From Prevotellaceae bacterium (GTDB lineage Bacteria > Bacteroidota > Bacteroidia > Bacteroidales > Bacteroidaceae): a stretch of DNA of 63,789 nt. The notes beneath the pieces were generated by a model that saw nothing but the letters and a program-made list of their open reading frames with translations, was not told the origin of the DNA and made no database searches. Position numbers and translations under genes: made by a program. The stretch is taken from positions 1 to 63,789 of the forward strand of contig JAUNOM010000010.1 of NCBI GenBank assembly GCA_030531085.1, read 5' to 3'. Shown here piece by piece: positions 1-63,789 of this stretch (positions are counted from its first letter, which is position 1; each line of letters begins with the position of its first letter).

Positions 1-98
1 TCCAGTTTGTTCCACAGCCTGTTGATGACATAAGACTCCGTGCGCTTATGACTTATCTTTGAAAACAGCCGTGAGATGTAATCTAATTTGTATTCCAT
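1..98 (-). CDS. N-terminal fragment of an unidentified protein, cut by the left edge
   Basis: Reading leftward from an ATG at 98-96, an open frame of 32 codons runs off the window. It begins MEYKLDYISRLF and contains the stretch SHKRTESYVINRLWNKL. This is basic and amphipathic, with no signal peptide. It has the feel of the N-terminus of a restriction-type nuclease, but too little is present to say, so no function is given. A good Bacteroidetes promoter points at it from 421-390, which leaves an untranslated leader of nearly 300 bases. Confidence 0.5.
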   Translation of the reverse strand, partial: MEYKLDYISRLFSKISHKRTESYVINRLWNKL

Positions 99-597
99 AT
101 CTTGACTTTTGGGTTTGTACCTGTTTAAGCGAGGGCAAAAAGAAAAAGGACACATCCTTAACTTTTCTTTCTTTGCTTTAGTCGGTTCTGGTAAAACCTT
201 TAGCCCAAATACGGAAAAGCAGTCTGCGCCCTTTGCAGGGTACAAACACACCTTTCGACTTATTATTCGGGGCTATTTTCAATTTACCAGATTTACTAAA
301 GCCAAATAACTTGTCTACAAGTTGTCTGTAATATGTCTTTGTTTATGAATGTCTGTTTCTTAAAACCTCCTTTTGTTGATAGTTTGCAACAAAGGTACTA
401 AATTAGAACGAAACAGCCAAACAAAAAGTCAGAAAAAACGCAGAACTGCTTAAAAAACACCGTATGACAACAAAAAGCCGACTTTCACAAGCCAGCTTTT
501 TGTTTGCATTGTTTAACGTTTGGTGCCTCCAAAACGTGAATTTTAGGAGGCGGTTTCGCGTATAATGCAGAAGTTTAATTTTTTAATATTCATATAT
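99..597. other. Gene-free stretch with a leftward promoter and a small hairpin
   Basis: About 500 bases without a convincing gene. A 66-codon plus-strand frame at 109-309 has no family features, no promoter and a composition like random sequence, so I leave it out. The visible content is the leftward promoter (390-421), a purine-rich AGGAGG on the minus strand near 366-371 with no ATG downstream of it, and a small imperfect hairpin at 525-551 (arms GCCTCC and GGAGGC, plus AAAA/TTTT). The rest I cannot assign. Confidence 0.5.
390..421 (-). promoter_or_regulatory. Bacteroidetes-type promoter for the left-edge gene
   Basis: On the minus strand, TTTG (421-418), 20 bases, then TACCTTTG (397-390). 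This matches the TTTG-N19-21-TAnnTTTG consensus exactly. Confidence 0.7.
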
Positions 598-681
598 ATG
601 AACAAAAAAGAATTCATGAGATTGGTTAGAAAAGTTCTTCCAATCATTATTAGAATTTGCATTTCAGAACTGCAATTCTAA
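598..681 (+). CDS. 27-residue small ORF followed by its own terminator
   Basis: ATG at 598 opens MNKKEFMRLVRKV and closes with TAA at 679-681. The peptide is basic at the N-terminus, then has a short hydrophobic run (LPIIIRICI), so it could sit at the membrane. A strong terminator follows eight bases later, which is the main argument that this is a real short transcript. Bacteroidetes genomes carry many annotated mini-proteins of this size with a Lys-rich start and a hydrophobic middle. I do not recognise this one as a named family. Confidence 0.4.
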   Translation: MNKKEFMRLVRKVLPIIIRICISELQF

Positions 682-689
682 TCAACAGC

Positions 690-744
690 GACTCCGCCAC
701 CACAACAGGGCGGAGTCTTGTTTTTTTTTTTTTTTTTTTTTTTT
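690..744 (+). terminator. Strong intrinsic terminator with a 24-T run
   Basis: GACTCCGCC (690-698) pairs with GGCGGAGTC (709-717) across a 10-base loop. TTG and then 24 uninterrupted T follow (721-744). The unusually long T run borders the insertion sequence. Confidence 0.85.
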
Positions 745-810
745 ATTTAATTTTAACAACAAATTTTACATGAAGTTATAACCAAGTATTTTATTGAACT
801 TTACGAGAAA

Positions 811-1707
811 TTAAAGGTAGTCATATCGGTATCCTCCCATTTGCAAGAAGTCCGTAAACCTTGCTCCGTCTGAAATATCGCGTGTGTTGTAACGGTAAAC
901 AAACTCCTTGACGTATTTAGGTAAATGCTTCTTAGTCACCAAATGGTAAATGCCGAATATGCCACGTTTGAGGTGGCTCCAAAATCCCTCGATTGAGTTT
1001 GTATGAAACCCTCTTTCGTTTACATATTGCTTTATCTTATGGCGCACGGTCTCATGGTGGTACACCTTGTGTACTCCATTATATCCTGCCCATTCATCAG
1101 TAACGACCGTTGTTCCTTTGGGTACAAGTTCCTCTATCACGACTTGAAGAATAGCCTTTGAAGCATTCTTTATGACTTTGGCATATACCTTACCATCAGA
1201 AAGCAATCCCATTACAGGTGTCTTCTGTTTCGTGCTTCTGCCTTGTCCGCCTTTCTTGTGTTTGGTCTTTCCACCCACGTATGTCTCGTCCACTTGTGTG
1301 CAGTCTTGAAAGTCCGCATCATTGTCACGTAAGTTCTCACGGATGCGGCACAGCATGAACCATGCGGTCTTTTGTGTGACCTTTATGTCTTTTGCGAGTT
1401 GCACACTGCTGATGCCTTTCTTGTGAGCCAAGAAAACATAGATGGCATAAAACCATTTCTTCAGTGGGACATGAGAACCTTCAAACATCGTATGCACGGT
1501 AACAGTAAACCGTTTATGACAATCCCTGCATTTATACAAGCCTTTGAACTTCCCGAAAGAAGTCAGCTTGTAATGATGTTCTGATATGGAACCGCAGTGC
1601 GGACAGACAGGTACACCATTCCACAGCACCATTTCAAGATACTCACGGCACTCCTGCTCGGTGTGCAGCGTATTTATCATGTCTATGAGTGAGTGGAATG
1701 TTTGCAT
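811..1707 (-). CDS. IS1595-family (ISXO2-like) transposase
   Basis: A full-length 298-residue transposase. An N-terminal zinc ribbon (CPHCG near residue 35 and CRDCH near 60) is followed by a helix-turn-helix-like stretch (SSVQLAKDIKVTQKTAWFML). The DDE/N-type catalytic core then shows QVDETYVGGK, VVTDEWAGY and NSIEGFWSHLKRG, the signature blocks of IS1595 transposases. No frameshift or internal stop is seen, so it could be active. The start codon at 1707-1705 lies inside one arm of a perfect 10-bp inverted repeat (1704-1713 and 1745-1754), which could allow self-regulation or be part of the element end. Confidence 0.93.
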   Translation of the reverse strand: MQTFHSLIDMINTLHTEQECREYLEMVLWNGVPVCPHCGSISEHHYKLTSFGKFKGLYKCRDCHKRFTVTVHTMFEGSHVPLKKWFYAIYVFLAHKKGISSVQLAKDIKVTQKTAWFMLCRIRENLRDNDADFQDCTQVDETYVGGKTKHKKGGQGRSTKQKTPVMGLLSDGKVYAKVIKNASKAILQVVIEELVPKGTTVVTDEWAGYNGVHKVYHHETVRHKIKQYVNERGFHTNSIEGFWSHLKRGIFGIYHLVTKKHLPKYVKEFVYRYNTRDISDGARFTDFLQMGGYRYDYL

Positions 1708-1754
1708 ATACCGTTTGTTTTTATCGTTTATAGTGAATTATACCCGGTATATGC
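1704..1754. repeat. 10-bp inverted repeat over the transposase start
   Basis: GCATATACCG (1704-1713) and CGGTATATGC (1745-1754) are exact inverted copies 31 bases apart. One arm contains the transposase start codon. This could be an operator, an mRNA hairpin hiding the start, or subterminal transposase-binding sites. Confidence 0.6.
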
Positions 1755-1916
1755 CCGATTAAGTCATTTCAAATGTTAAAAATCTCCGTTTGATGCATTT
1801 TTTTATGGAATTTGAGGAAATATACTCTGTTACAAATAGCGCACCAATCTTTGGCATGCTATTTGCATTGGTTTATAGTGATGTCTTAATTTATTAACTT
1901 AAAATTTGTATAGCCT

Positions 1917-2273
1917 ATGCTAAGAAATTTACATCAAACATTATCTATTAAGGGCGTTAGTGGTCAAACCTATACGCTTCATCAATTTTCTTTCGATGAT
2001 TTTGACGATTTGAAAGGAACTCTACCAAACTATGGTGGAATATATGTGTTCACCCGCGCTGTTTTGGGTCAGAAACATAACCCAATATATTGTGGGAAAG
2101 CAGATGATTTTTCAACTCGCTACAACAATCATCACGCAGAACCTTGCATTCGGAAAAATAGGGCTAACCGAATATCAATTATGAGAGTGGATAGTCCATC
2201 AAATCGAGACACGATAGAGATTGACATTCTTGAAGCCTATAACTTTGCATGCAATACGCAACACAACTGCTAA
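1917..2273 (+). CDS. Stand-alone GIY-YIG domain protein
   Basis: A 118-residue protein made of little more than a GIY-YIG nuclease-like domain. GGIYVFTR (about residues 40-47) supplies the GIY part, PIYCGKADD (about 57-65) the YxG part (YCG here), an Arg follows in STRYNNH, and ETIEIDILEAY-like sequence near the C-terminus carries the acidic residue expected for metal binding. Proteins of this size are usually uncharacterised, and roles in DNA cleavage are inferred from UvrC and homing endonucleases. It lies next to an insertion sequence, and its stop codon overlaps that of the convergent small gene on the other strand. Confidence 0.7.
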   Translation: MLRNLHQTLSIKGVSGQTYTLHQFSFDDFDDLKGTLPNYGGIYVFTRAVLGQKHNPIYCGKADDFSTRYNNHHAEPCIRKNRANRISIMRVDSPSNRDTIEIDILEAYNFACNTQHNC

Positions 2274-2494
2274 CGCGGGTTCGGCAAAGTCTTAAGGACT
2301 TCAAATGCTTCTGGGAAAATATGGGTGGTATCTTCATACTGCCCATTATTATTTTTCAGCTTAATAACATAGCAGCGGTCATCTCTGACAATTTGGCATA
2401 CACCTCCGTATTCATCCGCCAATGTTGCTACTGGTTTACTTTGGGCTCCATTAGATAGGGTTATTACGGATGTAGTTTCAATTTGTTTGTACAT
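2270..2494 (-). CDS. 74-residue hypothetical protein
   Basis: Begins MYKQIETTSVITL and has a beta-rich look (DDRCYVIKLKNNNGQYEDTTHIF), with no signal peptide or membrane segment. It converges with the GIY-YIG gene, and the two stop codons overlap by two or three bases (2270-2273). The upstream sequence is A/T rich without a clear promoter box. No family recognised. The tight convergent packing and clean composition argue that it is a real gene, possibly a partner of the GIY-YIG protein. Confidence 0.5.
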   Translation of the reverse strand: MYKQIETTSVITLSNGAQSKPVATLADEYGGVCQIVRDDRCYVIKLKNNNGQYEDTTHIFPEAFEVLKTLPNPR

Positions 2495-2582
2495 AACTTT
2501 ATTTTTGAATATAGTATATTATACTTCTATCAAACAACTATATTTCATTCCTTATAAATATCTCATCCAATCAATAACAAAT

Positions 2583-2744
2583 ATGAGCAATAGCAATTCT
2601 CACATAGTCACACATACTGTGAAAATCCTCGATTCACTACGAGAGTCCTTAGATGATATTCTCAGTATACAAATTGAGGATATGAAAAAGAAAGAGAAAA
2701 AAGATACATATATAAATGAGAACAGCACTGCCGTTTCAGAATAG
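2583..2744 (+). CDS. 53-residue hypothetical protein
   Basis: I choose the ATG at 2583 (MSNSNSHIVTHTVKIL) rather than the upstream in-frame ATG at 2487, because the upstream part overlaps the start of the divergent gene and reads like noncoding AT-rich sequence. The short product is helical and charged (SLRESLDDILSIQIEDMKKKEKK). No family recognised; it may not be expressed. Confidence 0.35.
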   Translation: MSNSNSHIVTHTVKILDSLRESLDDILSIQIEDMKKKEKKDTYINENSTAVSE

Positions 2745-3079
2745 AGCAAACTCTAATTAAACATTACTTATGATAGGTGTAACCTGTCATTATACACAAC
2801 TCTTTGTACATTCAAGTATATAGTTGCGTTCTAAATTTGTCTTTATTCTTGTTTGAGAAAAAAGAGATTGTTGAAACTAAATATTTCATTTATATTCATG
2901 TTCGGAGAACGTTGTACTATTATCGTAACTAATATGTAATTCGTAATTAATAAGCTACTTTTGATGTAGAGAATGATGCAAACGGGCTTTCCGCGAGTGT
3001 ACTTTACGATTTTATGTGTGATAATTTGTGTATATCAAAATGTTTTACTACCTTTGCAATAATTAAACAATGAAAAAAG
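2745..3079. other. 335-base intergenic region ending in a promoter
   Basis: AT-rich sequence without a plausible gene on either strand. A short stem is visible at GATAGGTGTAACCTGTC (about 2772-2788). The last 55 bases hold the promoter of the SlyD-like gene. Nothing else stands out. Confidence 0.5.
3025..3056 (+). promoter_or_regulatory. Promoter of the SlyD-like gene
   Basis: TTTG (3025-3028), 20 bases, TACCTTTG (3049-3056). Exact consensus. Confidence 0.8.
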
Positions 3080-3685
3080 ATGAATAAGTATTACGCTATA
3101 GCATACAAGCTATATACAGTTGTGAATGGAGAACGCTCCTTGGAAGAGGAGGCTCCAGCAAGTGATCCCTTTATATTCATATCCGGTTTTGGTACTACCA
3201 TCCCAGGCTTTGAGAAACAGATAGAAGTTCTGGAGAAAGGTCAGGCTTTCGACTTTGTAATCAAGAAAGATGATGCTTACGGTGATTATTATGATGAGCG
3301 TGTTATAAAGTTAGACAAGTCTGTCTTCACTATTAATGGAAAGTTTGATGAGCAGCATATATTTGTGGATGCTATTATTCCTTTGCAGAATGAGGATGGC
3401 AACCGTTTTATGGGTCAGGTGTTGGAAATTACAGATGATTCCGTGCGTGTAGACTTGAACCACCCTCTTGCTGGCAGGGATTTGAATTTCATAGGTGAGG
3501 TAGTGGAGTGCAGAGAGGCTACTGACAAGGAAATACAGGAACTGATAAATAACCTGTCCGGTGGATGCCACGGTGGTTGTGGTTCCTGTCATGGTGGCTG
3601 TGACGGAGGCTGTGGCGGTGAGCATCATTGTGACAGCGAGCACAGCTGTGAGAATGGGCATTGCAAGGGAGGTTGTAAGGAATAA
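3080..3685 (+). CDS. slyD: SlyD-like FKBP-type peptidyl-prolyl isomerase with metal-binding tail
   Basis: A 201-residue cytoplasmic isomerase and chaperone of the SlyD type. The FKBP core occupies about residues 1-70, interrupted by the insert-in-flap domain, and ends around residue 150. The last 45 residues are almost only Gly, His and Cys (nine Cys and about six His, e.g. GGCHGGCGSCHGGC), a tail that in SlyD proteins binds nickel and zinc. An upstream ATG at 3070 opens only five codons and overlaps this start, so 3080 is the real start. It has its own promoter, and aroC follows 30 bases after the stop. Confidence 0.92.
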   Translation: MNKYYAIAYKLYTVVNGERSLEEEAPASDPFIFISGFGTTIPGFEKQIEVLEKGQAFDFVIKKDDAYGDYYDERVIKLDKSVFTINGKFDEQHIFVDAIIPLQNEDGNRFMGQVLEITDDSVRVDLNHPLAGRDLNFIGEVVECREATDKEIQELINNLSGGCHGGCGSCHGGCDGGCGGEHHCDSEHSCENGHCKGGCKE

Positions 3686-3715
3686 TGTTGTTTATTTCAA
3701 CAGAACGTTAGTTCT

Positions 3716-4831
3716 ATGAATACATTTGGTAAAATATATACTGTAACGACGTTTGGTGAGAGTCATGGAGAGGCTGTAGGTGGTGTCATTGACGGGATGC
3801 CTGCGGGTGTCACTGTAGATATGGATTTTATACAGGCGGAGATGGCACGCCGTCGTCCGGGGCAAAGCAGGATAACCACCAGCAGAAATGAGCCGGACAA
3901 GGTGGAGATTCTTTCTGGGGTTTTTGAGGGTAAAACCACGGGCTGTCCTATCGGCTTTATTGTCCGAAATACTAACCAGCATTCACAGGATTATGAGAAT
4001 TTGCGGTGTGTGTACCGTCCCTCGCACGCGGATTTCACTTATCAGCAGAAGTATGGCATACGCGATCACCGTGGGGGAGGGCGCTCTTCTGCGAGAATAA
4101 CTATAGGACGCTGCTTTGCCGGTACTATGGCTAAGCTTGCTTTACGGCAGGTGGGTATAAGCGTCCAAGCGTATACGTCACAGGTCGGCGATATTGCCTT
4201 GCTTCCAGATTACACAAAGTATGATTTAACTTTGACAGAGACCAATGCGGTCAGATGTCCAGATCCCGACAAGGCGATATTGATGGAGCAGTTGATACAG
4301 GAGGTCAAGGCGGATGGAGACACCATCGGTGGTGTCATAACCTGTGTCGTAAAAGGGTGTCCCGTTGGGCTTGGTGATCCGGAATTTGGCAAACTGCATC
4401 AGACACTTGGCTCTGCCATGCTTTCCATTAATGCCGTGAAGGGTTTTGAGTACGGAATGGGATTTGGTGGCGTGGCCTTGAGAGGCTCACAGCAGAATGA
4501 TATGTTCGATACCACGTTGGAACGTGACGGCAATGGGGCCGCGATAGTTCCTGGGGGCTGTTGCAGGGCCGGCGTCCTGACGAATAACAGCGGCGGTATA
4601 CAGGGAGGCATATCCAATGGCGAGGATATTTATTTCAGGGTGGCTTTCAAGCCTGTTGCCACCCAACTGCGTGAGCAGACAACAATAGATATTGAGGGAA
4701 ATGAGACGCAATTGAAGGCGCGTGGCCGTCATGACCCGTGTGTTCTTCCACGTGCGGTTCCTATTGTGGAGGCTATGGCGGCAATAACGATATTGGATCA
4801 TTATCTTCTAAACAAGACAACGCATTTGTAA
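3716..4831 (+). CDS. aroC: Chorismate synthase
   Basis: Converts 5-enolpyruvylshikimate 3-phosphate to chorismate, the last common step to the aromatic amino acids, using reduced FMN without net oxidation. At 371 residues it has the usual length. Family blocks are present in order: [11 protein letters not shown] near residue 13, RRPGQSR near 47, the FMN-contacting RPSHADFTY and [10 protein letters not shown] around 100-125, and [11 protein letters not shown] near the C-terminus. It sits 30 bases downstream of the SlyD-like gene and may be cotranscribed with it. Confidence 0.98.
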
Positions 4832-4907
4832 TGCCGCATAGCGTCTTCAGAAGATTGCTCTCGAACTGTTCTTTGGTCATGTTTTCACTTTTGAGGCATA
4901 AAAAGTA

Positions 4908-4975
4908 AAAGGCTAATTGTCTCACGACAACTAACCTTTGTTAACCTTAATAATCTAATACCATGAAAAACACGC
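4908..4975 (+). other. Long hairpin followed by a leader-like sequence and an aborted mini-ORF
   Basis: A 14-bp stem with two mismatches (arms 4908-4921 and 4926-4939, TCAC loop) is followed by AACCTTAATAATCTAATACC and then ATGAAAAACACG, which stops after seven codons (4963-4986). The sequence looks like the 5' leader and first codons of a gene whose body is missing. No T run follows, so it is not a normal terminator for aroC. Confidence 0.5.
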
Positions 4976-5090
4976 TACAAAGTTAGTAAATCAATTTGAA
5001 ATACACAAGTTTTTTTGCTTGATTTTTTTATTTTGTTCACGTGTTTCACTTTCACAATATTATAATATCGCTTTCTTACGTAGTTTTCCC

Positions 5091-6758
5091 TTAGCTAAGC
5101 CCGTCAATCTGTCCGTTGACAATGTCTATGCGCAGTGCCTGTGGTGATTTAGGCAACCCCGGCATACGTATTATGTCACCTGCTATCGCGACAAGCATCT
5201 CCGCTCCAGCGTTGATAACGAAATCCTTAATGTCGAAGTTGAATTTGGAAGGCACACCGTAGGCTTTCGGGTCTTGTGAGAAGGAGTATTGTGTTTTTGC
5301 AATACATACAGGGAATGTGCTGTAGCCAAGTTTTTCTGCCTTTGCAATCTTGTTTCTTGCCTCAGGAGAGAAACTTACGGTTTCTGCACCGTATATGGAC
5401 TTTGCGACTGCAGTAATCTTTTCGTATATTGACATATCGTCAGTATAGGTGTATCGCAGAGGGGCGGATGGATTATCCTCTATGGTCTCAACTACAAGGT
5501 TCGCAAGTTCCACGGCACCGCTGCCACCCTCGCAGAATGCGTTGTTAAGAGCGAACGGTACACCTTGCTCTATGCAGTGCTGACGTACCAGTGCTATTTC
5601 CTCGTCCGTATCGTGCGCGTATTTGTTGAAGCACACCAGAACCGTTTGTCCAAAGTTCTTTAAATTAGAGATGTGACGGTCCAAATTGGCAAATCCCCTT
5701 AGTACTCCCTCCTTGTTAGGAGCCTTTATTTCAGATTCTTCTATGCCTCCGTGCATTTTGAGTCCCTGCAGTGTTGCCACGAGGACAGTCAGTGAAGGGT
5801 TAAGCCCCGCCTTGCGGCACTTTATGTCCAAGAACTTCTCTGCTCCCAAGTCAGCTCCGAAGCCAGCCTCGGTAATTACATAGTCACCGTATGTCATAGC
5901 CATTTTGGTGGCTATAATGGAGTTGCATCCGTGCGCGATGTTGGCGAATGGACCGCCATGGATGAAGGCAGGTGTGTTCTCCGTTGTCTGTACAAGGTTT
6001 GGGTTTATGGCATCCTTTAACAGTACAGTGATGGCACCGCCAATGCCTAAGTCCTTAACATACAAAGGCTTGTTCTCAAGGGTGTATCCAAGTAGAATGT
6101 TGTCAATCCTTCTTCTCAGGTCATCCAGATCCTTAGCGAGGCATAGTATCGCCATAATTTCGGAGGCAGGTGTGATGTCGAAGCCCCCTTCCTGCGGCAG
6201 ACCGTTGGTGTATGGCCCTAAGCCTGTTACTATATGCCTTAGATTACGGTCGTTTATGTCCATCACACGTTTCCATAATATCTGCCTCATGCCAAATCCC
6301 TCCGCCTTGTGCTGGAAGATGTAGTTGTCAAGCAGTGCGGCAATCATGTTGTTGGCAGATGTTATGGCATGGAAATCTCCAGTGAAATGCAGATTAATCT
6401 TTTCCATAGGCAGTACCTGTGCATATCCGCCTCCTGCCGCTCCGCCCTTCATTCCGAAACAAGGTCCCAGTGAGGGTTCGCGCAGGGCCAATACCGCCTT
6501 TTTGCCAATCTTTGCCATACCTAATGCAAGTCCTACTGATACAGTGGTTTTGCCGATGCCGGCTTTGGTCGGTGTTATGGCCGTTACAAGTATCAGCTTG
6601 CTCTTCTTTACATTTTCCTCTGAGATGTTTGTGTATGGAACCTTCGCTATGTATTTGCCATACGGTTCCATCTGTTCTGTGTCAATGCCAATCTGTCCGG
6701 CAATCTCATTAATAGGTTTAAGTTTTGCCTCGCGTGCAATTTCTATGTCTGTCTTCAT
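5091..6758 (-). CDS. fhs: Formate-tetrahydrofolate ligase
   Basis: Makes 10-formyltetrahydrofolate from formate, ATP and tetrahydrofolate. I place the start at the ATG 6758-6756 ([16 protein letters not shown]), giving 555 residues, the normal family length; the frame remains open 16 codons further upstream without homology. The P-loop reads [11 protein letters not shown] (about residues 62-72), with Ile where Glu is common. [20 protein letters not shown] follows, as does the long central domain typical of the enzyme. A minus-strand TAATTTTG box lies at 6811-6804, about 45 bases ahead. Confidence 0.97.
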
Positions 6759-6803
6759 TTTTGTTTTAGTTATGAATGATACCCTTAAAACTAAGGTTGG
6801 GTA

Positions 6804-6811
6804 CAAAATTA
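6804..6811 (-). promoter_or_regulatory. -7 box for fhs
   Basis: TAATTTTG on the minus strand. The upstream TTTG element is poor, so this is a partial match. Confidence 0.45.
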
Positions 6812-6887
6812 CAAATAAAAAATGATATTGACAATATGTTTCAATGTTTTTTTGCTGCTGTAATGATGAGAAATGGAAAAATAATGT

Positions 6888-6895
6888 TACCTTTG
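6888..6895 (+). promoter_or_regulatory. -7 box for the LuxR-type gene
   Basis: TACCTTTG, an exact -7 element, 38 bases before the ATG. I see no good TTTG at the expected distance upstream, which may mean activator dependence. Confidence 0.5.
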
Positions 6896-6933
6896 TGGCA
6901 AATAGAGAATAAGAACCAACAAAGAATAGGGAT

Positions 6934-7527
6934 ATGTATACAGACGGTCATGGCATGGGAGTGCCCCTTTCCATGCAGATAGCCATCATTGACGATAATG
7001 TTCTCACGGGAATAGGCCTTCAGCATTTGCTTGAGGATATTATCCCAGTGGCTGAGATTACGGTGCTGCAGAATTTCAATGAGGTGGATGAGGTACAGCT
7101 GAATAATTTTGTGCACTTCTTTGTGGCATCGCGTATATATTTTGAGCATTCTGTGTTTTTCCGTAATAATTCCAAAAAGACAATCGTGCTTGTCAGCGGT
7201 CCAATGTTGATAACAGGTGTCCGCACGTTAAACGTCTGTCAGAGCGAGAAGACTCTTGTGCGTGATATCTTGACCTTGCGCAGTGCGGGGCATGGTAACG
7301 TAAAGGTACATAGTGAAGATTCTCTGCTCTCTCCAAGAGAAATGGAGGTTGCAGTGTTGTTATGCAAAGGATATATAAATAAGGAGGTGGCGGAGAAACT
7401 TAATATAAGTATGACGACAGTTATCTCGCATCGTAAGAATATCATGCAGAAACTTAATGCCCGTTCTCTCGCTGACATTATAATTTATGTCGTGATGAAT
7501 GGCCTTGTGGAGATAGGTGAGTTGTAG
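6934..7527 (+). CDS. LuxR/NarL-type DNA-binding protein with a degenerate receiver domain
   Basis: A 197-residue transcription factor. The N-terminal third resembles a response-regulator receiver (MQIAIIDDN at about residues 14-22). Where the phospho-accepting Asp should follow, the sequence reads [12 protein letters not shown], so it is probably a pseudo-receiver. The C-terminal 65 residues are a clear LuxR helix-turn-helix: [39 protein letters not shown]. An alternative start at 6973 would remove 13 residues. No kinase gene is adjacent; it converges with the transglycosylase gene. Confidence 0.85.
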
Positions 7528-7542
7528 TTCCCCCGTCTGTTC

Positions 7543-8805
7543 TTACGGATTGTCCTCTTTCCGCCATTTGTTCTTTTTCGTTGCCCGGTGGTGTGGCAGG
7601 CCGCTTGAATACGAGTCGTGCGGTTGCATTATACCTTTTGCCTTGACTGTCGATACCACTTTTCCGCCTGTGCGCAGTGCATGGCGATATTGTGCCCACC
7701 TGTTCATTATCATGTCAACGTAATTGGCGGTCTCAGAACCGCGCATATATCCATTCTTGACAACAGGGTCACGATAATACTGGGACATGGAAAGTGCCAG
7801 GATATAATGACGGACATCATTCCACCGCTGCCATACACCACCATTCTTCTTTGTCAATGCCATAGCGTCACGGACGTGATGATAGCCACCGTTGTATGCG
7901 GCCAGAGCAAACTTGAGTCGCTCCTGTGGATTGTCCACGTCAGAGAATAGCGACTGTAGTTCTCGCATATACCGCGTTGCTGCGGCAATGTTAGCCTCGG
8001 GTTCGTATATGTTCTGACGTGGCAGGGCAAGATGATCCGCCGTTGATGGAAGAATTTGCATTAAACCACACGCGCCCGCCCACGAGTGTGCCTTAGAGTC
8101 AAAACATGACTCCTGGTAACATTGTGCTGCCAGCAGTGTCCAGTCCACGCCTGCTGTCGGTGCGTGTTTCTTGAACAGATGATCATACTTGGAGATTGTT
8201 CCTGACTTAGCGGAAATCATGAAAGGATATACATGGCGTGTTACGCTTCCTGTTGTGAGCAAGTATTGCTGCTGTTTCTCTGTCTCCGCATACATTGCAG
8301 GCTTATACCAGTTTTGTATGGCTTTGGCTAATTCCTTGTTCCCCTTCGCCACAAGCCATGCTCCTTGTGTGCTTTGTGAGTTTTCTCCTGCACCGCATAC
8401 TATGAAGCCAGACTGCAGTTTCTTGCTGACAGGCATTGCAATGATGTCTCCCTCCCCATTCTTTAGTCTTTGCAGCATATCTGTCGTGTCTGGACATACA
8501 TCGACCCTTAGAGTGACTCCGAGATGTTTTGCCAGTTTCTCGCAAAGCATATAATGTACTCCCATACCACGGCCATGATATTCATAATAAGTGTCAGGAC
8601 CACTGAGGGTGAGCATAATCATCTCACCCGTCTGTTGTATCTCGCGTAATGAATATGGGCTGTCATTGTTTGTCGCACTACTGTCAGCATAGGAAGATTC
8701 GTATGTTATAGTGCTGCCCCACGGAGTGAGTTCTGCTTTTGGCTTTTCCTTACAGGCTGTTGCCAGCATGAGAATTGTGCAGGCAGTCATTATTTTCTTT
8801 TCCAT
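7543..8805 (-). CDS. MltF-like membrane-bound lytic transglycosylase lipoprotein
   Basis: A 420-residue lipoprotein: the signal peptide MEKKIMTACTILMLATAC ends in a lipobox with Cys18. A solute-binding-protein-like domain (about residues 50-215) precedes a lysozyme-like SLT domain with QESCFD (probable catalytic Glu) and GACGLMQILP (about 230-350), the MltF arrangement. It would cleave peptidoglycan glycan strands without hydrolysis and may sense muropeptides through the N-terminal domain. A basic Lys-rich tail ends the protein. It starts eight bases after the upstream TPR gene and so is part of the leftward group led by gyrA. Confidence 0.9.
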   Translation of the reverse strand: MEKKIMTACTILMLATACKEKPKAELTPWGSTITYESSYADSSATNNDSPYSLREIQQTGEMIMLTLSGPDTYYEYHGRGMGVHYMLCEKLAKHLGVTLRVDVCPDTTDMLQRLKNGEGDIIAMPVSKKLQSGFIVCGAGENSQSTQGAWLVAKGNKELAKAIQNWYKPAMYAETEKQQQYLLTTGSVTRHVYPFMISAKSGTISKYDHLFKKHAPTAGVDWTLLAAQCYQESCFDSKAHSWAGACGLMQILPSTADHLALPRQNIYEPEANIAAATRYMRELQSLFSDVDNPQERLKFALAAYNGGYHHVRDAMALTKKNGGVWQRWNDVRHYILALSMSQYYRDPVVKNGYMRGSETANYVDMIMNRWAQYRHALRTGGKVVSTVKAKGIMQPHDSYSSGLPHHRATKKNKWRKEDNP

Positions 8806-8813
8806 ATATATTT

Positions 8814-10037
8814 CTATAATGGTGGCAGACTGTCGAATTCCTTTCCCATGTTCAGGTTAAGGTAAGCGTCATAAAGTACAGGACGCCATAATTGTATATC
8901 CTTAGGCATCAGCTTCCTGTATTTCTCCATATATGGAACACACATTCTGTAGTATGCCTGTGCAGCCTTAAGCCGTTGCTTGTATGTCTTGCCAGAATGT
9001 TTCATGGCCTCCTGTGCCTTCTTATAGTATATGCAGGCCACGTTATAGTTTGGTATGGCGAGTGTGTCATTTATGACAAGCAGTGCCAGACCATCATCAA
9101 GAGCCTCGTCGTATCTTTCTTTCATCATCAGAATGTTGTGTCTTGCTAGTAGGAATGTAGCGTTCAGAGAGTCTTTCTCCAGTGCCATGTTCGCATAATA
9201 CATTGCCTGTGTGTAATCCTTTGCCTTGGTAAGGTAATCTATCAGATTAGGAAAGAAATAACCTGAATATGGAAAATCGGCAAATCCGGCTTTCAGATAA
9301 TTCACGTATCTTGTAGTGTCCCCTTTTGCCACGCACATATCTGCCAGCCGTTGCAGAGTCATTTCTCTCGTTGGCTGGTATAGCAAGGCTTTGTCAGCAT
9401 ACTTTAGCATATTATTAATGTCTGATAAATTGTATGCTGCCATTGTTGCAAGGAATGATGCAAAGTTCTGTTGTGCAGTGTCGAGTGTCTGTCCTTGGAA
9501 TACAGGTTGGCGGTAACAGTCCAGATATGTGTCGAAGCTGGTCCATGCCTCTTGCCAGTTACTGTGTGCAAAAAAGAATATGCCACCTTTAAGAATGTTC
9601 CCCCAATAAGGTATGAGGTATTCTGCATACTTCTTGCGATACGACGGATCTATGATGCCTTTACTGTTTGGTTTGGCGTCTATAGAGTCAAAGGCCTCTA
9701 TTGCAAGAAACATCTTGACGGCTGTGCGTACAATGACAGCTGTGTCCACTTTCTCTTTCAGGTACATCTTCTCGTTGCCTGACTCGTACTGTTTGCGTAG
9801 ACATTCAATCAGCATCAGGTGCAGGTTCTTCTGATTGTACATTGTTGAGTCCGCGAGATACTTACGCAGTGTTTTTTCACTTTTCTCCAGGTCGTTACCT
9901 TTTTTAAGGCTGGTCTTCACTGCATCCATATCTTTCTTAAACTGCTTCTGCGACAACTTTGTGTTGTCAGCAGAAGCAGTAAGAGTAAATAATAAGATTA
10001 TATAAAAAAATATTATTCTCATAATATATCTTATCAA
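8814..10037 (-). CDS. Exported TPR-like protein
   Basis: A 407-residue protein with a signal peptide (the start may be the second Met of MIRYIMRIIFFY) and cleavage near TASADN. The body is helical, with several degenerate tetratricopeptide-like units (AMYYANMALEKDSLNATFLLARHN and following). Such periplasmic TPR proteins are common in Bacteroidetes and are rarely characterised. Spacing to its neighbours (56 bases from the gene before, eight to the one after) supports cotranscription with gyrA, the second TPR gene and the transglycosylase. Confidence 0.75.
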   Translation of the reverse strand: MIRYIMRIIFFYIILLFTLTASADNTKLSQKQFKKDMDAVKTSLKKGNDLEKSEKTLRKYLADSTMYNQKNLHLMLIECLRKQYESGNEKMYLKEKVDTAVIVRTAVKMFLAIEAFDSIDAKPNSKGIIDPSYRKKYAEYLIPYWGNILKGGIFFFAHSNWQEAWTSFDTYLDCYRQPVFQGQTLDTAQQNFASFLATMAAYNLSDINNMLKYADKALLYQPTREMTLQRLADMCVAKGDTTRYVNYLKAGFADFPYSGYFFPNLIDYLTKAKDYTQAMYYANMALEKDSLNATFLLARHNILMMKERYDEALDDGLALLVINDTLAIPNYNVACIYYKKAQEAMKHSGKTYKQRLKAAQAYYRMCVPYMEKYRKLMPKDIQLWRPVLYDAYLNLNMGKEFDSLPPL

Positions 10038-10093
10038 TGTAGACGTAGTTATTTGGGGTGTAAGGACTGTTAATCCTTTATAAGAGCATCCTT

Positions 10094-11227
10094 TTAGATG
10101 TCTCCCAGCATCTTGCTGATCTCGTCAGCTTTAGCCTTGTCGCCAACAGCGTTGTATAGCATACGCAGCTGCATAGGCCAGTTGGATATCTTTTCGTGAT
10201 TAGGATCCAGCTCACGTACTTTCTCATAATATCCTATTGCCTCTTTCAGACATTCTGTGACCTCTGCAGCCTTATCCACTGCAATCTTTCCTGTCTTGTC
10301 TGTGTACTTCTCATTCAAGTCAAAGCCTTTCTGTGAAGAGCATACACCAAGATTGAACCATGCCTGAATGAATTCTGGATCTATTTCAACAGCCTTCTTG
10401 AAGTCTGCTTTTGCGGCGTCATACTGTTTCTTGCTGTTATTCATCGAACCACGTGTGAAGTATGCAATCTTGTTGTTCGGATCCTTTGCCAGTGCTTCCT
10501 CCACCAGTTTCAATACCTGACCCTCCTCGCCAAGCTCCTGATATATGGTGCATATCTGGTTAAAATATTTCTCCAAGTTCAGAGCCTTCAGTTCATTAAC
10601 ATAGTTGATGCTGTCCTCACGCGTCTTGACATTCTGTTCCAATGAGACACGGTACACTTGCTCTGCCTGCTCCTTCACTCTTTCATCACTCAGAGCATTC
10701 TTGGCGTATTTGGCAGCGTTGGCAAAGTCCTTTGTCTGATATGAAGCGTATGACGCAAAGTAATATGCCAGTCCGGCATTAGCATCATTATCACCTGCAG
10801 TGCTTGTGTAGCACAGGCTGTATGCCAGCTTTTCCTTATCATCGTTAGTGCTGTTGGCTGCGTTAATCAGTGCAGGACGGAATGGACCTATCTCCTCAAC
10901 GTTCTTCTTACTGTCCTTTGATGCGTACTTTTGACCATTGTATGCAGTCTCAATGGCATTCATGATTGTTTTGTAGTCAACGCCTTCTGACTTTCCTGCA
11001 CCAAGGATAGCGAGACTTGGATCTGCCTTTGCCTTTGCCAGTTTGTAAAGAGCATCGTAGGCCTTGCCCTTGTCCTCGTCTGTCAGTGTAGCGAACTGGG
11101 CGTCAAGGATGGCCTTACCGGCATCATAATCCTTTGTCGCACTGATTTCTTTGCCAATCTTTGGGTTTTGGGCAAATGATGCTGTAGTGGCAGCCACTGC
11201 AAGCATCGTGATAAAAAACTTCTTCAT
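10094..11227 (-). CDS. Exported tetratricopeptide repeat protein
   Basis: A 377-residue protein with a clean signal peptide (MKKFFITMLAVAATTASFAQ). Its C-terminal half has better TPR units: EEALAKDPNNKIAYFTRGSM, then DAAKADFKKAVEIDPEFIQAW and YYEKVRELDPNHEK. It is probably a periplasmic or outer-membrane scaffold. It begins 33 bases after the gyrA stop. A TPR gene directly behind gyrA is a recurrent Bacteroidetes arrangement as far as I recall; no specific function is known to me. Confidence 0.85.
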   Translation of the reverse strand: MKKFFITMLAVAATTASFAQNPKIGKEISATKDYDAGKAILDAQFATLTDEDKGKAYDALYKLAKAKADPSLAILGAGKSEGVDYKTIMNAIETAYNGQKYASKDSKKNVEEIGPFRPALINAANSTNDDKEKLAYSLCYTSTAGDNDANAGLAYYFASYASYQTKDFANAAKYAKNALSDERVKEQAEQVYRVSLEQNVKTREDSINYVNELKALNLEKYFNQICTIYQELGEEGQVLKLVEEALAKDPNNKIAYFTRGSMNNSKKQYDAAKADFKKAVEIDPEFIQAWFNLGVCSSQKGFDLNEKYTDKTGKIAVDKAAEVTECLKEAIGYYEKVRELDPNHEKISNWPMQLRMLYNAVGDKAKADEISKMLGDI

Positions 11228-11260
11228 AAGTATAGTTATATTAGATAAAAAGTTAAAACA

Positions 11261-13834
11261 TTATTGTTCATTGGCAGGTTCTGTGCCAGTCTCCTCCTGT
11301 GTCTCTTCCACTTCCTCATGAGGTACAACACAAACACTTGCTATTGTCTCATTGCGTTTCTTCAGTTCTATGAGTTTCACACCCTGAGTATTTCTACCCT
11401 TAGTGTCTCCGGCATCAGCAATGGCAAAGCGTATGGCTATACCACTCTTGTTGATAATCATAAGATCCTCCTCACCAGTAACGCACTTTACAGCAATCAC
11501 CTTACCTGTCTTTTCTGTGATATTCAGTGTGGTTACACCCTTAGAACCTCGTTTCGTCAGTCTATAACCGCCGTCCTCAACCTTCATATATGTTGTGCCA
11601 TCCTCGCGTGTGACTTCTGTAAGCACACCTATCTTGGAGCGTTTGCCATATCCCTTTTCGCTTATAACCATAAGTGACTGTTCCGGATCATAGGCAACCA
11701 CCATGCCAATAACGGCATCATCCGCATCAGGAAGCAGCATACCACGTACACCTGTTGATGTCCTGCCCATAACACGTATGTCATTTTCATCAAACCTCAC
11801 AGCACGACCGTTGCGGCTTGCAAGTATAAGCTCGTCATGACCGTTGGTGAGCATTACGTTTACCACCTCGTCACCCTCAAGTACATTGATAGCCCTGACA
11901 CCTCTTGTCCTTGGACGTGAATAGTCTGCTAAACTTGTTCGCTTTACAATTCCGTTCTTTGTGGCGAACACTACATAATGTGAGTTCAGGAAGTCCTCAT
12001 TCTTGAACTTGTGACTCTTGATGCCCAGGAATGCATTGATAGCGTCATCGGGTTCCAGCTCAAGCATATTCTGTATGGCACGTCCCTTTGAGTCCTTTGC
12101 ACCTTCAGGTATCTCGAAACATTTTAGCCAGTATACACGTCCCTTTTTGGTGAAGAACAGAATCATATCGTGTGCCTCTGCAGCGTACATATATTCTGTA
12201 AAGTCCTGTTCACGTGTACGGCTTCCACGGCTTCCCACACCACCACGTGACTGTGCCTTGAAGTCTGCCTGCAGAGTCCGCTTGATGTAGCCTAAATGAC
12301 TCATGGTTATCACTACTGGGTCATTTGAGAAGTAGTCCTCCGGATTAAACTCGGCACTTGACATCTTTATCTCCGTGCGGCGATCGTCACCATATTTCTC
12401 CTTCACTTCAAGCAGTTCATCCTTCATGACTTTCTTGCAAAGCTCAGGATCGTCAAGAATGGATTGTAGATATTCTATGGTTTTCATCAATTCGTCATAC
12501 TCGTTGTGCAGCTTTTCCTGCTGCAGGCCTGTGAGTTGGCTCAGGCGCATATCAACAACATATTTTGCCTGTGCCTCATCAAAGCCGAAACGCTCCATAA
12601 GACGTTGCTGCGCCTCGGAAGGATTCTTTGATGACTTGATGATTTGTACCACCTCGTCAATATTGTCGCTGGCAGTGATGAGCGCCTCAAGCAGATGTGC
12701 ACGCTCTTTAGCCTTGCGTAGTTCATATTGTGTGCGGCGTATAGTGACATCATGACGATGCTCTACGAAATATTTAACACACTCCTTGAGTGAGAGCAGA
12801 CGTGGCCGTCCCTTGACAAGAGCGATGCAGTTCACAGAGAATGAACTTTGTAGAGCTGTCATCTTGAACAGTTTGTTTAGAATTACGTTGGCGTTAGCGT
12901 CCCGTTTCACGTCAACGACAATACGCATACCCTGACGTCCCGTTTCATCGTTTACGTTTGATATTCCGTCAAGTTTTCCTTCTTTCACCAATTCGGCGAT
13001 ATACTCAATAAGCTGTGCCTTGTTTACACCGTATGGAATTTCTGTAACGACAATCTTGTCATGTGAATCATCGGACTCTATCTCCGCCTTGGCTCGCATT
13101 ACAATCCTTCCGCGTCCAGTCTCGTATGCCTCCTTTACTCCTTGAAGTCCATATATATACGCGCCGGTAGGAAAATCAGGTGCTTTGATGAACTCCATAA
13201 GTCCGTCAGTGTCGATGTCAGGATTGTCTATGTATGCACAACATCCGTCAATGACCTCTTTCAGGTTGTGGGTAGGGATGTTTGTCGCCATACCTACGGC
13301 AATACCGTTGCCTCCATTAACCAGCAGGTTTGGTATCTTTGTCGGCATCACAGTAGGTTCCTGCAGTGAGTCGTCAAAGTTGTTAGTCATGTCCACAGTC
13401 TCCTTCTCCAGATCATCCATGACGTGCTCACCCATCTTGCTTAGACGGCATTCTGTGTAACGCATTGCTGCAGCGGAGTCACCATCTACAGAACCAAAGT
13501 TACCCTGTCCGTCCACCAGTGTGTAGCGCATATTCCAGTCCTGTGCCAGACGTACCAGTGCGCCGTATACGGATGAGTCTCCATGCGGGTGGTATTTACC
13601 TAATACCTCACCGACTACGCGGGCGCATTTTTTATATGGGGATGTGCTGGTGTTTCCAATACCCAGCATACCGTATAATATACGGCGATGAACCGGCTTG
13701 AAGCCATCACGCACATCAGGCAGTGCGCGTGCCACGATTACTGACATTGAATAGTCTATGTAACTGGATTTCATCTCCTCTTCAATGTTTATCTTGATAA
13801 TTCTGTCGTGATCGTAAGTCTGTGTCTCGTCCAT
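11261..13834 (-). CDS. gyrA: DNA gyrase subunit A
   Basis: The breakage-reunion subunit of gyrase, 857 residues. The catalytic Tyr is Y126 in AMRYTECR. The quinolone-determining region reads HPHGDSSVYGALVRLAQ (82-98), with Ser87 at the E. coli S83 position and Gly91 at the D87 position; Gly there is, as far as I know, normal in this phylum. The six-bladed C-terminal DNA-wrapping domain starts after a GyrA-box-like QSRGGVGSRG near residue 540. The acidic C-terminus (EEVEETQEETGTE) resembles regulatory tails of other GyrA proteins. A minus-strand TACCTTTG lies about 80 bases ahead. Confidence 0.98.
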   Translation of the reverse strand: MDETQTYDHDRIIKINIEEEMKSSYIDYSMSVIVARALPDVRDGFKPVHRRILYGMLGIGNTSTSPYKKCARVVGEVLGKYHPHGDSSVYGALVRLAQDWNMRYTLVDGQGNFGSVDGDSAAAMRYTECRLSKMGEHVMDDLEKETVDMTNNFDDSLQEPTVMPTKIPNLLVNGGNGIAVGMATNIPTHNLKEVIDGCCAYIDNPDIDTDGLMEFIKAPDFPTGAYIYGLQGVKEAYETGRGRIVMRAKAEIESDDSHDKIVVTEIPYGVNKAQLIEYIAELVKEGKLDGISNVNDETGRQGMRIVVDVKRDANANVILNKLFKMTALQSSFSVNCIALVKGRPRLLSLKECVKYFVEHRHDVTIRRTQYELRKAKERAHLLEALITASDNIDEVVQIIKSSKNPSEAQQRLMERFGFDEAQAKYVVDMRLSQLTGLQQEKLHNEYDELMKTIEYLQSILDDPELCKKVMKDELLEVKEKYGDDRRTEIKMSSAEFNPEDYFSNDPVVITMSHLGYIKRTLQADFKAQSRGGVGSRGSRTREQDFTEYMYAAEAHDMILFFTKKGRVYWLKCFEIPEGAKDSKGRAIQNMLELEPDDAINAFLGIKSHKFKNEDFLNSHYVVFATKNGIVKRTSLADYSRPRTRGVRAINVLEGDEVVNVMLTNGHDELILASRNGRAVRFDENDIRVMGRTSTGVRGMLLPDADDAVIGMVVAYDPEQSLMVISEKGYGKRSKIGVLTEVTREDGTTYMKVEDGGYRLTKRGSKGVTTLNITEKTGKVIAVKCVTGEEDLMIINKSGIAIRFAIADAGDTKGRNTQGVKLIELKKRNETIASVCVVPHEEVEETQEETGTEPANEQ

Positions 13835-13913
13835 TTCTATTTTTAAAGTTGTTTTTTCGTTTTTTGCCGCTTTTCGTGGTTTCTGACGGCATTTGCCATA
13901 TCATTATTCTGTG

Positions 13914-13921
13914 CAAAGGTA
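13914..13921 (-). promoter_or_regulatory. -7 box for the gyrA group
   Basis: TACCTTTG on the minus strand about 80 bases upstream of gyrA. The -33 element is not at standard spacing. Confidence 0.5.
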
Positions 13922-14005
13922 ATAAAAAAAAACGATATTAAATCCCACCAAAGGCAAAAAAACGTAATTTTAAATCTTTTTTATATAATAAGGATATGTG
14001 CGGTA

Positions 14006-14035
14006 TTTGTAATTCATTAAAAAGCCTTATCTTTG
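14006..14035 (+). promoter_or_regulatory. Promoter of the uvrA paralogue
   Basis: TTTG (14006-14009), 18 bases, TATCTTTG (14028-14035). The start codon lies only 16 bases past the -7 box, so the mRNA leader must be very short (about 10 bases). Confidence 0.6.
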
Positions 14036-14051
14036 CAGAAGTTTTTTGTTT

Positions 14052-16934
14052 ATGACACAATATATAAAAATAAAGGGTGCGCGCGTGAACAATCTGAAGA
14101 ATGTATCGGTTGACATACCGCGCAACAGTTTTGTCGCCATTGCCGGAGTCAGTGGCTCTGGTAAGTCGTCTCTGGCTTTTGATACACTTTATGCAGAAGG
14201 ACAGAGGCGGTATGTTGAGAGTCTGTCATCATACGCCCGTCAGTTTCTTGGCCGTATGAGCAAGCCGGAATGTGACTTTATTCAAGGATTGCCGCCGGCG
14301 ATAGCCATTGAGCAGAAGGTCATCAGCCGTAATCCGCGTTCCACTGTAGGTACAAGTACGGAGATTTATGAGTATATGCGTCTGCTGTTTGCAAGGGTTG
14401 GACGCATATTCTCTCCTGTTTCCAACCAGGAGGTCAAGAAACACTCCCCAGAGGATGTGGTGGAGTGTATGCTGTCCTTCACTCCTGGCACGCGCTTCAT
14501 GCTTCTTGCTCCGTTAAGCACGGTAGAGGGACGCAGTGTCAAGCGTCAGCTTGAGATGTACATTCAGCAGGGATATTCCAGAATGTACTGTAAGAATGAG
14601 GTTGTCAGGATAGAGGACTTTTTGGAACAGTGTGCAGATGACTGTATGCATATAGATGATATCTGGCTGCTTATAGACAGAATGTCTGTTGACAGTTCCC
14701 ACGAGACAGTGTCACGTCTTACAGATTCCACAGAGACAGCTTTCTATGAAGGACATGGCTCGTGCCGCCTGCTGTTCCTTCCATCAGGTATTGTATATGA
14801 TTTCTCCACACGCCTTGAGGCTGATGGTATGACATTCGAGGAACTTTCCGACGGGCTTTTTGCCTTTAACTCGCCTGTTGGTGTCTGTCCTACCTGTGAG
14901 GGCTTTGGCAGGGTGATGGGAATAGATGAGAGTCTGGTAATACCCAATCCTTCATTGAGTGTCTATGACGGTTGTGTGCAGTGCTGGCATGGCGAGAAGA
15001 TGAAGGAGTGGCAGACATACTTCATCCGTCATGCGGAACGCGACAATTTCCCTATATTCAAGCCGTATTATGAATTGACGGAGGAGGAGAAGGGCTGGCT
15101 GTGGCATGGCCTGCCATCTGACCGCAATGCCGATAAGTACGAGCAGGTAAGCATAGACGCCTTCTTCCGGATGGTAAAGGAGAACCAGTACAAGATACAA
15201 TACCGTGTGATGCTTAGCCGTTACCGCGGTAAGACACTGTGCCCTGACTGCCATGGCACACGTCTGCGTAAGGAGGCCAATTATGTCAAGGTTGGCGGCA
15301 AGACCATTACAGAACTTGTTGAGATGCCCGTCTGTGAGCTGGTACAGTGGTTTGATGCCTTGCAGTTAGACGAGCACAGGGCCAAGGTGGCAGAGCGTCT
15401 GCTAACGGAGATAAGGACCAGATTGCAGTTCCTGCTTGATGTGGGGTTGGGCTATCTTACATTAAACCGGCCAAGTAACAGCCTTTCCGGCGGTGAGAGT
15501 CAGCGTATAAACCTTACCACCTCATTAGGTTCTTCATTGGTTGGCTCTCTGTATATCCTGGACGAGCCTTCCATCGGTATGCACAGTTGTGATACAGAGA
15601 AGCTCATTGGGGTGCTGAAGAAGTTGCGGGATGTAGGCAATACAGTGGTTGTGGTGGAGCACGATGAGGACATTCTCCGTGCTGCGGATTATCTTATAGA
15701 TGTTGGTCCTGATGCCGGCACGCATGGTGGAGAGATTGTTTACGAGGGTAGTGTGGGGCAGTGTCATGACGTTTCCCTTTTCCCAAAGTCGCATACTCTG
15801 GCATATCTTACAGGAATGGAGCGCATAGCGGTGCCGCAGGCACGCAGACAGTGGAACCGTAGCATCGTGCTCAAAGGTGCGCGTATGAACAATCTTAAAG
15901 GCGTTACGGCGGTGTTCCCCCTGAATGTGATGACAGTGGTTACTGGTGTCAGCGGCTCCGGCAAGTCTTCCCTTGTCCGTGGAACGCTGTATCCTATAAT
16001 AAGAAGAAAGCTGGACCTCGTGGCTGAACTGCCCGGACCATATTCATCAATAGATGGTGATCTGGATGTCATCAAGCACGTGGAAATTGTGGACCAGAAT
16101 CCTATAGGAAAGAGCACACGTTCAAATCCTGCCACATATATAAAGGCGTACGATGCCATACGCCAGCTGTTTGCGGAGCAGGCACTGGCGCAACAGCTTG
16201 GTGTCACGGCACAGCATTTTTCATTCAATGCTGACGGGGGACGTTGTGAGGAGTGCAAGGGGGCCGGGGTAGTGACGGTGGAGATGCAGTTCATGGCCGA
16301 TCTTACACTGACCTGTGAGGCCTGTCATGGCAAGAGGTTCAAACGTGAGGTGCTTGAGGTTTGCTTTGCAGGAAAGAATGTTAACGACATTCTTGACATG
16401 ACCGTATCGGAGGCCATAGCGTTCTTTAGTTCCGAACTCGAAAAGATTGAGGGGAAACGTGGCGATTCGGACGTGCGCCGGCGCACACGTGCCAAGGTGA
16501 CGGAACAGTTGCTGGGGACTATCATTGCACGTCTGCTGCCGCTTGAGGAGGTAGGACTGGGGTATATAAAGCTGGGACAGACATCGTCAACGCTGTCCGG
16601 CGGTGAGAACCAGCGTGTGAAACTGGCGTATTACATAGCGCAGGAGAAACAGGAACCTACACTGTTCATCTTTGACGAGCCTACTACAGGATTGCATTTT
16701 CATGACATCAGGCGTCTGTTGCACGCGTTTGACGAGTTGCTGAAGCGTGGACACACCATAATCGTGGTGGAGCATAATATGGATGTGATAAAGTGTGCGG
16801 ACCATATTGTGGATCTTGGGCCGGAAGGCGGTAAGCAGGGGGGCGAGATAGTGGCGATGGGTACTCCTGAGGAGATTGTTGGCGAGAAGCTGTCTGTTAC
16901 AGGGCGTTATTTGGCGCCTTATTTACAACGGTAA
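14052..16934 (+). CDS. uvrA: UvrA-family excinuclease subunit, paralogue with a reduced first zinc module
   Basis: A 960-residue UvrA-type double ABC ATPase for nucleotide excision repair. ATG at 14052 is used; the longer frame starts with TTG. Walker A motifs are GVSGSGKSS (32-39) and a second GVSGSGKSS (about 632), with signatures SLSGGESQR and TLSGGENQR. The zinc module before the second ATPase half is complete (Cys 732, 735, 755, 758). In the first zinc module only CPTCEGFG (279-282) remains, and the CxxC expected about 25 residues earlier is replaced by [11 protein letters not shown] think this is the second UvrA common in Bacteroidetes rather than the housekeeping copy. Confidence 0.93.
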
Positions 16935-17003
16935 CAGACCAGTCTGTGACTACCGCCACTGTTCCCTGATAGTATTATGAAATTTATATAATTAAGTTAC
17001 CAG

Positions 17004-17471
17004 ATGTCCAGTTTCAATACATATACAGATGCGCTTGACATGGCTTTCTTGCGCGATTTGTGCATCAGGGAGGGCATGATACGCCATTTTTATCGTGGGG
17101 AATGTCTGGTAAGGCATGGTGAGCGACTCCGGTACTGGGGGTATATAGAATCGGGATACTTTAAGTATTCAGTGTATGATAAAGAGGTGAACGAGCGTAT
17201 AACGGGCTTTGCGATGTCTGGCACCATGGTTGGTGACTATCTTTCACTGACAAGGCAGACACCGGTAAGTACGAATATTGTTGCAGCACAGGATTCAGAG
17301 GTCTATCTGTGCAGTGTCTCTGTCCTGCAAAACCTTTTGGATGAAGTGCCGATGCTGCGTACTTCTCTGGCCGATGCGTTGTTCCATCAGGCGTATTTGC
17401 AGTATCTGGAAATGTTGATGTCGGTTTGTGTTTTTTCGTATAATTTTGCACCATATAGCGAGGCTGTATAA
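17004..17471 (+). CDS. CRP/FNR-type effector domain lacking the DNA-binding domain
   Basis: 155 residues that match the cyclic-nucleotide-binding-like domain of Bacteroidetes CRP/FNR regulators (YRGECLVRHGER, the jelly-roll core, GDYLSLTRQTP, then the start of the dimerisation helix ALFHQAYLQYLEML). Full regulators continue for another 35-60 residues with a helix-turn-helix. Here the frame turns into SVCVFSYNFAPYSEAV and stops. No helix-turn-helix is found in another frame downstream, so the end was lost by deletion, not by a single frameshift. It is either a pseudogene or a sensor-only protein. Confidence 0.7.
   Translation: MSSFNTYTDALDMAFLRDLCIREGMIRHFYRGECLVRHGERLRYWGYIESGYFKYSVYDKEVNERITGFAMSGTMVGDYLSLTRQTPVSTNIVAAQDSEVYLCSVSVLQNLLDEVPMLRTSLADALFHQAYLQYLEMLMSVCVFSYNFAPYSEAV
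17441..17448 (+). promoter_or_regulatory. Possible -7 box inside the end of the CRP-like gene
   Basis: TAATTTTG within the aberrant last codons of the CRP-like frame, about 65 bases before the lipoprotein gene. No standard -33 element. Confidence 0.35.
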
Positions 17472-17513
17472 TTATCTATTCTTATCTGTTTAACGCTAAA
17501 ACAATGTCAGCTT

Positions 17514-18191
17514 ATGAGAAATGTAACTTCAAGTTTTGTGTTAGTGGCGGTTGTAAGTTTCTGCCTTTTGTCATTGTCTTCGTGCCAGGTGGCGCAGCTG
17601 GTGATTAACGGTACAACATATTATGAGACGGAGATAACCACTAAGGACAATCAGATTATAGCGGGCCAGATAGGTGGTCAGCGGTCCTCCAACCTGCCAT
17701 CGGGCGCCAAGACTATCAGTATCAAGACCGAGGAGGGGAGGATGAAGGTGAAGAGTGAGCAGATTAAGTTCATGAGACTGTCACGCAAGAGCCATCCGGA
17801 GAGGCAGCAAGTGCTGGTATATACGGACTATAGGGTTCCATACACAAAGAAAGGGGAACAGAAATTCCGCACTTTCAAGAACTGGCAGATACTGAAAAGC
17901 GTTGGTGACAACCTGCTGATAACGGCTTACGGGCAGACTTACAGCCTGTCCAAGGACGGTACTCTCGTGATAACCTATGATACGAGTGTGGGGATACAGT
18001 ATTGCCTGCAGAGGAAGTGGGATGAGACTCCGATACATATAGGGCGTAACACTGCCGGCCGTTCATATATGCGCAAGCAGTGGCAGGCTTATCTTGCTGA
18101 CGACCCTGTACTGTGCGAGAAGATAAAGAGCAAGGAGATAGACGCGTTTAATCTGGATGCCATAGCGGAACAGTATAATCCTAAGCGGTAA
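17514..18191 (+). CDS. Hypothetical lipoprotein
   Basis: 225 residues beginning with a lipoprotein signal peptide that ends LSLSSC (Cys near residue 24). The mature part is beta-rich and basic (TTYYETEITTKDNQIIAGQIG near the start), with no enzyme motif visible. It is followed after five bases by a small outer-membrane barrel, so the pair may act together at the envelope. No family name can be given. Confidence 0.7.
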   Translation: MRNVTSSFVLVAVVSFCLLSLSSCQVAQLVINGTTYYETEITTKDNQIIAGQIGGQRSSNLPSGAKTISIKTEEGRMKVKSEQIKFMRLSRKSHPERQQVLVYTDYRVPYTKKGEQKFRTFKNWQILKSVGDNLLITAYGQTYSLSKDGTLVITYDTSVGIQYCLQRKWDETPIHIGRNTAGRSYMRKQWQAYLADDPVLCEKIKSKEIDAFNLDAIAEQYNPKR

Positions 18192-18196
18192 GTAGA

Positions 18197-18796
18197 ATGA
18201 GAAAGCTTAGAATGTTATTTATTGTACTGACATTGCTCTGCTCCATTGAAGTGCCGGCGCAGGATGCGGAATATAAGGACGGCGCCTTTTTGTGGAGTAT
18301 TGGCGCAGGTTATGAGTGGATGTCGGACGCTTATTCATCGCAAGGATTTGCCATGGACGTGCGTGCTCGCTTCTATTTGTCGGAGCGTTTGTTTGGGGAA
18401 CTGATGGGACATTGGGGCACCCACGATGGACACAAGGAGGTGTTGCAGAATGGACGGCCCTTTATGGCTGCGGATCATCGTAATGTCTTGGTGGGAGCTG
18501 TAGGGCCCGGCTATGACTTGTGGCAGAATTCGGATAGAAGTCTGGATGTCTATGTCAAGGGACTGGTAGGATATGGCAGCCGTAAGAATGAATATGACGA
18601 CTATGAGCCGGTTGACGCTACGGACGGGAAAGTCACTCTTGGCAGGGAAAAGGTCAGTAGTGGTTTGGCATTTGTGGTGGGCGTGGGTGTTGACACGCGC
18701 TATAAACGCTATACTTTGAGCCCGTCTGTTGATGTTTTTCTGCTTTGTGGAGAGTGGCATTTTGCGCCAATGCTGTCTGTTGGCTTTTATTATTGA
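18197..18796 (+). CDS. Small outer-membrane beta-barrel protein
   Basis: 199 residues: signal peptide (MRKLRMLFIVLTLLCSIEVPAQ), then alternating polar and aromatic beta strands (SIGAGYEWMSDAYSS, MDVRARFYLSERLFGELMGHW) and a terminal strand FAPMLSVGFYY ending in aromatic residues, as barrel-assembly substrates do. It resembles the eight-stranded OmpA/OmpX-like barrels. Cotranscribed with the preceding lipoprotein. Confidence 0.75.
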   Translation: MRKLRMLFIVLTLLCSIEVPAQDAEYKDGAFLWSIGAGYEWMSDAYSSQGFAMDVRARFYLSERLFGELMGHWGTHDGHKEVLQNGRPFMAADHRNVLVGAVGPGYDLWQNSDRSLDVYVKGLVGYGSRKNEYDDYEPVDATDGKVTLGREKVSSGLAFVVGVGVDTRYKRYTLSPSVDVFLLCGEWHFAPMLSVGFYY

Positions 18797-18831
18797 AGTA
18801 TATAATGATTTTCAAAATATAGAATAGTAAT

Positions 18832-19527
18832 ATGAGAGTATTGATAGTTGGCTCCACCTCCGGGATAGGTGAGGCATTGGCGGGGCATTATCTGTTTGAG
18901 GGACATGAGGTGATAGGTGTTGGACGGCGTGTCAGTACTGCCTTTGCCGATGTCTCTCGGTATGAGCACATAGTGCTGGATATAACCGTGCGCGGGCATG
19001 TGTCCACGCTGTTGGGTGAAGTGCTGGCCGCCGGCGTCGATGTGGCGTATATATGTGCTGGAGTGGGTGAGTTGAATGCGGAGCTGGATTATGATGTGGA
19101 GCTGCCGACGATAGAGACCAATGTCGTGGCATGGACGCAGGTGGTGGATATGGTGTTCAATGCATTTGTGAACAAAGGAGGTGGGCATCTTGTGATAATC
19201 AGTTCTGTTGGCGGTCTGCGCGGAGAGCCTGCCGCTCCGGCATATAGTGCTTCAAAGGCTTATCAGATGAATTACGCTGAGGCATTACGTAAAAAAGCCT
19301 ATAAGATCGTCAAGCTAATATATGTTACGGACGTGCGTCCCGGCCTTGTGGACACCCGTATGGCAAAAGGGGAGGGGCTGTTCTGGGTCATGCCGCCAAA
19401 GAAAGTGGCGTCGCAGATAGTAGCGGCTGTGGAGCGCAGAAAGGGTGTTGCCGTTGTGACACGACGATGGCGTCTGCTGCATTGCATAATGAAGCACCTG
19501 CCGCAGTGGCTGTATGTGAGGATGTAG
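18832..19527 (+). CDS. Short-chain dehydrogenase/reductase
   Basis: 231 residues with a classical SDR layout: cofactor loop GSTSGIGEA (residues 7-15), the NAG-like block as CAGVG, the catalytic Ser in VIISSVGG and Tyr-x-x-x-Lys in YSASKAY. GRR after the second strand suggests NADP(H). Substrate unknown. It is followed by a long perfect hairpin (19538-19582). Confidence 0.9.
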   Translation: MRVLIVGSTSGIGEALAGHYLFEGHEVIGVGRRVSTAFADVSRYEHIVLDITVRGHVSTLLGEVLAAGVDVAYICAGVGELNAELDYDVELPTIETNVVAWTQVVDMVFNAFVNKGGGHLVIISSVGGLRGEPAAPAYSASKAYQMNYAEALRKKAYKIVKLIYVTDVRPGLVDTRMAKGEGLFWVMPPKKVASQIVAAVERRKGVAVVTRRWRLLHCIMKHLPQWLYVRM

Positions 19528-19537
19528 ACAATATGTC

Positions 19538-19582
19538 AATCCGCCATTACTGTCTGTATCGCACAGACATTAATGGCGGATT
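19538..19582. terminator. Long hairpin after the SDR gene
   Basis: Arms AATCCGCCATTAcTGTCTGT and its complement, about 19 bp with one mismatch and a five-base loop. It lacks a long T run (only TTAG follows). It separates the SDR gene from the tRNA on the opposite strand and probably insulates the two. Confidence 0.6.
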
Positions 19583-19611
19583 AGCGTTCTTTGGACTTGC
19601 TGTCAGATAAC

Positions 19612-19648
19612 AAAAAACGCTTCCTGATATTTATCAGAAAACGTTTTG
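19612..19648 (-). terminator. Terminator of tRNA-Ser
   Basis: On the minus strand AAAACG, TTTTCTGATA, a short loop, TATCAGG and CGTTTTTTG form a stem that runs into T residues directly behind the tRNA. Confidence 0.7.
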
Positions 19649-19733
19649 CGGAGAGAGAGGGATTCGAACCCCCGGTGCCTCTCAGCACGGCGGTTTTCAA
19701 GACCGCTGTAATCGACCACTCTACCATCTCTCC
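19649..19733 (-). tRNA. tRNA-Ser (anticodon UGA)
   Basis: 85 bases on the minus strand. The acceptor stem GGAGAGA pairs with TCTCTCC, the anticodon loop CTTGAAA carries TGA (plus-strand TCA at 19697-19699), the long class II variable arm GTGCTGAGAGGCAC is present, and the T arm holds GGTTCGAATCC. CCA is not encoded. Confidence 0.97.
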
Positions 19734-19767
19734 TTAGTTGATAATAGGTATCTCTTTAAATCGAGTG

Positions 19768-19799
19768 CAAAGGTACAAGTTTTTATTGAAACACACAAA
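19768..19799 (-). promoter_or_regulatory. Promoter of tRNA-Ser
   Basis: On the minus strand TTTG (19799-19796), 20 bases, TACCTTTG (19775-19768). Exact consensus. Confidence 0.8.
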
Positions 19800-19849
19800 T
19801 ATTTTAGCAACTTTTTTGCGAAAATGTTGCTAAATAGGCGAAAATGTAC

Positions 19850-19857
19850 TAATTTTG
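19850..19857 (+). promoter_or_regulatory. -7 box for the HAD gene
   Basis: TAATTTTG, 17 bases before the ATG, with GTTG (19826-19829) 20 bases upstream as a weak -33 element. Confidence 0.5.
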
Positions 19858-19874
19858 TACAAAAATATGGACTT

Positions 19875-20531
19875 ATGAGATATAAGATATTGATGTTAGA
19901 CCTTGACGGAACACTGATGGACAGTGGTGAGGGGATAATGAAATGTGCACAGTATGCGCTTGGAAAGATGGGCGTGGAGGTGGCTGATTGGCGTACTCTC
20001 CGTTTCTTTGTTGGTCCACCGCTGGAGGATTCTTTTAGGGACTATTATGGTTTTAGTGAGCAGAAGGCTCACGAGGCGGTATTGGCATATCGTGAACGTT
20101 ACTTCTCTGTTGGTATATATGAGCAGAAACAGTATGACGGGGCGGAGAAATTCCTGTCGCTTCTAAAAGGGATGGGGTTCACAGTATGTCTTGCTACAAG
20201 TAAAATGATAAAGCAGACTCAATTTGTGATAAGGCATTTTGGATTGGAAGAATATATAGACCATGTGTTTGCACGGGACATGGAAGGGCGTCTGCATACT
20301 AAGGCGGATGTGATAAGGAGTGGACTTGACGTGTTGAAGGTGACGGATAAGAGCGAGGTATTGATGATAGGTGACCGTAAATATGATGTTATAGGGGCGC
20401 GTGAATGTGGTATTGACTCGCTTGGAGTGCTTTATGGTTATGGTGATCAGGAGGAACTGGAGTCTGCTGGCGCTAAATATATATGTGATAGTTTTGACAG
20501 TATTATTGAACAGCTTCATGTATGCGAGTGA
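19875..20531 (+). CDS. HAD-family phosphatase, Gph/PGP-like
   Basis: 218 residues using the ATG at 19875 (MRYKILMLDLDGTL), because the promoter box lies at 19850-19857 and the catalytic block begins right there. Motif I is DLDGTLMDS (nucleophile Asp and acid Asp), motif II is CLATSK, and motifs III and IV are represented by Lys and MIGDRKYDVIGA. The cap is the small helical C1 type. Phosphoglycolate phosphatase or a related nucleotidase are the likely activities. mutS2 follows 37 bases downstream. Confidence 0.9.
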   Translation: MRYKILMLDLDGTLMDSGEGIMKCAQYALGKMGVEVADWRTLRFFVGPPLEDSFRDYYGFSEQKAHEAVLAYRERYFSVGIYEQKQYDGAEKFLSLLKGMGFTVCLATSKMIKQTQFVIRHFGLEEYIDHVFARDMEGRLHTKADVIRSGLDVLKVTDKSEVLMIGDRKYDVIGARECGIDSLGVLYGYGDQEELESAGAKYICDSFDSIIEQLHVCE

Positions 20532-20568
20532 ATAGGGGCTGTGTGTTATTATGTTTATATAAGAAGAG

Positions 20569-23103
20569 ATGATATATCCGGATAATTACGAGAGAAAGAT
20601 AGGCTTTGAGGACGTGCGACGTATGTTGCGTGGTAACTGTCTTTGTACGCTTGGCTGTGACGAGGTGGACAAGATGAGCTTCAAGACCGATTACGATGAG
20701 ATAGTCGCACGCCTTGCGGAGGTGCGTGAGCTGCGCCGTCTGCTTGAGGAGACTGACGATTTCCCTTTGCAGTTTTATTATGATGCGCGGCAGAGTGTTG
20801 CCCGTCTTAGGTTGAAGGGTACGCATCTGGAGGAGCAGGAGCTGTTTGAGCTGATGCTGTCATTACGTACTATTATAGATATAAAGGAGAAGCTGCGTCC
20901 TACTACAGAGGGCGTGGATGGTAGTGCGGAGATAAGGTGGCCTGCATTGTGGACATTGGCTAAGGATGTGCGTACTTTTCGGGAGGAGGTGCGCCGTATT
21001 GTCGGTATATTGGACAAGTATGGACATATCAGGGACTCTGCTTCTTCAGCTCTGTTCCATATTCGTCAGGAGTTGAAACGTACAGAGGGAAGCATATCCC
21101 ATACGTTGAATTCAATCCTAAGGCAGGCACAGCAGGAGGGACTTGTTGATAAGGACGTTACTCCCACAATGCGTGACGGCCGTCTGATGCTGCCTGTGGC
21201 TCCTGCAATGAAACGTAGGATACAGGGTATAGTGCATGATGAGTCCGCTACAGGCAAGACTCTGTTTATAGAACCTGCTGCTGTTGTTGAGGCTAATAAC
21301 AGAGTTAGGGAACTGGAGGCGGAGGAACGGCGTGAGGTAATACGCATATTGTCTGAGGTTAGTGATGAGTTGCGGCCGGAGACGGATGGTATACTACAGT
21401 CGTTAGTGTTCCTTGGCAATATAGACTTTATACAGGCAAAGGTCCGTCTTGCAGAGGAAATGGAGGCGATAGAGCCGGAGGTGAGAAGGGTGCCGCACAT
21501 GGACTGGGTGCGTGCGGTGCATCCCTTGTTGCAGAAGAGTTTGAGAAAGCAGGGGAAGTGCATGAACCCGCTTGACATAACAGTGGAGCGCGGTTTGCTT
21601 ATTATATCCGGTCCTAATGCAGGTGGTAAGTCTGTGTGTCTAAAGACAGTGGGACTGTTGCAATATATGCTACAGTGTGGGCTGAGTGTTCCTGTCAGTG
21701 AGAGAAGCACTATGGGTGTTTTCACTAACATTATGATAGACATTGGAGATGAGCAGAGTATAGAGGATGACTTGTCTACATATTCTTCTCATCTTCGTAA
21801 TATGAAGATGATGATACGTTACTCCAATGATAGCACACTACTTTTGATTGACGAGTTTGGAACAGGTACGGAACCGCAGATAGGAGGCGCCATAGCTGAG
21901 TCTGTATTAAAGCAGTTTTGGGGTCGTAAGGCGTGGGGTGTCATAACCACACACTATCAGAATTTGAAGATGTTTGCGGATAATCATAAAGGAGTGACAA
22001 ATGCCGCGATGCTGTATGACCGTCATGAGATGCGTCCGTTGTTCCAGTTGCAGGTGGGAAGGCCGGGCTCTTCGTTTGCCATTGAGATAGCCCGTAAGAC
22101 AGGATTGCCTGATGAGGTGATAAAGGAGGCGTCGGATATGGTTGGACAGGACTATATCATGAGTGACAAGTATCTGCATGATATTGTCCGGGACAAGCGA
22201 TATTGGGAACAGAAGAGGCAGTCTGTACATCAGCGTGAGAAGGATATAGAGCGGACTATAACACGATATGAGGAGAGTGTGGAGGAGATAGAGAATGAGC
22301 GTAAGGCCATTCTTAGACGCGCGAAGGAACAGGCGGAGGAATTGATAAGAGAGGCGAACCGCCGTATTGAGAATACTATCCGTGAGATACGTGAGGCTGA
22401 AGCGGAGAAGGAGGCGACGAAGAGGTTGAGAGAGGAGATGGCGGACTTTAAGGCGGAAGTGCAGCAGATTGATACAAAAGCGAGTGACGAGCTGATAGAA
22501 AAGGAGATGAAGCAGATATTAGCCCGTCGTGAGCGTAAGGAGAAACGTCGCAAGGACAAGGCCGAGGCCGCTTTAAAGAATGATACTGTGCCTGTAATTG
22601 CCACGGATGTGAAAAGGCATGATGAAAGCCTTAGTGATGTATTTGTTCGTGAGGGCAATTATGTGCGTATAAAAGGAACTAAAAGTGTTGGCCTGATAGA
22701 GAGTGTTCAAGGGAACAGTGCCGTTGTTATTTTAGGTGACATGAAGACAAAGATGCCTTTGAACAGACTTGAGGTCGGTTGTGAACCTGCAAATGAAAAA
22801 TCCTCGCAGAATGTTGCTACACGCATAACACGTGAAGTGATCGATGAACATCGTAGTGGTTTCAAGCAAGAGATAGACGTTAGGGGGATGCGTGGTGATG
22901 AGGCGCTGCTTGCAGTGCAGCGTTTCGTGGATGACGCTATTCTCGTTGGATGTGGTAATGTGCGTATCCTACATGGTAAGGGGAATGGTATTCTGCGCCA
23001 GTTGGTACGTGAATATCTTAGCGGTGTGCCTAATGTTGTGGATTATCGTGATGAGCACGTGCAGTTTGGTGGTGCTGGTATCACTGTTGCGCAATTAGGT
23101 TAG
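20569..23103 (+). CDS. mutS2: MutS2 with C-terminal Smr nuclease domain
   Basis: 844 residues. No mismatch-recognition domain; a MutS-like core and clamp lead to the ATPase with Walker A SGPNAGGKSV (about residue 345) and Walker B LLLIDEFGTG (about 425). Then follows a long charged coiled coil (about 515-660) and a C-terminal Smr domain with DVRGMRGDEA and ILHGKGNGILR. MutS2 binds branched DNA and suppresses recombination in some bacteria, and acts on collided ribosomes in others. Confidence 0.97.
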   Translation: MIYPDNYERKIGFEDVRRMLRGNCLCTLGCDEVDKMSFKTDYDEIVARLAEVRELRRLLEETDDFPLQFYYDARQSVARLRLKGTHLEEQELFELMLSLRTIIDIKEKLRPTTEGVDGSAEIRWPALWTLAKDVRTFREEVRRIVGILDKYGHIRDSASSALFHIRQELKRTEGSISHTLNSILRQAQQEGLVDKDVTPTMRDGRLMLPVAPAMKRRIQGIVHDESATGKTLFIEPAAVVEANNRVRELEAEERREVIRILSEVSDELRPETDGILQSLVFLGNIDFIQAKVRLAEEMEAIEPEVRRVPHMDWVRAVHPLLQKSLRKQGKCMNPLDITVERGLLIISGPNAGGKSVCLKTVGLLQYMLQCGLSVPVSERSTMGVFTNIMIDIGDEQSIEDDLSTYSSHLRNMKMMIRYSNDSTLLLIDEFGTGTEPQIGGAIAESVLKQFWGRKAWGVITTHYQNLKMFADNHKGVTNAAMLYDRHEMRPLFQLQVGRPGSSFAIEIARKTGLPDEVIKEASDMVGQDYIMSDKYLHDIVRDKRYWEQKRQSVHQREKDIERTITRYEESVEEIENERKAILRRAKEQAEELIREANRRIENTIREIREAEAEKEATKRLREEMADFKAEVQQIDTKASDELIEKEMKQILARRERKEKRRKDKAEAALKNDTVPVIATDVKRHDESLSDVFVREGNYVRIKGTKSVGLIESVQGNSAVVILGDMKTKMPLNRLEVGCEPANEKSSQNVATRITREVIDEHRSGFKQEIDVRGMRGDEALLAVQRFVDDAILVGCGNVRILHGKGNGILRQLVREYLSGVPNVVDYRDEHVQFGGAGITVAQLG

Positions 23104-23120
23104 TATTGGTGCTTATACAT

Positions 23121-23160
23121 AAAAAGAGCGCACTGACAATCATGTCGGTGCGCTCTTTTT
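23121..23160. terminator. Bidirectional terminator between mutS2 and ilvC
   Basis: An 18-base arm (23121-23138) starting AAAAAGAGCGCAC pairs with 23143-23160 ending GTGCGCTCTTTTT, with an ATCA loop and one G-T pair. A run on one side and T run on the other serve both convergent genes. Confidence 0.9.
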
Positions 23161-23206
23161 ATGATATATATTGTTGACTTCTACTTATTGTCAACGGTGT
23201 CGCTTA

Positions 23207-24250
23207 TTAGTTGTTCTCTGGACGGAGCTGACGTACTGTCTCTGCTGTACGCCACATTTCAGACTCACGGAGAGCTGCGAGCTCCTTCTCAAGGCCAACA
23301 CGATAGTCAGTCTTAGAGTTTGCATCAATAGAAATCTGCGCCTCGTTACCAGACTTAACTGAAGCGTAGAGCTTCTCTACTACAGGCTTGCAGGCATCGT
23401 GGAAAGGTCCCATCCAGTCAAGTGCGCCGCGCTGTGCTGTTGTAGAGCAGTTAGCGTACATCCAGTCCATACCCTTAGCGGCAAAGAGTGGCATGAGTGA
23501 CTGTGTAAGCTCCTCGACTGTCTCGTTGAAAGCCTCAGATGGTGTGTGACCGTTCTCACGGAGTACCTCGTACTGTGCGAGAAGCAGTCCCTGAATAGCA
23601 CCCATCAGTGAGCCACGCTCACCTGTGAGGTCTGATGTAGCCTCGCGCTGGAATGTTGTTTCAAAGAGATAGCCAGAGCCGATACCTATACCAAGGGCGA
23701 GAGTACGGTCAAGAGCCTTGCCTGTTGCGTCATTGTAAACAGCGTATGAAGAGTTGAGACCACGGCCCTCAAGGAACATTGTGCGGAGAGAAGTGCCGGA
23801 ACCCTTAGGTGCAACCATTATAACGTCAATGTCCTTTGATGGAACACAGCCAGTACGGTCTGACCATGTGATAGCGAAACCGTGAGAGAAGTAGAGAGCC
23901 TTACCTGGAGTAAGGTACTTCTGCAATGTAGGCCATACTGACATTACAGCAGCGTCAGAGAGCAGACACATGATGATTGTACCCTTGTCAGCAGCCTCCT
24001 CTATAGAGAAGAGAGTCTCTCCTGGCACCCAACCATCGTTGATTGCCTTCTCGAAAGTCTTACCCTGGCGCTGGCCAACTATAACATTAAAGCCATTGTC
24101 ACGCAGGTTGCAAGCCTGGCCAGGTCCCTGAACACCATAACCAATCACAGCGATGGTCTCGTCTTTGAGTATTTCACGAGCCTTCTCTAATGGGAATTCT
24201 TCGCGTGTCATTACCTCTTCGATAACGCCACCAAAATTCATTTTTGCCAT
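23207..24250 (-). CDS. ilvC: Ketol-acid reductoisomerase
   Basis: Class I enzyme, 347 residues, second step of isoleucine/valine synthesis: alkyl migration and NADPH reduction of acetolactate or acetohydroxybutyrate. The Rossmann loop is GYGVQGPGQACNLRDNG near residue 38. The metal-binding knotted domain is recognised by ERGSLMGAIQGLL and downstream acidic residues. It has its own promoter (24306-24337), so it can be expressed apart from the ilvD-ilvB-ilvN group upstream. Confidence 0.97.
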   Translation of the reverse strand: MAKMNFGGVIEEVMTREEFPLEKAREILKDETIAVIGYGVQGPGQACNLRDNGFNVIVGQRQGKTFEKAINDGWVPGETLFSIEEAADKGTIIMCLLSDAAVMSVWPTLQKYLTPGKALYFSHGFAITWSDRTGCVPSKDIDVIMVAPKGSGTSLRTMFLEGRGLNSSYAVYNDATGKALDRTLALGIGIGSGYLFETTFQREATSDLTGERGSLMGAIQGLLLAQYEVLRENGHTPSEAFNETVEELTQSLMPLFAAKGMDWMYANCSTTAQRGALDWMGPFHDACKPVVEKLYASVKSGNEAQISIDANSKTDYRVGLEKELAALRESEMWRTAETVRQLRPENN

Positions 24251-24305
24251 TTTGTAAATTTTTATTAAGTTGTTGTGTGTAAATATTAGTCTTTATTTCG
24301 ATTTG

Positions 24306-24337
24306 CAAAGGTAGTAATTATTCTTGAATAATGCAAG
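24306..24337 (-). promoter_or_regulatory. Promoter of ilvC
   Basis: Minus strand CTTG (24337-24334), 20 bases, TACCTTTG (24313-24306). One mismatch in the upstream element. Confidence 0.7.
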
Positions 24338-24378
24338 ATTTTACCTCTTTTTTATGCTTAGAGCTTCTTTATTGGAAA

Positions 24379-25161
24379 TCATTTGTTTGCAGCCACTTCT
24401 CTGAAATGCAGTTTTAGTCTGCATAACTCTATTTCGCCTTTGCTGTCAATGTTTTTGGTAAGGCGGAAGAAATGCTGTGTGTCATCTTGTGATAAATGAT
24501 ATATTCGTATTGTATCTCCCCAATATCCCTCCGCTACGTATGCAATTTCAAGTCTTTGTATCTGGTGTGTTGTCAGATATTCTCTACTAAAGGTATTCAT
24601 TACATGGTCTATGTATTTCATTGAGTTGCAGTGTCCGTTTACGTCTATGTCACTGTAACAAACTCTGAACTCTGTGAATTCTGTCATAGATGGTGTCGTA
24701 ACCCTTGAGACATCTTTCATATTACATACCTTCTCAGGATAGATGTAATCATTTATTCTTCCTTCATTGACAGCGAGAATGTTCTGTGGTTCGCGCGTCA
24801 CGGTGTCAATCATCGCCCAGATGCTCTTGCCATGTCCGTATATTCTGCTTCCATCACTTGAATATATGTCCCAGTTACGCCTTGTGAAGTACTTCATTGC
24901 ATTTTCAACCCATGTCTCAATTATGAAGTCATCATGTTCTTTCGGTATGTCATCAAGTTCTATAGCTAATCGTGAGAGAACCCATGTCTTGTTGATAGTG
25001 TTAAGATATGTCATACCGAAATTACGCTGTGTGGAATGTATGTCCGCAGCGTTCAGCATACTGTTACCTAAATGTCCCAGGCAAAGCTGGTGTTGAAAGT
25101 CACAATGGAAGGCATCAGCTTTACAGAGATATTTTGTTGTTTTCTCAATACTCATATTCAA
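24379..25161 (-). CDS. Acyl-ACP thioesterase
   Basis: A 260-residue double hot-dog thioesterase of the plant FatA/FatB type that frees fatty acids from acyl carrier protein. The second hot-dog carries SDIDVNGHCNSMKYIDHVM, the conserved Asn-x-His region. It stands between ilvN and ilvC, as in Bacteroides. The position suggests a link between branched-chain keto acid supply and the branched-chain fatty acids of this phylum (inference). Confidence 0.9.
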   Translation of the reverse strand: MNMSIEKTTKYLCKADAFHCDFQHQLCLGHLGNSMLNAADIHSTQRNFGMTYLNTINKTWVLSRLAIELDDIPKEHDDFIIETWVENAMKYFTRRNWDIYSSDGSRIYGHGKSIWAMIDTVTREPQNILAVNEGRINDYIYPEKVCNMKDVSRVTTPSMTEFTEFRVCYSDIDVNGHCNSMKYIDHVMNTFSREYLTTHQIQRLEIAYVAEGYWGDTIRIYHLSQDDTQHFFRLTKNIDSKGEIELCRLKLHFREVAANK

Positions 25162-25204
25162 GTTCTTGTTCTTATGCCGATTTACGTTTCTTTAAGAACG
25201 ATGG

Positions 25205-25804
25205 TTATAGCGACTCTCCACGTTCATGCAGGAATCTGCTTACCTCTTCCTGACAGTTTCTTGTCACAGCTATGCGTCCGGAACGGGTAAACTGTAGGAT
25301 ATTGTCAGGGTTCTTGTTTAATTCATGAAACAGATTGAGTATGTGATCAGTTGTGCCTTCACACACTACTATACAGAATGTCTCGTTTACTTCTGTAATG
25401 CGTGCGTTGGCATGACGTATGGCGCGTGACATTTCCGGATTAACCATTATCTGTGGGGTCGCAATCTTGAACAGTGCAACTTCCACAAGGAACAGGTCAC
25501 TGTTAAGGTAATAATGCGCCTTGACAACATCTATCTTCTTCTCTATCTGTTTTACTACCTTTTGTATTGTAGGCTCATCACAGTATGCTGTGATAGTATA
25601 CTTGTGTATTCCCTTTATACTTGACGGAGAGACATTGAGTGATTCTATGTTTATCTGTCTACGAGTGAATACCGCAGTAATTTGATTGAGAATACCTGCT
25701 ATGTTCTCTGTATAAACTTGTAATGTATATAATGGAGAGCCTTTGTGCTCTTCCTGTACGGGTCTGTTATTCTTTGTGCAACAGTTGTTTGTTTCTTGCT
25801 CCAT
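25205..25804 (-). CDS. ilvN: Acetolactate synthase regulatory subunit
   Basis: 199 residues with an N-terminal ACT domain (LYTLQVYTENIAGILNQITAVF, about 24-95) that would bind valine, and a longer C-terminal ACT-like half. An unusual polar extension (about 22 residues with CCTKNN) precedes the first ACT domain. It follows ilvB after 46 bases. Confidence 0.93.
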   Translation of the reverse strand: MEQETNNCCTKNNRPVQEEHKGSPLYTLQVYTENIAGILNQITAVFTRRQINIESLNVSPSSIKGIHKYTITAYCDEPTIQKVVKQIEKKIDVVKAHYYLNSDLFLVEVALFKIATPQIMVNPEMSRAIRHANARITEVNETFCIVVCEGTTDHILNLFHELNKNPDNILQFTRSGRIAVTRNCQEEVSRFLHERGESL

Positions 25805-25850
25805 TCTATCTGTGTTGTATTATCCTTTTTTATACTTATTATGGTAGATG

Positions 25851-27560
25851 TTAGCATTCCACGTTGAGCATCATCTCGTCCACAGCCTTGCCAGGTGCTG
25901 TCATTGGTTCCACATTTGCGTCAGGCTGTATTATAGTCTCAAGCAGGAACGGGCCGTCAACACTTAGCATCTCATTGATTGCGTCAGAAAGTTCTTCTCG
26001 TTTCTCAACACGTCTGAACGGTATATTGTAGGCTTCCGCCACCTTTGCAAAGTCCGGATTGGTCATAGGAGTGAATGATCTTCTGTGTCCAAAGAACATA
26101 TCCTGCCACTGACGCACATTCCCTAAGAAGTTGTTATTCAGGAGAATCATCTTTACAGGAATATTATGCTCCATTATAGTTCCAAACTCCTGTATCATCA
26201 TTTGCAGACCACCATCGCCCATGAAACAGCATACCGTACGGTCAGGAGCTCCGTATGTGGCTCCCATTGCGGCAGGTAGTCCATAGCCCATAGTGCCAAG
26301 ACCGCCTGATGTTGCTATGGAACGACTCTTATGGTACTTAAAGTAACGTGCGGACATCAGCTGGTTCTGGCCTACGTCTGTAACGAGTATAGCCTCGCTG
26401 TTTGTCGCTTTGGCTACACTATGCGCAACCTCGCCCATCAGCAACGGGCCACTCTGTGGCTTTGTCGCAGGTGTTATCACGTTCTCTATCTCTTTTTGGC
26501 GTAGAGGTTGGAATGACTCTTTCCATTCAGTGTGATCGGCCTTGTTTACCAATGCAGTGATAGCAGGCAGTGATACCTTGCAGTCCGCTATTACAGCAAC
26601 GGTGGTTTTCACATTCTTGTCTATCTCAGACGGATCTATGTCCAAGTGAATAATCTTGGCCTGTTTGGCATAGCGCTCCAGATTACCTGTAACACGGTCG
26701 GAAAAGCGCATACCAATAGCTATCAGCACGTCAGCCTCCTGTTCTTTTAGGTTTACAGAATAAGAACCGTGCATTCCCAACATACCCATATTCAGCTTGT
26801 GATTGCTTGGCAATGCGGAAAGTCCCATCAGGGTTCTGCCTGCAGGTATGTCCGCTTTCTCAAGAAATTCCTTCAGCTCTTCCTGTGCGTTACCTAATTC
26901 CACACCCTGACCAATCAGTGCCATAGGCTTCTTCGCGTTGTTTATAAGTTCTGCGGCAGCCTTGACAGCATCCATTGACAGTTCCGGGTTAGGAATGTAA
27001 CTCCTTATGAAATCCACTTTCGCAGGTACATATTCTATAAGCTGTGTCTGTGCGTTCTTGGTGAAATCCAGCACTACAGGTCCCGGTCTGCCGCTCTTTG
27101 CAATGTAAAAAGCCCTGCTTACCGCCCACGCAATGTCTTCTGCACGGCGTATCTGATAGGCCCATTTGGTTATTGGCTGGCTTACAGATACCAAGTCAAC
27201 CTCCTGAAAAGCGTCAGAGCCAAGCACATTAGTGGCTACCTGTCCTGCTATTACAACTATCGGGGTAGAGTCCATCATGGCATCGGCCACACCTGTAAGT
27301 GTGTTTGTCACTCCTGGTCCTGATGTAACCATTGTCACGCCAACCTTTCCGCTTACTCGTGCATAGCCTTCTGCAGCATGTGCCGCAGCCTGCTCATGGC
27401 GTACAAGAATGTGCTTGAACGCCTTCTTCTCGCCCACAGTGTAGTCATACAAGGCATCATAAGTGGGCATTATGCTTCCTCCTGGATATCCGAATATAGT
27501 CTTTACGCCCTCTGCTTTAAGTGAGAGCATCAGTGCTTCCGCACCTGTTATCTTTTCCAT
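25851..27560 (-). CDS. ilvB: Acetolactate synthase catalytic subunit
   Basis: 569 residues, thiamine-diphosphate enzyme condensing two pyruvates, or pyruvate with 2-oxobutyrate. The N-terminal domain has the activating Glu in VRHEQAAAHAAEGYAR; the central FAD-binding region follows; the C-terminal TPP domain has MGDGGLQMMIQE and NNNFLGNVRQWQ. Full length, between ilvD and ilvN in one leftward group. Confidence 0.97.
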   Translation of the reverse strand: MEKITGAEALMLSLKAEGVKTIFGYPGGSIMPTYDALYDYTVGEKKAFKHILVRHEQAAAHAAEGYARVSGKVGVTMVTSGPGVTNTLTGVADAMMDSTPIVVIAGQVATNVLGSDAFQEVDLVSVSQPITKWAYQIRRAEDIAWAVSRAFYIAKSGRPGPVVLDFTKNAQTQLIEYVPAKVDFIRSYIPNPELSMDAVKAAAELINNAKKPMALIGQGVELGNAQEELKEFLEKADIPAGRTLMGLSALPSNHKLNMGMLGMHGSYSVNLKEQEADVLIAIGMRFSDRVTGNLERYAKQAKIIHLDIDPSEIDKNVKTTVAVIADCKVSLPAITALVNKADHTEWKESFQPLRQKEIENVITPATKPQSGPLLMGEVAHSVAKATNSEAILVTDVGQNQLMSARYFKYHKSRSIATSGGLGTMGYGLPAAMGATYGAPDRTVCCFMGDGGLQMMIQEFGTIMEHNIPVKMILLNNNFLGNVRQWQDMFFGHRRSFTPMTNPDFAKVAEAYNIPFRRVEKREELSDAINEMLSVDGPFLLETIIQPDANVEPMTAPGKAVDEMMLNVEC

Positions 27561-27613
27561 GTCTTGAGATATATTCTATGAAATTGTTTTTTATTTATAG
27601 AATTATGTCCTGA

Positions 27614-29416
27614 TTAGTCAATTATTCTTACACCGCCCTTGTCCGCAGAAGATACAGACTGTGCATATGCTCTAAGAGCTTTTGATACTGTACGGTTGCG
27701 CTTTAGTGGTCTCATAGGACGTGCTGCCAACTCCTCGTCAGACAATTTCACATTAATGGAACGGTTTGGTATGTCTATTTCTATGATGTCCCCATCGACA
27801 ATCTTGCCTATGTTGCCACCACTTGCCGCCTCTGGGGACACATGGCCAATGCTTAGTCCTGAGGTTCCACCAGAGAAACGTCCGTCAGTAATCAGAGCGC
27901 ATTCCTTACCCATGTGCATTGACTTGATGTAAGAGGTAGGGTAGAGCATTTCCTGCATACCGGGGCCGCCCTTAGGACCTTCATGTGTTATCACAACCAC
28001 ATCACCTTTCTTCACCTTGCCGCCAAGAATGCCTTCGCAGGCATCTTCCTGTGAGTCGAAAACCACAGCCGGTCCGGAGAACTTCCATATTGATTCGTCA
28101 ACACCTGCGGTCTTTACCACGCATCCGTCCTGTGCAATGTTGCCAAACAGTATAGCCATACCTCCGTCTTTTGTATATGCGTGCTCTATGTCACGTATGC
28201 AGCCGTTGGCGCGGTCAGTGTCAAGAGTCTCGTATGTCGTGTTCTGAACGCCGAGTTTATTGCAGAACTTGCCTGCCGGTGCACTTGAATATATACGTTT
28301 TGCCTCCGGATCCACTTCTGCCTTCAGTATAGAGTACTTGTCAATGTCTTCCTTCAGCGTGTGTCCGTTGACACGCTTTACGCTTGTGTCTATCAGGCCT
28401 CCCTTAGCCAACTCGCCCAACAGAGCCATCATTCCTCCTGCACGTCCGCACTCCTGTACAGAATATTTCTGTGAGTTAGGTGCCAGTTTACACAGGAACG
28501 GAGTCTTGCGTGACAATGCGTCTATGTCCTTCATCGTGAAGTCCACACCAGCCTCCTGTGCAACAGCGAGCAGGTGCAGTACAGTGTTAGTGGAAGCGCC
28601 CATGGCAATGTCAAGAGTCATGGCGTTGAGGAACGCTGTGCGTGTGGCGATGCTACGTGGCAGAACAGAATCATCTCCGTCCTCGTAGTACGCAAAGGCG
28701 TTCTTTACAATCTGATGTGCAGCGTCCCTCATCAGCTGTTTGCGGTTCTCGTGTGTGGCAAGGATTGTTCCATTGCCAGGCAGTGAAAGACCTATCGCTT
28801 CTGTGAGGTTGTTCATGGAGTTGGCGGTGAACATTCCGGAGCAGCATCCACATCCCGGACAAGCGCGTCCCTCTACTTCTGCCAGTTCCTCGTCACTCAC
28901 TGTCTTGTCCGCACCTTTTATCATCGCGGCGATAAGGTCAAGATTCTCTCCTTTATATACACCGGCTTCCATCGGACCACCGCTAACAAATACGGCAGGT
29001 ATGTTCAGACGCATTGCCGCCATCAGCATTCCCGGTGTAATCTTATCGCAGTTTGATATACATATCATGGCATCAGCCTTGTGAGCGTTGCACATATACT
29101 CCACAGAGTCAGCGATAATGTCGCGTGAAGGAAGTGAGTAGAGCATTCCGTCATGCCCCATTGCTATGCCGTCGTCAATAGCTATAGTATTGAATTCTGC
29201 CGCATAACAGCCCATCTTCTCTATTTCCTCCTTTATTAACTGTCCGGCTTCATGCAGGTGTGTATGTCCCGGCACGAACTGTGTAAAAGAGTTCACAATG
29301 GCGATGATAGGCTTTCCAAACTGCTCTCTCTTCATTCCGTTGGCCACCCACAGAGCACGTGCTCCTGCCATGCGGCGACCCTCTGTGCAGACTGCGCTGC
29401 GAAGCTGATGTTTCAT
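27614..29416 (-). CDS. ilvD: Dihydroxy-acid dehydratase
   Basis: 600 residues, an Fe-S dehydratase forming the 2-keto acids of the isoleucine/valine pathway. Cluster cysteines are in [13 protein letters not shown] and [31 protein letters not shown] lies near the C-terminus. It is the first gene of ilvD-ilvB-ilvN-thioesterase, with a standard promoter and a leader of about 100 bases containing a hairpin. Confidence 0.97.
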
Positions 29417-29456
29417 AATTTATCCTGTTTGTTGTTATATTTTCTTTGTTCCTTTA

Positions 29457-29507
29457 TTACTGTTGTTGTGCGGTTCGTATATGCTGTTTAGTGTTTCCGA
29501 ACCGCAT
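29457..29507 (-). promoter_or_regulatory. ilvD leader: hairpin and 16-codon ORF
   Basis: The leader RNA contains a 9-bp stem (29506-29498 with 29477-29469) and a short ORF MRFGNTKQHIRTAQQQ that starts on the hairpin's 5' base and ends in TAA at 29459-29457. It is not rich in Ile, Val or Leu, so a classical attenuator peptide is not shown. Confidence 0.4.
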
Positions 29508-29523
29508 AACTTAAAAAGTTGCA

Positions 29524-29554
29524 CAAAATTACTTCTTTTTTTTCAAATTTCAAA
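29524..29554 (-). promoter_or_regulatory. Promoter of the ilvD group
   Basis: Minus strand TTTG (29554-29551), 19 bases, TAATTTTG (29531-29524). Exact consensus. Confidence 0.75.
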
Positions 29555-29618
29555 GAAAAAGCCTTGTTTTATTTGAAATTGTTACTATATATGTTTGTTT
29601 TTTGATAAATTGTAAGTG

Positions 29619-30344
29619 CTATTCCTCGTCAGGCTCCAAACTCTCCGGATTTAGAATGTGCAGCTGGAAGGCTCTTGCAACAAGTGCTACGGCGTTTATT
29701 CCTTGTCTGCCGCGTCCGTCCTGAAACAGTTTGTTTACAAGTTCTGCCTGTCGTTTCTCCAGACTTTTTACCCCAAAAGGAATGCCGCGTAATGCTGTTA
29801 TCTGTTCCTTTGTATATCCTAACGCCAGATGCCGTAGGAAACGTTCGTCGTATTCATCGATATTGTATCCTATTGAGGCCTCCTGTCTCATGATGTCGCC
29901 TATGACACTGCTCCTGAACTTCTCCAGTATCACTTCCATGATAGGCTGGTTGAACACATATTTCTTACCCTGCATTACATTTATGATATCTGTGCGTGTA
30001 AGCATCTCGCCGGTTTTTAGTATTATCCCATCGGCTCCAGCATCGAGCACGTCTATCCATAGCTTCTCGTTGAGTATCTCGCCTGTGAACACCAGAACCT
30101 TGGCGGTGGCATATTTCGCTTTTGTCTGTCGGCAGAGCTCTACGCCTGCCGTTGTGCTTCCTTGCAGTCCGAGGTCCAGAAGAACCAGGTTCGGCTCCGT
30201 TGTGCGTAGCAGTCTTAGGTATTCCGCTTCTGTCTGTGCCGTGCCTACAATCTCAGCCTCGGGCACTTCGGCCTTCAGTATACCCTCTGTTCCCTTCATT
30301 TCCAACGGAACATCTTCGACAATGATAACCTTGAAGTTCTGCAT
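29619..30344 (-). CDS. Orphan response regulator
   Basis: 241 residues from the ATG at 30344 (MQNFKVIIVEDVPLEM); the frame is open further upstream but without homology. The receiver is intact: acidic pair VED, phospho-acceptor Asp in NLVLLDLGL, Thr in VFTG and Lys in ILKTG. The C-terminal part (LALGYTKEQITALRGI, GVKSLEKRQAELVNKLF) is a divergent LuxR-like helix-turn-helix. This architecture is often found with DUF5112/DUF5113 sensor kinases. Such a kinase lies about 7.5 kb away (37764-40763), so they may be partners (inference). Confidence 0.85.
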   Translation of the reverse strand: MQNFKVIIVEDVPLEMKGTEGILKAEVPEAEIVGTAQTEAEYLRLLRTTEPNLVLLDLGLQGSTTAGVELCRQTKAKYATAKVLVFTGEILNEKLWIDVLDAGADGIILKTGEMLTRTDIINVMQGKKYVFNQPIMEVILEKFRSSVIGDIMRQEASIGYNIDEYDERFLRHLALGYTKEQITALRGIPFGVKSLEKRQAELVNKLFQDGRGRQGINAVALVARAFQLHILNPESLEPDEE

Positions 30345-30439
30345 TCTTTTTTGATATTGTAGATATGGAATGGTGTCACAGTCTTGTTCTTCCTGTGATA
30401 TTCTCTTTATCTTGATGTAAGGTAAAAGCGTATTGTTAT

Positions 30440-30492
30440 GGAAAAACAAAAAGAGATTACATGAGTTTATGAAAAACGTATGCAACCTCTTT
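30440..30492 (-). terminator. Terminator of the rpmB-rpmG-DUF4295 operon
   Basis: On the minus strand AAAGAGGTTGCAT (30492-30480) pairs with ATGTAATCTCTTT (30462-30450) through two G-U pairs, followed by TTGTTTTT. The G-U pairs exist only on this strand, which fits an RNA terminator read leftward. Confidence 0.75.
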
Positions 30493-30522
30493 GCTTTTAT
30501 GTAATGCTATTCAGCAAGTATC

Positions 30523-30678
30523 TTACTTGAAGAATGCCTGTACGTCCTCGTTGGGAACCATTTTCTCATCAAAGATGTAAGCACCAGTCTTAGGGCTCTT
30601 TACCATCTTGATAACTTTGCTGTATGCGCGACCATCCTTTGAACCTTCATGGAGGGTGGCGACGGTTTTCTTTGCCAT
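30523..30678 (-). CDS. DUF4295 small protein
   Basis: 51 residues, MAKKTVATLHEG to DVQAFFK, very basic. This tiny protein accompanies rpmB and rpmG throughout Bacteroidetes and is probably a ribosome-associated component; no activity is known to me. It lies 24 bases after rpmG. In many relatives ftsY comes next, but here a terminator and an unrelated regulator follow. Confidence 0.93.
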   Translation of the reverse strand: MAKKTVATLHEGSKDGRAYSKVIKMVKSPKTGAYIFDEKMVPNEDVQAFFK

Positions 30679-30702
30679 AGTTCTGCTGTTATATTTAGAT
30701 GA

Positions 30703-30891
30703 TTACTTGATCTCCTTGTGCAGAGTCATCTTCTTGAGGATAGGGTTGTACTTCATCAACTCAAGACGCTCGGGAGTGTTCTTACGATTCTTTGTAGTAA
30801 CGTAACGGCTTGTACCTGGCAAACCGCTGTTCTTAATCTCTGTGCACTCAAGTATTACTTGAACACGATTGCCTTTTGCTTTCTTTGCCAT
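30703..30891 (-). CDS. rpmG: 50S ribosomal protein L33
   Basis: 62 residues with the L33 pattern [34 protein letters not shown]. It carries only a single Cys, so it is the zinc-free type. It starts five bases after rpmB. Confidence 0.97.
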
Positions 30892-30896
30892 GGTGC

Positions 30897-31160
30897 TTAT
30901 TCTCCTATTACTTTAATATCTTTCCAATCCACGTGGCCTTTTGCTACAGCCTGCTTGAGGGCGGCGTCAAGACCCATCTTGTTGATTATGCGAAGGCCGG
31001 CAGCGGAAATTTTCAGCTTTATCCAGCAGTCCTCCTCTACATAGAAGAACTTCTTACTGAAGAGATTCACGTCAAAGCTACGCTTTGTGCGGTGCTTTGA
31101 GTGTGAAACGTTGTTACCGATCATTGCCTTCTTGCCGGTAATTTGACAAACTTTAGACAT
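30897..31160 (-). CDS. rpmB: 50S ribosomal protein L28
   Basis: 87 residues, first gene of the operon: [21 protein letters not shown], then [13 protein letters not shown] and the C-terminal [10 protein letters not shown] block. Promoter at 31245-31214. Confidence 0.97.
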
Positions 31161-31213
31161 TGCTATCTTTACTTTTTTAAGATCGTTAATTGATACTTAT
31201 TCCAAACAGTGTG

Positions 31214-31245
31214 CAAAATTACTACTTTTTTTTTAATCGGGCAAG
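31214..31245 (-). promoter_or_regulatory. Promoter of the rpmB operon
   Basis: Minus strand CTTG (31245-31242), 20 bases, TAATTTTG (31221-31214). Confidence 0.7.
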
Positions 31246-31443
31246 AAATCATACATTTATATTGCTGTTTGTTAAAGTTTTTTAAGAAATGAATGGCGGT
31301 CATAAATGCTTGCCGTACTATTTATTAGAATTACAGTCTGTTAGTGTTAGTGGTTGTGGTATTGGAAAAATGGTTGTGCAGTGATAGAAAAAGAGGGGGC
31401 GCCAGATGTTTTATGGCTGGGTAAAAATAAAAGGGATGTTTTT

Positions 31444-31862
31444 ACAGATTGTAAGTAAAATGGCCTTTTTACTTACAATCTGTATTTTCGAGACAGTCAC
31501 TTTCCCTTAGCGTTTTAGAGAAAAAGAAGTCCCTTTTCATGCTCTTCTATGACAGTAAATGTCGGTTCGTGTTGTAATTTGATGTAAATTGTATCGCAAT
31601 TTGATAGCTTTTGCATTGCAATTTGTATCAGATTACAATGTAAAAGCTATCAGATAACAGTGCGAAAGCATAGCTTTTGGTGCGCTTTTGTATGCAATTA
31701 CTTTTGTTGGAATAACTAAGTATCAGATTGCCAGTATGTTAATGTGATGCGCGGAGAATGCGCTGTACGCACTGACGATGAAACTTTTTTCAAATACGCG
31801 ATTCTCAGAGGGGTACGAAAATGCGGATTGTAAGTAAAAAGGCCATTTTAATAACAATTTGT
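31444..31862 (+). repeat. Hairpin-rich interspersed element, copy A
   Basis: About 420 bases without an ORF, between the 3' end of tex and the rpmB promoter and on the strand opposite to both genes. A perfect 17-bp 5' hairpin (31444-31460 with 31467-31483, loop TGGCCT) comes first. The conserved block CGTTTTAGAGAAAAAG follows near 31511. The central hairpin has arms 31598-31623 and 31631-31656 and a 7-base loop. The box TGCGCTGTACGCACTGA is at 31759-31775 with GAGAAT/ATTCTC around it. An imperfect 3' hairpin (about 31826-31858) repeats the sequence of the 5' one. Copies B and C lie at 45536 and 57521. It could be a structured RNA or a non-autonomous mobile element. Confidence 0.8.
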
Positions 31863-31888
31863 TACTTGTGTCTTTTTGTTGTCATCTG

Positions 31889-34021
31889 TTATTCAACACC
31901 TTTTCTTGACAGTGAGATACGGTTGCGTTTACGGTCTATGCCGATTACCTTTACATTTAAGTGCTGGTGTAGCTTTACTGCACTTGTCGGGTCACTGATA
32001 TATCTGTCAGACAGTTGTGATATGTGTATGAGGCCGTCCTGATGCACACCTATGTCAACGAATGCACCGAAGTTTGTTATGTTTGTGACGATACCGGGCA
32101 GCACCATTTCCTCTTCAAGGTCGTCAATGGTGTGAACGTGCTCGCTGAATGCGAATTCAGTGAGCTGTTCCCGCGGGTCACGCCCCGGCTTGTCCAGTTC
32201 CTTCATGATGTCCGTGATGGTAGGCATACCCACAGTGCCGTTGATGTATTTCTTTAGGTCTATGCTTTGGCGCTTTGATTTGTCTGCAATAAGCTCCCCA
32301 ACGGTACAATGGCAGTCTTTAGCCATTTGTTCAACAATCCCGTAACTCTCTGGGTGTACGGCGCTGTTGTCTAAAGGATTCCTTGCGCCGGGAATGCGCA
32401 GAAAGCCCGCGCATTGCTCAAATGCCATGGGACCTAACCTTGGAACTTTCTTCAGTTGTGCCCTGCTGCGGAATGCTCCGTTCTCATTGCGGTAATTAAC
32501 AATGTTCTGTGCCAGTGCGGGACCTAATCCGCTGATGTGTGTTAACAGGTGTCTGCTTGCGGTGTTGAGGTTTACTCCAACAGAGTTTACGCAACTTTCT
32601 ATCGTCATGTCGAGCGCCTTCTTCAGCAGGCTCTGGTCCACATCGTGCTGGTACTGTCCTATGCCAATGCTCTTGGGATCTATCTTCACTAATTCCGCCA
32701 TCGGATCCATTAGTCTTCGCCCTATGCTTACCGCTCCGCGTACTGTCACATCCTCGTTGGGAAATTCCTCCCGTGCTATTTGTGAGGCGGAGTAAACGGA
32801 TGCTCCATCCTCACTCACCACGAATACCTGCACGTCTTTTGTGCTGTTCAACTTTTTAATGAAACCTTCTGTCTCACGGCTTGCCGTGCCGTTGCCTATG
32901 GCTATGGCCTCGATGGCATAGTCTTTTATCATGTTTCCAATTATTGTGGCAGCCCGTTTGCAATCATTGTGGGGTGGGTTGGGGTATATCACATCATGAT
33001 GAAGCAGGTTGCCCTCGCTGTCAAGGCATACTGTCTTGCATCCGGTTCTGAAGCCCGGATCTATGCCCATGACCCTTTTCTGTCCTAAAGGAGCGGAAAG
33101 AAGTAACTGCCTCAGGTTCTCGGCGAAGACACTTATAGCCTCCTTGTCGGCCTTTTCTTTGCTGAGAGCGGCGAACTCTGTCTCTATTGAGGGCTTCAAT
33201 AGTCTCTTGTATGCGTCATGCACGGCCTCTTCCATGATATGCGTGCATTCGTTGTTGCCCCGCAGGTATATGCGTTTAAGGTCCTCAAGGCATCCTTCGT
33301 CATCCGGAGATATGCTGACTCTTAGTATGCCGTCGGCTTCCGCGCGTCGGATAGCAAGCAGACGGTGTGATGAACATCGCCTGAGCGGTTCGGAGAAATC
33401 AAAATAGTCAGAGTACTTTGCGGCCTCGTCTGTCTCGGCTTTTGCCTTTACTACTTTCGCTGTTATTGTGGCTTCGCGCTTGAATGCGCGGCGTAATGTG
33501 TTCCTCGCCTTCTCGTCTTCACTGATATTCTCGGCTATAATATCCATCGCCCCCTTTATGGCAGCCTCCTCGTCCTTTACGTTTGCGTTGATATATCGTC
33601 TTGCTGTACTTCTCGGATTACAGTCTTTTTGCATCCTGATGGTTATGGCGAGAGGCTCAAGTCCATTCTCGCGGGCGGTCTGTGCACGTGTGCGCCTTTT
33701 GGGTTTGTATGGCTGGTAGATGTCTTCCAATACAGTGGCATCCCAACACAGGTCCAGTCGTTGCTGTAGTTCTGGTGTCATTTTCCCCTGTTCCGTTATG
33801 GTTCTTATGACAGTCTCCTTGCGTTTGGCTATCTCTTTCAGCTTGTTGTTCATGTCACAGATTTCAGATATCTGCATTTCATCAAGTGCTCCGGTGCGTT
33901 CCTTCCTGTATCTGCTGATGAAAGGAATGGTGCATCCCTCCTCCAAAAGTTCCAGTGTGTTCTCTATTCTCTTTTCTGCCAACTGCAGTTCTTTGGCTAT
34001 TATATTTGTGAATATGTTCAT
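31889..34021 (-). CDS. tex: Tex-family RNA-binding transcription accessory protein
   Basis: 710 residues. The N-terminal helical Tex domain (ELQLAEKRIENTLELLEEGCTIPFISRYRKERTG begins it), a YqgF/RNase H-like domain with VMGIDPGFRTGCK, helix-hairpin-helix repeats (HISGLGPALAQNIVNYR, VPRLGPMAFEQCAGF) and a C-terminal S1 domain (PGIVTNITNFGAFVDIG) appear in the standard order. Tex binds nucleic acid and affects transcription in several bacteria. A minus-strand TACCTTTG lies 36 bases ahead. Confidence 0.96.
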   Translation of the reverse strand: MNIFTNIIAKELQLAEKRIENTLELLEEGCTIPFISRYRKERTGALDEMQISEICDMNNKLKEIAKRKETVIRTITEQGKMTPELQQRLDLCWDATVLEDIYQPYKPKRRTRAQTARENGLEPLAITIRMQKDCNPRSTARRYINANVKDEEAAIKGAMDIIAENISEDEKARNTLRRAFKREATITAKVVKAKAETDEAAKYSDYFDFSEPLRRCSSHRLLAIRRAEADGILRVSISPDDEGCLEDLKRIYLRGNNECTHIMEEAVHDAYKRLLKPSIETEFAALSKEKADKEAISVFAENLRQLLLSAPLGQKRVMGIDPGFRTGCKTVCLDSEGNLLHHDVIYPNPPHNDCKRAATIIGNMIKDYAIEAIAIGNGTASRETEGFIKKLNSTKDVQVFVVSEDGASVYSASQIAREEFPNEDVTVRGAVSIGRRLMDPMAELVKIDPKSIGIGQYQHDVDQSLLKKALDMTIESCVNSVGVNLNTASRHLLTHISGLGPALAQNIVNYRNENGAFRSRAQLKKVPRLGPMAFEQCAGFLRIPGARNPLDNSAVHPESYGIVEQMAKDCHCTVGELIADKSKRQSIDLKKYINGTVGMPTITDIMKELDKPGRDPREQLTEFAFSEHVHTIDDLEEEMVLPGIVTNITNFGAFVDIGVHQDGLIHISQLSDRYISDPTSAVKLHQHLNVKVIGIDRKRNRISLSRKGVE

Positions 34022-34056
34022 GTTAATCCTTTTCTTTTCTGTTATAGTTGGGAGTG

Positions 34057-34064
34057 CAAAGGTA
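34057..34064 (-). promoter_or_regulatory. -7 box for tex
   Basis: TACCTTTG on the minus strand; the -33 element is weak. Confidence 0.5.
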
Positions 34065-34102
34065 ATGATTTTTTGTTTTTCATGAAAAAAATCGTGACAA
34101 TA

Positions 34103-34134
34103 TTTGCATATATCCTAATATTTTCGTAACTTTG
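34103..34134 (+). promoter_or_regulatory. Promoter of the tRNA-Thr/tRNA-Gly pair
   Basis: TTTG (34103-34106), 20 bases, TAACTTTG (34127-34134). Exact consensus. Confidence 0.8.
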
Positions 34135-34153
34135 CAACCGCTAAATGGGACAG

Positions 34154-34226
<73 letters not shown>

Positions 34227-34320
34227 CCCCAAGGCGAACGGTAGAGGGATGAGTTGGCATTATATCATTTCATTGATGTTCTTCGTCTACTCACTCCTTT
34301 TTCTGTATATATAAACTATT

Positions 34321-34393
34321 GCGATAGTAGCTCAGTTGGTAGAGCACAAGCTTCCCAAGCTTGGGGTCACGGGTTCGAGCCCCGCCTATCGCT
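34321..34393 (+). tRNA. tRNA-Gly (anticodon CCC)
   Basis: 73 bases. Acceptor GCGATAG/CTATCGC, D arm GCTCAGTTGGTAGAGC, anticodon loop TTCCCAA with CCC at 34354-34356, T loop GTTCGAGCC. CCA not encoded. Shares the upstream promoter with tRNA-Thr. Confidence 0.97.
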
Positions 34394-34439
34394 CATAATG
34401 ACTGTCATTATTATATATAATGTGTAAGTTACGGAACAT

Positions 34440-34497
34440 GACTCAGGAAATGCTTATCTGACATTTGCAGAAACGCTTTCTTGAGTCTTTTGTTTTT
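34440..34497 (+). terminator. Terminator of the tRNA pair
   Basis: GACTCAGGAAATGC (34440-34453) pairs with GCTTTCTTGAGTC (34475-34487) with one bulge, then TTTTGTTTTT. Confidence 0.75.
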
Positions 34498-34526
34498 AAA
34501 GAATGTAGTAATAAAATTTAGGAACT

Positions 34527-35795
34527 ATGACTTCAATGCATTCACTATGCTCTATGTGTCTTAGGGCTGTAGCTTTATTTCTTGTGTCTGGTGGCTTGGC
34601 TGTGGAGACTGCCGCCAGGAGTTATTTTGTAGCTCCAGCCGGTGACGATGCTGGTAATGGAACAAAAGACCGGCCTTTTGCCACTTTTGGAAAGGCGCAG
34701 CAACTGGCGGAACCGGGCGATACAGTGTTTTTTAGGCAAGGGTTGTATCGTGTGAAGAATGATGAGATACAGTATTATAATGGCCGCTACGCTACAGTGT
34801 TTCATATAACCCGCTCAGGAAAAGAGGGGAGTCCCATTGTATTTACTGGATACAGGGATGAGAGGGCCGTATTTGATATGTCAGAAATAAATCCCGGTGA
34901 CTACAGACTGACGGGAATATTGCTGTCTGCGGACTATATTGTTATGAGACAGTTGGAGATTGTGGGGCTGAGAGTGTTGCAGAAGGGACATTCGCAGAGC
35001 GAGTGTGTACGTGTTCTTGAGGCAAGCCATTGTGTGCTTGATGATATGTCATTTCATGACGGTATGGCTATAGGCGTTTATCTGCTTGCCGGACATGATA
35101 ATCTTTTTGTGAATTGCGATGCCTATAATAACTATGACTATTATTCCGACAATGGATATGGAGGCAATACGGATGGCTTCGGGGCGCATTGCACTTCTGT
35201 AGAACATACGGGCAATGTGTTCAGAAAATGCAGGGCATGGTGGAACAGTGATGATGGATTTGATTTGATAAACTGTCTTGCGCCTGTTGTGATAGAGGAC
35301 TGTGTGGCATTCTATAATGGATTCCGCACAGGTACATTGCGCCCAGCCGGTGATGGTACTGGATTCAAGGCTGGTGGATATGGAATGAAGCCCCGTGCAG
35401 GAATGGTGCGTGATGTCGTGGAGGCACCGAGGCACGTGGTAAGACGTTGTATTGCGTACCGTAATAAGAATAAGGGTATATATGCCAACCATCATCTGGG
35501 AGGAGTGGAGTTTACGGATAATGTCTCTATAAGTAATCCGAGAAACTATACTATGCTGTGCAGAAAATCTGTCGATGAGGCTGTCGATGTGCCCGGATAT
35601 GGACATATATTAAGAAATAATATCTCCGTAACTCCGATAGGCAAAGGAAAGCATTATACAGATGTTGACATGGAGAAATGTGTCATGGAGAATAATTATA
35701 CAGAGGAGGACATACCTGTTGTGGACGGGAAACCGCTGTTTGACATAAATGCTTTTGTACCAGAAGACTATATACAAATACCAAATAAAAAGTAA
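34527..35795 (+). CDS. Secreted pectate lyase-like beta-helix protein (PL9-like)
   Basis: 422 residues: signal peptide, then YFVAPAGDDAGNGTKDRPF, the usual opening of secreted right-handed beta-helix enzymes. The helix carries GGNTDGFGAH and CRAWWNSDDGFDL near residues 210-245, whose Asp cluster matches the calcium site of PL9 pectate lyases such as PelL. It would cleave polygalacturonate by beta-elimination. Other genes of galacturonate metabolism in the window support this. Dipeptidyl peptidase III follows after eight bases. Confidence 0.82.
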   Translation: MTSMHSLCSMCLRAVALFLVSGGLAVETAARSYFVAPAGDDAGNGTKDRPFATFGKAQQLAEPGDTVFFRQGLYRVKNDEIQYYNGRYATVFHITRSGKEGSPIVFTGYRDERAVFDMSEINPGDYRLTGILLSADYIVMRQLEIVGLRVLQKGHSQSECVRVLEASHCVLDDMSFHDGMAIGVYLLAGHDNLFVNCDAYNNYDYYSDNGYGGNTDGFGAHCTSVEHTGNVFRKCRAWWNSDDGFDLINCLAPVVIEDCVAFYNGFRTGTLRPAGDGTGFKAGGYGMKPRAGMVRDVVEAPRHVVRRCIAYRNKNKGIYANHHLGGVEFTDNVSISNPRNYTMLCRKSVDEAVDVPGYGHILRNNISVTPIGKGKHYTDVDMEKCVMENNYTEEDIPVVDGKPLFDINAFVPEDYIQIPNKK

Positions 35796-35803
35796 ATTAC
35801 ATT

Positions 35804-37735
35804 ATGATACAATGTTCTGAACGCTTTGCGGATATACAGATGCTGCGCTATGAACTGCCAGCTTTTGATGAGCTTTCTGCCAGACAGAAGGCATACATAT
35901 ACTACCTTGCGGAGGCTACGCTGTGGGGGCGTGATATTACATTTGACCAGTATGGACGCTATAACCTTGTGATACGTAAGACACTTGAGGAGGTGTATCG
36001 CTTGATTGAAACCGAAGACTGTCAGGATGACAATGCAAAAGCACTTGTAGTTTATCTGAAAAGAGTGTGGTTCTCAAATGGTATTTACCATCATTATGGG
36101 TGTGAGAAGTTTGTACCAGAGTTCTCGCAGGAGTATTTTGAGGCGATGGTGCGCCGTGTAGACACTGATAAGTTACCGATGCCTGTTGATGATTTGTTGG
36201 AAACCATTATGCCTGTGATTTTTGATCCAACTTTTCTGCCGAAGCGAGTTAATAAGGCGCACGGTGAGGATCTTGTGATGACATCCGCTTGTAACTATTA
36301 TATAGGAGTGACGCAGAAAGAGGTGGAACAGTATTATGCGGCAAAGAAACAGGATGGAGAGCTGTGTCCGCCATCATACGGTCTTAACTCTACTTTGAGA
36401 AAGAATGCGGACGGTGAGCTGGTTGAGGATGTGTGGCGCCTGAATGGGAAATATGGCAGGACTATAGAACATATTGTTGAGTGCCTGAACAAGGCCGGTG
36501 AGTATGCGGAGAATGAAAGGCAGAAGCAGGTGATAGCACTGTTGGTGGATTATTATACAACAGGTGACCTGCGTACTTTTGATGCTTACTCGATAGAGTG
36601 GCTGAAGGAGATAGACGGGCATATAGACTTTGTGAATGGTTTTATAGAAGTTTATGGTGACCCGTTAGGCTTGAAGGCCACTTGGGAGGGTATAGTTGAG
36701 TATAAGGACATTGTTGCGTGCAGAAGAACACAGACCATCAGTGATAATGCGCAGTGGTTCGAGGACCATTCTCCTGTAGACCCACGTTTCCGTAAACCGA
36801 AAGTTAAGGGAGTGGTTGCTAATGCTATCTGTGCGGCTATGATTGGTGGTGAGGAGTATCCGTCAACTGCTATCGGTATAAACCTGCCTAATGCGGAATG
36901 GATTAGGGCGCAGCACGGCTCAAAGAGTGTGACGATAACGAATTTCACAGCTGCATATCAGAAGGCTGCAAAGGGTAATGGCTTTATGGATGAGTTTGTG
37001 CATGATCGTGATACTGTAGAGATAATACTTAAGTATGGTGAGGCTTGCGATGACCTGCATACTGACCTGCATGAGTGTTTGGGACATGGTAGCGGGCAGA
37101 TGATGCCGGGTGTGGATCCTGATGCTTTGAAAGCCTATGGCAGTACGATAGAAGAGGCAAGGGCAGACTTATTCGGATTGTATTACATTGCAGATAAGAA
37201 AATGTTTGAGTTGGGGCTGGTGCCGGATATGGAGGCGTATAAAGCTAACTATTATACATATATAATGAATGGCTTGCTTACGCAGATGGTCCGCATTAAG
37301 CCTGGTGATAATATAGAGGAGGCACACATGCGTAACCGTGCGCTAATATCTAATTGGTGTTATCAGCATGGGGATGGATGTGTGGATCTTGTAAAGCGTA
37401 ATGGAAAGACTTATCTTGTGATTAACGATTACCGGAAGTTAAGAAGTCTCTTTGCGGAACTTCTTGCTGAAGTGCAGCGTATAAAGAGTGAGGGTGATTA
37501 TGAGGCTGCAAGGGCACTTGTGGAGGATTATGGTGTCAGAATAGACACCGCTTTGCATAATGAGGTGTTGGAGAGGTATAGAAGTCTTGATATTGCTCCG
37601 TATAAGGGATTCCTTAATCCTAAGATGACTTTGGTACGCAATGACGATGGGGAAATTGTTGATGTGAATTTGGATTTTACAGAGACAATGGTACAGCAGA
37701 TGATGCGTTATTCCCGTGATTACAGTGTGGAGTGA
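35804..37735 (+). CDS. Dipeptidyl peptidase III (family M49)
   Basis: 643 residues, a zinc exopeptidase that removes dipeptides from the N-terminus of short peptides. The zinc motif HECLGH (about 423-428) has Cys where eukaryotic enzymes have Leu, the bacterial M49 form, and EEARAD (about 450) supplies the third ligand. There is no signal peptide, so it is probably cytoplasmic. It follows the pectate lyase gene by eight bases, though the functions look unrelated. Confidence 0.95.
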   Translation: MIQCSERFADIQMLRYELPAFDELSARQKAYIYYLAEATLWGRDITFDQYGRYNLVIRKTLEEVYRLIETEDCQDDNAKALVVYLKRVWFSNGIYHHYGCEKFVPEFSQEYFEAMVRRVDTDKLPMPVDDLLETIMPVIFDPTFLPKRVNKAHGEDLVMTSACNYYIGVTQKEVEQYYAAKKQDGELCPPSYGLNSTLRKNADGELVEDVWRLNGKYGRTIEHIVECLNKAGEYAENERQKQVIALLVDYYTTGDLRTFDAYSIEWLKEIDGHIDFVNGFIEVYGDPLGLKATWEGIVEYKDIVACRRTQTISDNAQWFEDHSPVDPRFRKPKVKGVVANAICAAMIGGEEYPSTAIGINLPNAEWIRAQHGSKSVTITNFTAAYQKAAKGNGFMDEFVHDRDTVEIILKYGEACDDLHTDLHECLGHGSGQMMPGVDPDALKAYGSTIEEARADLFGLYYIADKKMFELGLVPDMEAYKANYYTYIMNGLLTQMVRIKPGDNIEEAHMRNRALISNWCYQHGDGCVDLVKRNGKTYLVINDYRKLRSLFAELLAEVQRIKSEGDYEAARALVEDYGVRIDTALHNEVLERYRSLDIAPYKGFLNPKMTLVRNDDGEIVDVNLDFTETMVQQMMRYSRDYSVE

Positions 37736-37763
37736 TTGATTTCGGAAAGTGGGGCAGGACTTG

Positions 37764-40763
37764 TCAGGCAGTGGCTCTTGGCAGCACTATTGTTATGACA
37801 GCCTGACCGTCTGATATGCTTGCTGATATGCCACAGTTATAATGCAGGGACGTGTTTGTCGTCTCGCGTATGATCTGACGCATGATAAGGAAGTCTACAT
37901 CGGGCGTGGATGTTGAGAACAATACGTTAATGGAGGGTAGCAGTTGCTGCCCTCTTTCCATTATAAAGGATATGGATACATAATTGGTGTCGGTTTGAGA
38001 TATGGTGGAGTGGGGAAGTCTTCCGCCATTGTGGCGTTTCAATAATAGGCACAGATATGCCATTAGTTCTTTGTTTGCTGTTATCGTAAGGCCCTCTTGA
38101 CAATCAGAAGGGTGGAATGTCTCTGATACAGAGAGGTGCTCTATTGGGAATGTATATGCAGATAGCTGTTTGTTCAGAACCTGCGTGGTGAGCAGGCTGT
38201 ATAAAGTACGGTAATAAGAAACTGTGTTTGATATATCGGAATTGTTGCTTTTATTACTTATGAGTTGGCGTATGCGCGTGGGATAATACATTGTCTCATG
38301 TTTCAATGTTGACAGCTGGTTGTCCGTTATATTATTAATAAGGTGTAGGTGTTCGTATTCTGATTGCTTGTGTAGAATAATATCTTTGATGTTTCTTAGC
38401 TGTTCGTGTGTCTGTTTGCGTTGTTGCAGGACGTGCCTAAGATAAACAAACCAGAATATAGGAACGAAAGCGACCAGTAATAAAAATGATATAAGCAAGG
38501 CAATGTTTGCCTTTTGCTCGTTGTGTTCCATTGTTTGGCAGTATGTTGCCAAGCTGTTGTCTGATGTATGTTGTTTATATAGGTTTGTGTACAGATAGTT
38601 GTAATAAGTATACTCTTTCCAACGGTGCAGTGCAAGACACGCTACCGCAGTCTCATTATATAGTGAAAGTCTGATACCTATGTCAACGGAATCATTGTGT
38701 TCTACTATAACAAGACATGAATCAGCATAGACCATAGCGTCGTCATACCGTCCTTCTATATTTGCAATATACAGCGAGTCGCACAGTCTGGCAGCAGTGT
38801 CATTATATGAATGGTTTGTCGCATTGGCTGGTGAATTATAGGATAGTAGCATTGCTATGATGATGACGATGGCCTTTAATACCAATGGAAGTCTGAAGGC
38901 GATGGTGGTGCCGCGTCCGATAATTGATGAGGCGCTTATGGAACATACAGAGAATAGGGAGGATAGCTTGCGGTAGCGATCCATTATGCCGCGACAGTTG
39001 GCAAGTCCGAAGCCATGTGATTTGGAATAACTGTCATCGTTTATAGTCTTGTATTCAAATAGATGTTCAATCTGTTCCTGCTTTATACCGTGTCCATTGT
39101 CTTTTACGCGGATTTCGCAATAGTGCTCGGAGGTATTAGCGGTACATTCTATTTGTATTGTACCGTCATCACTGTTGATAGCATTGCGTGCATTTGATAT
39201 AAGTGTGTTGAGTATAAATACGGTAAGTGTTTTATCTGCTTTGACACTTATGTCAGTTTCTGGAACTTCCAATGTTATGCCTTGTCTGGATAGAAGTGAG
39301 GAGTTTTTAGTTATGATGTCAAAGACGCTCTGTAGCTTAAATGTTTCAATACGTGGTTGTATGACACCGCAGCGTAATTTGATCCACTTTGTAAGCATAG
39401 CATTCTGTGTGTCTATTTCTTCGGAAAGCTCTGCCGCATAAGTAAAATCCCTTTTCTCTATGGCAAGACTCATACGGTCAATTAATGGTAGCATACCGCT
39501 AACCACAGATATGCGTGCACGCTGTTCTACTGCAGAACGTATTGTGTTCGATAGGTTCAGTTCCGTTTTTTGTAATCTTTCCTGTTCGTGTTCTATTTGG
39601 ATGCTGTTCCCGTTATAACCTTTTCTGCGTTGTCTTATGTATAATGTGATTGTTATTATACATAAAATTAAAAATGTGGTAATGGCTATAGTGACATTAT
39701 GCCAAATATGTGTAGTTGATTCCTGTATTGATATGGCGCGTGCTTCAAGTTCTTTGTCTTGGCGTATGCTGTCCTGCAAGTCAAGGTATATATTGCGGTA
39801 ATAATCACTATTGCGCTTGTTGTCTGTGGCGGCGAATGATAATGATAACATTTCACAGACAGTGGCTCGTAATCCCGGCATATTGTCTGTTTCGGGATTG
39901 GCAAGCGCCATGTCAAGACATTCAATGGCGCGGATGGCATTGCCAATTTTAAAATAGCATTGTGCCAGTGTGCGCCATGCTATGGATGTGTTGTATGCGT
40001 CACCCAATGTGAGCATAATGTTCAGGGAACGCTCTGCAAGATTTCCGGCGAGCATACTGTCTGGCATGGCGTCTTCATTTATATATCTTAATGAAGCACG
40101 GTCGTATTTATTGGCCAGTGCCATAATGCTGTCATTAAGTAAATACATACTTAGTACCTGCATGGCAAGCGCTTTATATAATGGGTTGTCAGTGCGTGTC
40201 GCCAGGATATAGCATTGCATAGCGCAGTCGAAACTGTTTATAATGCTATGCTTGTGTTTCTCTATATTATATGGTCGGTAGTTAATGCGTCCTTGATGGT
40301 ATAGGAAGTCAAGCCATAGTGTGGTGTCACTGTAAAGGTTTAATGTAGTGTTGGAGGATAATTCCTTCATTACGTCACGTGCATCGCCGTATCTTCCCAC
40401 CTGCCATAGATAATCTGCCATGGCGAATGCCTTTCCTGCATGTGCCTGAGCATACAGACGCTGTCCGTATGAAGATAGTGTGCCAGCATCATCAAAGCGT
40501 GCCAGTATTTTCTCCGCATTATATTTATGTAGATAGAAATCTCTGTTTTGCCCCTTTATACAGCAGCTGTCCATAAGTTTTGTCTCACTAATGGCCGTTT
40601 GGAGAAGGCTTACAGTGTTAGGGTCTTCTTCTTCTTCAGAATGACAGGAGAATAGTATTGTTGTAAAACATAATATGCTCCACAATGGTATGAATACCTT
40701 TGTGGAGCATATAACATAATATCTAAATGAATAATTACGCACGGGCTGCTGCGCAATATCCAA
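37764..40763 (-). CDS. Lipoprotein-type sensor histidine kinase with a second, degenerate sensor half (DUF5112/DUF5113 type)
   Basis: 999 residues. The N-terminus has a lipoprotein-like signal (LFSC near residue 40). A TPR-like periplasmic sensor follows, then a membrane span (about 354-374), a coiled coil and an HATPase domain: N box [12 protein letters not shown]1 DNGHGI, G2 [12 protein letters not shown]. No conventional phospho-acceptor His is visible in the dimerisation region. After residue 625 a second signal-like hydrophobic segment, another short TPR part, a second span (about 767) and a degenerate ATPase-like domain follow. The start lies within the last codons of eda (29-base overlap), and no other ATG precedes the signal peptide. 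Confidence 0.85.
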
Positions 40764-41403
40764 GTGCTTCCTTGCACTTGTCTGTGATGTACTGCCAGTC
40801 TCCAGCCTTCACCTTGTCACCAGGGAATAGCTTAGAGCCCATTCCTACGCAGAATACTCCAGCTTTAAACCACTTCTCAAGATTATCTTTCTCTGGAGCT
40901 ACACCGCCAGTAACCATAATCTTAGACCATGGCATAGGAGCCATAAGTCCCTTGATAAGGTTTGGACCAACAACATCACCAGGGAATACCTTGGTAAAGT
41001 CACATCCTACTTCCTGTGCCTTACCAATCTCTGATGGTGTGAGACATCCTGGACAGTATGTCACGCATCTGCGGTTGCAAACTATAGCGATATCAGGATT
41101 AAATAATGGGCCTACGATAAAGTTCGCTCCAAGTTGTAAGTATAGAGCCGCTGTAGGAGCATCAACAACAGAACCTATGCCAAGGGCAAGCTCTGGACAC
41201 TCCTTATCTACGAACTTAGCCAGTTCTGCAAATACCTCCTGTGCAAAGTCGCCACGGTTTGTGAACTCGAAAGCGCGTACACCGCCGTCATAGCAGGCCT
41301 TGACTACTTTCTTTGCAACTTCCACGTCCTTGTTGTAGAACACCGGAACCATTGGAGCCGATGCAATTTTCTGCATTACGGCCAGTTTATCAAATTTTGC
41401 CAT
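40735..41403 (-). CDS. eda: KDPG / 4-hydroxy-2-oxoglutarate aldolase
   Basis: 222 residues, class I aldolase splitting 2-keto-3-deoxy-6-phosphogluconate into pyruvate and glyceraldehyde 3-phosphate. The Schiff-base Lys is probably in [10 protein letters not shown], with the neighbouring [11 protein letters not shown] and the acidic residue in AFEFTNRG. It lies 62 bases behind kdgK and overlaps the start of the histidine kinase gene. Confidence 0.95.
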
Positions 41404-41465
41404 TTCTTTATTTTGAAAATAAAATGTTCTGAATAATTGAGTTTTGAAATGTCCTTCTATATTCT

Positions 41466-42488
41466 TTACCTCTGTACGCGGCCGTTAGCATTGCCACCAG
41501 CCAGTGCTTCTACCTCGGCAACGCTTACAAGGTTGTAGTCACCGTTGATGGTATGCTTCAGTGCTGAGGCTGCAACAGCAAACTCAAGAGCCTCTCCCTG
41601 TGTCTCTTTTGTAAGAAGACCGTGTATAAGACCGCCAGAGAATGAGTCACCACCACCTACGCGGTCAATGATAGGATTGATCTCGTAACGCTTAGACTGA
41701 TAGAACTCCTTACCATCATATATAAGAGCCTTCCATCCGTTGAATGTAGCAGAGAAAGACTCGCGCAGAGTAGATACTACATACTTGAAGCCGAATGTCT
41801 CTTTCATCTGCTTGAATATTCCCTCATAACCAGCAGCGTTTGTCTCGCCGCCCTCAACATCTGCCTCCGGCTTGAAACCGAGACAGAGCTCAGCATCTTC
41901 CTCATTGCCAATACATACATCTACATACTGCATCAGCGGACGCATTATTGATATTGCTTTTTCAGAGGTCCAAAGCTTCTTGCGGAAGTTCAGGTCAACA
42001 GAAACTGTTACTCCGTGACGCTTAGCTGCCTCACATGCAAGCTTTGTAAGTTCTGCTGCCTTGTCGGAAATAGCAGGTGTTATGCCAGACCAATGGAACC
42101 AGTCAGCGCCTTCCATGATAGCATCAAAGTCGAAATCAGAAGGGTCTGCCTCTGCGATGGCGGAATTAGCGCGGTCGTAGATAACCTTTGATGGACGCAT
42201 TGATGCACCGGTCTCGCAATAATAAAGGCCCACACGGTCACCGCCACGAGCTATGTACTGTGTATTGACACCATAGCGGCGCAGTGAATTTACTGCTATC
42301 TGGCCAATCTCATGGGCTGGGAGTTTTGTAACGAGGTAAGCGTCGTGGCCATAATTGGCACAGCTGATCGCAACATTAGCCTCACCACCGCCAGGGATGA
42401 TGCGGAATATGTCTGTTTGAATAAAACGGTCCTGACCGTTAGGGGAGAGGCGGAGCATAATCTCGCCCAAAGTTACTACTTTTGCCAT
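41466..42488 (-). CDS. kdgK: 2-keto-3-deoxygluconate kinase (PfkB family)
   Basis: 340 residues, phosphorylates KDG to KDPG. PfkB signatures: [15 protein letters not shown] near residue 33 and [13 protein letters not shown] (about 280) with the catalytic Asp. The role is fixed by eda downstream, uxaA nearby and the divergent LacI gene. It has a consensus promoter. Confidence 0.94.
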
Positions 42489-42558
42489 AGTTATTTGATA
42501 GGGTTATGAAATTAGTTAATTATAGTATTTTTGTTTTAAATGCTAATTAATTATTGGA

Positions 42559-42589
42559 CAAATTTACGAACATTTTCTTAAAGAACAAA
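42559..42589 (-). promoter_or_regulatory. Promoter of kdgK-eda
   Basis: Minus strand TTTG (42589-42586), 19 bases, TAAATTTG (42566-42559). Confidence 0.75.
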
Positions 42590-42671
42590 GTTTTTTTAGA
42601 AAAAAATGACGTTTTTATTGTGTTTTGCTAAAAAATACAGTTGCGTGTTCGTGCAATCAGAATTTTTTTGC

Positions 42672-42679
42672 TATTTTTG
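42672..42679 (+). promoter_or_regulatory. -7 box for the LacI-type gene
   Basis: TATTTTTG with TTCG (42648-42651) 20 bases upstream as a near-match -33 element. Confidence 0.5.
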
Positions 42680-42739
42680 CACAACATTTTTAAACAGGTA
42701 ACACCCGTTATAAACCTAACGACAGTATAAAATCTAACA

Positions 42740-43810
42740 ATGCCAAACGAACACGTTACAATAAAAGACATTGCGGAGAAAGCCGGAGTTTCAGTAGGAA
42801 CAGTGGACAGGGTACTTCATAAGAGACCCAATGTTTCCAAAAGGGCGCTCGCCCTTGTTACAAAGGCCTTGGATGAAATGAATTACGAACCCAATATGTA
42901 CGCCAGTGCTCTTGCCAATAGTCGTAGATATGACTTCTATTGTCTTATGCCCCGGCACGAAAGTGAGGCGTATTGGGAAGAAGTGGAGCAAGGACAAAGA
43001 AAGTGTTGTGATGTCAGACGTGACTTTCATGTACATATTAATATAATGTACTATAAAAGAAATGATGTGGAGTCGTTTAACGAGCAGACGCAGGCCATTC
43101 TGGATGCCAATCCGGACGGTGTGATACTCGTTCCGGCAAAACTTGACATTACACGCCCTTTCACAGATGTAATGCATGCTAAGAATATCCCATTTATCAT
43201 GCTTGACTCTTATCTTCCGGATCTCAGACCCCTGGCCTTTTATGGACAGGATTCTTTTGCAAGTGGGTATTTTGCAGCAAAGATGCTAATGCTCATTGCT
43301 AATAATGAGAAGGAGATAATGTTGATGAAACAGACGCTTGACGGGATAAATGTGGCAAGCAAGCAGCAGGTGAACAGAGAGGTGGGTTTCAGGCATTATA
43401 TGGCTGATCATTTCCCCAATGTGAAGATTGAAGTCCTGGATTTGCCTTATCAGAGTACCCGTAAACAGCATAATGTGTTGTTGGAGAAGTTCTTTCAAGA
43501 GCATCCGGATACACACCATTGCATTACTCTCAACTCCAAGGCGCACCTTGTAGGTGAGTTTCTGTTGAAGACAAACCGTCGCGATGTGCAGATAATGGGA
43601 TATGATATGGTTGAGAAGAATGCTCACTGTGTAAGGGAGGGCAGCATTTCTTTTCTGATAGCCCAGCATGGTTATCAGCAGGGTTATTTCAGTGTGGACG
43701 CCCTTGTGAGGGCTGTCATTCTGAAAAAGCACGTCACGCCGGTAAATTATATGCCGATAGAGATTCTCTCCAAGGAGAATGTGGAGTTTTATCGCAGAAC
43801 GCAGATTTAG
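42740..43810 (+). CDS. LacI-family transcriptional regulator
   Basis: 356 residues. N-terminal helix-turn-helix VTIKDIAEKAGVSVGTVDRVL with hinge MNYEPNMYASALA, then a periplasmic-binding-protein-like sensor domain. It lies divergent from kdgK-eda and upstream of uxaA. It is therefore the likely local regulator of galacturonate catabolism, with KDG or an upstream uronate as ligand (inference). A 12-bp perfect palindrome upstream of uxaA is a candidate operator. Confidence 0.93.
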   Translation: MPNEHVTIKDIAEKAGVSVGTVDRVLHKRPNVSKRALALVTKALDEMNYEPNMYASALANSRRYDFYCLMPRHESEAYWEEVEQGQRKCCDVRRDFHVHINIMYYKRNDVESFNEQTQAILDANPDGVILVPAKLDITRPFTDVMHAKNIPFIMLDSYLPDLRPLAFYGQDSFASGYFAAKMLMLIANNEKEIMLMKQTLDGINVASKQQVNREVGFRHYMADHFPNVKIEVLDLPYQSTRKQHNVLLEKFFQEHPDTHHCITLNSKAHLVGEFLLKTNRRDVQIMGYDMVEKNAHCVREGSISFLIAQHGYQQGYFSVDALVRAVILKKHVTPVNYMPIEILSKENVEFYRRTQI

Positions 43811-43898
43811 CATTATCTCACCCTTTGTAGCCTTGAGGCATAACATAATAACTAACATATATAACAAATCTCTATGTCGCTTTGCCCGATTCTTAAAG

Positions 43899-43910
43899 GT
43901 TATGCATAAC
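43899..43910. promoter_or_regulatory. Candidate operator upstream of uxaA
   Basis: GTTATGCATAAC is a perfect 12-bp palindrome 29 bases before the uxaA start. A half-like GCATAAC sits about 60 bases further upstream. The centre-CG symmetry usual for LacI sites is replaced by GC. Confidence 0.45.
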
Positions 43911-43938
43911 ATGGGGGAATTAAAATCAATTACAAAAC

Positions 43939-45435
43939 ATGAAACAGACTGCTTTTCTGAAAATCAATCCCGCTGACTCCGTGGTGGTATGCCTAAGAGC
44001 TATGAAAGCCGGCGAGACTATCTCTGTCGATGGTAAGGAGATAACTCTTCTGCAGGATACGCCTGCAGGTCACAAAGTATTGCTTGTAGACAAGGCTGAA
44101 GGCGAGGATATTATAAAGTATGGATATCCTATCGGACACGCCAAGAAGGCCCTGAAGGCTGGAGAGTGGGTGAATGAGAACAATCTCAAGACCAATCTTG
44201 CCGGCACACTTGAATATACTTACAATCCAGTAAATGAGAAACTCAATATAAAAAAGGAGAACAGAACCTTCAAGGGCTATGTTCGCAAGAATGGTGATGT
44301 GGGTGTAAGAAATGAGATATGGATTGTTCCCACCGTTGGATGTGTCAATGGTATTGCGGAACATCTGGCGAAGCAGCTTGAGACCGAGACCCGTCTTGAC
44401 GGAATAGATGCAGTATACGCATGGCATCATAACTTTGGTTGCTCACAACTTTCAGAAGATCATGAGGCCACCCGTAAGATATTGCGTGATATAGTGCTGC
44501 ATCCGAATGCTGCTGGTGTTCTGGTGCTTTCGCTTGGTTGTGAAAATAACCAGCCAGATGATTTTATGGCTATGCTCGGAGATTATGATAAGGACCGCGT
44601 AAAGCTTGTTGTGACACAAAGAGTGGAAGGTGATGAAACGGAGGAGTGCATGAAGGTTCTGCGTGACATCTATAAGTTAGCCAAAGAAGATAAGCGTGAG
44701 GATGTTCCTGTTAGTAAGCTGCGCGTGGGCTTGAAGTGTGGTGGCTCTGATGGATTCTCCGGTATCACAGCGAATCCTCTTGAGGGTGAGTTCTCTGACT
44801 GGCTTGTGGCACAGGGTGGAACGTCTATCCTCACGGAAGTGCCGGAAATGTTTGGTGCTGAGACTATACTGATGAACCGTTGCGAGACGAAGGAGTTGTT
44901 CGAGCAGACTGTGTCACTCATAAATAACTTCAAGAACTATTTCCTGTCACATGGTGAGCCTGTAGGAGAGAACCCTTCTCCCGGTAACAAGGCAGGAGGA
45001 ATCTCCACCCTTGAAGATAAGGCTTTGGGATGCACGCAGAAGTGTGGACGTGCTCCTGTAAGCGGTGTGCTGGAATATGGTGACAGGTTGCAGACAAACG
45101 GTCTGAACCTTCTTTCTGCTCCAGGTAATGACCTTGTTGCCGCTACGGCACTTGCCGCTGCTGGTTGCCATTTGGTACTGTTCTCAACAGGCCGTGGCAC
45201 TCCGTTTGGTACATTTGTTCCAACAATGAAGATCTCAACCAATACAGATTTGTACAATCGCAAAAAGAATTGGATAGACTTTAATGCCGGACAGCTTGTG
45301 GATGGCAAGTCCATGGCGGAACTTGTTCCTGAATTTATAGACAAGGTGCTTGCTGTGGCAAGTGGTGAGCCAGCACGTAACGAGGTGAATGGCTATCGTG
45401 AGATTTCCATTTTCAAGAATGGAGTAACGCTTTAA
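43939..45435 (+). CDS. uxaA: Altronate dehydratase
   Basis: 498 residues, dehydrates altronate to 2-keto-3-deoxygluconate. An N-terminal SAF domain (about 1-95) precedes the D-galactarate dehydratase/altronate hydrolase core, with WHHNFGCSQLSEDHE, LGCENNQPDD and LKCGGSDGFSGITANP. The product feeds kdgK. Preceded by the LacI gene and a palindrome; followed by a strong terminator. Confidence 0.96.
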   Translation: MKQTAFLKINPADSVVVCLRAMKAGETISVDGKEITLLQDTPAGHKVLLVDKAEGEDIIKYGYPIGHAKKALKAGEWVNENNLKTNLAGTLEYTYNPVNEKLNIKKENRTFKGYVRKNGDVGVRNEIWIVPTVGCVNGIAEHLAKQLETETRLDGIDAVYAWHHNFGCSQLSEDHEATRKILRDIVLHPNAAGVLVLSLGCENNQPDDFMAMLGDYDKDRVKLVVTQRVEGDETEECMKVLRDIYKLAKEDKREDVPVSKLRVGLKCGGSDGFSGITANPLEGEFSDWLVAQGGTSILTEVPEMFGAETILMNRCETKELFEQTVSLINNFKNYFLSHGEPVGENPSPGNKAGGISTLEDKALGCTQKCGRAPVSGVLEYGDRLQTNGLNLLSAPGNDLVAATALAAAGCHLVLFSTGRGTPFGTFVPTMKISTNTDLYNRKKNWIDFNAGQLVDGKSMAELVPEFIDKVLAVASGEPARNEVNGYREISIFKNGVTL

Positions 45436-45445
45436 AGTATATAAA

Positions 45446-45488
45446 GAATGTGGAAGGCGGCTATATACCGCTTTCCACATTTCTTTTT
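45446..45488 (+). terminator. Terminator of uxaA
   Basis: GAATGTGGAAGGCGG (45446-45460) pairs with CCGCTTTCCACATTTC (45468-45483), then TTTTT. Confidence 0.9.
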
Positions 45489-45535
45489 GTGGTGAAATTA
45501 AGTTTGAAAAGCGCTTGTCACACCAATGCACCATT

Positions 45536-45960
45536 TTGACAAAATGTTACTTTTTTGCCACTTTTGGTGACGTTTTGCTTTTTTGAAAATGTCGACCTCA
45601 CTTTGCATTCTGGAGAGAAAGTAGTCGTTTTTTATCGTTTTAGAGAGCGGGAAAAATGGCTTCGCGCGCAATTTGATGCTGATTGCGGTGTAATCTGATA
45701 GTTATTACAGTGCTATTTGTATGTGATTACCATCCAAAAGCTATCAGATTACAGTGCAATAACGGCTCTTTTGTGGCGGTTTTATATGCTTTAAGAATGT
45801 GCTGTTTTGTTAATTAGATGACTGTTAATATGTTATGAATTGACACAGGATTGCGCTGTACGCACTGAAGTAAAAATAATTTTCAAATATCCGATTCTAC
45901 GAGGGGGATGAAAAATCAAAGTGTCAGAAAAAACACGATTTTTCTGACACTTTGATTTTT
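45536..45960 (+). repeat. Hairpin-rich interspersed element, copy B
   Basis: Same architecture and strand as copies A and C. The 5' hairpin (about 45537-45578) keeps pairing partly through G-U wobbles. The block TTTGCATTCTGGAGAGAAAG is followed by the central hairpin with arms 45692-45717 and 45725-45750; the lower 12 positions pair, including one T-G, and the upper part is decayed. The box TGCGCTGTACGCACTGA is at 45852-45868. A 22-bp perfect 3' hairpin (45911-45932 with 45939-45960) has A and T runs, and its arms are identical to those of copy C. It lies between the uxaA terminator and the ABC-F promoter. Confidence 0.85.
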
Positions 45961-46035
45961 GGCTTTTTGTGATTTAGCTATGTGTTACAGTAACAAGTGT
46001 CACTTGCAGATAATCAGTACTTTTATGTTTTATTA

Positions 46036-47713
<1,678 letters not shown>

Positions 47714-47758
47714 ATGCTGTAAATGCGAGTCTATAATTATCGTTTGTAATAATTTGAA

Positions 47759-47787
47759 CAGAGGGTGTGTGTTGCATACACCCTCTG
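47759..47787 (+). terminator. Hairpin after the ABC-F gene
   Basis: CAGAGGGTGT (47759-47768) pairs with ACACCCTCTG (47778-47787). Only a short T-rich tail follows. Confidence 0.6.
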
Positions 47788-47850
47788 TCTTGTATGTTGG
47801 CATACTTGTTGTTAAAATATGTAGCAAATTAAAAATAACAAAACACAATT

Positions 47851-48465
47851 ATGAAGAAAGATAATATTAATACAGTAGAGGAAGAGGTGAAGTCTGAACC
47901 TGTGGAGAATGCTCAGGTGGAAAATAGTGATGCTGACACAAAGGCAGAGTCCGTGTCTGATGATGACGAGCCTGTCGCAGAACCAACAGAAATAGAGGAA
48001 GAGACAGCACAGGAGGAAAAGGATCCGCTGGAGGTTGCTAAGGCAGAGATAGAGGAACTGAAGAAGCAGGCATTGTATAAGCAGGCGGAGTTTGATAATT
48101 ACCGGAAGCGTACCTTGAAGGAGAAGGCGGAGCTGATACTCGCAGGTGGTGAGAAGACTATAACATCAATTCTTCCGGTGCTTGATGATTTTGAGAGGGC
48201 GTTACAGGATAAAAGTGACGACCCAAATGCTGTAAGAGAGGGAATGCAGCTTATTTTTAACAAGTTCGTGAAGACACTTGAACAGTTGGGAGTGAAAAAG
48301 ATAGAGACGGAAGGAGCAGACTTTAATGTAGACTTTCACGAATCTATAGCATTGGTACCAGGTATGGGCGATGACAAGAAAGGAAAGGTTATAGACTGTG
48401 TGCAGACTGGTTATATGCTTAATGATAAGGTGATACGCTACGCCAAAGTGGCAGTGGGACAGTAA
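47851..48465 (+). CDS. grpE: GrpE nucleotide exchange factor
   Basis: 204 residues. A long acidic disordered N-terminus (about 1-70), a coiled coil, and the GrpE head with [26 protein letters not shown] and [11 protein letters not shown]. It exchanges nucleotide on DnaK. dnaJ follows after 23 bases; dnaK is not in the window. Confidence 0.96.
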
Positions 48466-48488
48466 ATAGGTGTATAAAAGCAGAGACA

Positions 48489-49685
48489 ATGGCAAAAAGA
48501 GATTATTATGAGGTGCTTGGTGTGGATAAGAAAGCCAGTGCCGCAGACATAAAAAAGGCATATCGAAAGATTGCAATAAAGTATCATCCGGACAGACAAG
48601 GTGACAAGAGTGAGGCCGAGAAGAAACACGCAGAGGAGAAGTTTAAAGAGGCTGCCGAGGCGTATTCTGTGTTGTCCGATGAGCAGAAACGTCAGCAGTA
48701 TGACCAGTTCGGATTTGATGGTCCTGGTGGCTTTGGTGGTGCCGGTGGCTTTGGTGGCGGTTTTGGCGGTGCCGGTGGCTTCTCTATGGATGACATCTTC
48801 TCCATGTTTGGCGATGTCTTTGGTGGCCGTGGTAGTGGCTTCAGCGGTTTTGGCGGTGGCTTTGGTGGCAGTAGAGGCCAGCAGGTTCACCGTGGCTCTG
48901 ACCTAAAGCTGAAAGTACGCCTGAATTTGAAGGAGGTCGCCACAGGTGTAACAAAGAAATTTAAGGTACGTAAGGACGTTCCGTGTTCATGTTGTCATGG
49001 TTCTGGTGCGGCAGATGGCTCTGGAAAGGAGACTTGTCCGACGTGTCATGGTTCTGGTGTGGTCATAAAGCAGCAGCAGAGCATTTTTGGCATGATGCAG
49101 ACACAGAGTGTATGTCCAACGTGTGGAGGTGAAGGTCAGGTAATCAAGAACAAGTGTGCCAAATGTAATGGTGAAGGTGTGGAGCATGGCGAGGAAGTCG
49201 TTGAGGTGAACATACCTGCCGGTGTGCAGGATGGTATGGTTGTGAATGTACCTGGAAAGGGTAATGCAGGCAGAAGAAACGGTATTCCTGGAGACATAAA
49301 GGTGTTTATAGAAGAAGAGCGTAATGATACGTTCATAAGGGACGGTAAGGATCTTATCTATAACTTGCTTCTTGACTTCCCGACAGCGGCCTTGGGAGGG
49401 GAGGTAAATATCCCTACCATAGAGGATACACAGCTGAAAGTGAAGATAGAGTCCGGTACACAGCCGGGTAAGACATTGCGCCTTAGGGGTAAGGGACTTC
49501 CTGCTGTGCAGGGTTATGGATACGGCAATGGCGATCTTCTTGTCAATATAAGCGTGTATGTCCCCAAAACACTTTCTAAAGATGAGAAGAAGGCGTTGGA
49601 AAAGTTGAAGGATTCTGACAACTTCCATGGTGACAGGGACACAAAAAAGAATATATTTGATAAGTTCCGTAATTATTTTTCATAA
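48489..49685 (+). CDS. dnaJ: DnaJ co-chaperone
   Basis: 398 residues: J domain with HPD at 33-35, a long Gly/Phe-rich linker (about 75-140), four CxxCxGxG zinc repeats ([32 protein letters not shown]) and the C-terminal substrate domains. Type I (class A) DnaJ. Second gene of the grpE-dnaJ operon. Confidence 0.98.
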
Positions 49686-49701
49686 ATAAAACATAGGCAA
49701 T

Positions 49702-51051
49702 ATGACATATTTTGAGACATTGGCCTATCTATATAACGCAGCGCCTGCCTTTGAAAAGGTGGGCGCTGGTGCGTATAAGGAAGGTCTTAGTAATACTCTC
49801 GCATTGGATGAGCATTTTGGACATCCGCATCGGCGATACCATACAATACATGTTGCAGGAACAAATGGTAAAGGTTCTGTGTCGCATACTTTGGCGGCAT
49901 TGCTGCAGGCGGCAGGATATAGAGTGGGATTATATACTTCACCTCATCTCGTAGATTTCAATGAACGCATTCGTGTAAATGGTAAACCGATTGAACATGA
50001 GTATGTTATTGGTTTTGTAGAGAAAGAACGCAGTTTCTTTGAGCCTTTACATCCGTCATTCTTTGAACTGACTACGGCAATGGCATTTAAATATTTTGCT
50101 GACAGCGCAGTGGATATAGCGGTGGTAGAGGTCGGGCTTGGTGGAAGGCTTGACTGTACAAACATTATAAATCCTTTACTTAGTGTTATAACTAATATTT
50201 CTTTTGACCATACGGCGTTTCTTGGGACGACCTTGTCTCAGATTTCTACAGAGAAAGCAGGAATAATAAAGGAGGGAGTTCCCGTTGTGATAGGGGAGCA
50301 TACAGGGGAGACGAGAGTGGTGTTTGAGAGGGTAGCTGCAGAGAAAGAAGCACCAATTATATTTGCGCAGGATAATCGGTATGTGGAAAGTAGCGAGGAG
50401 GAGAATGCTGGAAGACTCTATAAAACAAACTGTTTTGGTGTGTTGCACGGTGCTCTTGGAGGAGATTGCCAGGAAAAGAATATGAATACAGTGTTGAATT
50501 GTCTTCTGCCTTTAGCGAGAGCAATGCGGAGGGCCGGGCTTCCTTTGTTGAAAATAGATGCGGATAATCAATGCAAAGTAACAGGGCTGATGGATGTTGT
50601 CCGTAAAGCAGTAGAGGGTGTCGTGGATATGACGGGCCTTTGTGGACGTTGGCAGACTATAAGTGCACGTCCACTTGCTATTTGTGATACGGGGCATAAT
50701 TTGGCTGGCTGGCAGTATCTGGCTAAACAGATTGTGAATACGGCGATTCGGAAAAAGAAGGAAAATCCATTAAGTCAGTTACGGATAGTGTTTGGCATGG
50801 TAGATGACAAGGATGTGGACTCTGTATTGGAATTATTGCCTAAAAATGCTATCTATTATTTTACACAAGCGTCAACACATCGGGCAATACCTGTTGTGGA
50901 ACTTCAGCGGCTTGCTTTATCTAAAGGGTTGAAAGGAATTGCGTATCTAACTGTTAAAGAGGCTTATGATGCGGCAAATGCTGACAGTAAGGATTGTGAT
51001 TTCATATTTGTAGGAGGTAGCAGTTATGTTGTCGCAGATTTATTGTCGTAA
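49702..51051 (+). CDS. folC: Folylpolyglutamate / dihydrofolate synthase
   Basis: 449 residues, Mur-ligase-like. P-loop VAGTNGKGSVSHTLAALL near residue 54, VVEVGLGGRLDCTN near 145, and the C-terminal glutamate ligase domain ending FVGGSSYVVADLL. Adds glutamates to folates. Starts 17 bases after dnaJ. Confidence 0.95.
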   Translation: MTYFETLAYLYNAAPAFEKVGAGAYKEGLSNTLALDEHFGHPHRRYHTIHVAGTNGKGSVSHTLAALLQAAGYRVGLYTSPHLVDFNERIRVNGKPIEHEYVIGFVEKERSFFEPLHPSFFELTTAMAFKYFADSAVDIAVVEVGLGGRLDCTNIINPLLSVITNISFDHTAFLGTTLSQISTEKAGIIKEGVPVVIGEHTGETRVVFERVAAEKEAPIIFAQDNRYVESSEEENAGRLYKTNCFGVLHGALGGDCQEKNMNTVLNCLLPLARAMRRAGLPLLKIDADNQCKVTGLMDVVRKAVEGVVDMTGLCGRWQTISARPLAICDTGHNLAGWQYLAKQIVNTAIRKKKENPLSQLRIVFGMVDDKDVDSVLELLPKNAIYYFTQASTHRAIPVVELQRLALSKGLKGIAYLTVKEAYDAANADSKDCDFIFVGGSSYVVADLLS

Positions 51052-51069
51052 GATATTTTTCGCATAATG

Positions 51070-51101
51070 TTTGGTTGTTTGAAAAAAAATGTTTAAATTT
51101 G
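51070..51101 (+). promoter_or_regulatory. Promoter of purA
   Basis: TTTG (51070-51073), 20 bases, TAAATTTG (51094-51101). Exact consensus, with a leader of about 90 bases. Confidence 0.8.
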
Positions 51102-51198
51102 CACGGTTGTTATGTAGTTATAGCTTTTTTACAGATGTAGTTCTGATTGAATTGCTGCTGCATTTAAGAAATTGTAATACTTTAAACAAAATACTATT

Positions 51199-52470
51199 AT
51201 GACAGGTAAAGTCGATGTGCTCCTTGGTTTGCAGTGGGGCGATGAAGGTAAAGGAAAAGTTGTTGATGTGCTCACACCCAAGTATGATGTGATAGCACGC
51301 TTTCAGGGTGGCCCAAATGCAGGACATACGTTAGAGTTTAATGGTGAAAAGTATGTGTTGCGTTCAATACCGTCAGGCATATTCCAGGGTGGTAAGGTGA
51401 ATATAATTGGTAATGGAGTTGTTCTTGCTCCGGATCTTTTTATGGATGAGGCTAAGGATTTGGAGAAGAGTGGACACGATTTGAAGTCTCGTCTCCATAT
51501 ATCAAAGAAAGCACATCTTATAATGCCTACACACCGTGTTCTCGATGCAGCGATAGAGGCTTCTAAGGGTAAGGATAAGGTTGGCACAACAGGTAAGGGT
51601 ATCGGTCCTACTTATTCTGATAAGATTGCACGTACAGGACTGCGTGTAGGCGATATCCTTGATAATTTTGAGGAAAAGTACGCAAAGCATAAAGCGCGTC
51701 ACGAGGAACAGTTGCGTGCCATGAATTATACTGACTATGATATTACTGAAGTCGAGAATAAATGGCTTGAGGGAGTGGAGTATCTTAAGCAGTTTAAGAT
51801 TGTAGACTCAGAGCATGAGGTGAACAAAACCCTTAAATCAGGAAAGTCAATACTTTGCGAAGGTGCGCAGGGTACTATGCTTGATGTGGATTTCGGCTCT
51901 TATCCATTTGTTACTTCAAGTAATACAATATGTGCTGGCGCTTGTACAGGTCTTGGTCTTGGTCCAAATAAGATTGGTGAAGTGTATGGAATAATGAAGG
52001 CTTACTGTACACGTGTGGGCGCAGGACCTTTCCCTACTGAACTGTTTGATGAGACTGGACAGAAGATGCGTGATATAGGCCATGAGTATGGGGCTGTGAC
52101 AGGACGTGAGCGCCGTTGTGGTTGGATTGACCTTGTGGCGCTGCGCTATTCTATAATGGTGAATGGCGTTACTCAGCTTATAATGATGAAGAGTGATGTC
52201 CTTGACACATTTAAGACAATAAAGGCTTGTGTGGCATATAAAGTTAATGGTGTTGAGACACCAGACTTCCCCTATGATATAGAGAAAGGTATAGAACCTG
52301 TTTATAAGGAACTTAAGGGATGGCAGACAGATATGACAAAGATGACATCAGAGGATGAGTTCCCACAGGAGTTTAAGGATTACATAGCATTCCTTGAGAC
52401 GCAACTTGAGACACCAATAAAGATTGTGTCAATAGGACCGGACCGTGAACAGACTATAGTAAGAAAGTAA
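51199..52470 (+). CDS. purA: Adenylosuccinate synthetase
   Basis: 423 residues, joins IMP and aspartate with GTP in AMP synthesis. Family blocks: QWGDEGKGKVVDVL at the N-terminus (catalytic Asp), GPNAGHT near residue 37, GTTGKGIGPTYSDK near 130 and GRERRCGWIDL near 300. hisS begins six bases after the stop. Confidence 0.98.
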   Translation: MTGKVDVLLGLQWGDEGKGKVVDVLTPKYDVIARFQGGPNAGHTLEFNGEKYVLRSIPSGIFQGGKVNIIGNGVVLAPDLFMDEAKDLEKSGHDLKSRLHISKKAHLIMPTHRVLDAAIEASKGKDKVGTTGKGIGPTYSDKIARTGLRVGDILDNFEEKYAKHKARHEEQLRAMNYTDYDITEVENKWLEGVEYLKQFKIVDSEHEVNKTLKSGKSILCEGAQGTMLDVDFGSYPFVTSSNTICAGACTGLGLGPNKIGEVYGIMKAYCTRVGAGPFPTELFDETGQKMRDIGHEYGAVTGRERRCGWIDLVALRYSIMVNGVTQLIMMKSDVLDTFKTIKACVAYKVNGVETPDFPYDIEKGIEPVYKELKGWQTDMTKMTSEDEFPQEFKDYIAFLETQLETPIKIVSIGPDREQTIVRK

Positions 52471-52476
52471 TCTATA

Positions 52477-53856
52477 ATGGCACAGAAACCAGGAATACCA
52501 AAGGGTACACGTGATTTCTCCCCTGTGGAGATGTCTAAGCGTAACTATATTTTCAATACAGTCAGGAGTGTTTTTGAACTCTATGGCTTTAGGCAGATAG
52601 AGACTCCAGCCATGGAGAACCTTTTTACCTTGATGGGAAAATATGGCGAGGAAGGTGATAAGCTCCTTTTCAAGATCTTGAATTCCGGTGATTTCCTCCA
52701 TGGAATGACTGCTGATGAAGTCGCTAATACATCAACATTAAAGTTGGCGGCAAAGTTCTGCGAGAAAGGACTACGCTATGATTTGACAGTCCCATTTGCC
52801 AGGTATGTAGTACAGCATCGTGAGGAGTTGCAGTTGCCATTCAAACGTTATCAGATACAGCCGGTTTGGCGTGCGGACAGACCACAGAAGGGACGTTATC
52901 GTGAGTTCTACCAGTGTGATGTTGATGTTGTTGGCTCTGATTCATTATTGAATGAGGTGGACCTGATGCAGATAACCGATACAATATTCAGTAAGTTCGG
53001 TGTCAGGGTTCAGATTAAGATAAACAATCGCAAGATACTTACTGGCATAGCAGAGGTTATTGGTGAGTCAGATAAGATTGTGGACATCACTGTAGCCATA
53101 GACAAACTGGACAAAATAGGTCTTGATGCTGTAAATGATGAATTGAGACAGGACGGTATAGCTGAAGAGGCTATAGAGAAGTTGCAGCCAATAATAAAGC
53201 TTGAGGGCACTAATGCACAAAAACTTGACACTATAGCAGTTCTGTTGAAAGACTCCGAGATAGGTATGAAGGGTGTTGAGGAGATGAGGTATATCCTTGG
53301 AATACTCGGCGCACTTGATAGTTCTAAGGGAATGTTGAATAACGAATTGCAGCTTGACCTTACGCTGGCTCGTGGCCTTAATTATTATACCGGTGCCATT
53401 TTTGAGGTGAAGGCCCTTGATGTACAGATAGGAAGTATCACAGGTGGCGGAAGGTATGATAACCTTACGGGCATCTTTGGTATGCCGGGACTTTCAGGTG
53501 TCGGAATATCATTCGGTGCTGACCGCATATATGATGTCCTGAACCAGCTTGATTTGTATCCAAAGGAGGCGGTGCATGGTACAGAACTGCTCTTTATCAA
53601 CTTTGGTGAGCGTGAGACTGCCTATTGCATACCTATAGCCGCAGCGGCTCGAAAAGCTGGAATAAGGACAGAAGTGTATGCGGATGCTGTCAAGATGAAG
53701 AAGCAGATGTCCTATGCTAATGCGTTATCCATACCTTTTGTAGCTCTCGCAGGAGAGAATGAGATGGCTGAAGGCAAGGTAACATTAAAGAATATGATAA
53801 CAGGTGAGCAGAAACTCCTTGATGTGGAAGAACTTATAAAATGTATAAAAGGATGA
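52477..53856 (+). CDS. hisS: Histidyl-tRNA synthetase
   Basis: 459 residues, class II. Motif 2 shows [20 protein letters not shown]; the histidine loop ARGLNYYTG and motif 3 with [11 protein letters not shown] follow; the C-terminal anticodon-binding domain is present. Linked to purA upstream by a six-base gap, and its stop overlaps the acetylesterase start (ATGA). Confidence 0.98.
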
Positions 53857-54860
53857 AGATGAACAAGGTTTATTCAAGACTGGCAGCCTTAGTAATACTG
53901 ATGTCATTGCTGTTTACAATGACATCAAGCAACAGGCGTATTACAATATTCATGATAGGCGATTCCACTATGGCCAATAAGGATATAAAGAAAGGACCGG
54001 AACGTGGCTGGGGAATGGCTTTGCAAGGCTTTTTCACAGAGAATGTGGTTGTGGACAATCATGCGTTGAACGGACGTTCATCACGTAGTTTCATCCTTGA
54101 GGGACATTGGAAGAAAGTGTATGATGCAATGAAACCCGGCGATTACCTTGTTATACAGTTCGGCCATAATGATGAGAAGGGCAAAATAGGGGACAGACGT
54201 CATACAGATGCGGGGTTAACCCTTGATGACAACTATCGTATGTTTGCCAGAGCAGCACAGGAAAAGGGAGCAACGCCTATAATAATGAATGCTGTTGTGC
54301 GTCGTAATTTCTATAAAAAGCCAGACCTCGGTGTTGACGATGAGTCTTTACGCAATGTAGCATACAAAGAGGAGAATGTGAACAGTGACACATTGATAGA
54401 CACACACGGTAACTATATCCTCACTCCACGCAATGTGGCACTTATGATGCGTGTGCCATACGTGGACGCAAACAAGATAACGCACGATATAGAGCAGTCC
54501 ATGGGCATTGAGGGAAGCCGTAAACTCCATATGTGGATAAAGCCTGGAGAGTACGGAATAGCGAAAGGCCGTCAGGACAATACACATTATAATGTCTATG
54601 GCGCCCATGTTGTGGCCTCACATCTTGTTGATGCCATGGCAGAAGTTTGTCCAGAATTAAAACCTTATGTCCGCCATTACGATTATATAGTGTCTGCATT
54701 GGGCAAGGGTAATTACATGACTCTGCAGGAAGCGGTTGATGCTGTACCGTCAGGAAAGTCGGCTACCATCTCTGTGATAGATGGTAAATGGGCTAAACCG
54801 AACATTCCAAAGAATAAGAGAATAAAGATAGTCAAATACAGTACTGTCGTAATCAAATGA
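53853..54860 (+). CDS. Rhamnogalacturonan acetylesterase (CE12, SGNH) with a pectin-methylesterase remnant
   Basis: 335 residues from the ATG at 53853, which overlaps the hisS stop. After a signal peptide come the SGNH blocks: MIGDSTM (Ser38), NGRSSRSF (73-80), FGHND (104-107) and DNTHYN (D242, H245), the CE12 set. It removes acetyl groups from rhamnogalacturonan. The last 60 residues ([20 protein letters not shown], then PKNKRIKIV) resemble the first strand turns of a CE8 pectin methylesterase, which then breaks off, so the protein looks like a truncated CE12-CE8 fusion. Confidence 0.9.
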
Positions 54861-54876
54861 TTTTTTAGGAAATAAT

Positions 54877-55584
54877 ATGAAACAAAATAGTCTTATATGC
54901 AGTTCGCTAATCATTGCTGTCGGTATGGTGGTAATGGGCTTTTCGATACGCAGTGGCATTGTCACATTCAAGGACATGGACCGGAGCGTTGTTGTGAAAG
55001 GTCTGGCTGAGCGAGAGGTCAAGGCGGATAAGGTCACATGGCCTTTGGTGTACAAGGAGTTGGGCAATGATCCTTCCGAGATGTACAATACACTTGAGAT
55101 GAAGAACCAAAAGGTGGTGAATTTTCTTAAAGGTGCGGGCATCAAGAGTGAGGAGATAAGCGTCAATCCACCCGTAATCTCGGACCGTCAGGCCGATAAC
55201 TATGGCAATGAGATTATGAACTACCGATATAAGGCTACAAGTGTTATCACAGTCATCTCATCTGATGTGGACAAAGTCCGACAGCTTATGAGAAGGCAGA
55301 CAGAACTTATGCGGCAGGGCATAGCCATTGTTAGTGAGGAGTATGGTTCAAATGCTGTGAGGTATGAGTTCACAGGGCTAAACAGCATTAAGCCTGGAAT
55401 GGTAGAGGAAGCGACAAAGAAGGCCAGGGAGACTGCGCAGAAGTTTGCAGAGGACTCCGAGTCCACATTGGGAGGAATCAAAAGCGCACAGCAGGGACAG
55501 TTCTCCATCGAGGATCGTGATGCCAACTCACCATATATAAAAAGAGTACGAGTTGTTACGACTGTAGACTATTCTTTGGAATAG
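54877..55584 (+). CDS. SIMPL-domain (DUF541) protein
   Basis: 235 residues with one N-terminal hydrophobic segment (ICSSLIIAVGMVVMGFSI, anchor or signal) and the SIMPL fold: VVKGLAEREVKADKVTWPL, then YRYKATSVITV and ARETAQKFAEDSESTLGGI. Periplasmic; the function of the family is not settled. 16 bases after the acetylesterase. Confidence 0.9.
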   Translation: MKQNSLICSSLIIAVGMVVMGFSIRSGIVTFKDMDRSVVVKGLAEREVKADKVTWPLVYKELGNDPSEMYNTLEMKNQKVVNFLKGAGIKSEEISVNPPVISDRQADNYGNEIMNYRYKATSVITVISSDVDKVRQLMRRQTELMRQGIAIVSEEYGSNAVRYEFTGLNSIKPGMVEEATKKARETAQKFAEDSESTLGGIKSAQQGQFSIEDRDANSPYIKRVRVVTTVDYSLE

Positions 55585-55640
55585 AATATACTATAGTGTT
55601 ATAAACATTTGTAACTTATAATCATCTAAATAACATAACA

Positions 55641-56090
55641 ATGTCAATTTTCGACCAAATTTCAAAAGATATCATCGCGGCAATGAAGGCGAAGGATGCT
55701 GTGAGGCGCGATGCTCTACGCAATGTGAAGAAAGTGTTCCTCGAGGCAAAGACTGCTCCGGGCGCTGGTGACGAGCTGTCCGATGTTGATGCCATGAAAA
55801 TCCTACAGAAGCTGGCAAAGCAGGGTAGAGAGGCTGCGGACATTTTCATTCAACAAGGAAGACAGGATCTTGCTGACGCAGAGCTGGCACAGGTTGCAGT
55901 CTATGCTGACTATCTGCCCAAGCAGCTTTCCGACGCAGAGTTGGAGGTGGAAGTCAAGGCTGTAATCGAAGAGATTGGAGCCACATCTATTAAGGAAATG
56001 GGAAAGGTCATGGGACTCGCTACGAAGAAGCTCTCTGGCAGAGCTGACGGGCGTGCTGTGAGTGAATGCGTAAAGAGACTATTATCATAA
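55641..56090 (+). CDS. GatB/YqeY-domain protein
   Basis: 149 residues, all helical: SIFDQISKDIIAAMKAKD, then RQDLADAELAQV and the C-terminal TSIKEMGKVMGLATKKLSGRADG block shared with the tail of GatB. It is a stand-alone YqeY protein, thought to bind tRNA by analogy; activity unknown. Confidence 0.93.
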   Translation: MSIFDQISKDIIAAMKAKDAVRRDALRNVKKVFLEAKTAPGAGDELSDVDAMKILQKLAKQGREAADIFIQQGRQDLADAELAQVAVYADYLPKQLSDAELEVEVKAVIEEIGATSIKEMGKVMGLATKKLSGRADGRAVSECVKRLLS

Positions 56091-56185
56091 CGTAGTGCAT
56101 TCACTCGTAATTCTTATTTACCTGATAACTGAGATTTTTTATAATATATTTTTTTATTTGTCTAATACCAATTAAGTGTTACAAG

Positions 56186-57460
56186 ATGAACAAAAATTAT
56201 CTTTTTGTGGCAGCAGTGGCCATGTGCGCTGCTTGTCAGTCTGACCATGAAGACAGTGAAGGTGTTTCTAACGGTTCCATGCACAAGGTGTATCTTACGG
56301 CCAATGCAGTCATTGGGGGGGGTGACCTTGTGTATCCTATTACTGTTTATGCTTATGACAGTAATAATGCTGTGGCGGCGCAGCAGACGATAAACAGTCC
56401 AGAAGATGGCATATCGATGAGACTTAAGACCGGACAGTACACCATTTCGACAGTCAGTGGCAGCACAGACTTCTCCAAAGGATATACCACGACTCCGCTA
56501 ATGATGGGAACAAAGCAGATAAGCCTTACTTCTGACATCGCAGAGGATATAGCGATGCAATACAAGGTGGCTTCTGTCAATGTTGTATTGACGGATGTCA
56601 GACCTGAGGCCACGAGTGTCAGCATCAGTTTAGCACCACTATATGGAAGTATCAATAACAAAGGGGAACTTAGTGGAAGCGTGGAGCCTATGTTGGAATG
56701 TACAAAGTCTGCTGATGGCACATGGACTACCGGAACATTCTATGTGCTACCCAGCATAAACACCACTCCTGTTCTCACCATAAAGCAGACATTGTCATCT
56801 GGAAAGACAGAACTCTCACATAAGACTATTAAGCAGATTGTGGCCGGCACGCCATATTTATATAAAGCCCAATACGATAAAAATTCGACACATTATATAT
56901 TGACATTGACTATTTCTGGTGCTACGTGGGGCGAGGGCGCCACAGAGACGTTCGTGTTCGGAGAGGATGACAGTAGCATAGACACCCCAGTTACGCCTGG
57001 AACTCCTGATACTCCAGACACTCCTGTAACGCCATCTTCGATAAAGGCAGGTACAATATGGAATGGTCATATTGTAGCACTGGTGAATGGAAATACCGCT
57101 ACATTGTTAAGTAAGAAGGAATGGGACTTGGCAGATGTTGATGTCCTGCCGACAGATGAGATTGCCGCATATTCAGAAGACGGTATGACAGGTTGGACTT
57201 TGCCTACAGAAGAGCAAGGAAAGACTATTGCTGAGACATATCATCGTGTAGATGACAATCCAAATTATGCTAACCTTAATTCTGTGTTGGAAGCTAATGG
57301 CTTGACAAAAATACAGGATAGTAAGGATGATATAAAATATTTATGCGGTGATGGAACTACCGCATATTCCTATATAAATTTCTCTCGACTGGTGGGTACC
57401 AGTGATAAGACTCGCGATTACCGCATTCGATTGATAAAGACAGTGACGGTCAGTGAATGA
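56186..57460 (+). CDS. Fimbrillin-like surface lipoprotein with a Pro/Thr linker
   Basis: 424 residues. The lipoprotein signal ends AMCAAC (Cys15). The N-terminal half is all beta and looks like the FimB/Mfa2 group (PITVYAYDSNNAV, MRLKTGQYTISTVSG). A PVTPGTPDTPDTPVTP linker (about 273-288) leads to a C-terminal domain of about 130 residues with GWTLPTEEQGKTI. A run of eight G at 56315-56322 lies early in the gene, so slippage could switch it off. Followed by element copy C. Confidence 0.75.
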   Translation: MNKNYLFVAAVAMCAACQSDHEDSEGVSNGSMHKVYLTANAVIGGGDLVYPITVYAYDSNNAVAAQQTINSPEDGISMRLKTGQYTISTVSGSTDFSKGYTTTPLMMGTKQISLTSDIAEDIAMQYKVASVNVVLTDVRPEATSVSISLAPLYGSINNKGELSGSVEPMLECTKSADGTWTTGTFYVLPSINTTPVLTIKQTLSSGKTELSHKTIKQIVAGTPYLYKAQYDKNSTHYILTLTISGATWGEGATETFVFGEDDSSIDTPVTPGTPDTPDTPVTPSSIKAGTIWNGHIVALVNGNTATLLSKKEWDLADVDVLPTDEIAAYSEDGMTGWTLPTEEQGKTIAETYHRVDDNPNYANLNSVLEANGLTKIQDSKDDIKYLCGDGTTAYSYINFSRLVGTSDKTRDYRIRLIKTVTVSE

Positions 57461-57520
57461 TAGTATGCTTTGAGATAAAACAATCCCTCTTGCAGCTACA
57501 AAAGTGAGAGAGGCGATTTT

Positions 57521-57943
57521 GACAAAACGTAAGCAAAAAGGCCTTTTTGCTTACGTTTTGCTTTTTCGGAACTTTCGACTTCACCTTGCATTTTAGAGAG
57601 AAAGAGGCCGTTTTTTAGTCCTTGAAATAACGTTTTCTATACGTTCGCGCGCAATCTGATAGCTTTTACTCTGCAATCTCTATCATATTGCATTGCTATT
57701 TGTATCTGATTGCAGAGTAAAAGCTATCAGATTACAGCGGTTTTAAGGCTCTTTCTGTATGCTTTTACACATTGATTAAAAGGTGAATTTAGATAAAGTT
57801 AAGATAATCAGATGATTTTGTAAAGTGCGGAGAATGCGCTGTACGGGCCCATAGGAAAATAATTTTGAAATAAACGATTCTCAGAGGACTTGAAAAATCA
57901 AAGTGTCAGAAAAACACCTCTTTTTCTGACACTTTGATTTTTT
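57521..57943 (+). repeat. Hairpin-rich interspersed element, copy C
   Basis: The best-formed copy. A perfect 38-base palindrome at 57523-57560, centred on GGCC, comes first. The block TTGCATTTTAGAGAGAAAG lies near 57587. The central hairpin has perfect 26-bp arms 57653-57678 and 57708-57733 and a 29-base loop, where copies A and B have seven bases. The box TGCGCTGTACG is at 57835-57845, with AGAAT/ATTCT flanks (57831-57835 and 57877-57881). The 3' hairpin is a perfect 22 bp (57893-57914 with 57921-57942) ending in T residues. It lies between a lipoprotein gene and the uxaB promoter. Confidence 0.88.
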
Positions 57944-58064
57944 ATGATATTCCAATGAAACCTTTTGAGTATCCTGTTTTTTCTTTCATTCATAATCAGG
58001 GGTTAAAAAATGCTAAATTGCGGATAAAAGACAGGTATTGCTTTTTACATTCAATAATTTTCGT

Positions 58065-58072
58065 TAACTTTG
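58065..58072 (+). promoter_or_regulatory. -7 box for uxaB
   Basis: TAACTTTG, 74 bases before the start codon; the upstream element is poor. Confidence 0.5.
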
Positions 58073-58145
58073 CATCAATTCTCTAATATTTGAAGAATAC
58101 AACCTGAATATAATTCAACTAACTACTTAATAAAAAATACATAAA

Positions 58146-59633
58146 ATGGCACAATTACCCGCACTAAATGCTCGCACCGCGCCAAAGAGCGTGATGCCAG
58201 AGAAAATTATTCAGTTCGGTGAAGGAAACTTCCTCCGCGCTTTTGTTGACTGGATTATCTGGAACATGAATCAAAAGACCAACTTCAATGGCTCTGTTGT
58301 CGTAGTGCAGCCTATTGAACGCGGTATGGTGGACTGGCTCAATGGTCAGGATTGTCTCTACCATGTAAATCTGCAGGGACGTCTTAATGGCGAGGCGGTG
58401 AATTCACTCACACGTGTAGACACTATCAGTCGCGCTATAAATCCATATTCTCAGAACTGGGCATACAAGGCTCTTGCGGAGCAGCCGGAAATACGTTTCG
58501 TTATATCAAATACCACAGAGGCCGGTATCGCATTCGATGACACCTGCAAGCTCTCTGACGCTCCTGCCTCTTCATATCCTGGAAAGCTTACACAGCTGCT
58601 GTATTATCGTTATAAGGCATTTGATGGTGACCCGAAGAAGGGACTTATCATCATGCCATGTGAGTTGATATTCCTTAACGGCCATCACCTCAAGGAGTGC
58701 ATCCGTCAGTATATCGAGCTGTGGAAGGATGACTTCGGCGCTGACTACGCAGGCTTCAAGGAGTGGTTCGAGAAGTATAATTATGTTTGCGCAACCCTCG
58801 TTGACCGTATCGTGCCGGGCTTCCCACGTAAGGAAATAGCTGATATACAGCAGAAGGTTGGATATGCTGACAACCTTGTTGTGCAGGCCGAGATTTTCCA
58901 TCTTTGGGTTATAGAGAAGGCGGAGAACATGACTTGCGATGAGTTGCGTGCGGAGTTCCCTGCAGAGAAGGCAGGACTGAATGTCCTGATAGCAGAGTCA
59001 GAGGCTCCATACCACGAGCGTAAGGTTACACTCCTCAATGGTCCTCATACCGTTCTGTCTCCTGTGGCTTATCTCTCTGGCATCAACATCGTTCGTGACG
59101 CATTGCATGACGAGGTTGTGGGACAGTATATAAAGAAGGTGCAGTATGATGAGCTCATGCAGACTCTTAACCTTCCTATGGAGGAGTTGCAGCAGTTTGC
59201 TGCCGATGTGCTTGAGCGCTTTGACAATCCATACGTGGATCATCAGGTGACAAGCATCATGCTTAACTCATTCCCTAAGTTCCAGGCGCGTGATCTCCCA
59301 GGAGTCAAGACATATCTGGAGCGCAAGGGTGAGTTGCCAAAGGGACTGGTATTCGGTCTCGCTGCCATTATAACATATTATAAGGGTGGTACTCGTGCTG
59401 ACGGCGCTCCTATTGAGCCGAATGACGACCAGAAGATAATGGATCTGCTTAAGGAACTGTGGGCTACCGGCGACACACGCAAGGTGGCAGAAGGTGTCCT
59501 TGGCGCTGTAGACCTTATCTGGAAGGAGCAGGGTAATATCAATGAGGTTGCCGGACTTACTGACCTTGTGACAGAATACCTCAACCTTATTCAGGAGAAG
59601 GGTATGTACGAGGCTGTGAAGACTATACTCTAA
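58146..59633 (+). CDS. uxaB: Tagaturonate reductase
   Basis: 495 residues, mannitol-dehydrogenase family with an N-terminal Rossmann domain (IIQFGEGNFLRAFVDWII) and the C-terminal helical domain (LLNGPHTVLSPVAYLSG, with the Lys/Asn/His active-site region). It reduces tagaturonate to altronate with NADH. It lies alone, 12.7 kb from uxaA. Confidence 0.95.
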   Translation: MAQLPALNARTAPKSVMPEKIIQFGEGNFLRAFVDWIIWNMNQKTNFNGSVVVVQPIERGMVDWLNGQDCLYHVNLQGRLNGEAVNSLTRVDTISRAINPYSQNWAYKALAEQPEIRFVISNTTEAGIAFDDTCKLSDAPASSYPGKLTQLLYYRYKAFDGDPKKGLIIMPCELIFLNGHHLKECIRQYIELWKDDFGADYAGFKEWFEKYNYVCATLVDRIVPGFPRKEIADIQQKVGYADNLVVQAEIFHLWVIEKAENMTCDELRAEFPAEKAGLNVLIAESEAPYHERKVTLLNGPHTVLSPVAYLSGINIVRDALHDEVVGQYIKKVQYDELMQTLNLPMEELQQFAADVLERFDNPYVDHQVTSIMLNSFPKFQARDLPGVKTYLERKGELPKGLVFGLAAIITYYKGGTRADGAPIEPNDDQKIMDLLKELWATGDTRKVAEGVLGAVDLIWKEQGNINEVAGLTDLVTEYLNLIQEKGMYEAVKTIL

Positions 59634-59655
59634 GAAAAAGAATAAAGGAATTATC

Positions 59656-59696
59656 AAAAAGGATTACAAACTCCTCGGGGGATTGTAATCCTTTTT
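59656..59696 (+). terminator. Terminator of uxaB
   Basis: AAAAAGGATTACAA (59656-59669) pairs perfectly with TTGTAATCCTTTTT (59683-59696). Confidence 0.9.
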
Positions 59697-59773
59697 ATAT
59701 GATGGTATATAGTTTGAGGTTTTACGTTGGGGAATAGCGGATTATACAGTAAATTTAAAGACCTTTGTTGCAA

Positions 59774-60556
59774 ATGGTGAACACGGATATACGGGAGTTG
59801 GCGAGAAAATATGAGACGAAGGATTTCATTGTGGGAGACCCTTCGTGGTTTATGCACCAGGTGGACAGCGAGTTGGACAGGGAGGTGCTGGCGTTTGTGG
59901 CGTCCTGTCTCAGCTATGGCAGCCGCAGCCAGTTCATGCGCAAGATACAGTTTCTGCTTGATTGCAGCAGGCAGCGTAGCATGGGATTCTGTGAGTGGGT
60001 GAAGTCGGGAGCGTTTAAGGAAGATGTTCCTAATGACGACGCACGTTGCTTTTATAGACTTTATACCTTTTCCACTATGTATACGATGCTGTCCGCATTG
60101 CAGGAGATGCTGGTACAGTACGGTTCCATCAAGGAGTATGTAGTGAAAAGCGCTAACAGTGGGGGCGCTGTACAGATGTGTGACGGCAAACTGTCATGTC
60201 TTGATGCGGTGAAGGCTATTGTTACGTTCTTTGCGGCGAAGGGAATAGAAGGCATAGTACCGAAGAACACGCAGTCATCGTGCAAGCGTATATGTATGTT
60301 CCTGCGCTGGATGGTGCGTGACAATTCTCCTGTTGACCTCGGACTCTGGAGCGACATCATAGACAAACGTACTCTGATAATCCCTATGGATACGCACGTG
60401 CTGCAAGAAGCAGGCCGCCTCGGACTGATAAAATCCAAGACGGCCAGTATGACATCAGCCATCAGACTGACGGAACGCTTGCTTGAGATATTCCCCGATG
60501 ACCCGTTGAAAGGAGACTTTGCCCTGTTTGGTGTCGGGGTGGACCAGGAGGCGTAG
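59774..60556 (+). CDS. TIGR02757-family protein (DUF2400)
   Basis: 260 residues; ATG at 59774 chosen because the upstream in-frame codons are TTG. All helical, recognised by YETKDFIVGDPSWFMHQ, FVASCLSYGSR and the C-terminal PLDTH-like segment IPMDTHVLQEAGRLGL, which resembles helix-hairpin-helix DNA glycosylase-type proteins. Function unknown. A near-consensus GACCTTTG at 59760-59767 would place the transcript start at the ATG itself, so a leaderless mRNA is possible. Confidence 0.88.
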   Translation: MVNTDIRELARKYETKDFIVGDPSWFMHQVDSELDREVLAFVASCLSYGSRSQFMRKIQFLLDCSRQRSMGFCEWVKSGAFKEDVPNDDARCFYRLYTFSTMYTMLSALQEMLVQYGSIKEYVVKSANSGGAVQMCDGKLSCLDAVKAIVTFFAAKGIEGIVPKNTQSSCKRICMFLRWMVRDNSPVDLGLWSDIIDKRTLIIPMDTHVLQEAGRLGLIKSKTASMTSAIRLTERLLEIFPDDPLKGDFALFGVGVDQEA

Positions 60557-60558
60557 AA

Positions 60559-60984
60559 TTATTTGTTCTTCAGAAGGTCGCGTATCTCCATGAGCAGCTT
60601 CTCCTCAGCTGACGGTTCGGGTGCGGCAGGCGCTGGCTCCGCAGGCTCACTGCTCTTGCTTTTCTTTATGGTGTTGATGCCCTTTACCATCATGAACACG
60701 CAGAGTGCAATGATGGTAAAGTCGATTATTGTCTGTATGAAGCTGCCGTAGTTGATGGTTGCGGCCGCCATCTCGATGCCTCCAATCTTCTCTGCCGGCA
60801 GTGAGAACTTCAGATCGCTGAAATTCACGCCCCCGATAATCCATCCTATCGGTGGCATTATGATATCGTTCACAAGACTTGTCACGATTTTTCCAAACGC
60901 GCCGCCAATGATTACACCTACAGCCATGTCTATGGCGTTACCTTTCACAGCGAATTCCTTAAACTCCTGTATGAATTTTCCCAT
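60559..60984 (-). CDS. mscL: Large-conductance mechanosensitive channel
   Basis: 141 residues from the ATG at 60984 ([16 protein letters not shown]); the longer frame upstream has no homology. TM1 [20 protein letters not shown] lines the pore, TM2 is [18 protein letters not shown], and a charged C-terminal helix follows. Opens under membrane tension. Its stop lies two bases from the convergent TIGR02757 gene. Confidence 0.96.
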
Positions 60985-61023
60985 TTTTTCCTTTAGATTA
61001 AAAATTAATATTGATTTATTGTG

Positions 61024-61031
61024 CAAAATTA
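61024..61031 (-). promoter_or_regulatory. -7 box for mscL
   Basis: TAATTTTG on the minus strand, 40 bases ahead of the mscL start, interleaved with the gapA promoter. Confidence 0.5.
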
Positions 61032-61043
61032 AAAAAAAATTCG

Positions 61044-61051
61044 TAACTTTG
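61044..61051 (+). promoter_or_regulatory. -7 box for gapA
   Basis: TAACTTTG on the plus strand with ATTG (61018-61021) about 22 bases upstream. The leader is about 140 bases long. Confidence 0.55.
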
Positions 61052-61178
61052 CACTCGTAAAGGTGAAAAAAAGACTTATAAAGCAAAAAAACGCAACAAG
61101 CCTTTGAAATTTACCATAAAATAAGACGTTGGGTAACGCAAAATACATATTTTTGTAAAGAGATTTATTCACATTTAA

Positions 61179-62210
<1,032 letters not shown>

Positions 62211-62233
62211 TCCAATAACCGTCCAATAGACAT

Positions 62234-62271
62234 AGCCGCCCTGGTATTTTATGTACCGGGGTGGCTTTTTT
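62234..62271 (+). terminator. Terminator of gapA
   Basis: AGCCGCCCTGGTA (62234-62246) pairs with TACCGGGGTGGCT (62254-62266), with two mismatched or wobble positions, then TTTTT. Confidence 0.85.
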
Positions 62272-62282
62272 ATGCTTTATAC

Positions 62283-62750
62283 TCATTGGCGTATGTTGAG
62301 TGTGGTGGTGTTCTTTATCTCACTTAGCACAAAAGAACTCTGCATCTTCGCTATTCCGTGCACCTTGGTAAGTTTCTCAAAAACGAAGACATTGTATTCA
62401 TCAAGGTCTTTCAATACAATCTTGAGCAGAAAGTCATAGAAACCGCCTGTGCTGTAACATTCCATAATCTCGTCAATGCCGGCGATTTCATTCTTGAATG
62501 TATGTATGTGCTCGTCATCGTGCGCCACGAGTGACACATTACAGAACACGACCAGTGGTAGTCCCACCTTCTTGTTGTCTATCAGAGCTGTGTAACCTTT
62601 TATCACACCTTCATTTTCCAGCTTTTTAATGCGCTCGTAGATGGGAGTCTTGGATATGTGCACCTCGTCACATAGCGCCTTTGTATTGGCCTTGGCGTCT
62701 CTTTGCAGTGCCTTCAGCAATTTAATGTCGATTTCATCTAATTTAATCAT
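62283..62750 (-). CDS. Lrp/AsnC-family transcriptional regulator
   Basis: 155 residues from the ATG at 62750 (MIKLDEIDIKLLKALQ), because the promoter box at 62824-62817 lies upstream of it and the longer frame has no homology. N-terminal helix-turn-helix (TKALCDEVHISKTPIYERIKKL) and C-terminal RAM/ACT-like ligand domain (MECYSTGGFYDFLLKI). Such proteins sense amino acids. It is divergent from the EamA transporter and may control it. Confidence 0.93.
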   Translation of the reverse strand: MIKLDEIDIKLLKALQRDAKANTKALCDEVHISKTPIYERIKKLENEGVIKGYTALIDNKKVGLPLVVFCNVSLVAHDDEHIHTFKNEIAGIDEIMECYSTGGFYDFLLKIVLKDLDEYNVFVFEKLTKVHGIAKMQSSFVLSEIKNTTTLNIRQ

Positions 62751-62816
62751 AGTCCTTTTGTTCTGTTTTAATAACGGTTTAAATGCGACTTTAGGAATAA
62801 TATCTACTATTTTGTG

Positions 62817-62848
62817 CAAAGGTAGGAAAAATATAGTAATTGTACAAT
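62817..62848 (-). promoter_or_regulatory. Promoter of the Lrp-type gene
   Basis: Minus strand ATTG (62848-62845), 20 bases, TACCTTTG (62824-62817). Confidence 0.65.
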
Positions 62849-62876
62849 AGGTATAGGAAGAATGGGAAAAATATAT

Positions 62877-62884
62877 TAAATTTG
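62877..62884 (+). promoter_or_regulatory. -7 box for the EamA transporter
   Basis: TAAATTTG, 59 bases before the ATG, without a clear -33 element. Confidence 0.45.
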
Positions 62885-62942
62885 CAGAAGAAATCAAAAG
62901 ATACGCACACTATAAGCACATTCACAATAAAAGTATAATGCT

Positions 62943-63789
62943 ATGAAGCTACACATCACAAATTCCAATCAAGGTATGGCACTGTTCCACATCGTCGCCA
63001 TTATAACCGTGGCAATATGGGGAGGAACGTTTGTATCCACAAAGATACTCATCAATCACGGACTTGCCCCGATAGAGATTTTCCTGTACCGTTTCCTGCT
63101 CGCATATCTTTGCATCATCCCCTTTTCCATGCGTAAGCTGTTCGCGGATAATGTCAGGGACGAACTCATGCTGCTGCTGTGCGGACTTTGTGGAGGCTCG
63201 CTGTATTTCATATCCGAGAACACGGCCCTCGGCATAACCTTTGCCTCAAACGTCTCTCTGCTGATATGCACAGCCCCAATATTCACAATGCTTTTAGGCT
63301 GCGTGTGCTTTCATCAGCCGTTGCGCAAGTGGATGCTGGGCGGTTCTCTGCTGGCTCTTGTTGGCGTGGGGATGGTTGTCTATAATGGCAGCATGGACTT
63401 GGGAGTAAATCTCTTGGGAGATTTCCTCGCACTCGTGGCCGCCTTACTTTGGGCCTGCTACAGTGTTATGCTCCGCCGCTTAGGATACCATTATTCCACG
63501 TTCTTCATCACCAGAAAAGTCTTCTTCTATGGCCTGCTCACAGCATCGCTGTTCCTGATTATTACATCCTCGACTTTTAATTTCGGGAAATTAAGCATAC
63601 CCGTTGTGTGGATTAATCTGCTGTTCCTTGGCTTTGTCGCCTCCATGCTGTGCTATGTAATGTGGAATGCGGCGGTGAAGGTGATAGGTGCGGCAAAGAC
63701 ATCGAACTATATTTACTGTGTTCCCCTGGTTACCATCCTTGCGTCGGTCATCTTCCTCTCAGAGCCTGTCACGGCCGTCATGCTGTTAG
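62943..63789 (+). CDS. EamA/DMT-family transporter, cut by the right edge
   Basis: 282 codons from the ATG at 62943 (MKLHITNSNQGMALFH) are open to the window end. About nine hydrophobic spans are visible. The first EamA repeat has AIWGGTFVSTKILI and APIEIFLYRFLLAY, and the second has LGDFLALVAALLWACYSVM. Drug/metabolite transporters of this type export amino acids and other small molecules. The divergent Lrp/AsnC regulator suggests an amino-acid link. Confidence 0.92.
   Translation, partial: MKLHITNSNQGMALFHIVAIITVAIWGGTFVSTKILINHGLAPIEIFLYRFLLAYLCIIPFSMRKLFADNVRDELMLLLCGLCGGSLYFISENTALGITFASNVSLLICTAPIFTMLLGCVCFHQPLRKWMLGGSLLALVGVGMVVYNGSMDLGVNLLGDFLALVAALLWACYSVMLRRLGYHYSTFFITRKVFFYGLLTASLFLIITSSTFNFGKLSIPVVWINLLFLGFVASMLCYVMWNAAVKVIGAAKTSNYIYCVPLVTILASVIFLSEPVTAVMLL

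Follow-up and report, generated by a model that had tools for sequence, protein, structure and literature searches.

A large dispersed non-coding element with hairpin ends in a Prevotellaceae genome, a candidate REP-like mobile DNA

Three copies of a hairpin-rich element of about 420 bp were found in the window, a 63,789-nucleotide stretch of DNA from a Prevotellaceae bacterium, and they belong to a family spread throughout the genome. The evidence described below leads us to favor, with a probability of roughly 45%, the explanation that they represent a non-autonomous mobile DNA that codes for nothing and is dispersed over the genome, a REP-like but very large element that a RAYT-like enzyme would move in trans. 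The original sequence-only reading reported three copies, which is correct for the window but not for the genome, where a model of the right-hand part of the element (R1) has 50 matches of at least 67 bits in a draft assembly that is 81% complete. The three-copy observation is thus confirmed and was understated.

The element consists, in order, of an end hairpin, a TTTAGAG box, palindromic 22-bp units, a TAAC..GTTA motif, a CTGTACG box, AATAATTTT and a second end hairpin. The features of the window copies are given below; copies A, B and C were included in building the nhmmer profile, so their E values are inflated.

31443–31866, plus strand: copy A, whole element (profile of own-genome copies, E = 1.2e-82; alignment), with class-2 ends of the TTGTAAG/CTTACAA type
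31444–31483, plus strand: copy A 5' end hairpin, ACAGATTGTAAGTAAAA..TTACTTACAATCTGT (sequence)
31510–31526, plus strand: copy A GCGTTTTAGAGAAAAAG box (sequence, alignment)
31573–31680, limits approximate, plus strand: copy A central array of 22-bp palindromic units (lag-22 autocorrelation peak in 37 own-genome copies)
31751–31770, plus strand: copy A GCGGAGAATGCGCTGTACGC box (sequence)
31823–31862, plus strand: copy A 3' end hairpin
45534–45537: TTTT at copy B, part of the shared 5' boundary
45538–45959, plus strand: copy B, whole element with class-1 ends (nhmmer E = 1.1e-98)
45540–45577, plus strand: copy B 5' end hairpin, CAAAATGTTAC..GTGACGTTTTG
45605–45621, plus strand: copy B GCATTCTGGAGAGAAAG box
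45667–45760, limits approximate, plus strand: copy B central 22-bp array
45856–45862, plus strand: copy B CTGTACG box, 22 bp before AATAATTTT
45911–45960, plus strand: copy B 3' end hairpin, AAAATCAAAGTGTCAG..CTGACACTTTGATTTT
57517–57520: TTTT at copy C, part of the shared 5' boundary
57521–57941, plus strand: copy C, whole element with class-1 ends (nhmmer E = 2.6e-105)
57523–57560, plus strand: copy C 5' end hairpin, CAAAACGTAAGCAAAAA..TTTTTGCTTACGTTTTG
57588–57604, plus strand: copy C GCATTTTAGAGAGAAAG box
57652–57738, limits approximate, plus strand: copy C central 22-bp array
57827–57845, plus strand: copy C GCGGAGAATGCGCTGTACG box
57893–57942, plus strand: copy C 3' end hairpin

The profile places all three copies, on the plus strand, within a few bases of the limits first proposed, and the order of parts is the one originally given. 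Similarity extends over the entire copies (nhmmer E values of 1e-82 to 3e-105, inflated since the profile contains them) and is seen independently with BLAST, where copy C, the query by which the family was found, retrieves copy B (5.5e-39, about 398 bp aligned); the own-genome matches listed do not contain copy A as a whole. Pairwise identity between copies A, B and C is 60.5–63.7%, whereas 20 alignments of copy A to shuffled versions of copy B average 51% and never exceed 57%. As had been said, no open reading frame (ORF) of at least 80 amino acids overlaps any of the three. Copy A is antisense to both neighbors, since the genes that border it, tex with its 3' end and rpmB with its start, are encoded on the minus strand.

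Across the genome, the copies have diverged in sequence while most retain a near-constant length of about 420 bp. The main alignment includes 37 of the 50 copies, leaving out three longer variants and ten copies fetched later; its 666 pairs are about 60% identical on average, with only 2.8 gap events per pair. Spacing shifts mainly by about 11 or 22 bp. The distance from CTGTACG to AATAATTTT is 22 in 43 of 45 copies, and the next step is 69 or 70 in 41 of 43. About six of the 50 copies are truncated or clearly degenerate (L012, L025, L027, L038, L123 and L124). The array units are roughly palindromic, and their 22-bp periodicity recurs in three species, with lag-22 autocorrelations of 0.48, 0.57 and 0.62 in 37, 16 and 10 copies against a baseline of about 0.26 (mean of all lags). 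Gain or loss of units can account for part of the 11- and 22-bp steps, and gives no explanation for a right-hand module without indels. Two end classes occur within this genome, and the two ends of the element show a weak likeness to each other. No kept ORF of at least 80 amino acids overlaps 27 of 40 copies, while the other 13 overlap ORFs from a crude caller. The common strand seen in the window does not hold genome-wide: 21 copies are on the plus and 29 on the minus strand, so that strand looks random. An oriented chromosomal site, one of the three options in the sequence-only reading, was rejected, as the 50 copies show no polarity and adjacent ones share a strand in 13 cases and differ in 12.

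The closest pairs of copies are 94.1, 93.7, 92.3 and 89.9% identical, with unrelated flanks and the same sharp ends, which shows that a discrete unit has been copied. We found no target duplication in 40 copies for k = 2–12; direct matches between flanks are no longer than in shuffled pairings (the observed value was equaled or exceeded in 152 of 200 shuffles). Such duplications could have been lost at old insertions. The flank immediately 5' of the element shows a soft, asymmetric bias toward AAAnGCCCA, seen without a shuffled control. The neighbors are ordinary genes, judged from 69 flank proteins (10 of 79, under 140 amino acids, were excluded), and a leader of one gene class was rejected on these proteins. 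Neighbor orientation is approximate, as the crude ORF caller took a 109-amino-acid ORF in place of rpmB at copy A: the 5' neighbor is in the same orientation at 20 copies and opposite at 20, and the 3' neighbor is the same at 15, opposite at 24 and missing at one. When 40 own sites were compared with part of the copies in two other genomes (matches above 45% identity), at just one of them did a flank gene recur immediately next to an element fetched from another species, where it faces the other end of that element. No empty site was identified for copies B and C among the matches listed for eight relatives, because the two flanking genes were never together on one contig in those matches, to which fragmentation may contribute. 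Free-standing arrays are located just upstream of an ABC-F gene in two relatives (G691 and G566), the position of copy B in its own genome, and some sites may therefore be old and shared.

Homologous elements with other end sequences are present in at least eight related genomes, with the layout conserved between species and the sequence much less so; end sequences differ between species as well as inside the own genome. For the 15 of 20 fetched UBA3627 loci that have both ends and the core, the end-to-end distance is 356/357 in 12 and 345/346 in three. In UBA3627 the ATAGGACATTTT-type ends repeat directly at a fixed spacing, and the spacers alternate between TTTT and AAAA. A first DNA search of 150 same-genus genomes, with four candidates scored per genome at a strict threshold, gave a match in no genome other than the own one. 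Since later models did detect elements in three members of that same set (G001, G008 and G134), this negative reflects a limit of sensitivity. R1 matched six of 399 family genomes, the five other than the own genome weakly, and RGIG10298 has no R1 match, yet a segment of its genome conforms to the core pattern. Matches in six genomes of other genera were marginal and are not counted as members. A single copy used as query matched no phage or plasmid, and one exact pattern had no match in viral contigs. In G447, a weak R2 match adjoins a truncated IS256_Zn gene; this transposase was rejected as the parent and the adjacency as coincidence.

The link to RAYT comes from relatives: of the 14 RAYT-like HUH transposase genes examined there, four have an element beside them on the same strand (five further places from the search are outside this sample). 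These elements were recognized by models not trained on them, with E values of 5.8e-9 (L191), 1.1e-5 (L185), 6.4e-26 (L182) and 7.6e-10 (L169). Counting against this reading, the other ten genes have no element in the stretch covered, and some relatives in which few or no elements were detected carry RAYT-like genes too. The own 81%-complete genome has no intact RAYT, only a C-terminal fragment without an element beside it (0 of 1). The four element-adjacent proteins score below the NCBIfam cut-off, and three of them match no Pfam family at E 0.01. Searched against PDB at E up to 1, the RAYT profile retrieved only five sequences, all named transposase (E = 0.14–0.17), which we take to be of the IS200/IS605 type. 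The GT[AG]G tetranucleotide was found at the hairpin foot in none of 40 copies in the stretch tested.

The end palindromes are kept by compensatory changes. Double-change cells number 22 versus 5.8 in shuffled controls for A2 (inner stem plus 3' hairpin) and 40 versus 19.7 for A3; the count of A2 pairs with a double change is less clear (7 versus 4.1, with 25 of 500 shuffles as high). Such changes would also be expected of a structured RNA gene family transcribed from the plus strand of each copy, and the own-genome 3' hairpin with its T-run could, by eye, terminate transcription. We consider this very improbable. G-U mismatches do exceed A-C in the 5' hairpin (30:15), about half of them from one column pair, but A-C prevails in the 3' hairpin (9:13; outer pairs 2:8) and the inner stem (12:22), so that the wobble pairs speak against RNA in two helices and for it in one, and do not suggest it overall. 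In addition, pairing is lost in 14 to 17 of 39 copies at the four innermost positions of the 5' stem, the 3' end of the UBA3627 element is not terminator-like by eye, and no Rfam family matched the copies, including the three in the window, at the gathering threshold.

Of the options first put forward, a hairpin-mobilized non-autonomous element fits best: almost identical copies at unrelated loci end sharply at the same points, species have few sites in common in the loci compared, and some elements adjoin RAYT-like genes. A MITE or miniature integrative element moved through shared ends by a DDE transposase or tyrosine recombinase is unlikely, although the weak terminal similarity and the two end classes in one genome agree with it, and the UBA3627 direct repeats with alternating spacers could be recombinase core sites. 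No target duplication was detected, and among the 150 of 585 candidates scored, all end-hairpin matches but two solitary ones pair by eye at element spacing, which gave no sign of a longer copy with genes. No insertion sequence with these ends appeared among the loci examined; searches with IS256_Zn transposase drew a blank in both the own and the UBA3627 draft, and in G001, where the IS is intact, the module is absent from it. It is about equally unlikely that the copies, transposed long ago, are now kept one by one as a host-functional chromosomal element, such as a binding platform related to the nucleoid or to replication, with the phased palindromes as operator-like sites for a host protein. 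The small number of gap events at 60% mean identity, the scarcity of decayed copies, the phased array in three species, the placement among ordinary genes and the arrays upstream of ABC-F in two relatives speak for it; the few common sites in the loci compared, the lack of polarity, the variable end sequences and the continuing copying shown by near-identical pairs speak against it.

Under the favored REP-like reading, a RAYT-like, IS200-type transposase (Y1 HUH) would act in trans, recognizing the end hairpins in single-stranded DNA and pasting the element without target duplication. The helically phased array, with two helical turns per unit, probably binds a protein, which would have to be on the helix face that the end complexes occupy; spacing mostly by whole turns would follow from this arrangement. 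Points against the reading are that length is retained despite divergence to 60%, as would not be expected of simple neutral transposon debris, that the arrays upstream of ABC-F in two relatives may mark old, shared sites, and that no empty site was recovered. A further, doubtful proposal is a phase-locked nucleoprotein machine, in which end palindromes and an operator-like array would share one helix face, with species-specific ends and units evolving in concert and selection maintaining most copies intact.

Like the REP, BIME and REPIN sequences of RAYT (TnpA-REP), the element has many copies outside genes, no genes inside, hairpin ends kept by compensatory change, a conserved length between ends and, in relatives, some copies beside a RAYT-like gene. 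Length and hairpin capacity are likewise stressed for the REP spacer in the text available (PMC3116915). Unlike them, it is about 420 bp rather than tens of bp, lacks the GT[AG]G foot, is directional with distinct left and right modules and an internal 22-bp palindromic array, and no cognate full-length RAYT was found for it in the 81%-complete draft. REPINs comprise two inverted palindromes at a conserved distance; the distance is conserved here, whereas the UBA3627 ends are direct. That no described family was recognized largely stands, with no Rfam match and, for one copy as query, no phage or plasmid match. The nearest statement comes from a 2018 paper (PMC6006769), which in the text available gives a few sentences to 'atypical secondary structures' next to RAYT genes of subclass 2.6 in Bacteroidetes and to further copies of them at other places in the genome; they too flank RAYT-like genes, but identity with our element cannot be told from that text, and Prevotella appears nowhere in its main text. 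The BrickBuilt MITE of Porphyromonas gingivalis, as far as described in the text available (PMC4596501), is also intergenic and multi-copy with a leader, a short tandem repeat array and a tail. Its units are 23 nt rather than 22 bp and roughly palindromic, its terminal repeat GAGACCTTCGCA is absent from all 40 copies here, and only four of 19 BrickBuilt copies have both ends intact, whereas most copies here are complete.

Taken at 420 bp each, the 50 copies amount to roughly 1% of the 2.4-Mb genome, and we found little literature on large non-coding repeats of this group. It is a candidate substrate for the poorly known Bacteroidetes RAYT enzymes, and its spacing rule makes the helical-phasing model directly testable. 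If the phase-locked proposal were true, RAYT-moved DNA would have been recruited as a genome-wide architectural element in Prevotella.

The three copies that the sequence-only reading proposed in the window are real. A profile made from these three and then refined on the draft genome containing the window (its own genome) places copy A at 31443-31866, B at 45538-45959 and C at 57521-57941, and they align pair by pair at 60.5-63.7% identity, compared with a chance level of 51% on average and 57% at most for copy A against 20 shuffles of copy B. Rfam gave no match to the three copies at the gathering threshold; elsewhere in the window, 4899-4973 on the minus strand matches RF04319 (FopS, a paralogous Bacteroidetes sRNA family). 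The element is multi-copy as proposed, with a total larger than the three window copies: R1, a covariance model that covers the 136 right-hand positions and was built from 40 copies, has 50 distinct matches of at least 67 bits in the own genome (2.37 Mb in 61 contigs, 81% complete), where a BLAST search with copy C found 116 matching pieces. All 50 were taken with sequence, the first 40 with flanks (window included) and then ten more. About six are truncated or clearly degenerate, and three (loci L015, L034 and L036) are longer variants of 525-587 bp with ends as in the others and a different centre. The plus orientation shared by the window copies is not general; 21 copies lie on the plus and 29 on the minus strand, adjacent copies have the same orientation in 13 cases and opposite in 12, and the distribution looks random. 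Pfam assigned 129 families to 69 flank proteins, and the 25 listed are mostly ordinary metabolic or housekeeping families, none present in more than two members.

The element starts with TTTTGA and an end hairpin, followed by the box TTTTAGAGAG or TTCTGGAGAG and a variable stretch. An array of at least four 22-bp units, each roughly palindromic, lies 3' of this stretch, and then come a TAAC..GTTA motif, CGGAGAATGCGCTGTACG, AATAATTTT, CATTCTCCG, the second end hairpin and TTTT or AAAA. Ends in the own genome fall into two classes, CAAARYGTCAC (class 1) and the TTGTAAG/CTTACAA type (class 2: copy A, L006, L014, L028, L116-L121 and L125), the latter at both ends in L116-L121 and L125. Parts of the element also occur alone.

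Parts found without the rest of the element
L035 3152-3310 (own genome): array of 22-bp palindromic units
L077 1249-1362: array of 22-bp palindromic units
L099 3220-3327: array of 22-bp palindromic units
L126 2827-2890 (own genome): solitary end hairpin
L122 7011-7064 (own genome): solitary end hairpin

In the related genomes G691 and G566 the free-standing array lies just upstream of the ABC-F gene, and copy B is upstream of that gene in the own genome; the other 27 loci scanned have no such array, except for one weak match in L100.

By a DNA pattern search, UBA3627 (Prevotellaceae) has 15 stretches with the core, where the ends are of the AATAGGACATTTTTGTCAT type, and RGIG10298 (a Prevotella sp. 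from yak rumen) has one; at E 1e-4, R1 has eight matches in the former and none in the latter. UBA3627, which is the same genome as G748 (match coordinates are identical), gives the best ABC-F gene match (81%) of 398 genomes of the genus when the own one is set aside. With R1 at E 0.001, G001 has 38 matches and G748 has 31, many of them hairpin halves. R2, a sequence-only model from three species, adds G366, with G311, G403, G436 and G472 weak, and matches 12 of 399 genomes including the own, six of the 12 being marginal and from other genera. A full-length multi-species profile, with no match among 62 reversed decoys, detects elements outside its training set in the loci fetched from G008, G572, G754 and G566, and the own-genome profile detects one in G134. 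At least eight related genomes thus carry homologous elements (G001, G748, G366, G008, G572, G754, G566 and G134). In G515, from another genus, TCGCGAATATCGCGCTGTACGAGC is repeated (L196, L206, L212, L216, L219), often near contig ends and with a weak core-model match, and is possibly a separate repeat. At L194 422-514 (G447), a core-like stretch adjoins a truncated IS256_Zn transposase gene.

Mean identity among 37 copies (666 pairs) is 60%, yet gap events are few, at 2.8 per pair. Of the 50 copies, 45 have both anchors for the distance from box to AATAATTTT, which is 22 bp in 43 of them; from AATAATTTT to the 3' hairpin, 41 of 43 copies measure 69 or 70. The array-containing stretch, in the 47 copies with both anchors (three lack one), is 248-251 bp in 29, 269-271 in 12, 261 in one, and 197, 206, 351 or 414 bp in the remaining five. 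Of 15 UBA3627 elements, 12 measure 356 or 357 end to end and three measure 345 or 346; 18 of 19 G001 copies have 58 between box and right end, with left stretches of 239, ~260, ~272, ~284 or 304 (15 copies with anchor). Autocorrelation peaks at lag 22 in all three species. Lengths change by about 11 or 22 bp, compatible with whole turns of DNA; since gain or loss of units accounts for part of these steps, helical phasing of the parts is inferred.

On most measures the hairpins covary more than shuffles and slid controls do. G-U against A-C mismatches number 30:15 in the 5' hairpin, 9:13 in the 3' hairpin, 2:8 in its outer pairs and 12:22 in the inner stem; no clear wobble preference emerges when the helices are taken together, and on this ground we take the palindromes as probably acting as DNA.

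The four closest pairs (90-94% identity) are at unrelated loci and have their ends in common. For 40 own sites, four of 79 flank proteins have matches above 45% identity in the fetched UBA3627 or G001 loci, which represent part of the copies there. Only the L021 flank gene directly adjoins an element in the other species, facing its other end; for L028, L032 and L007 some 2 kb separate the match from the element. No target duplication is seen in the element flanks. On the 5' side AAAnGCCCA is preferred, with single positions reaching 0.9 bits (32 copies), and the 3' flank reaches 0.7 bits at scattered positions (27 copies).

RAYT-like genes, a REP-associated HUH transposase type, have matches in 11 of 12 genomes; in the own genome the match is a C-terminal fragment only. 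We examined 15 of 20 places, comprising 14 genes and this fragment, and four of the 14 genes have an element alongside.

Elements beside RAYT-like genes
UBA3627 C37, same strand: starts at the gene's stop codon
G134 C133, same strand: ~60 bp upstream
G572 C32, same strand: ~300 bp upstream
G566 C52, same strand: ~250 bp upstream; array and right module

By chance, an estimated ~0.2 adjacent elements are expected at the own genome's density, which may differ from that of the relatives. In G001, the gene orthologous to the G566 one lies ~270 bp from a contig end, which cuts off its neighbourhood. An alignment of eight RAYT-like proteins shows no variation in the HUH residues or the tyrosine motif. 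All four element-adjoining proteins score under the NCBIfam cut-off, only one of them matches Pfam Y1_Tnp, just under the cut-off, and PDB matches of the RAYT profile at E <=1 are limited to five entries that bear the name transposase (E values 0.14-0.17). Other RAYT-like genes have their own flanking short tandem repeats (e.g. GAGGATAAAATCCTCGTGAAATAAACGGGAC), and different RAYTs may therefore serve different repeats.

Short tandem repeats at other RAYT-like genes
L188: upstream of the gene
L190: upstream of the gene
L183: downstream of the gene

Titles and abstracts retrieved on Prevotella repeats, MITEs and intergenic or noncoding repeats describe no such element. BrickBuilt (PMC4596501) has a similar layout but no terminal repeat in common with the element. 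We infer the role of the array, as we do the moving enzyme. The element is a real, large, modular and mobile non-coding family, and the most likely reading, with a probability of roughly 0.45, is a new oversized REP-type relative that a RAYT-like enzyme would move in trans.
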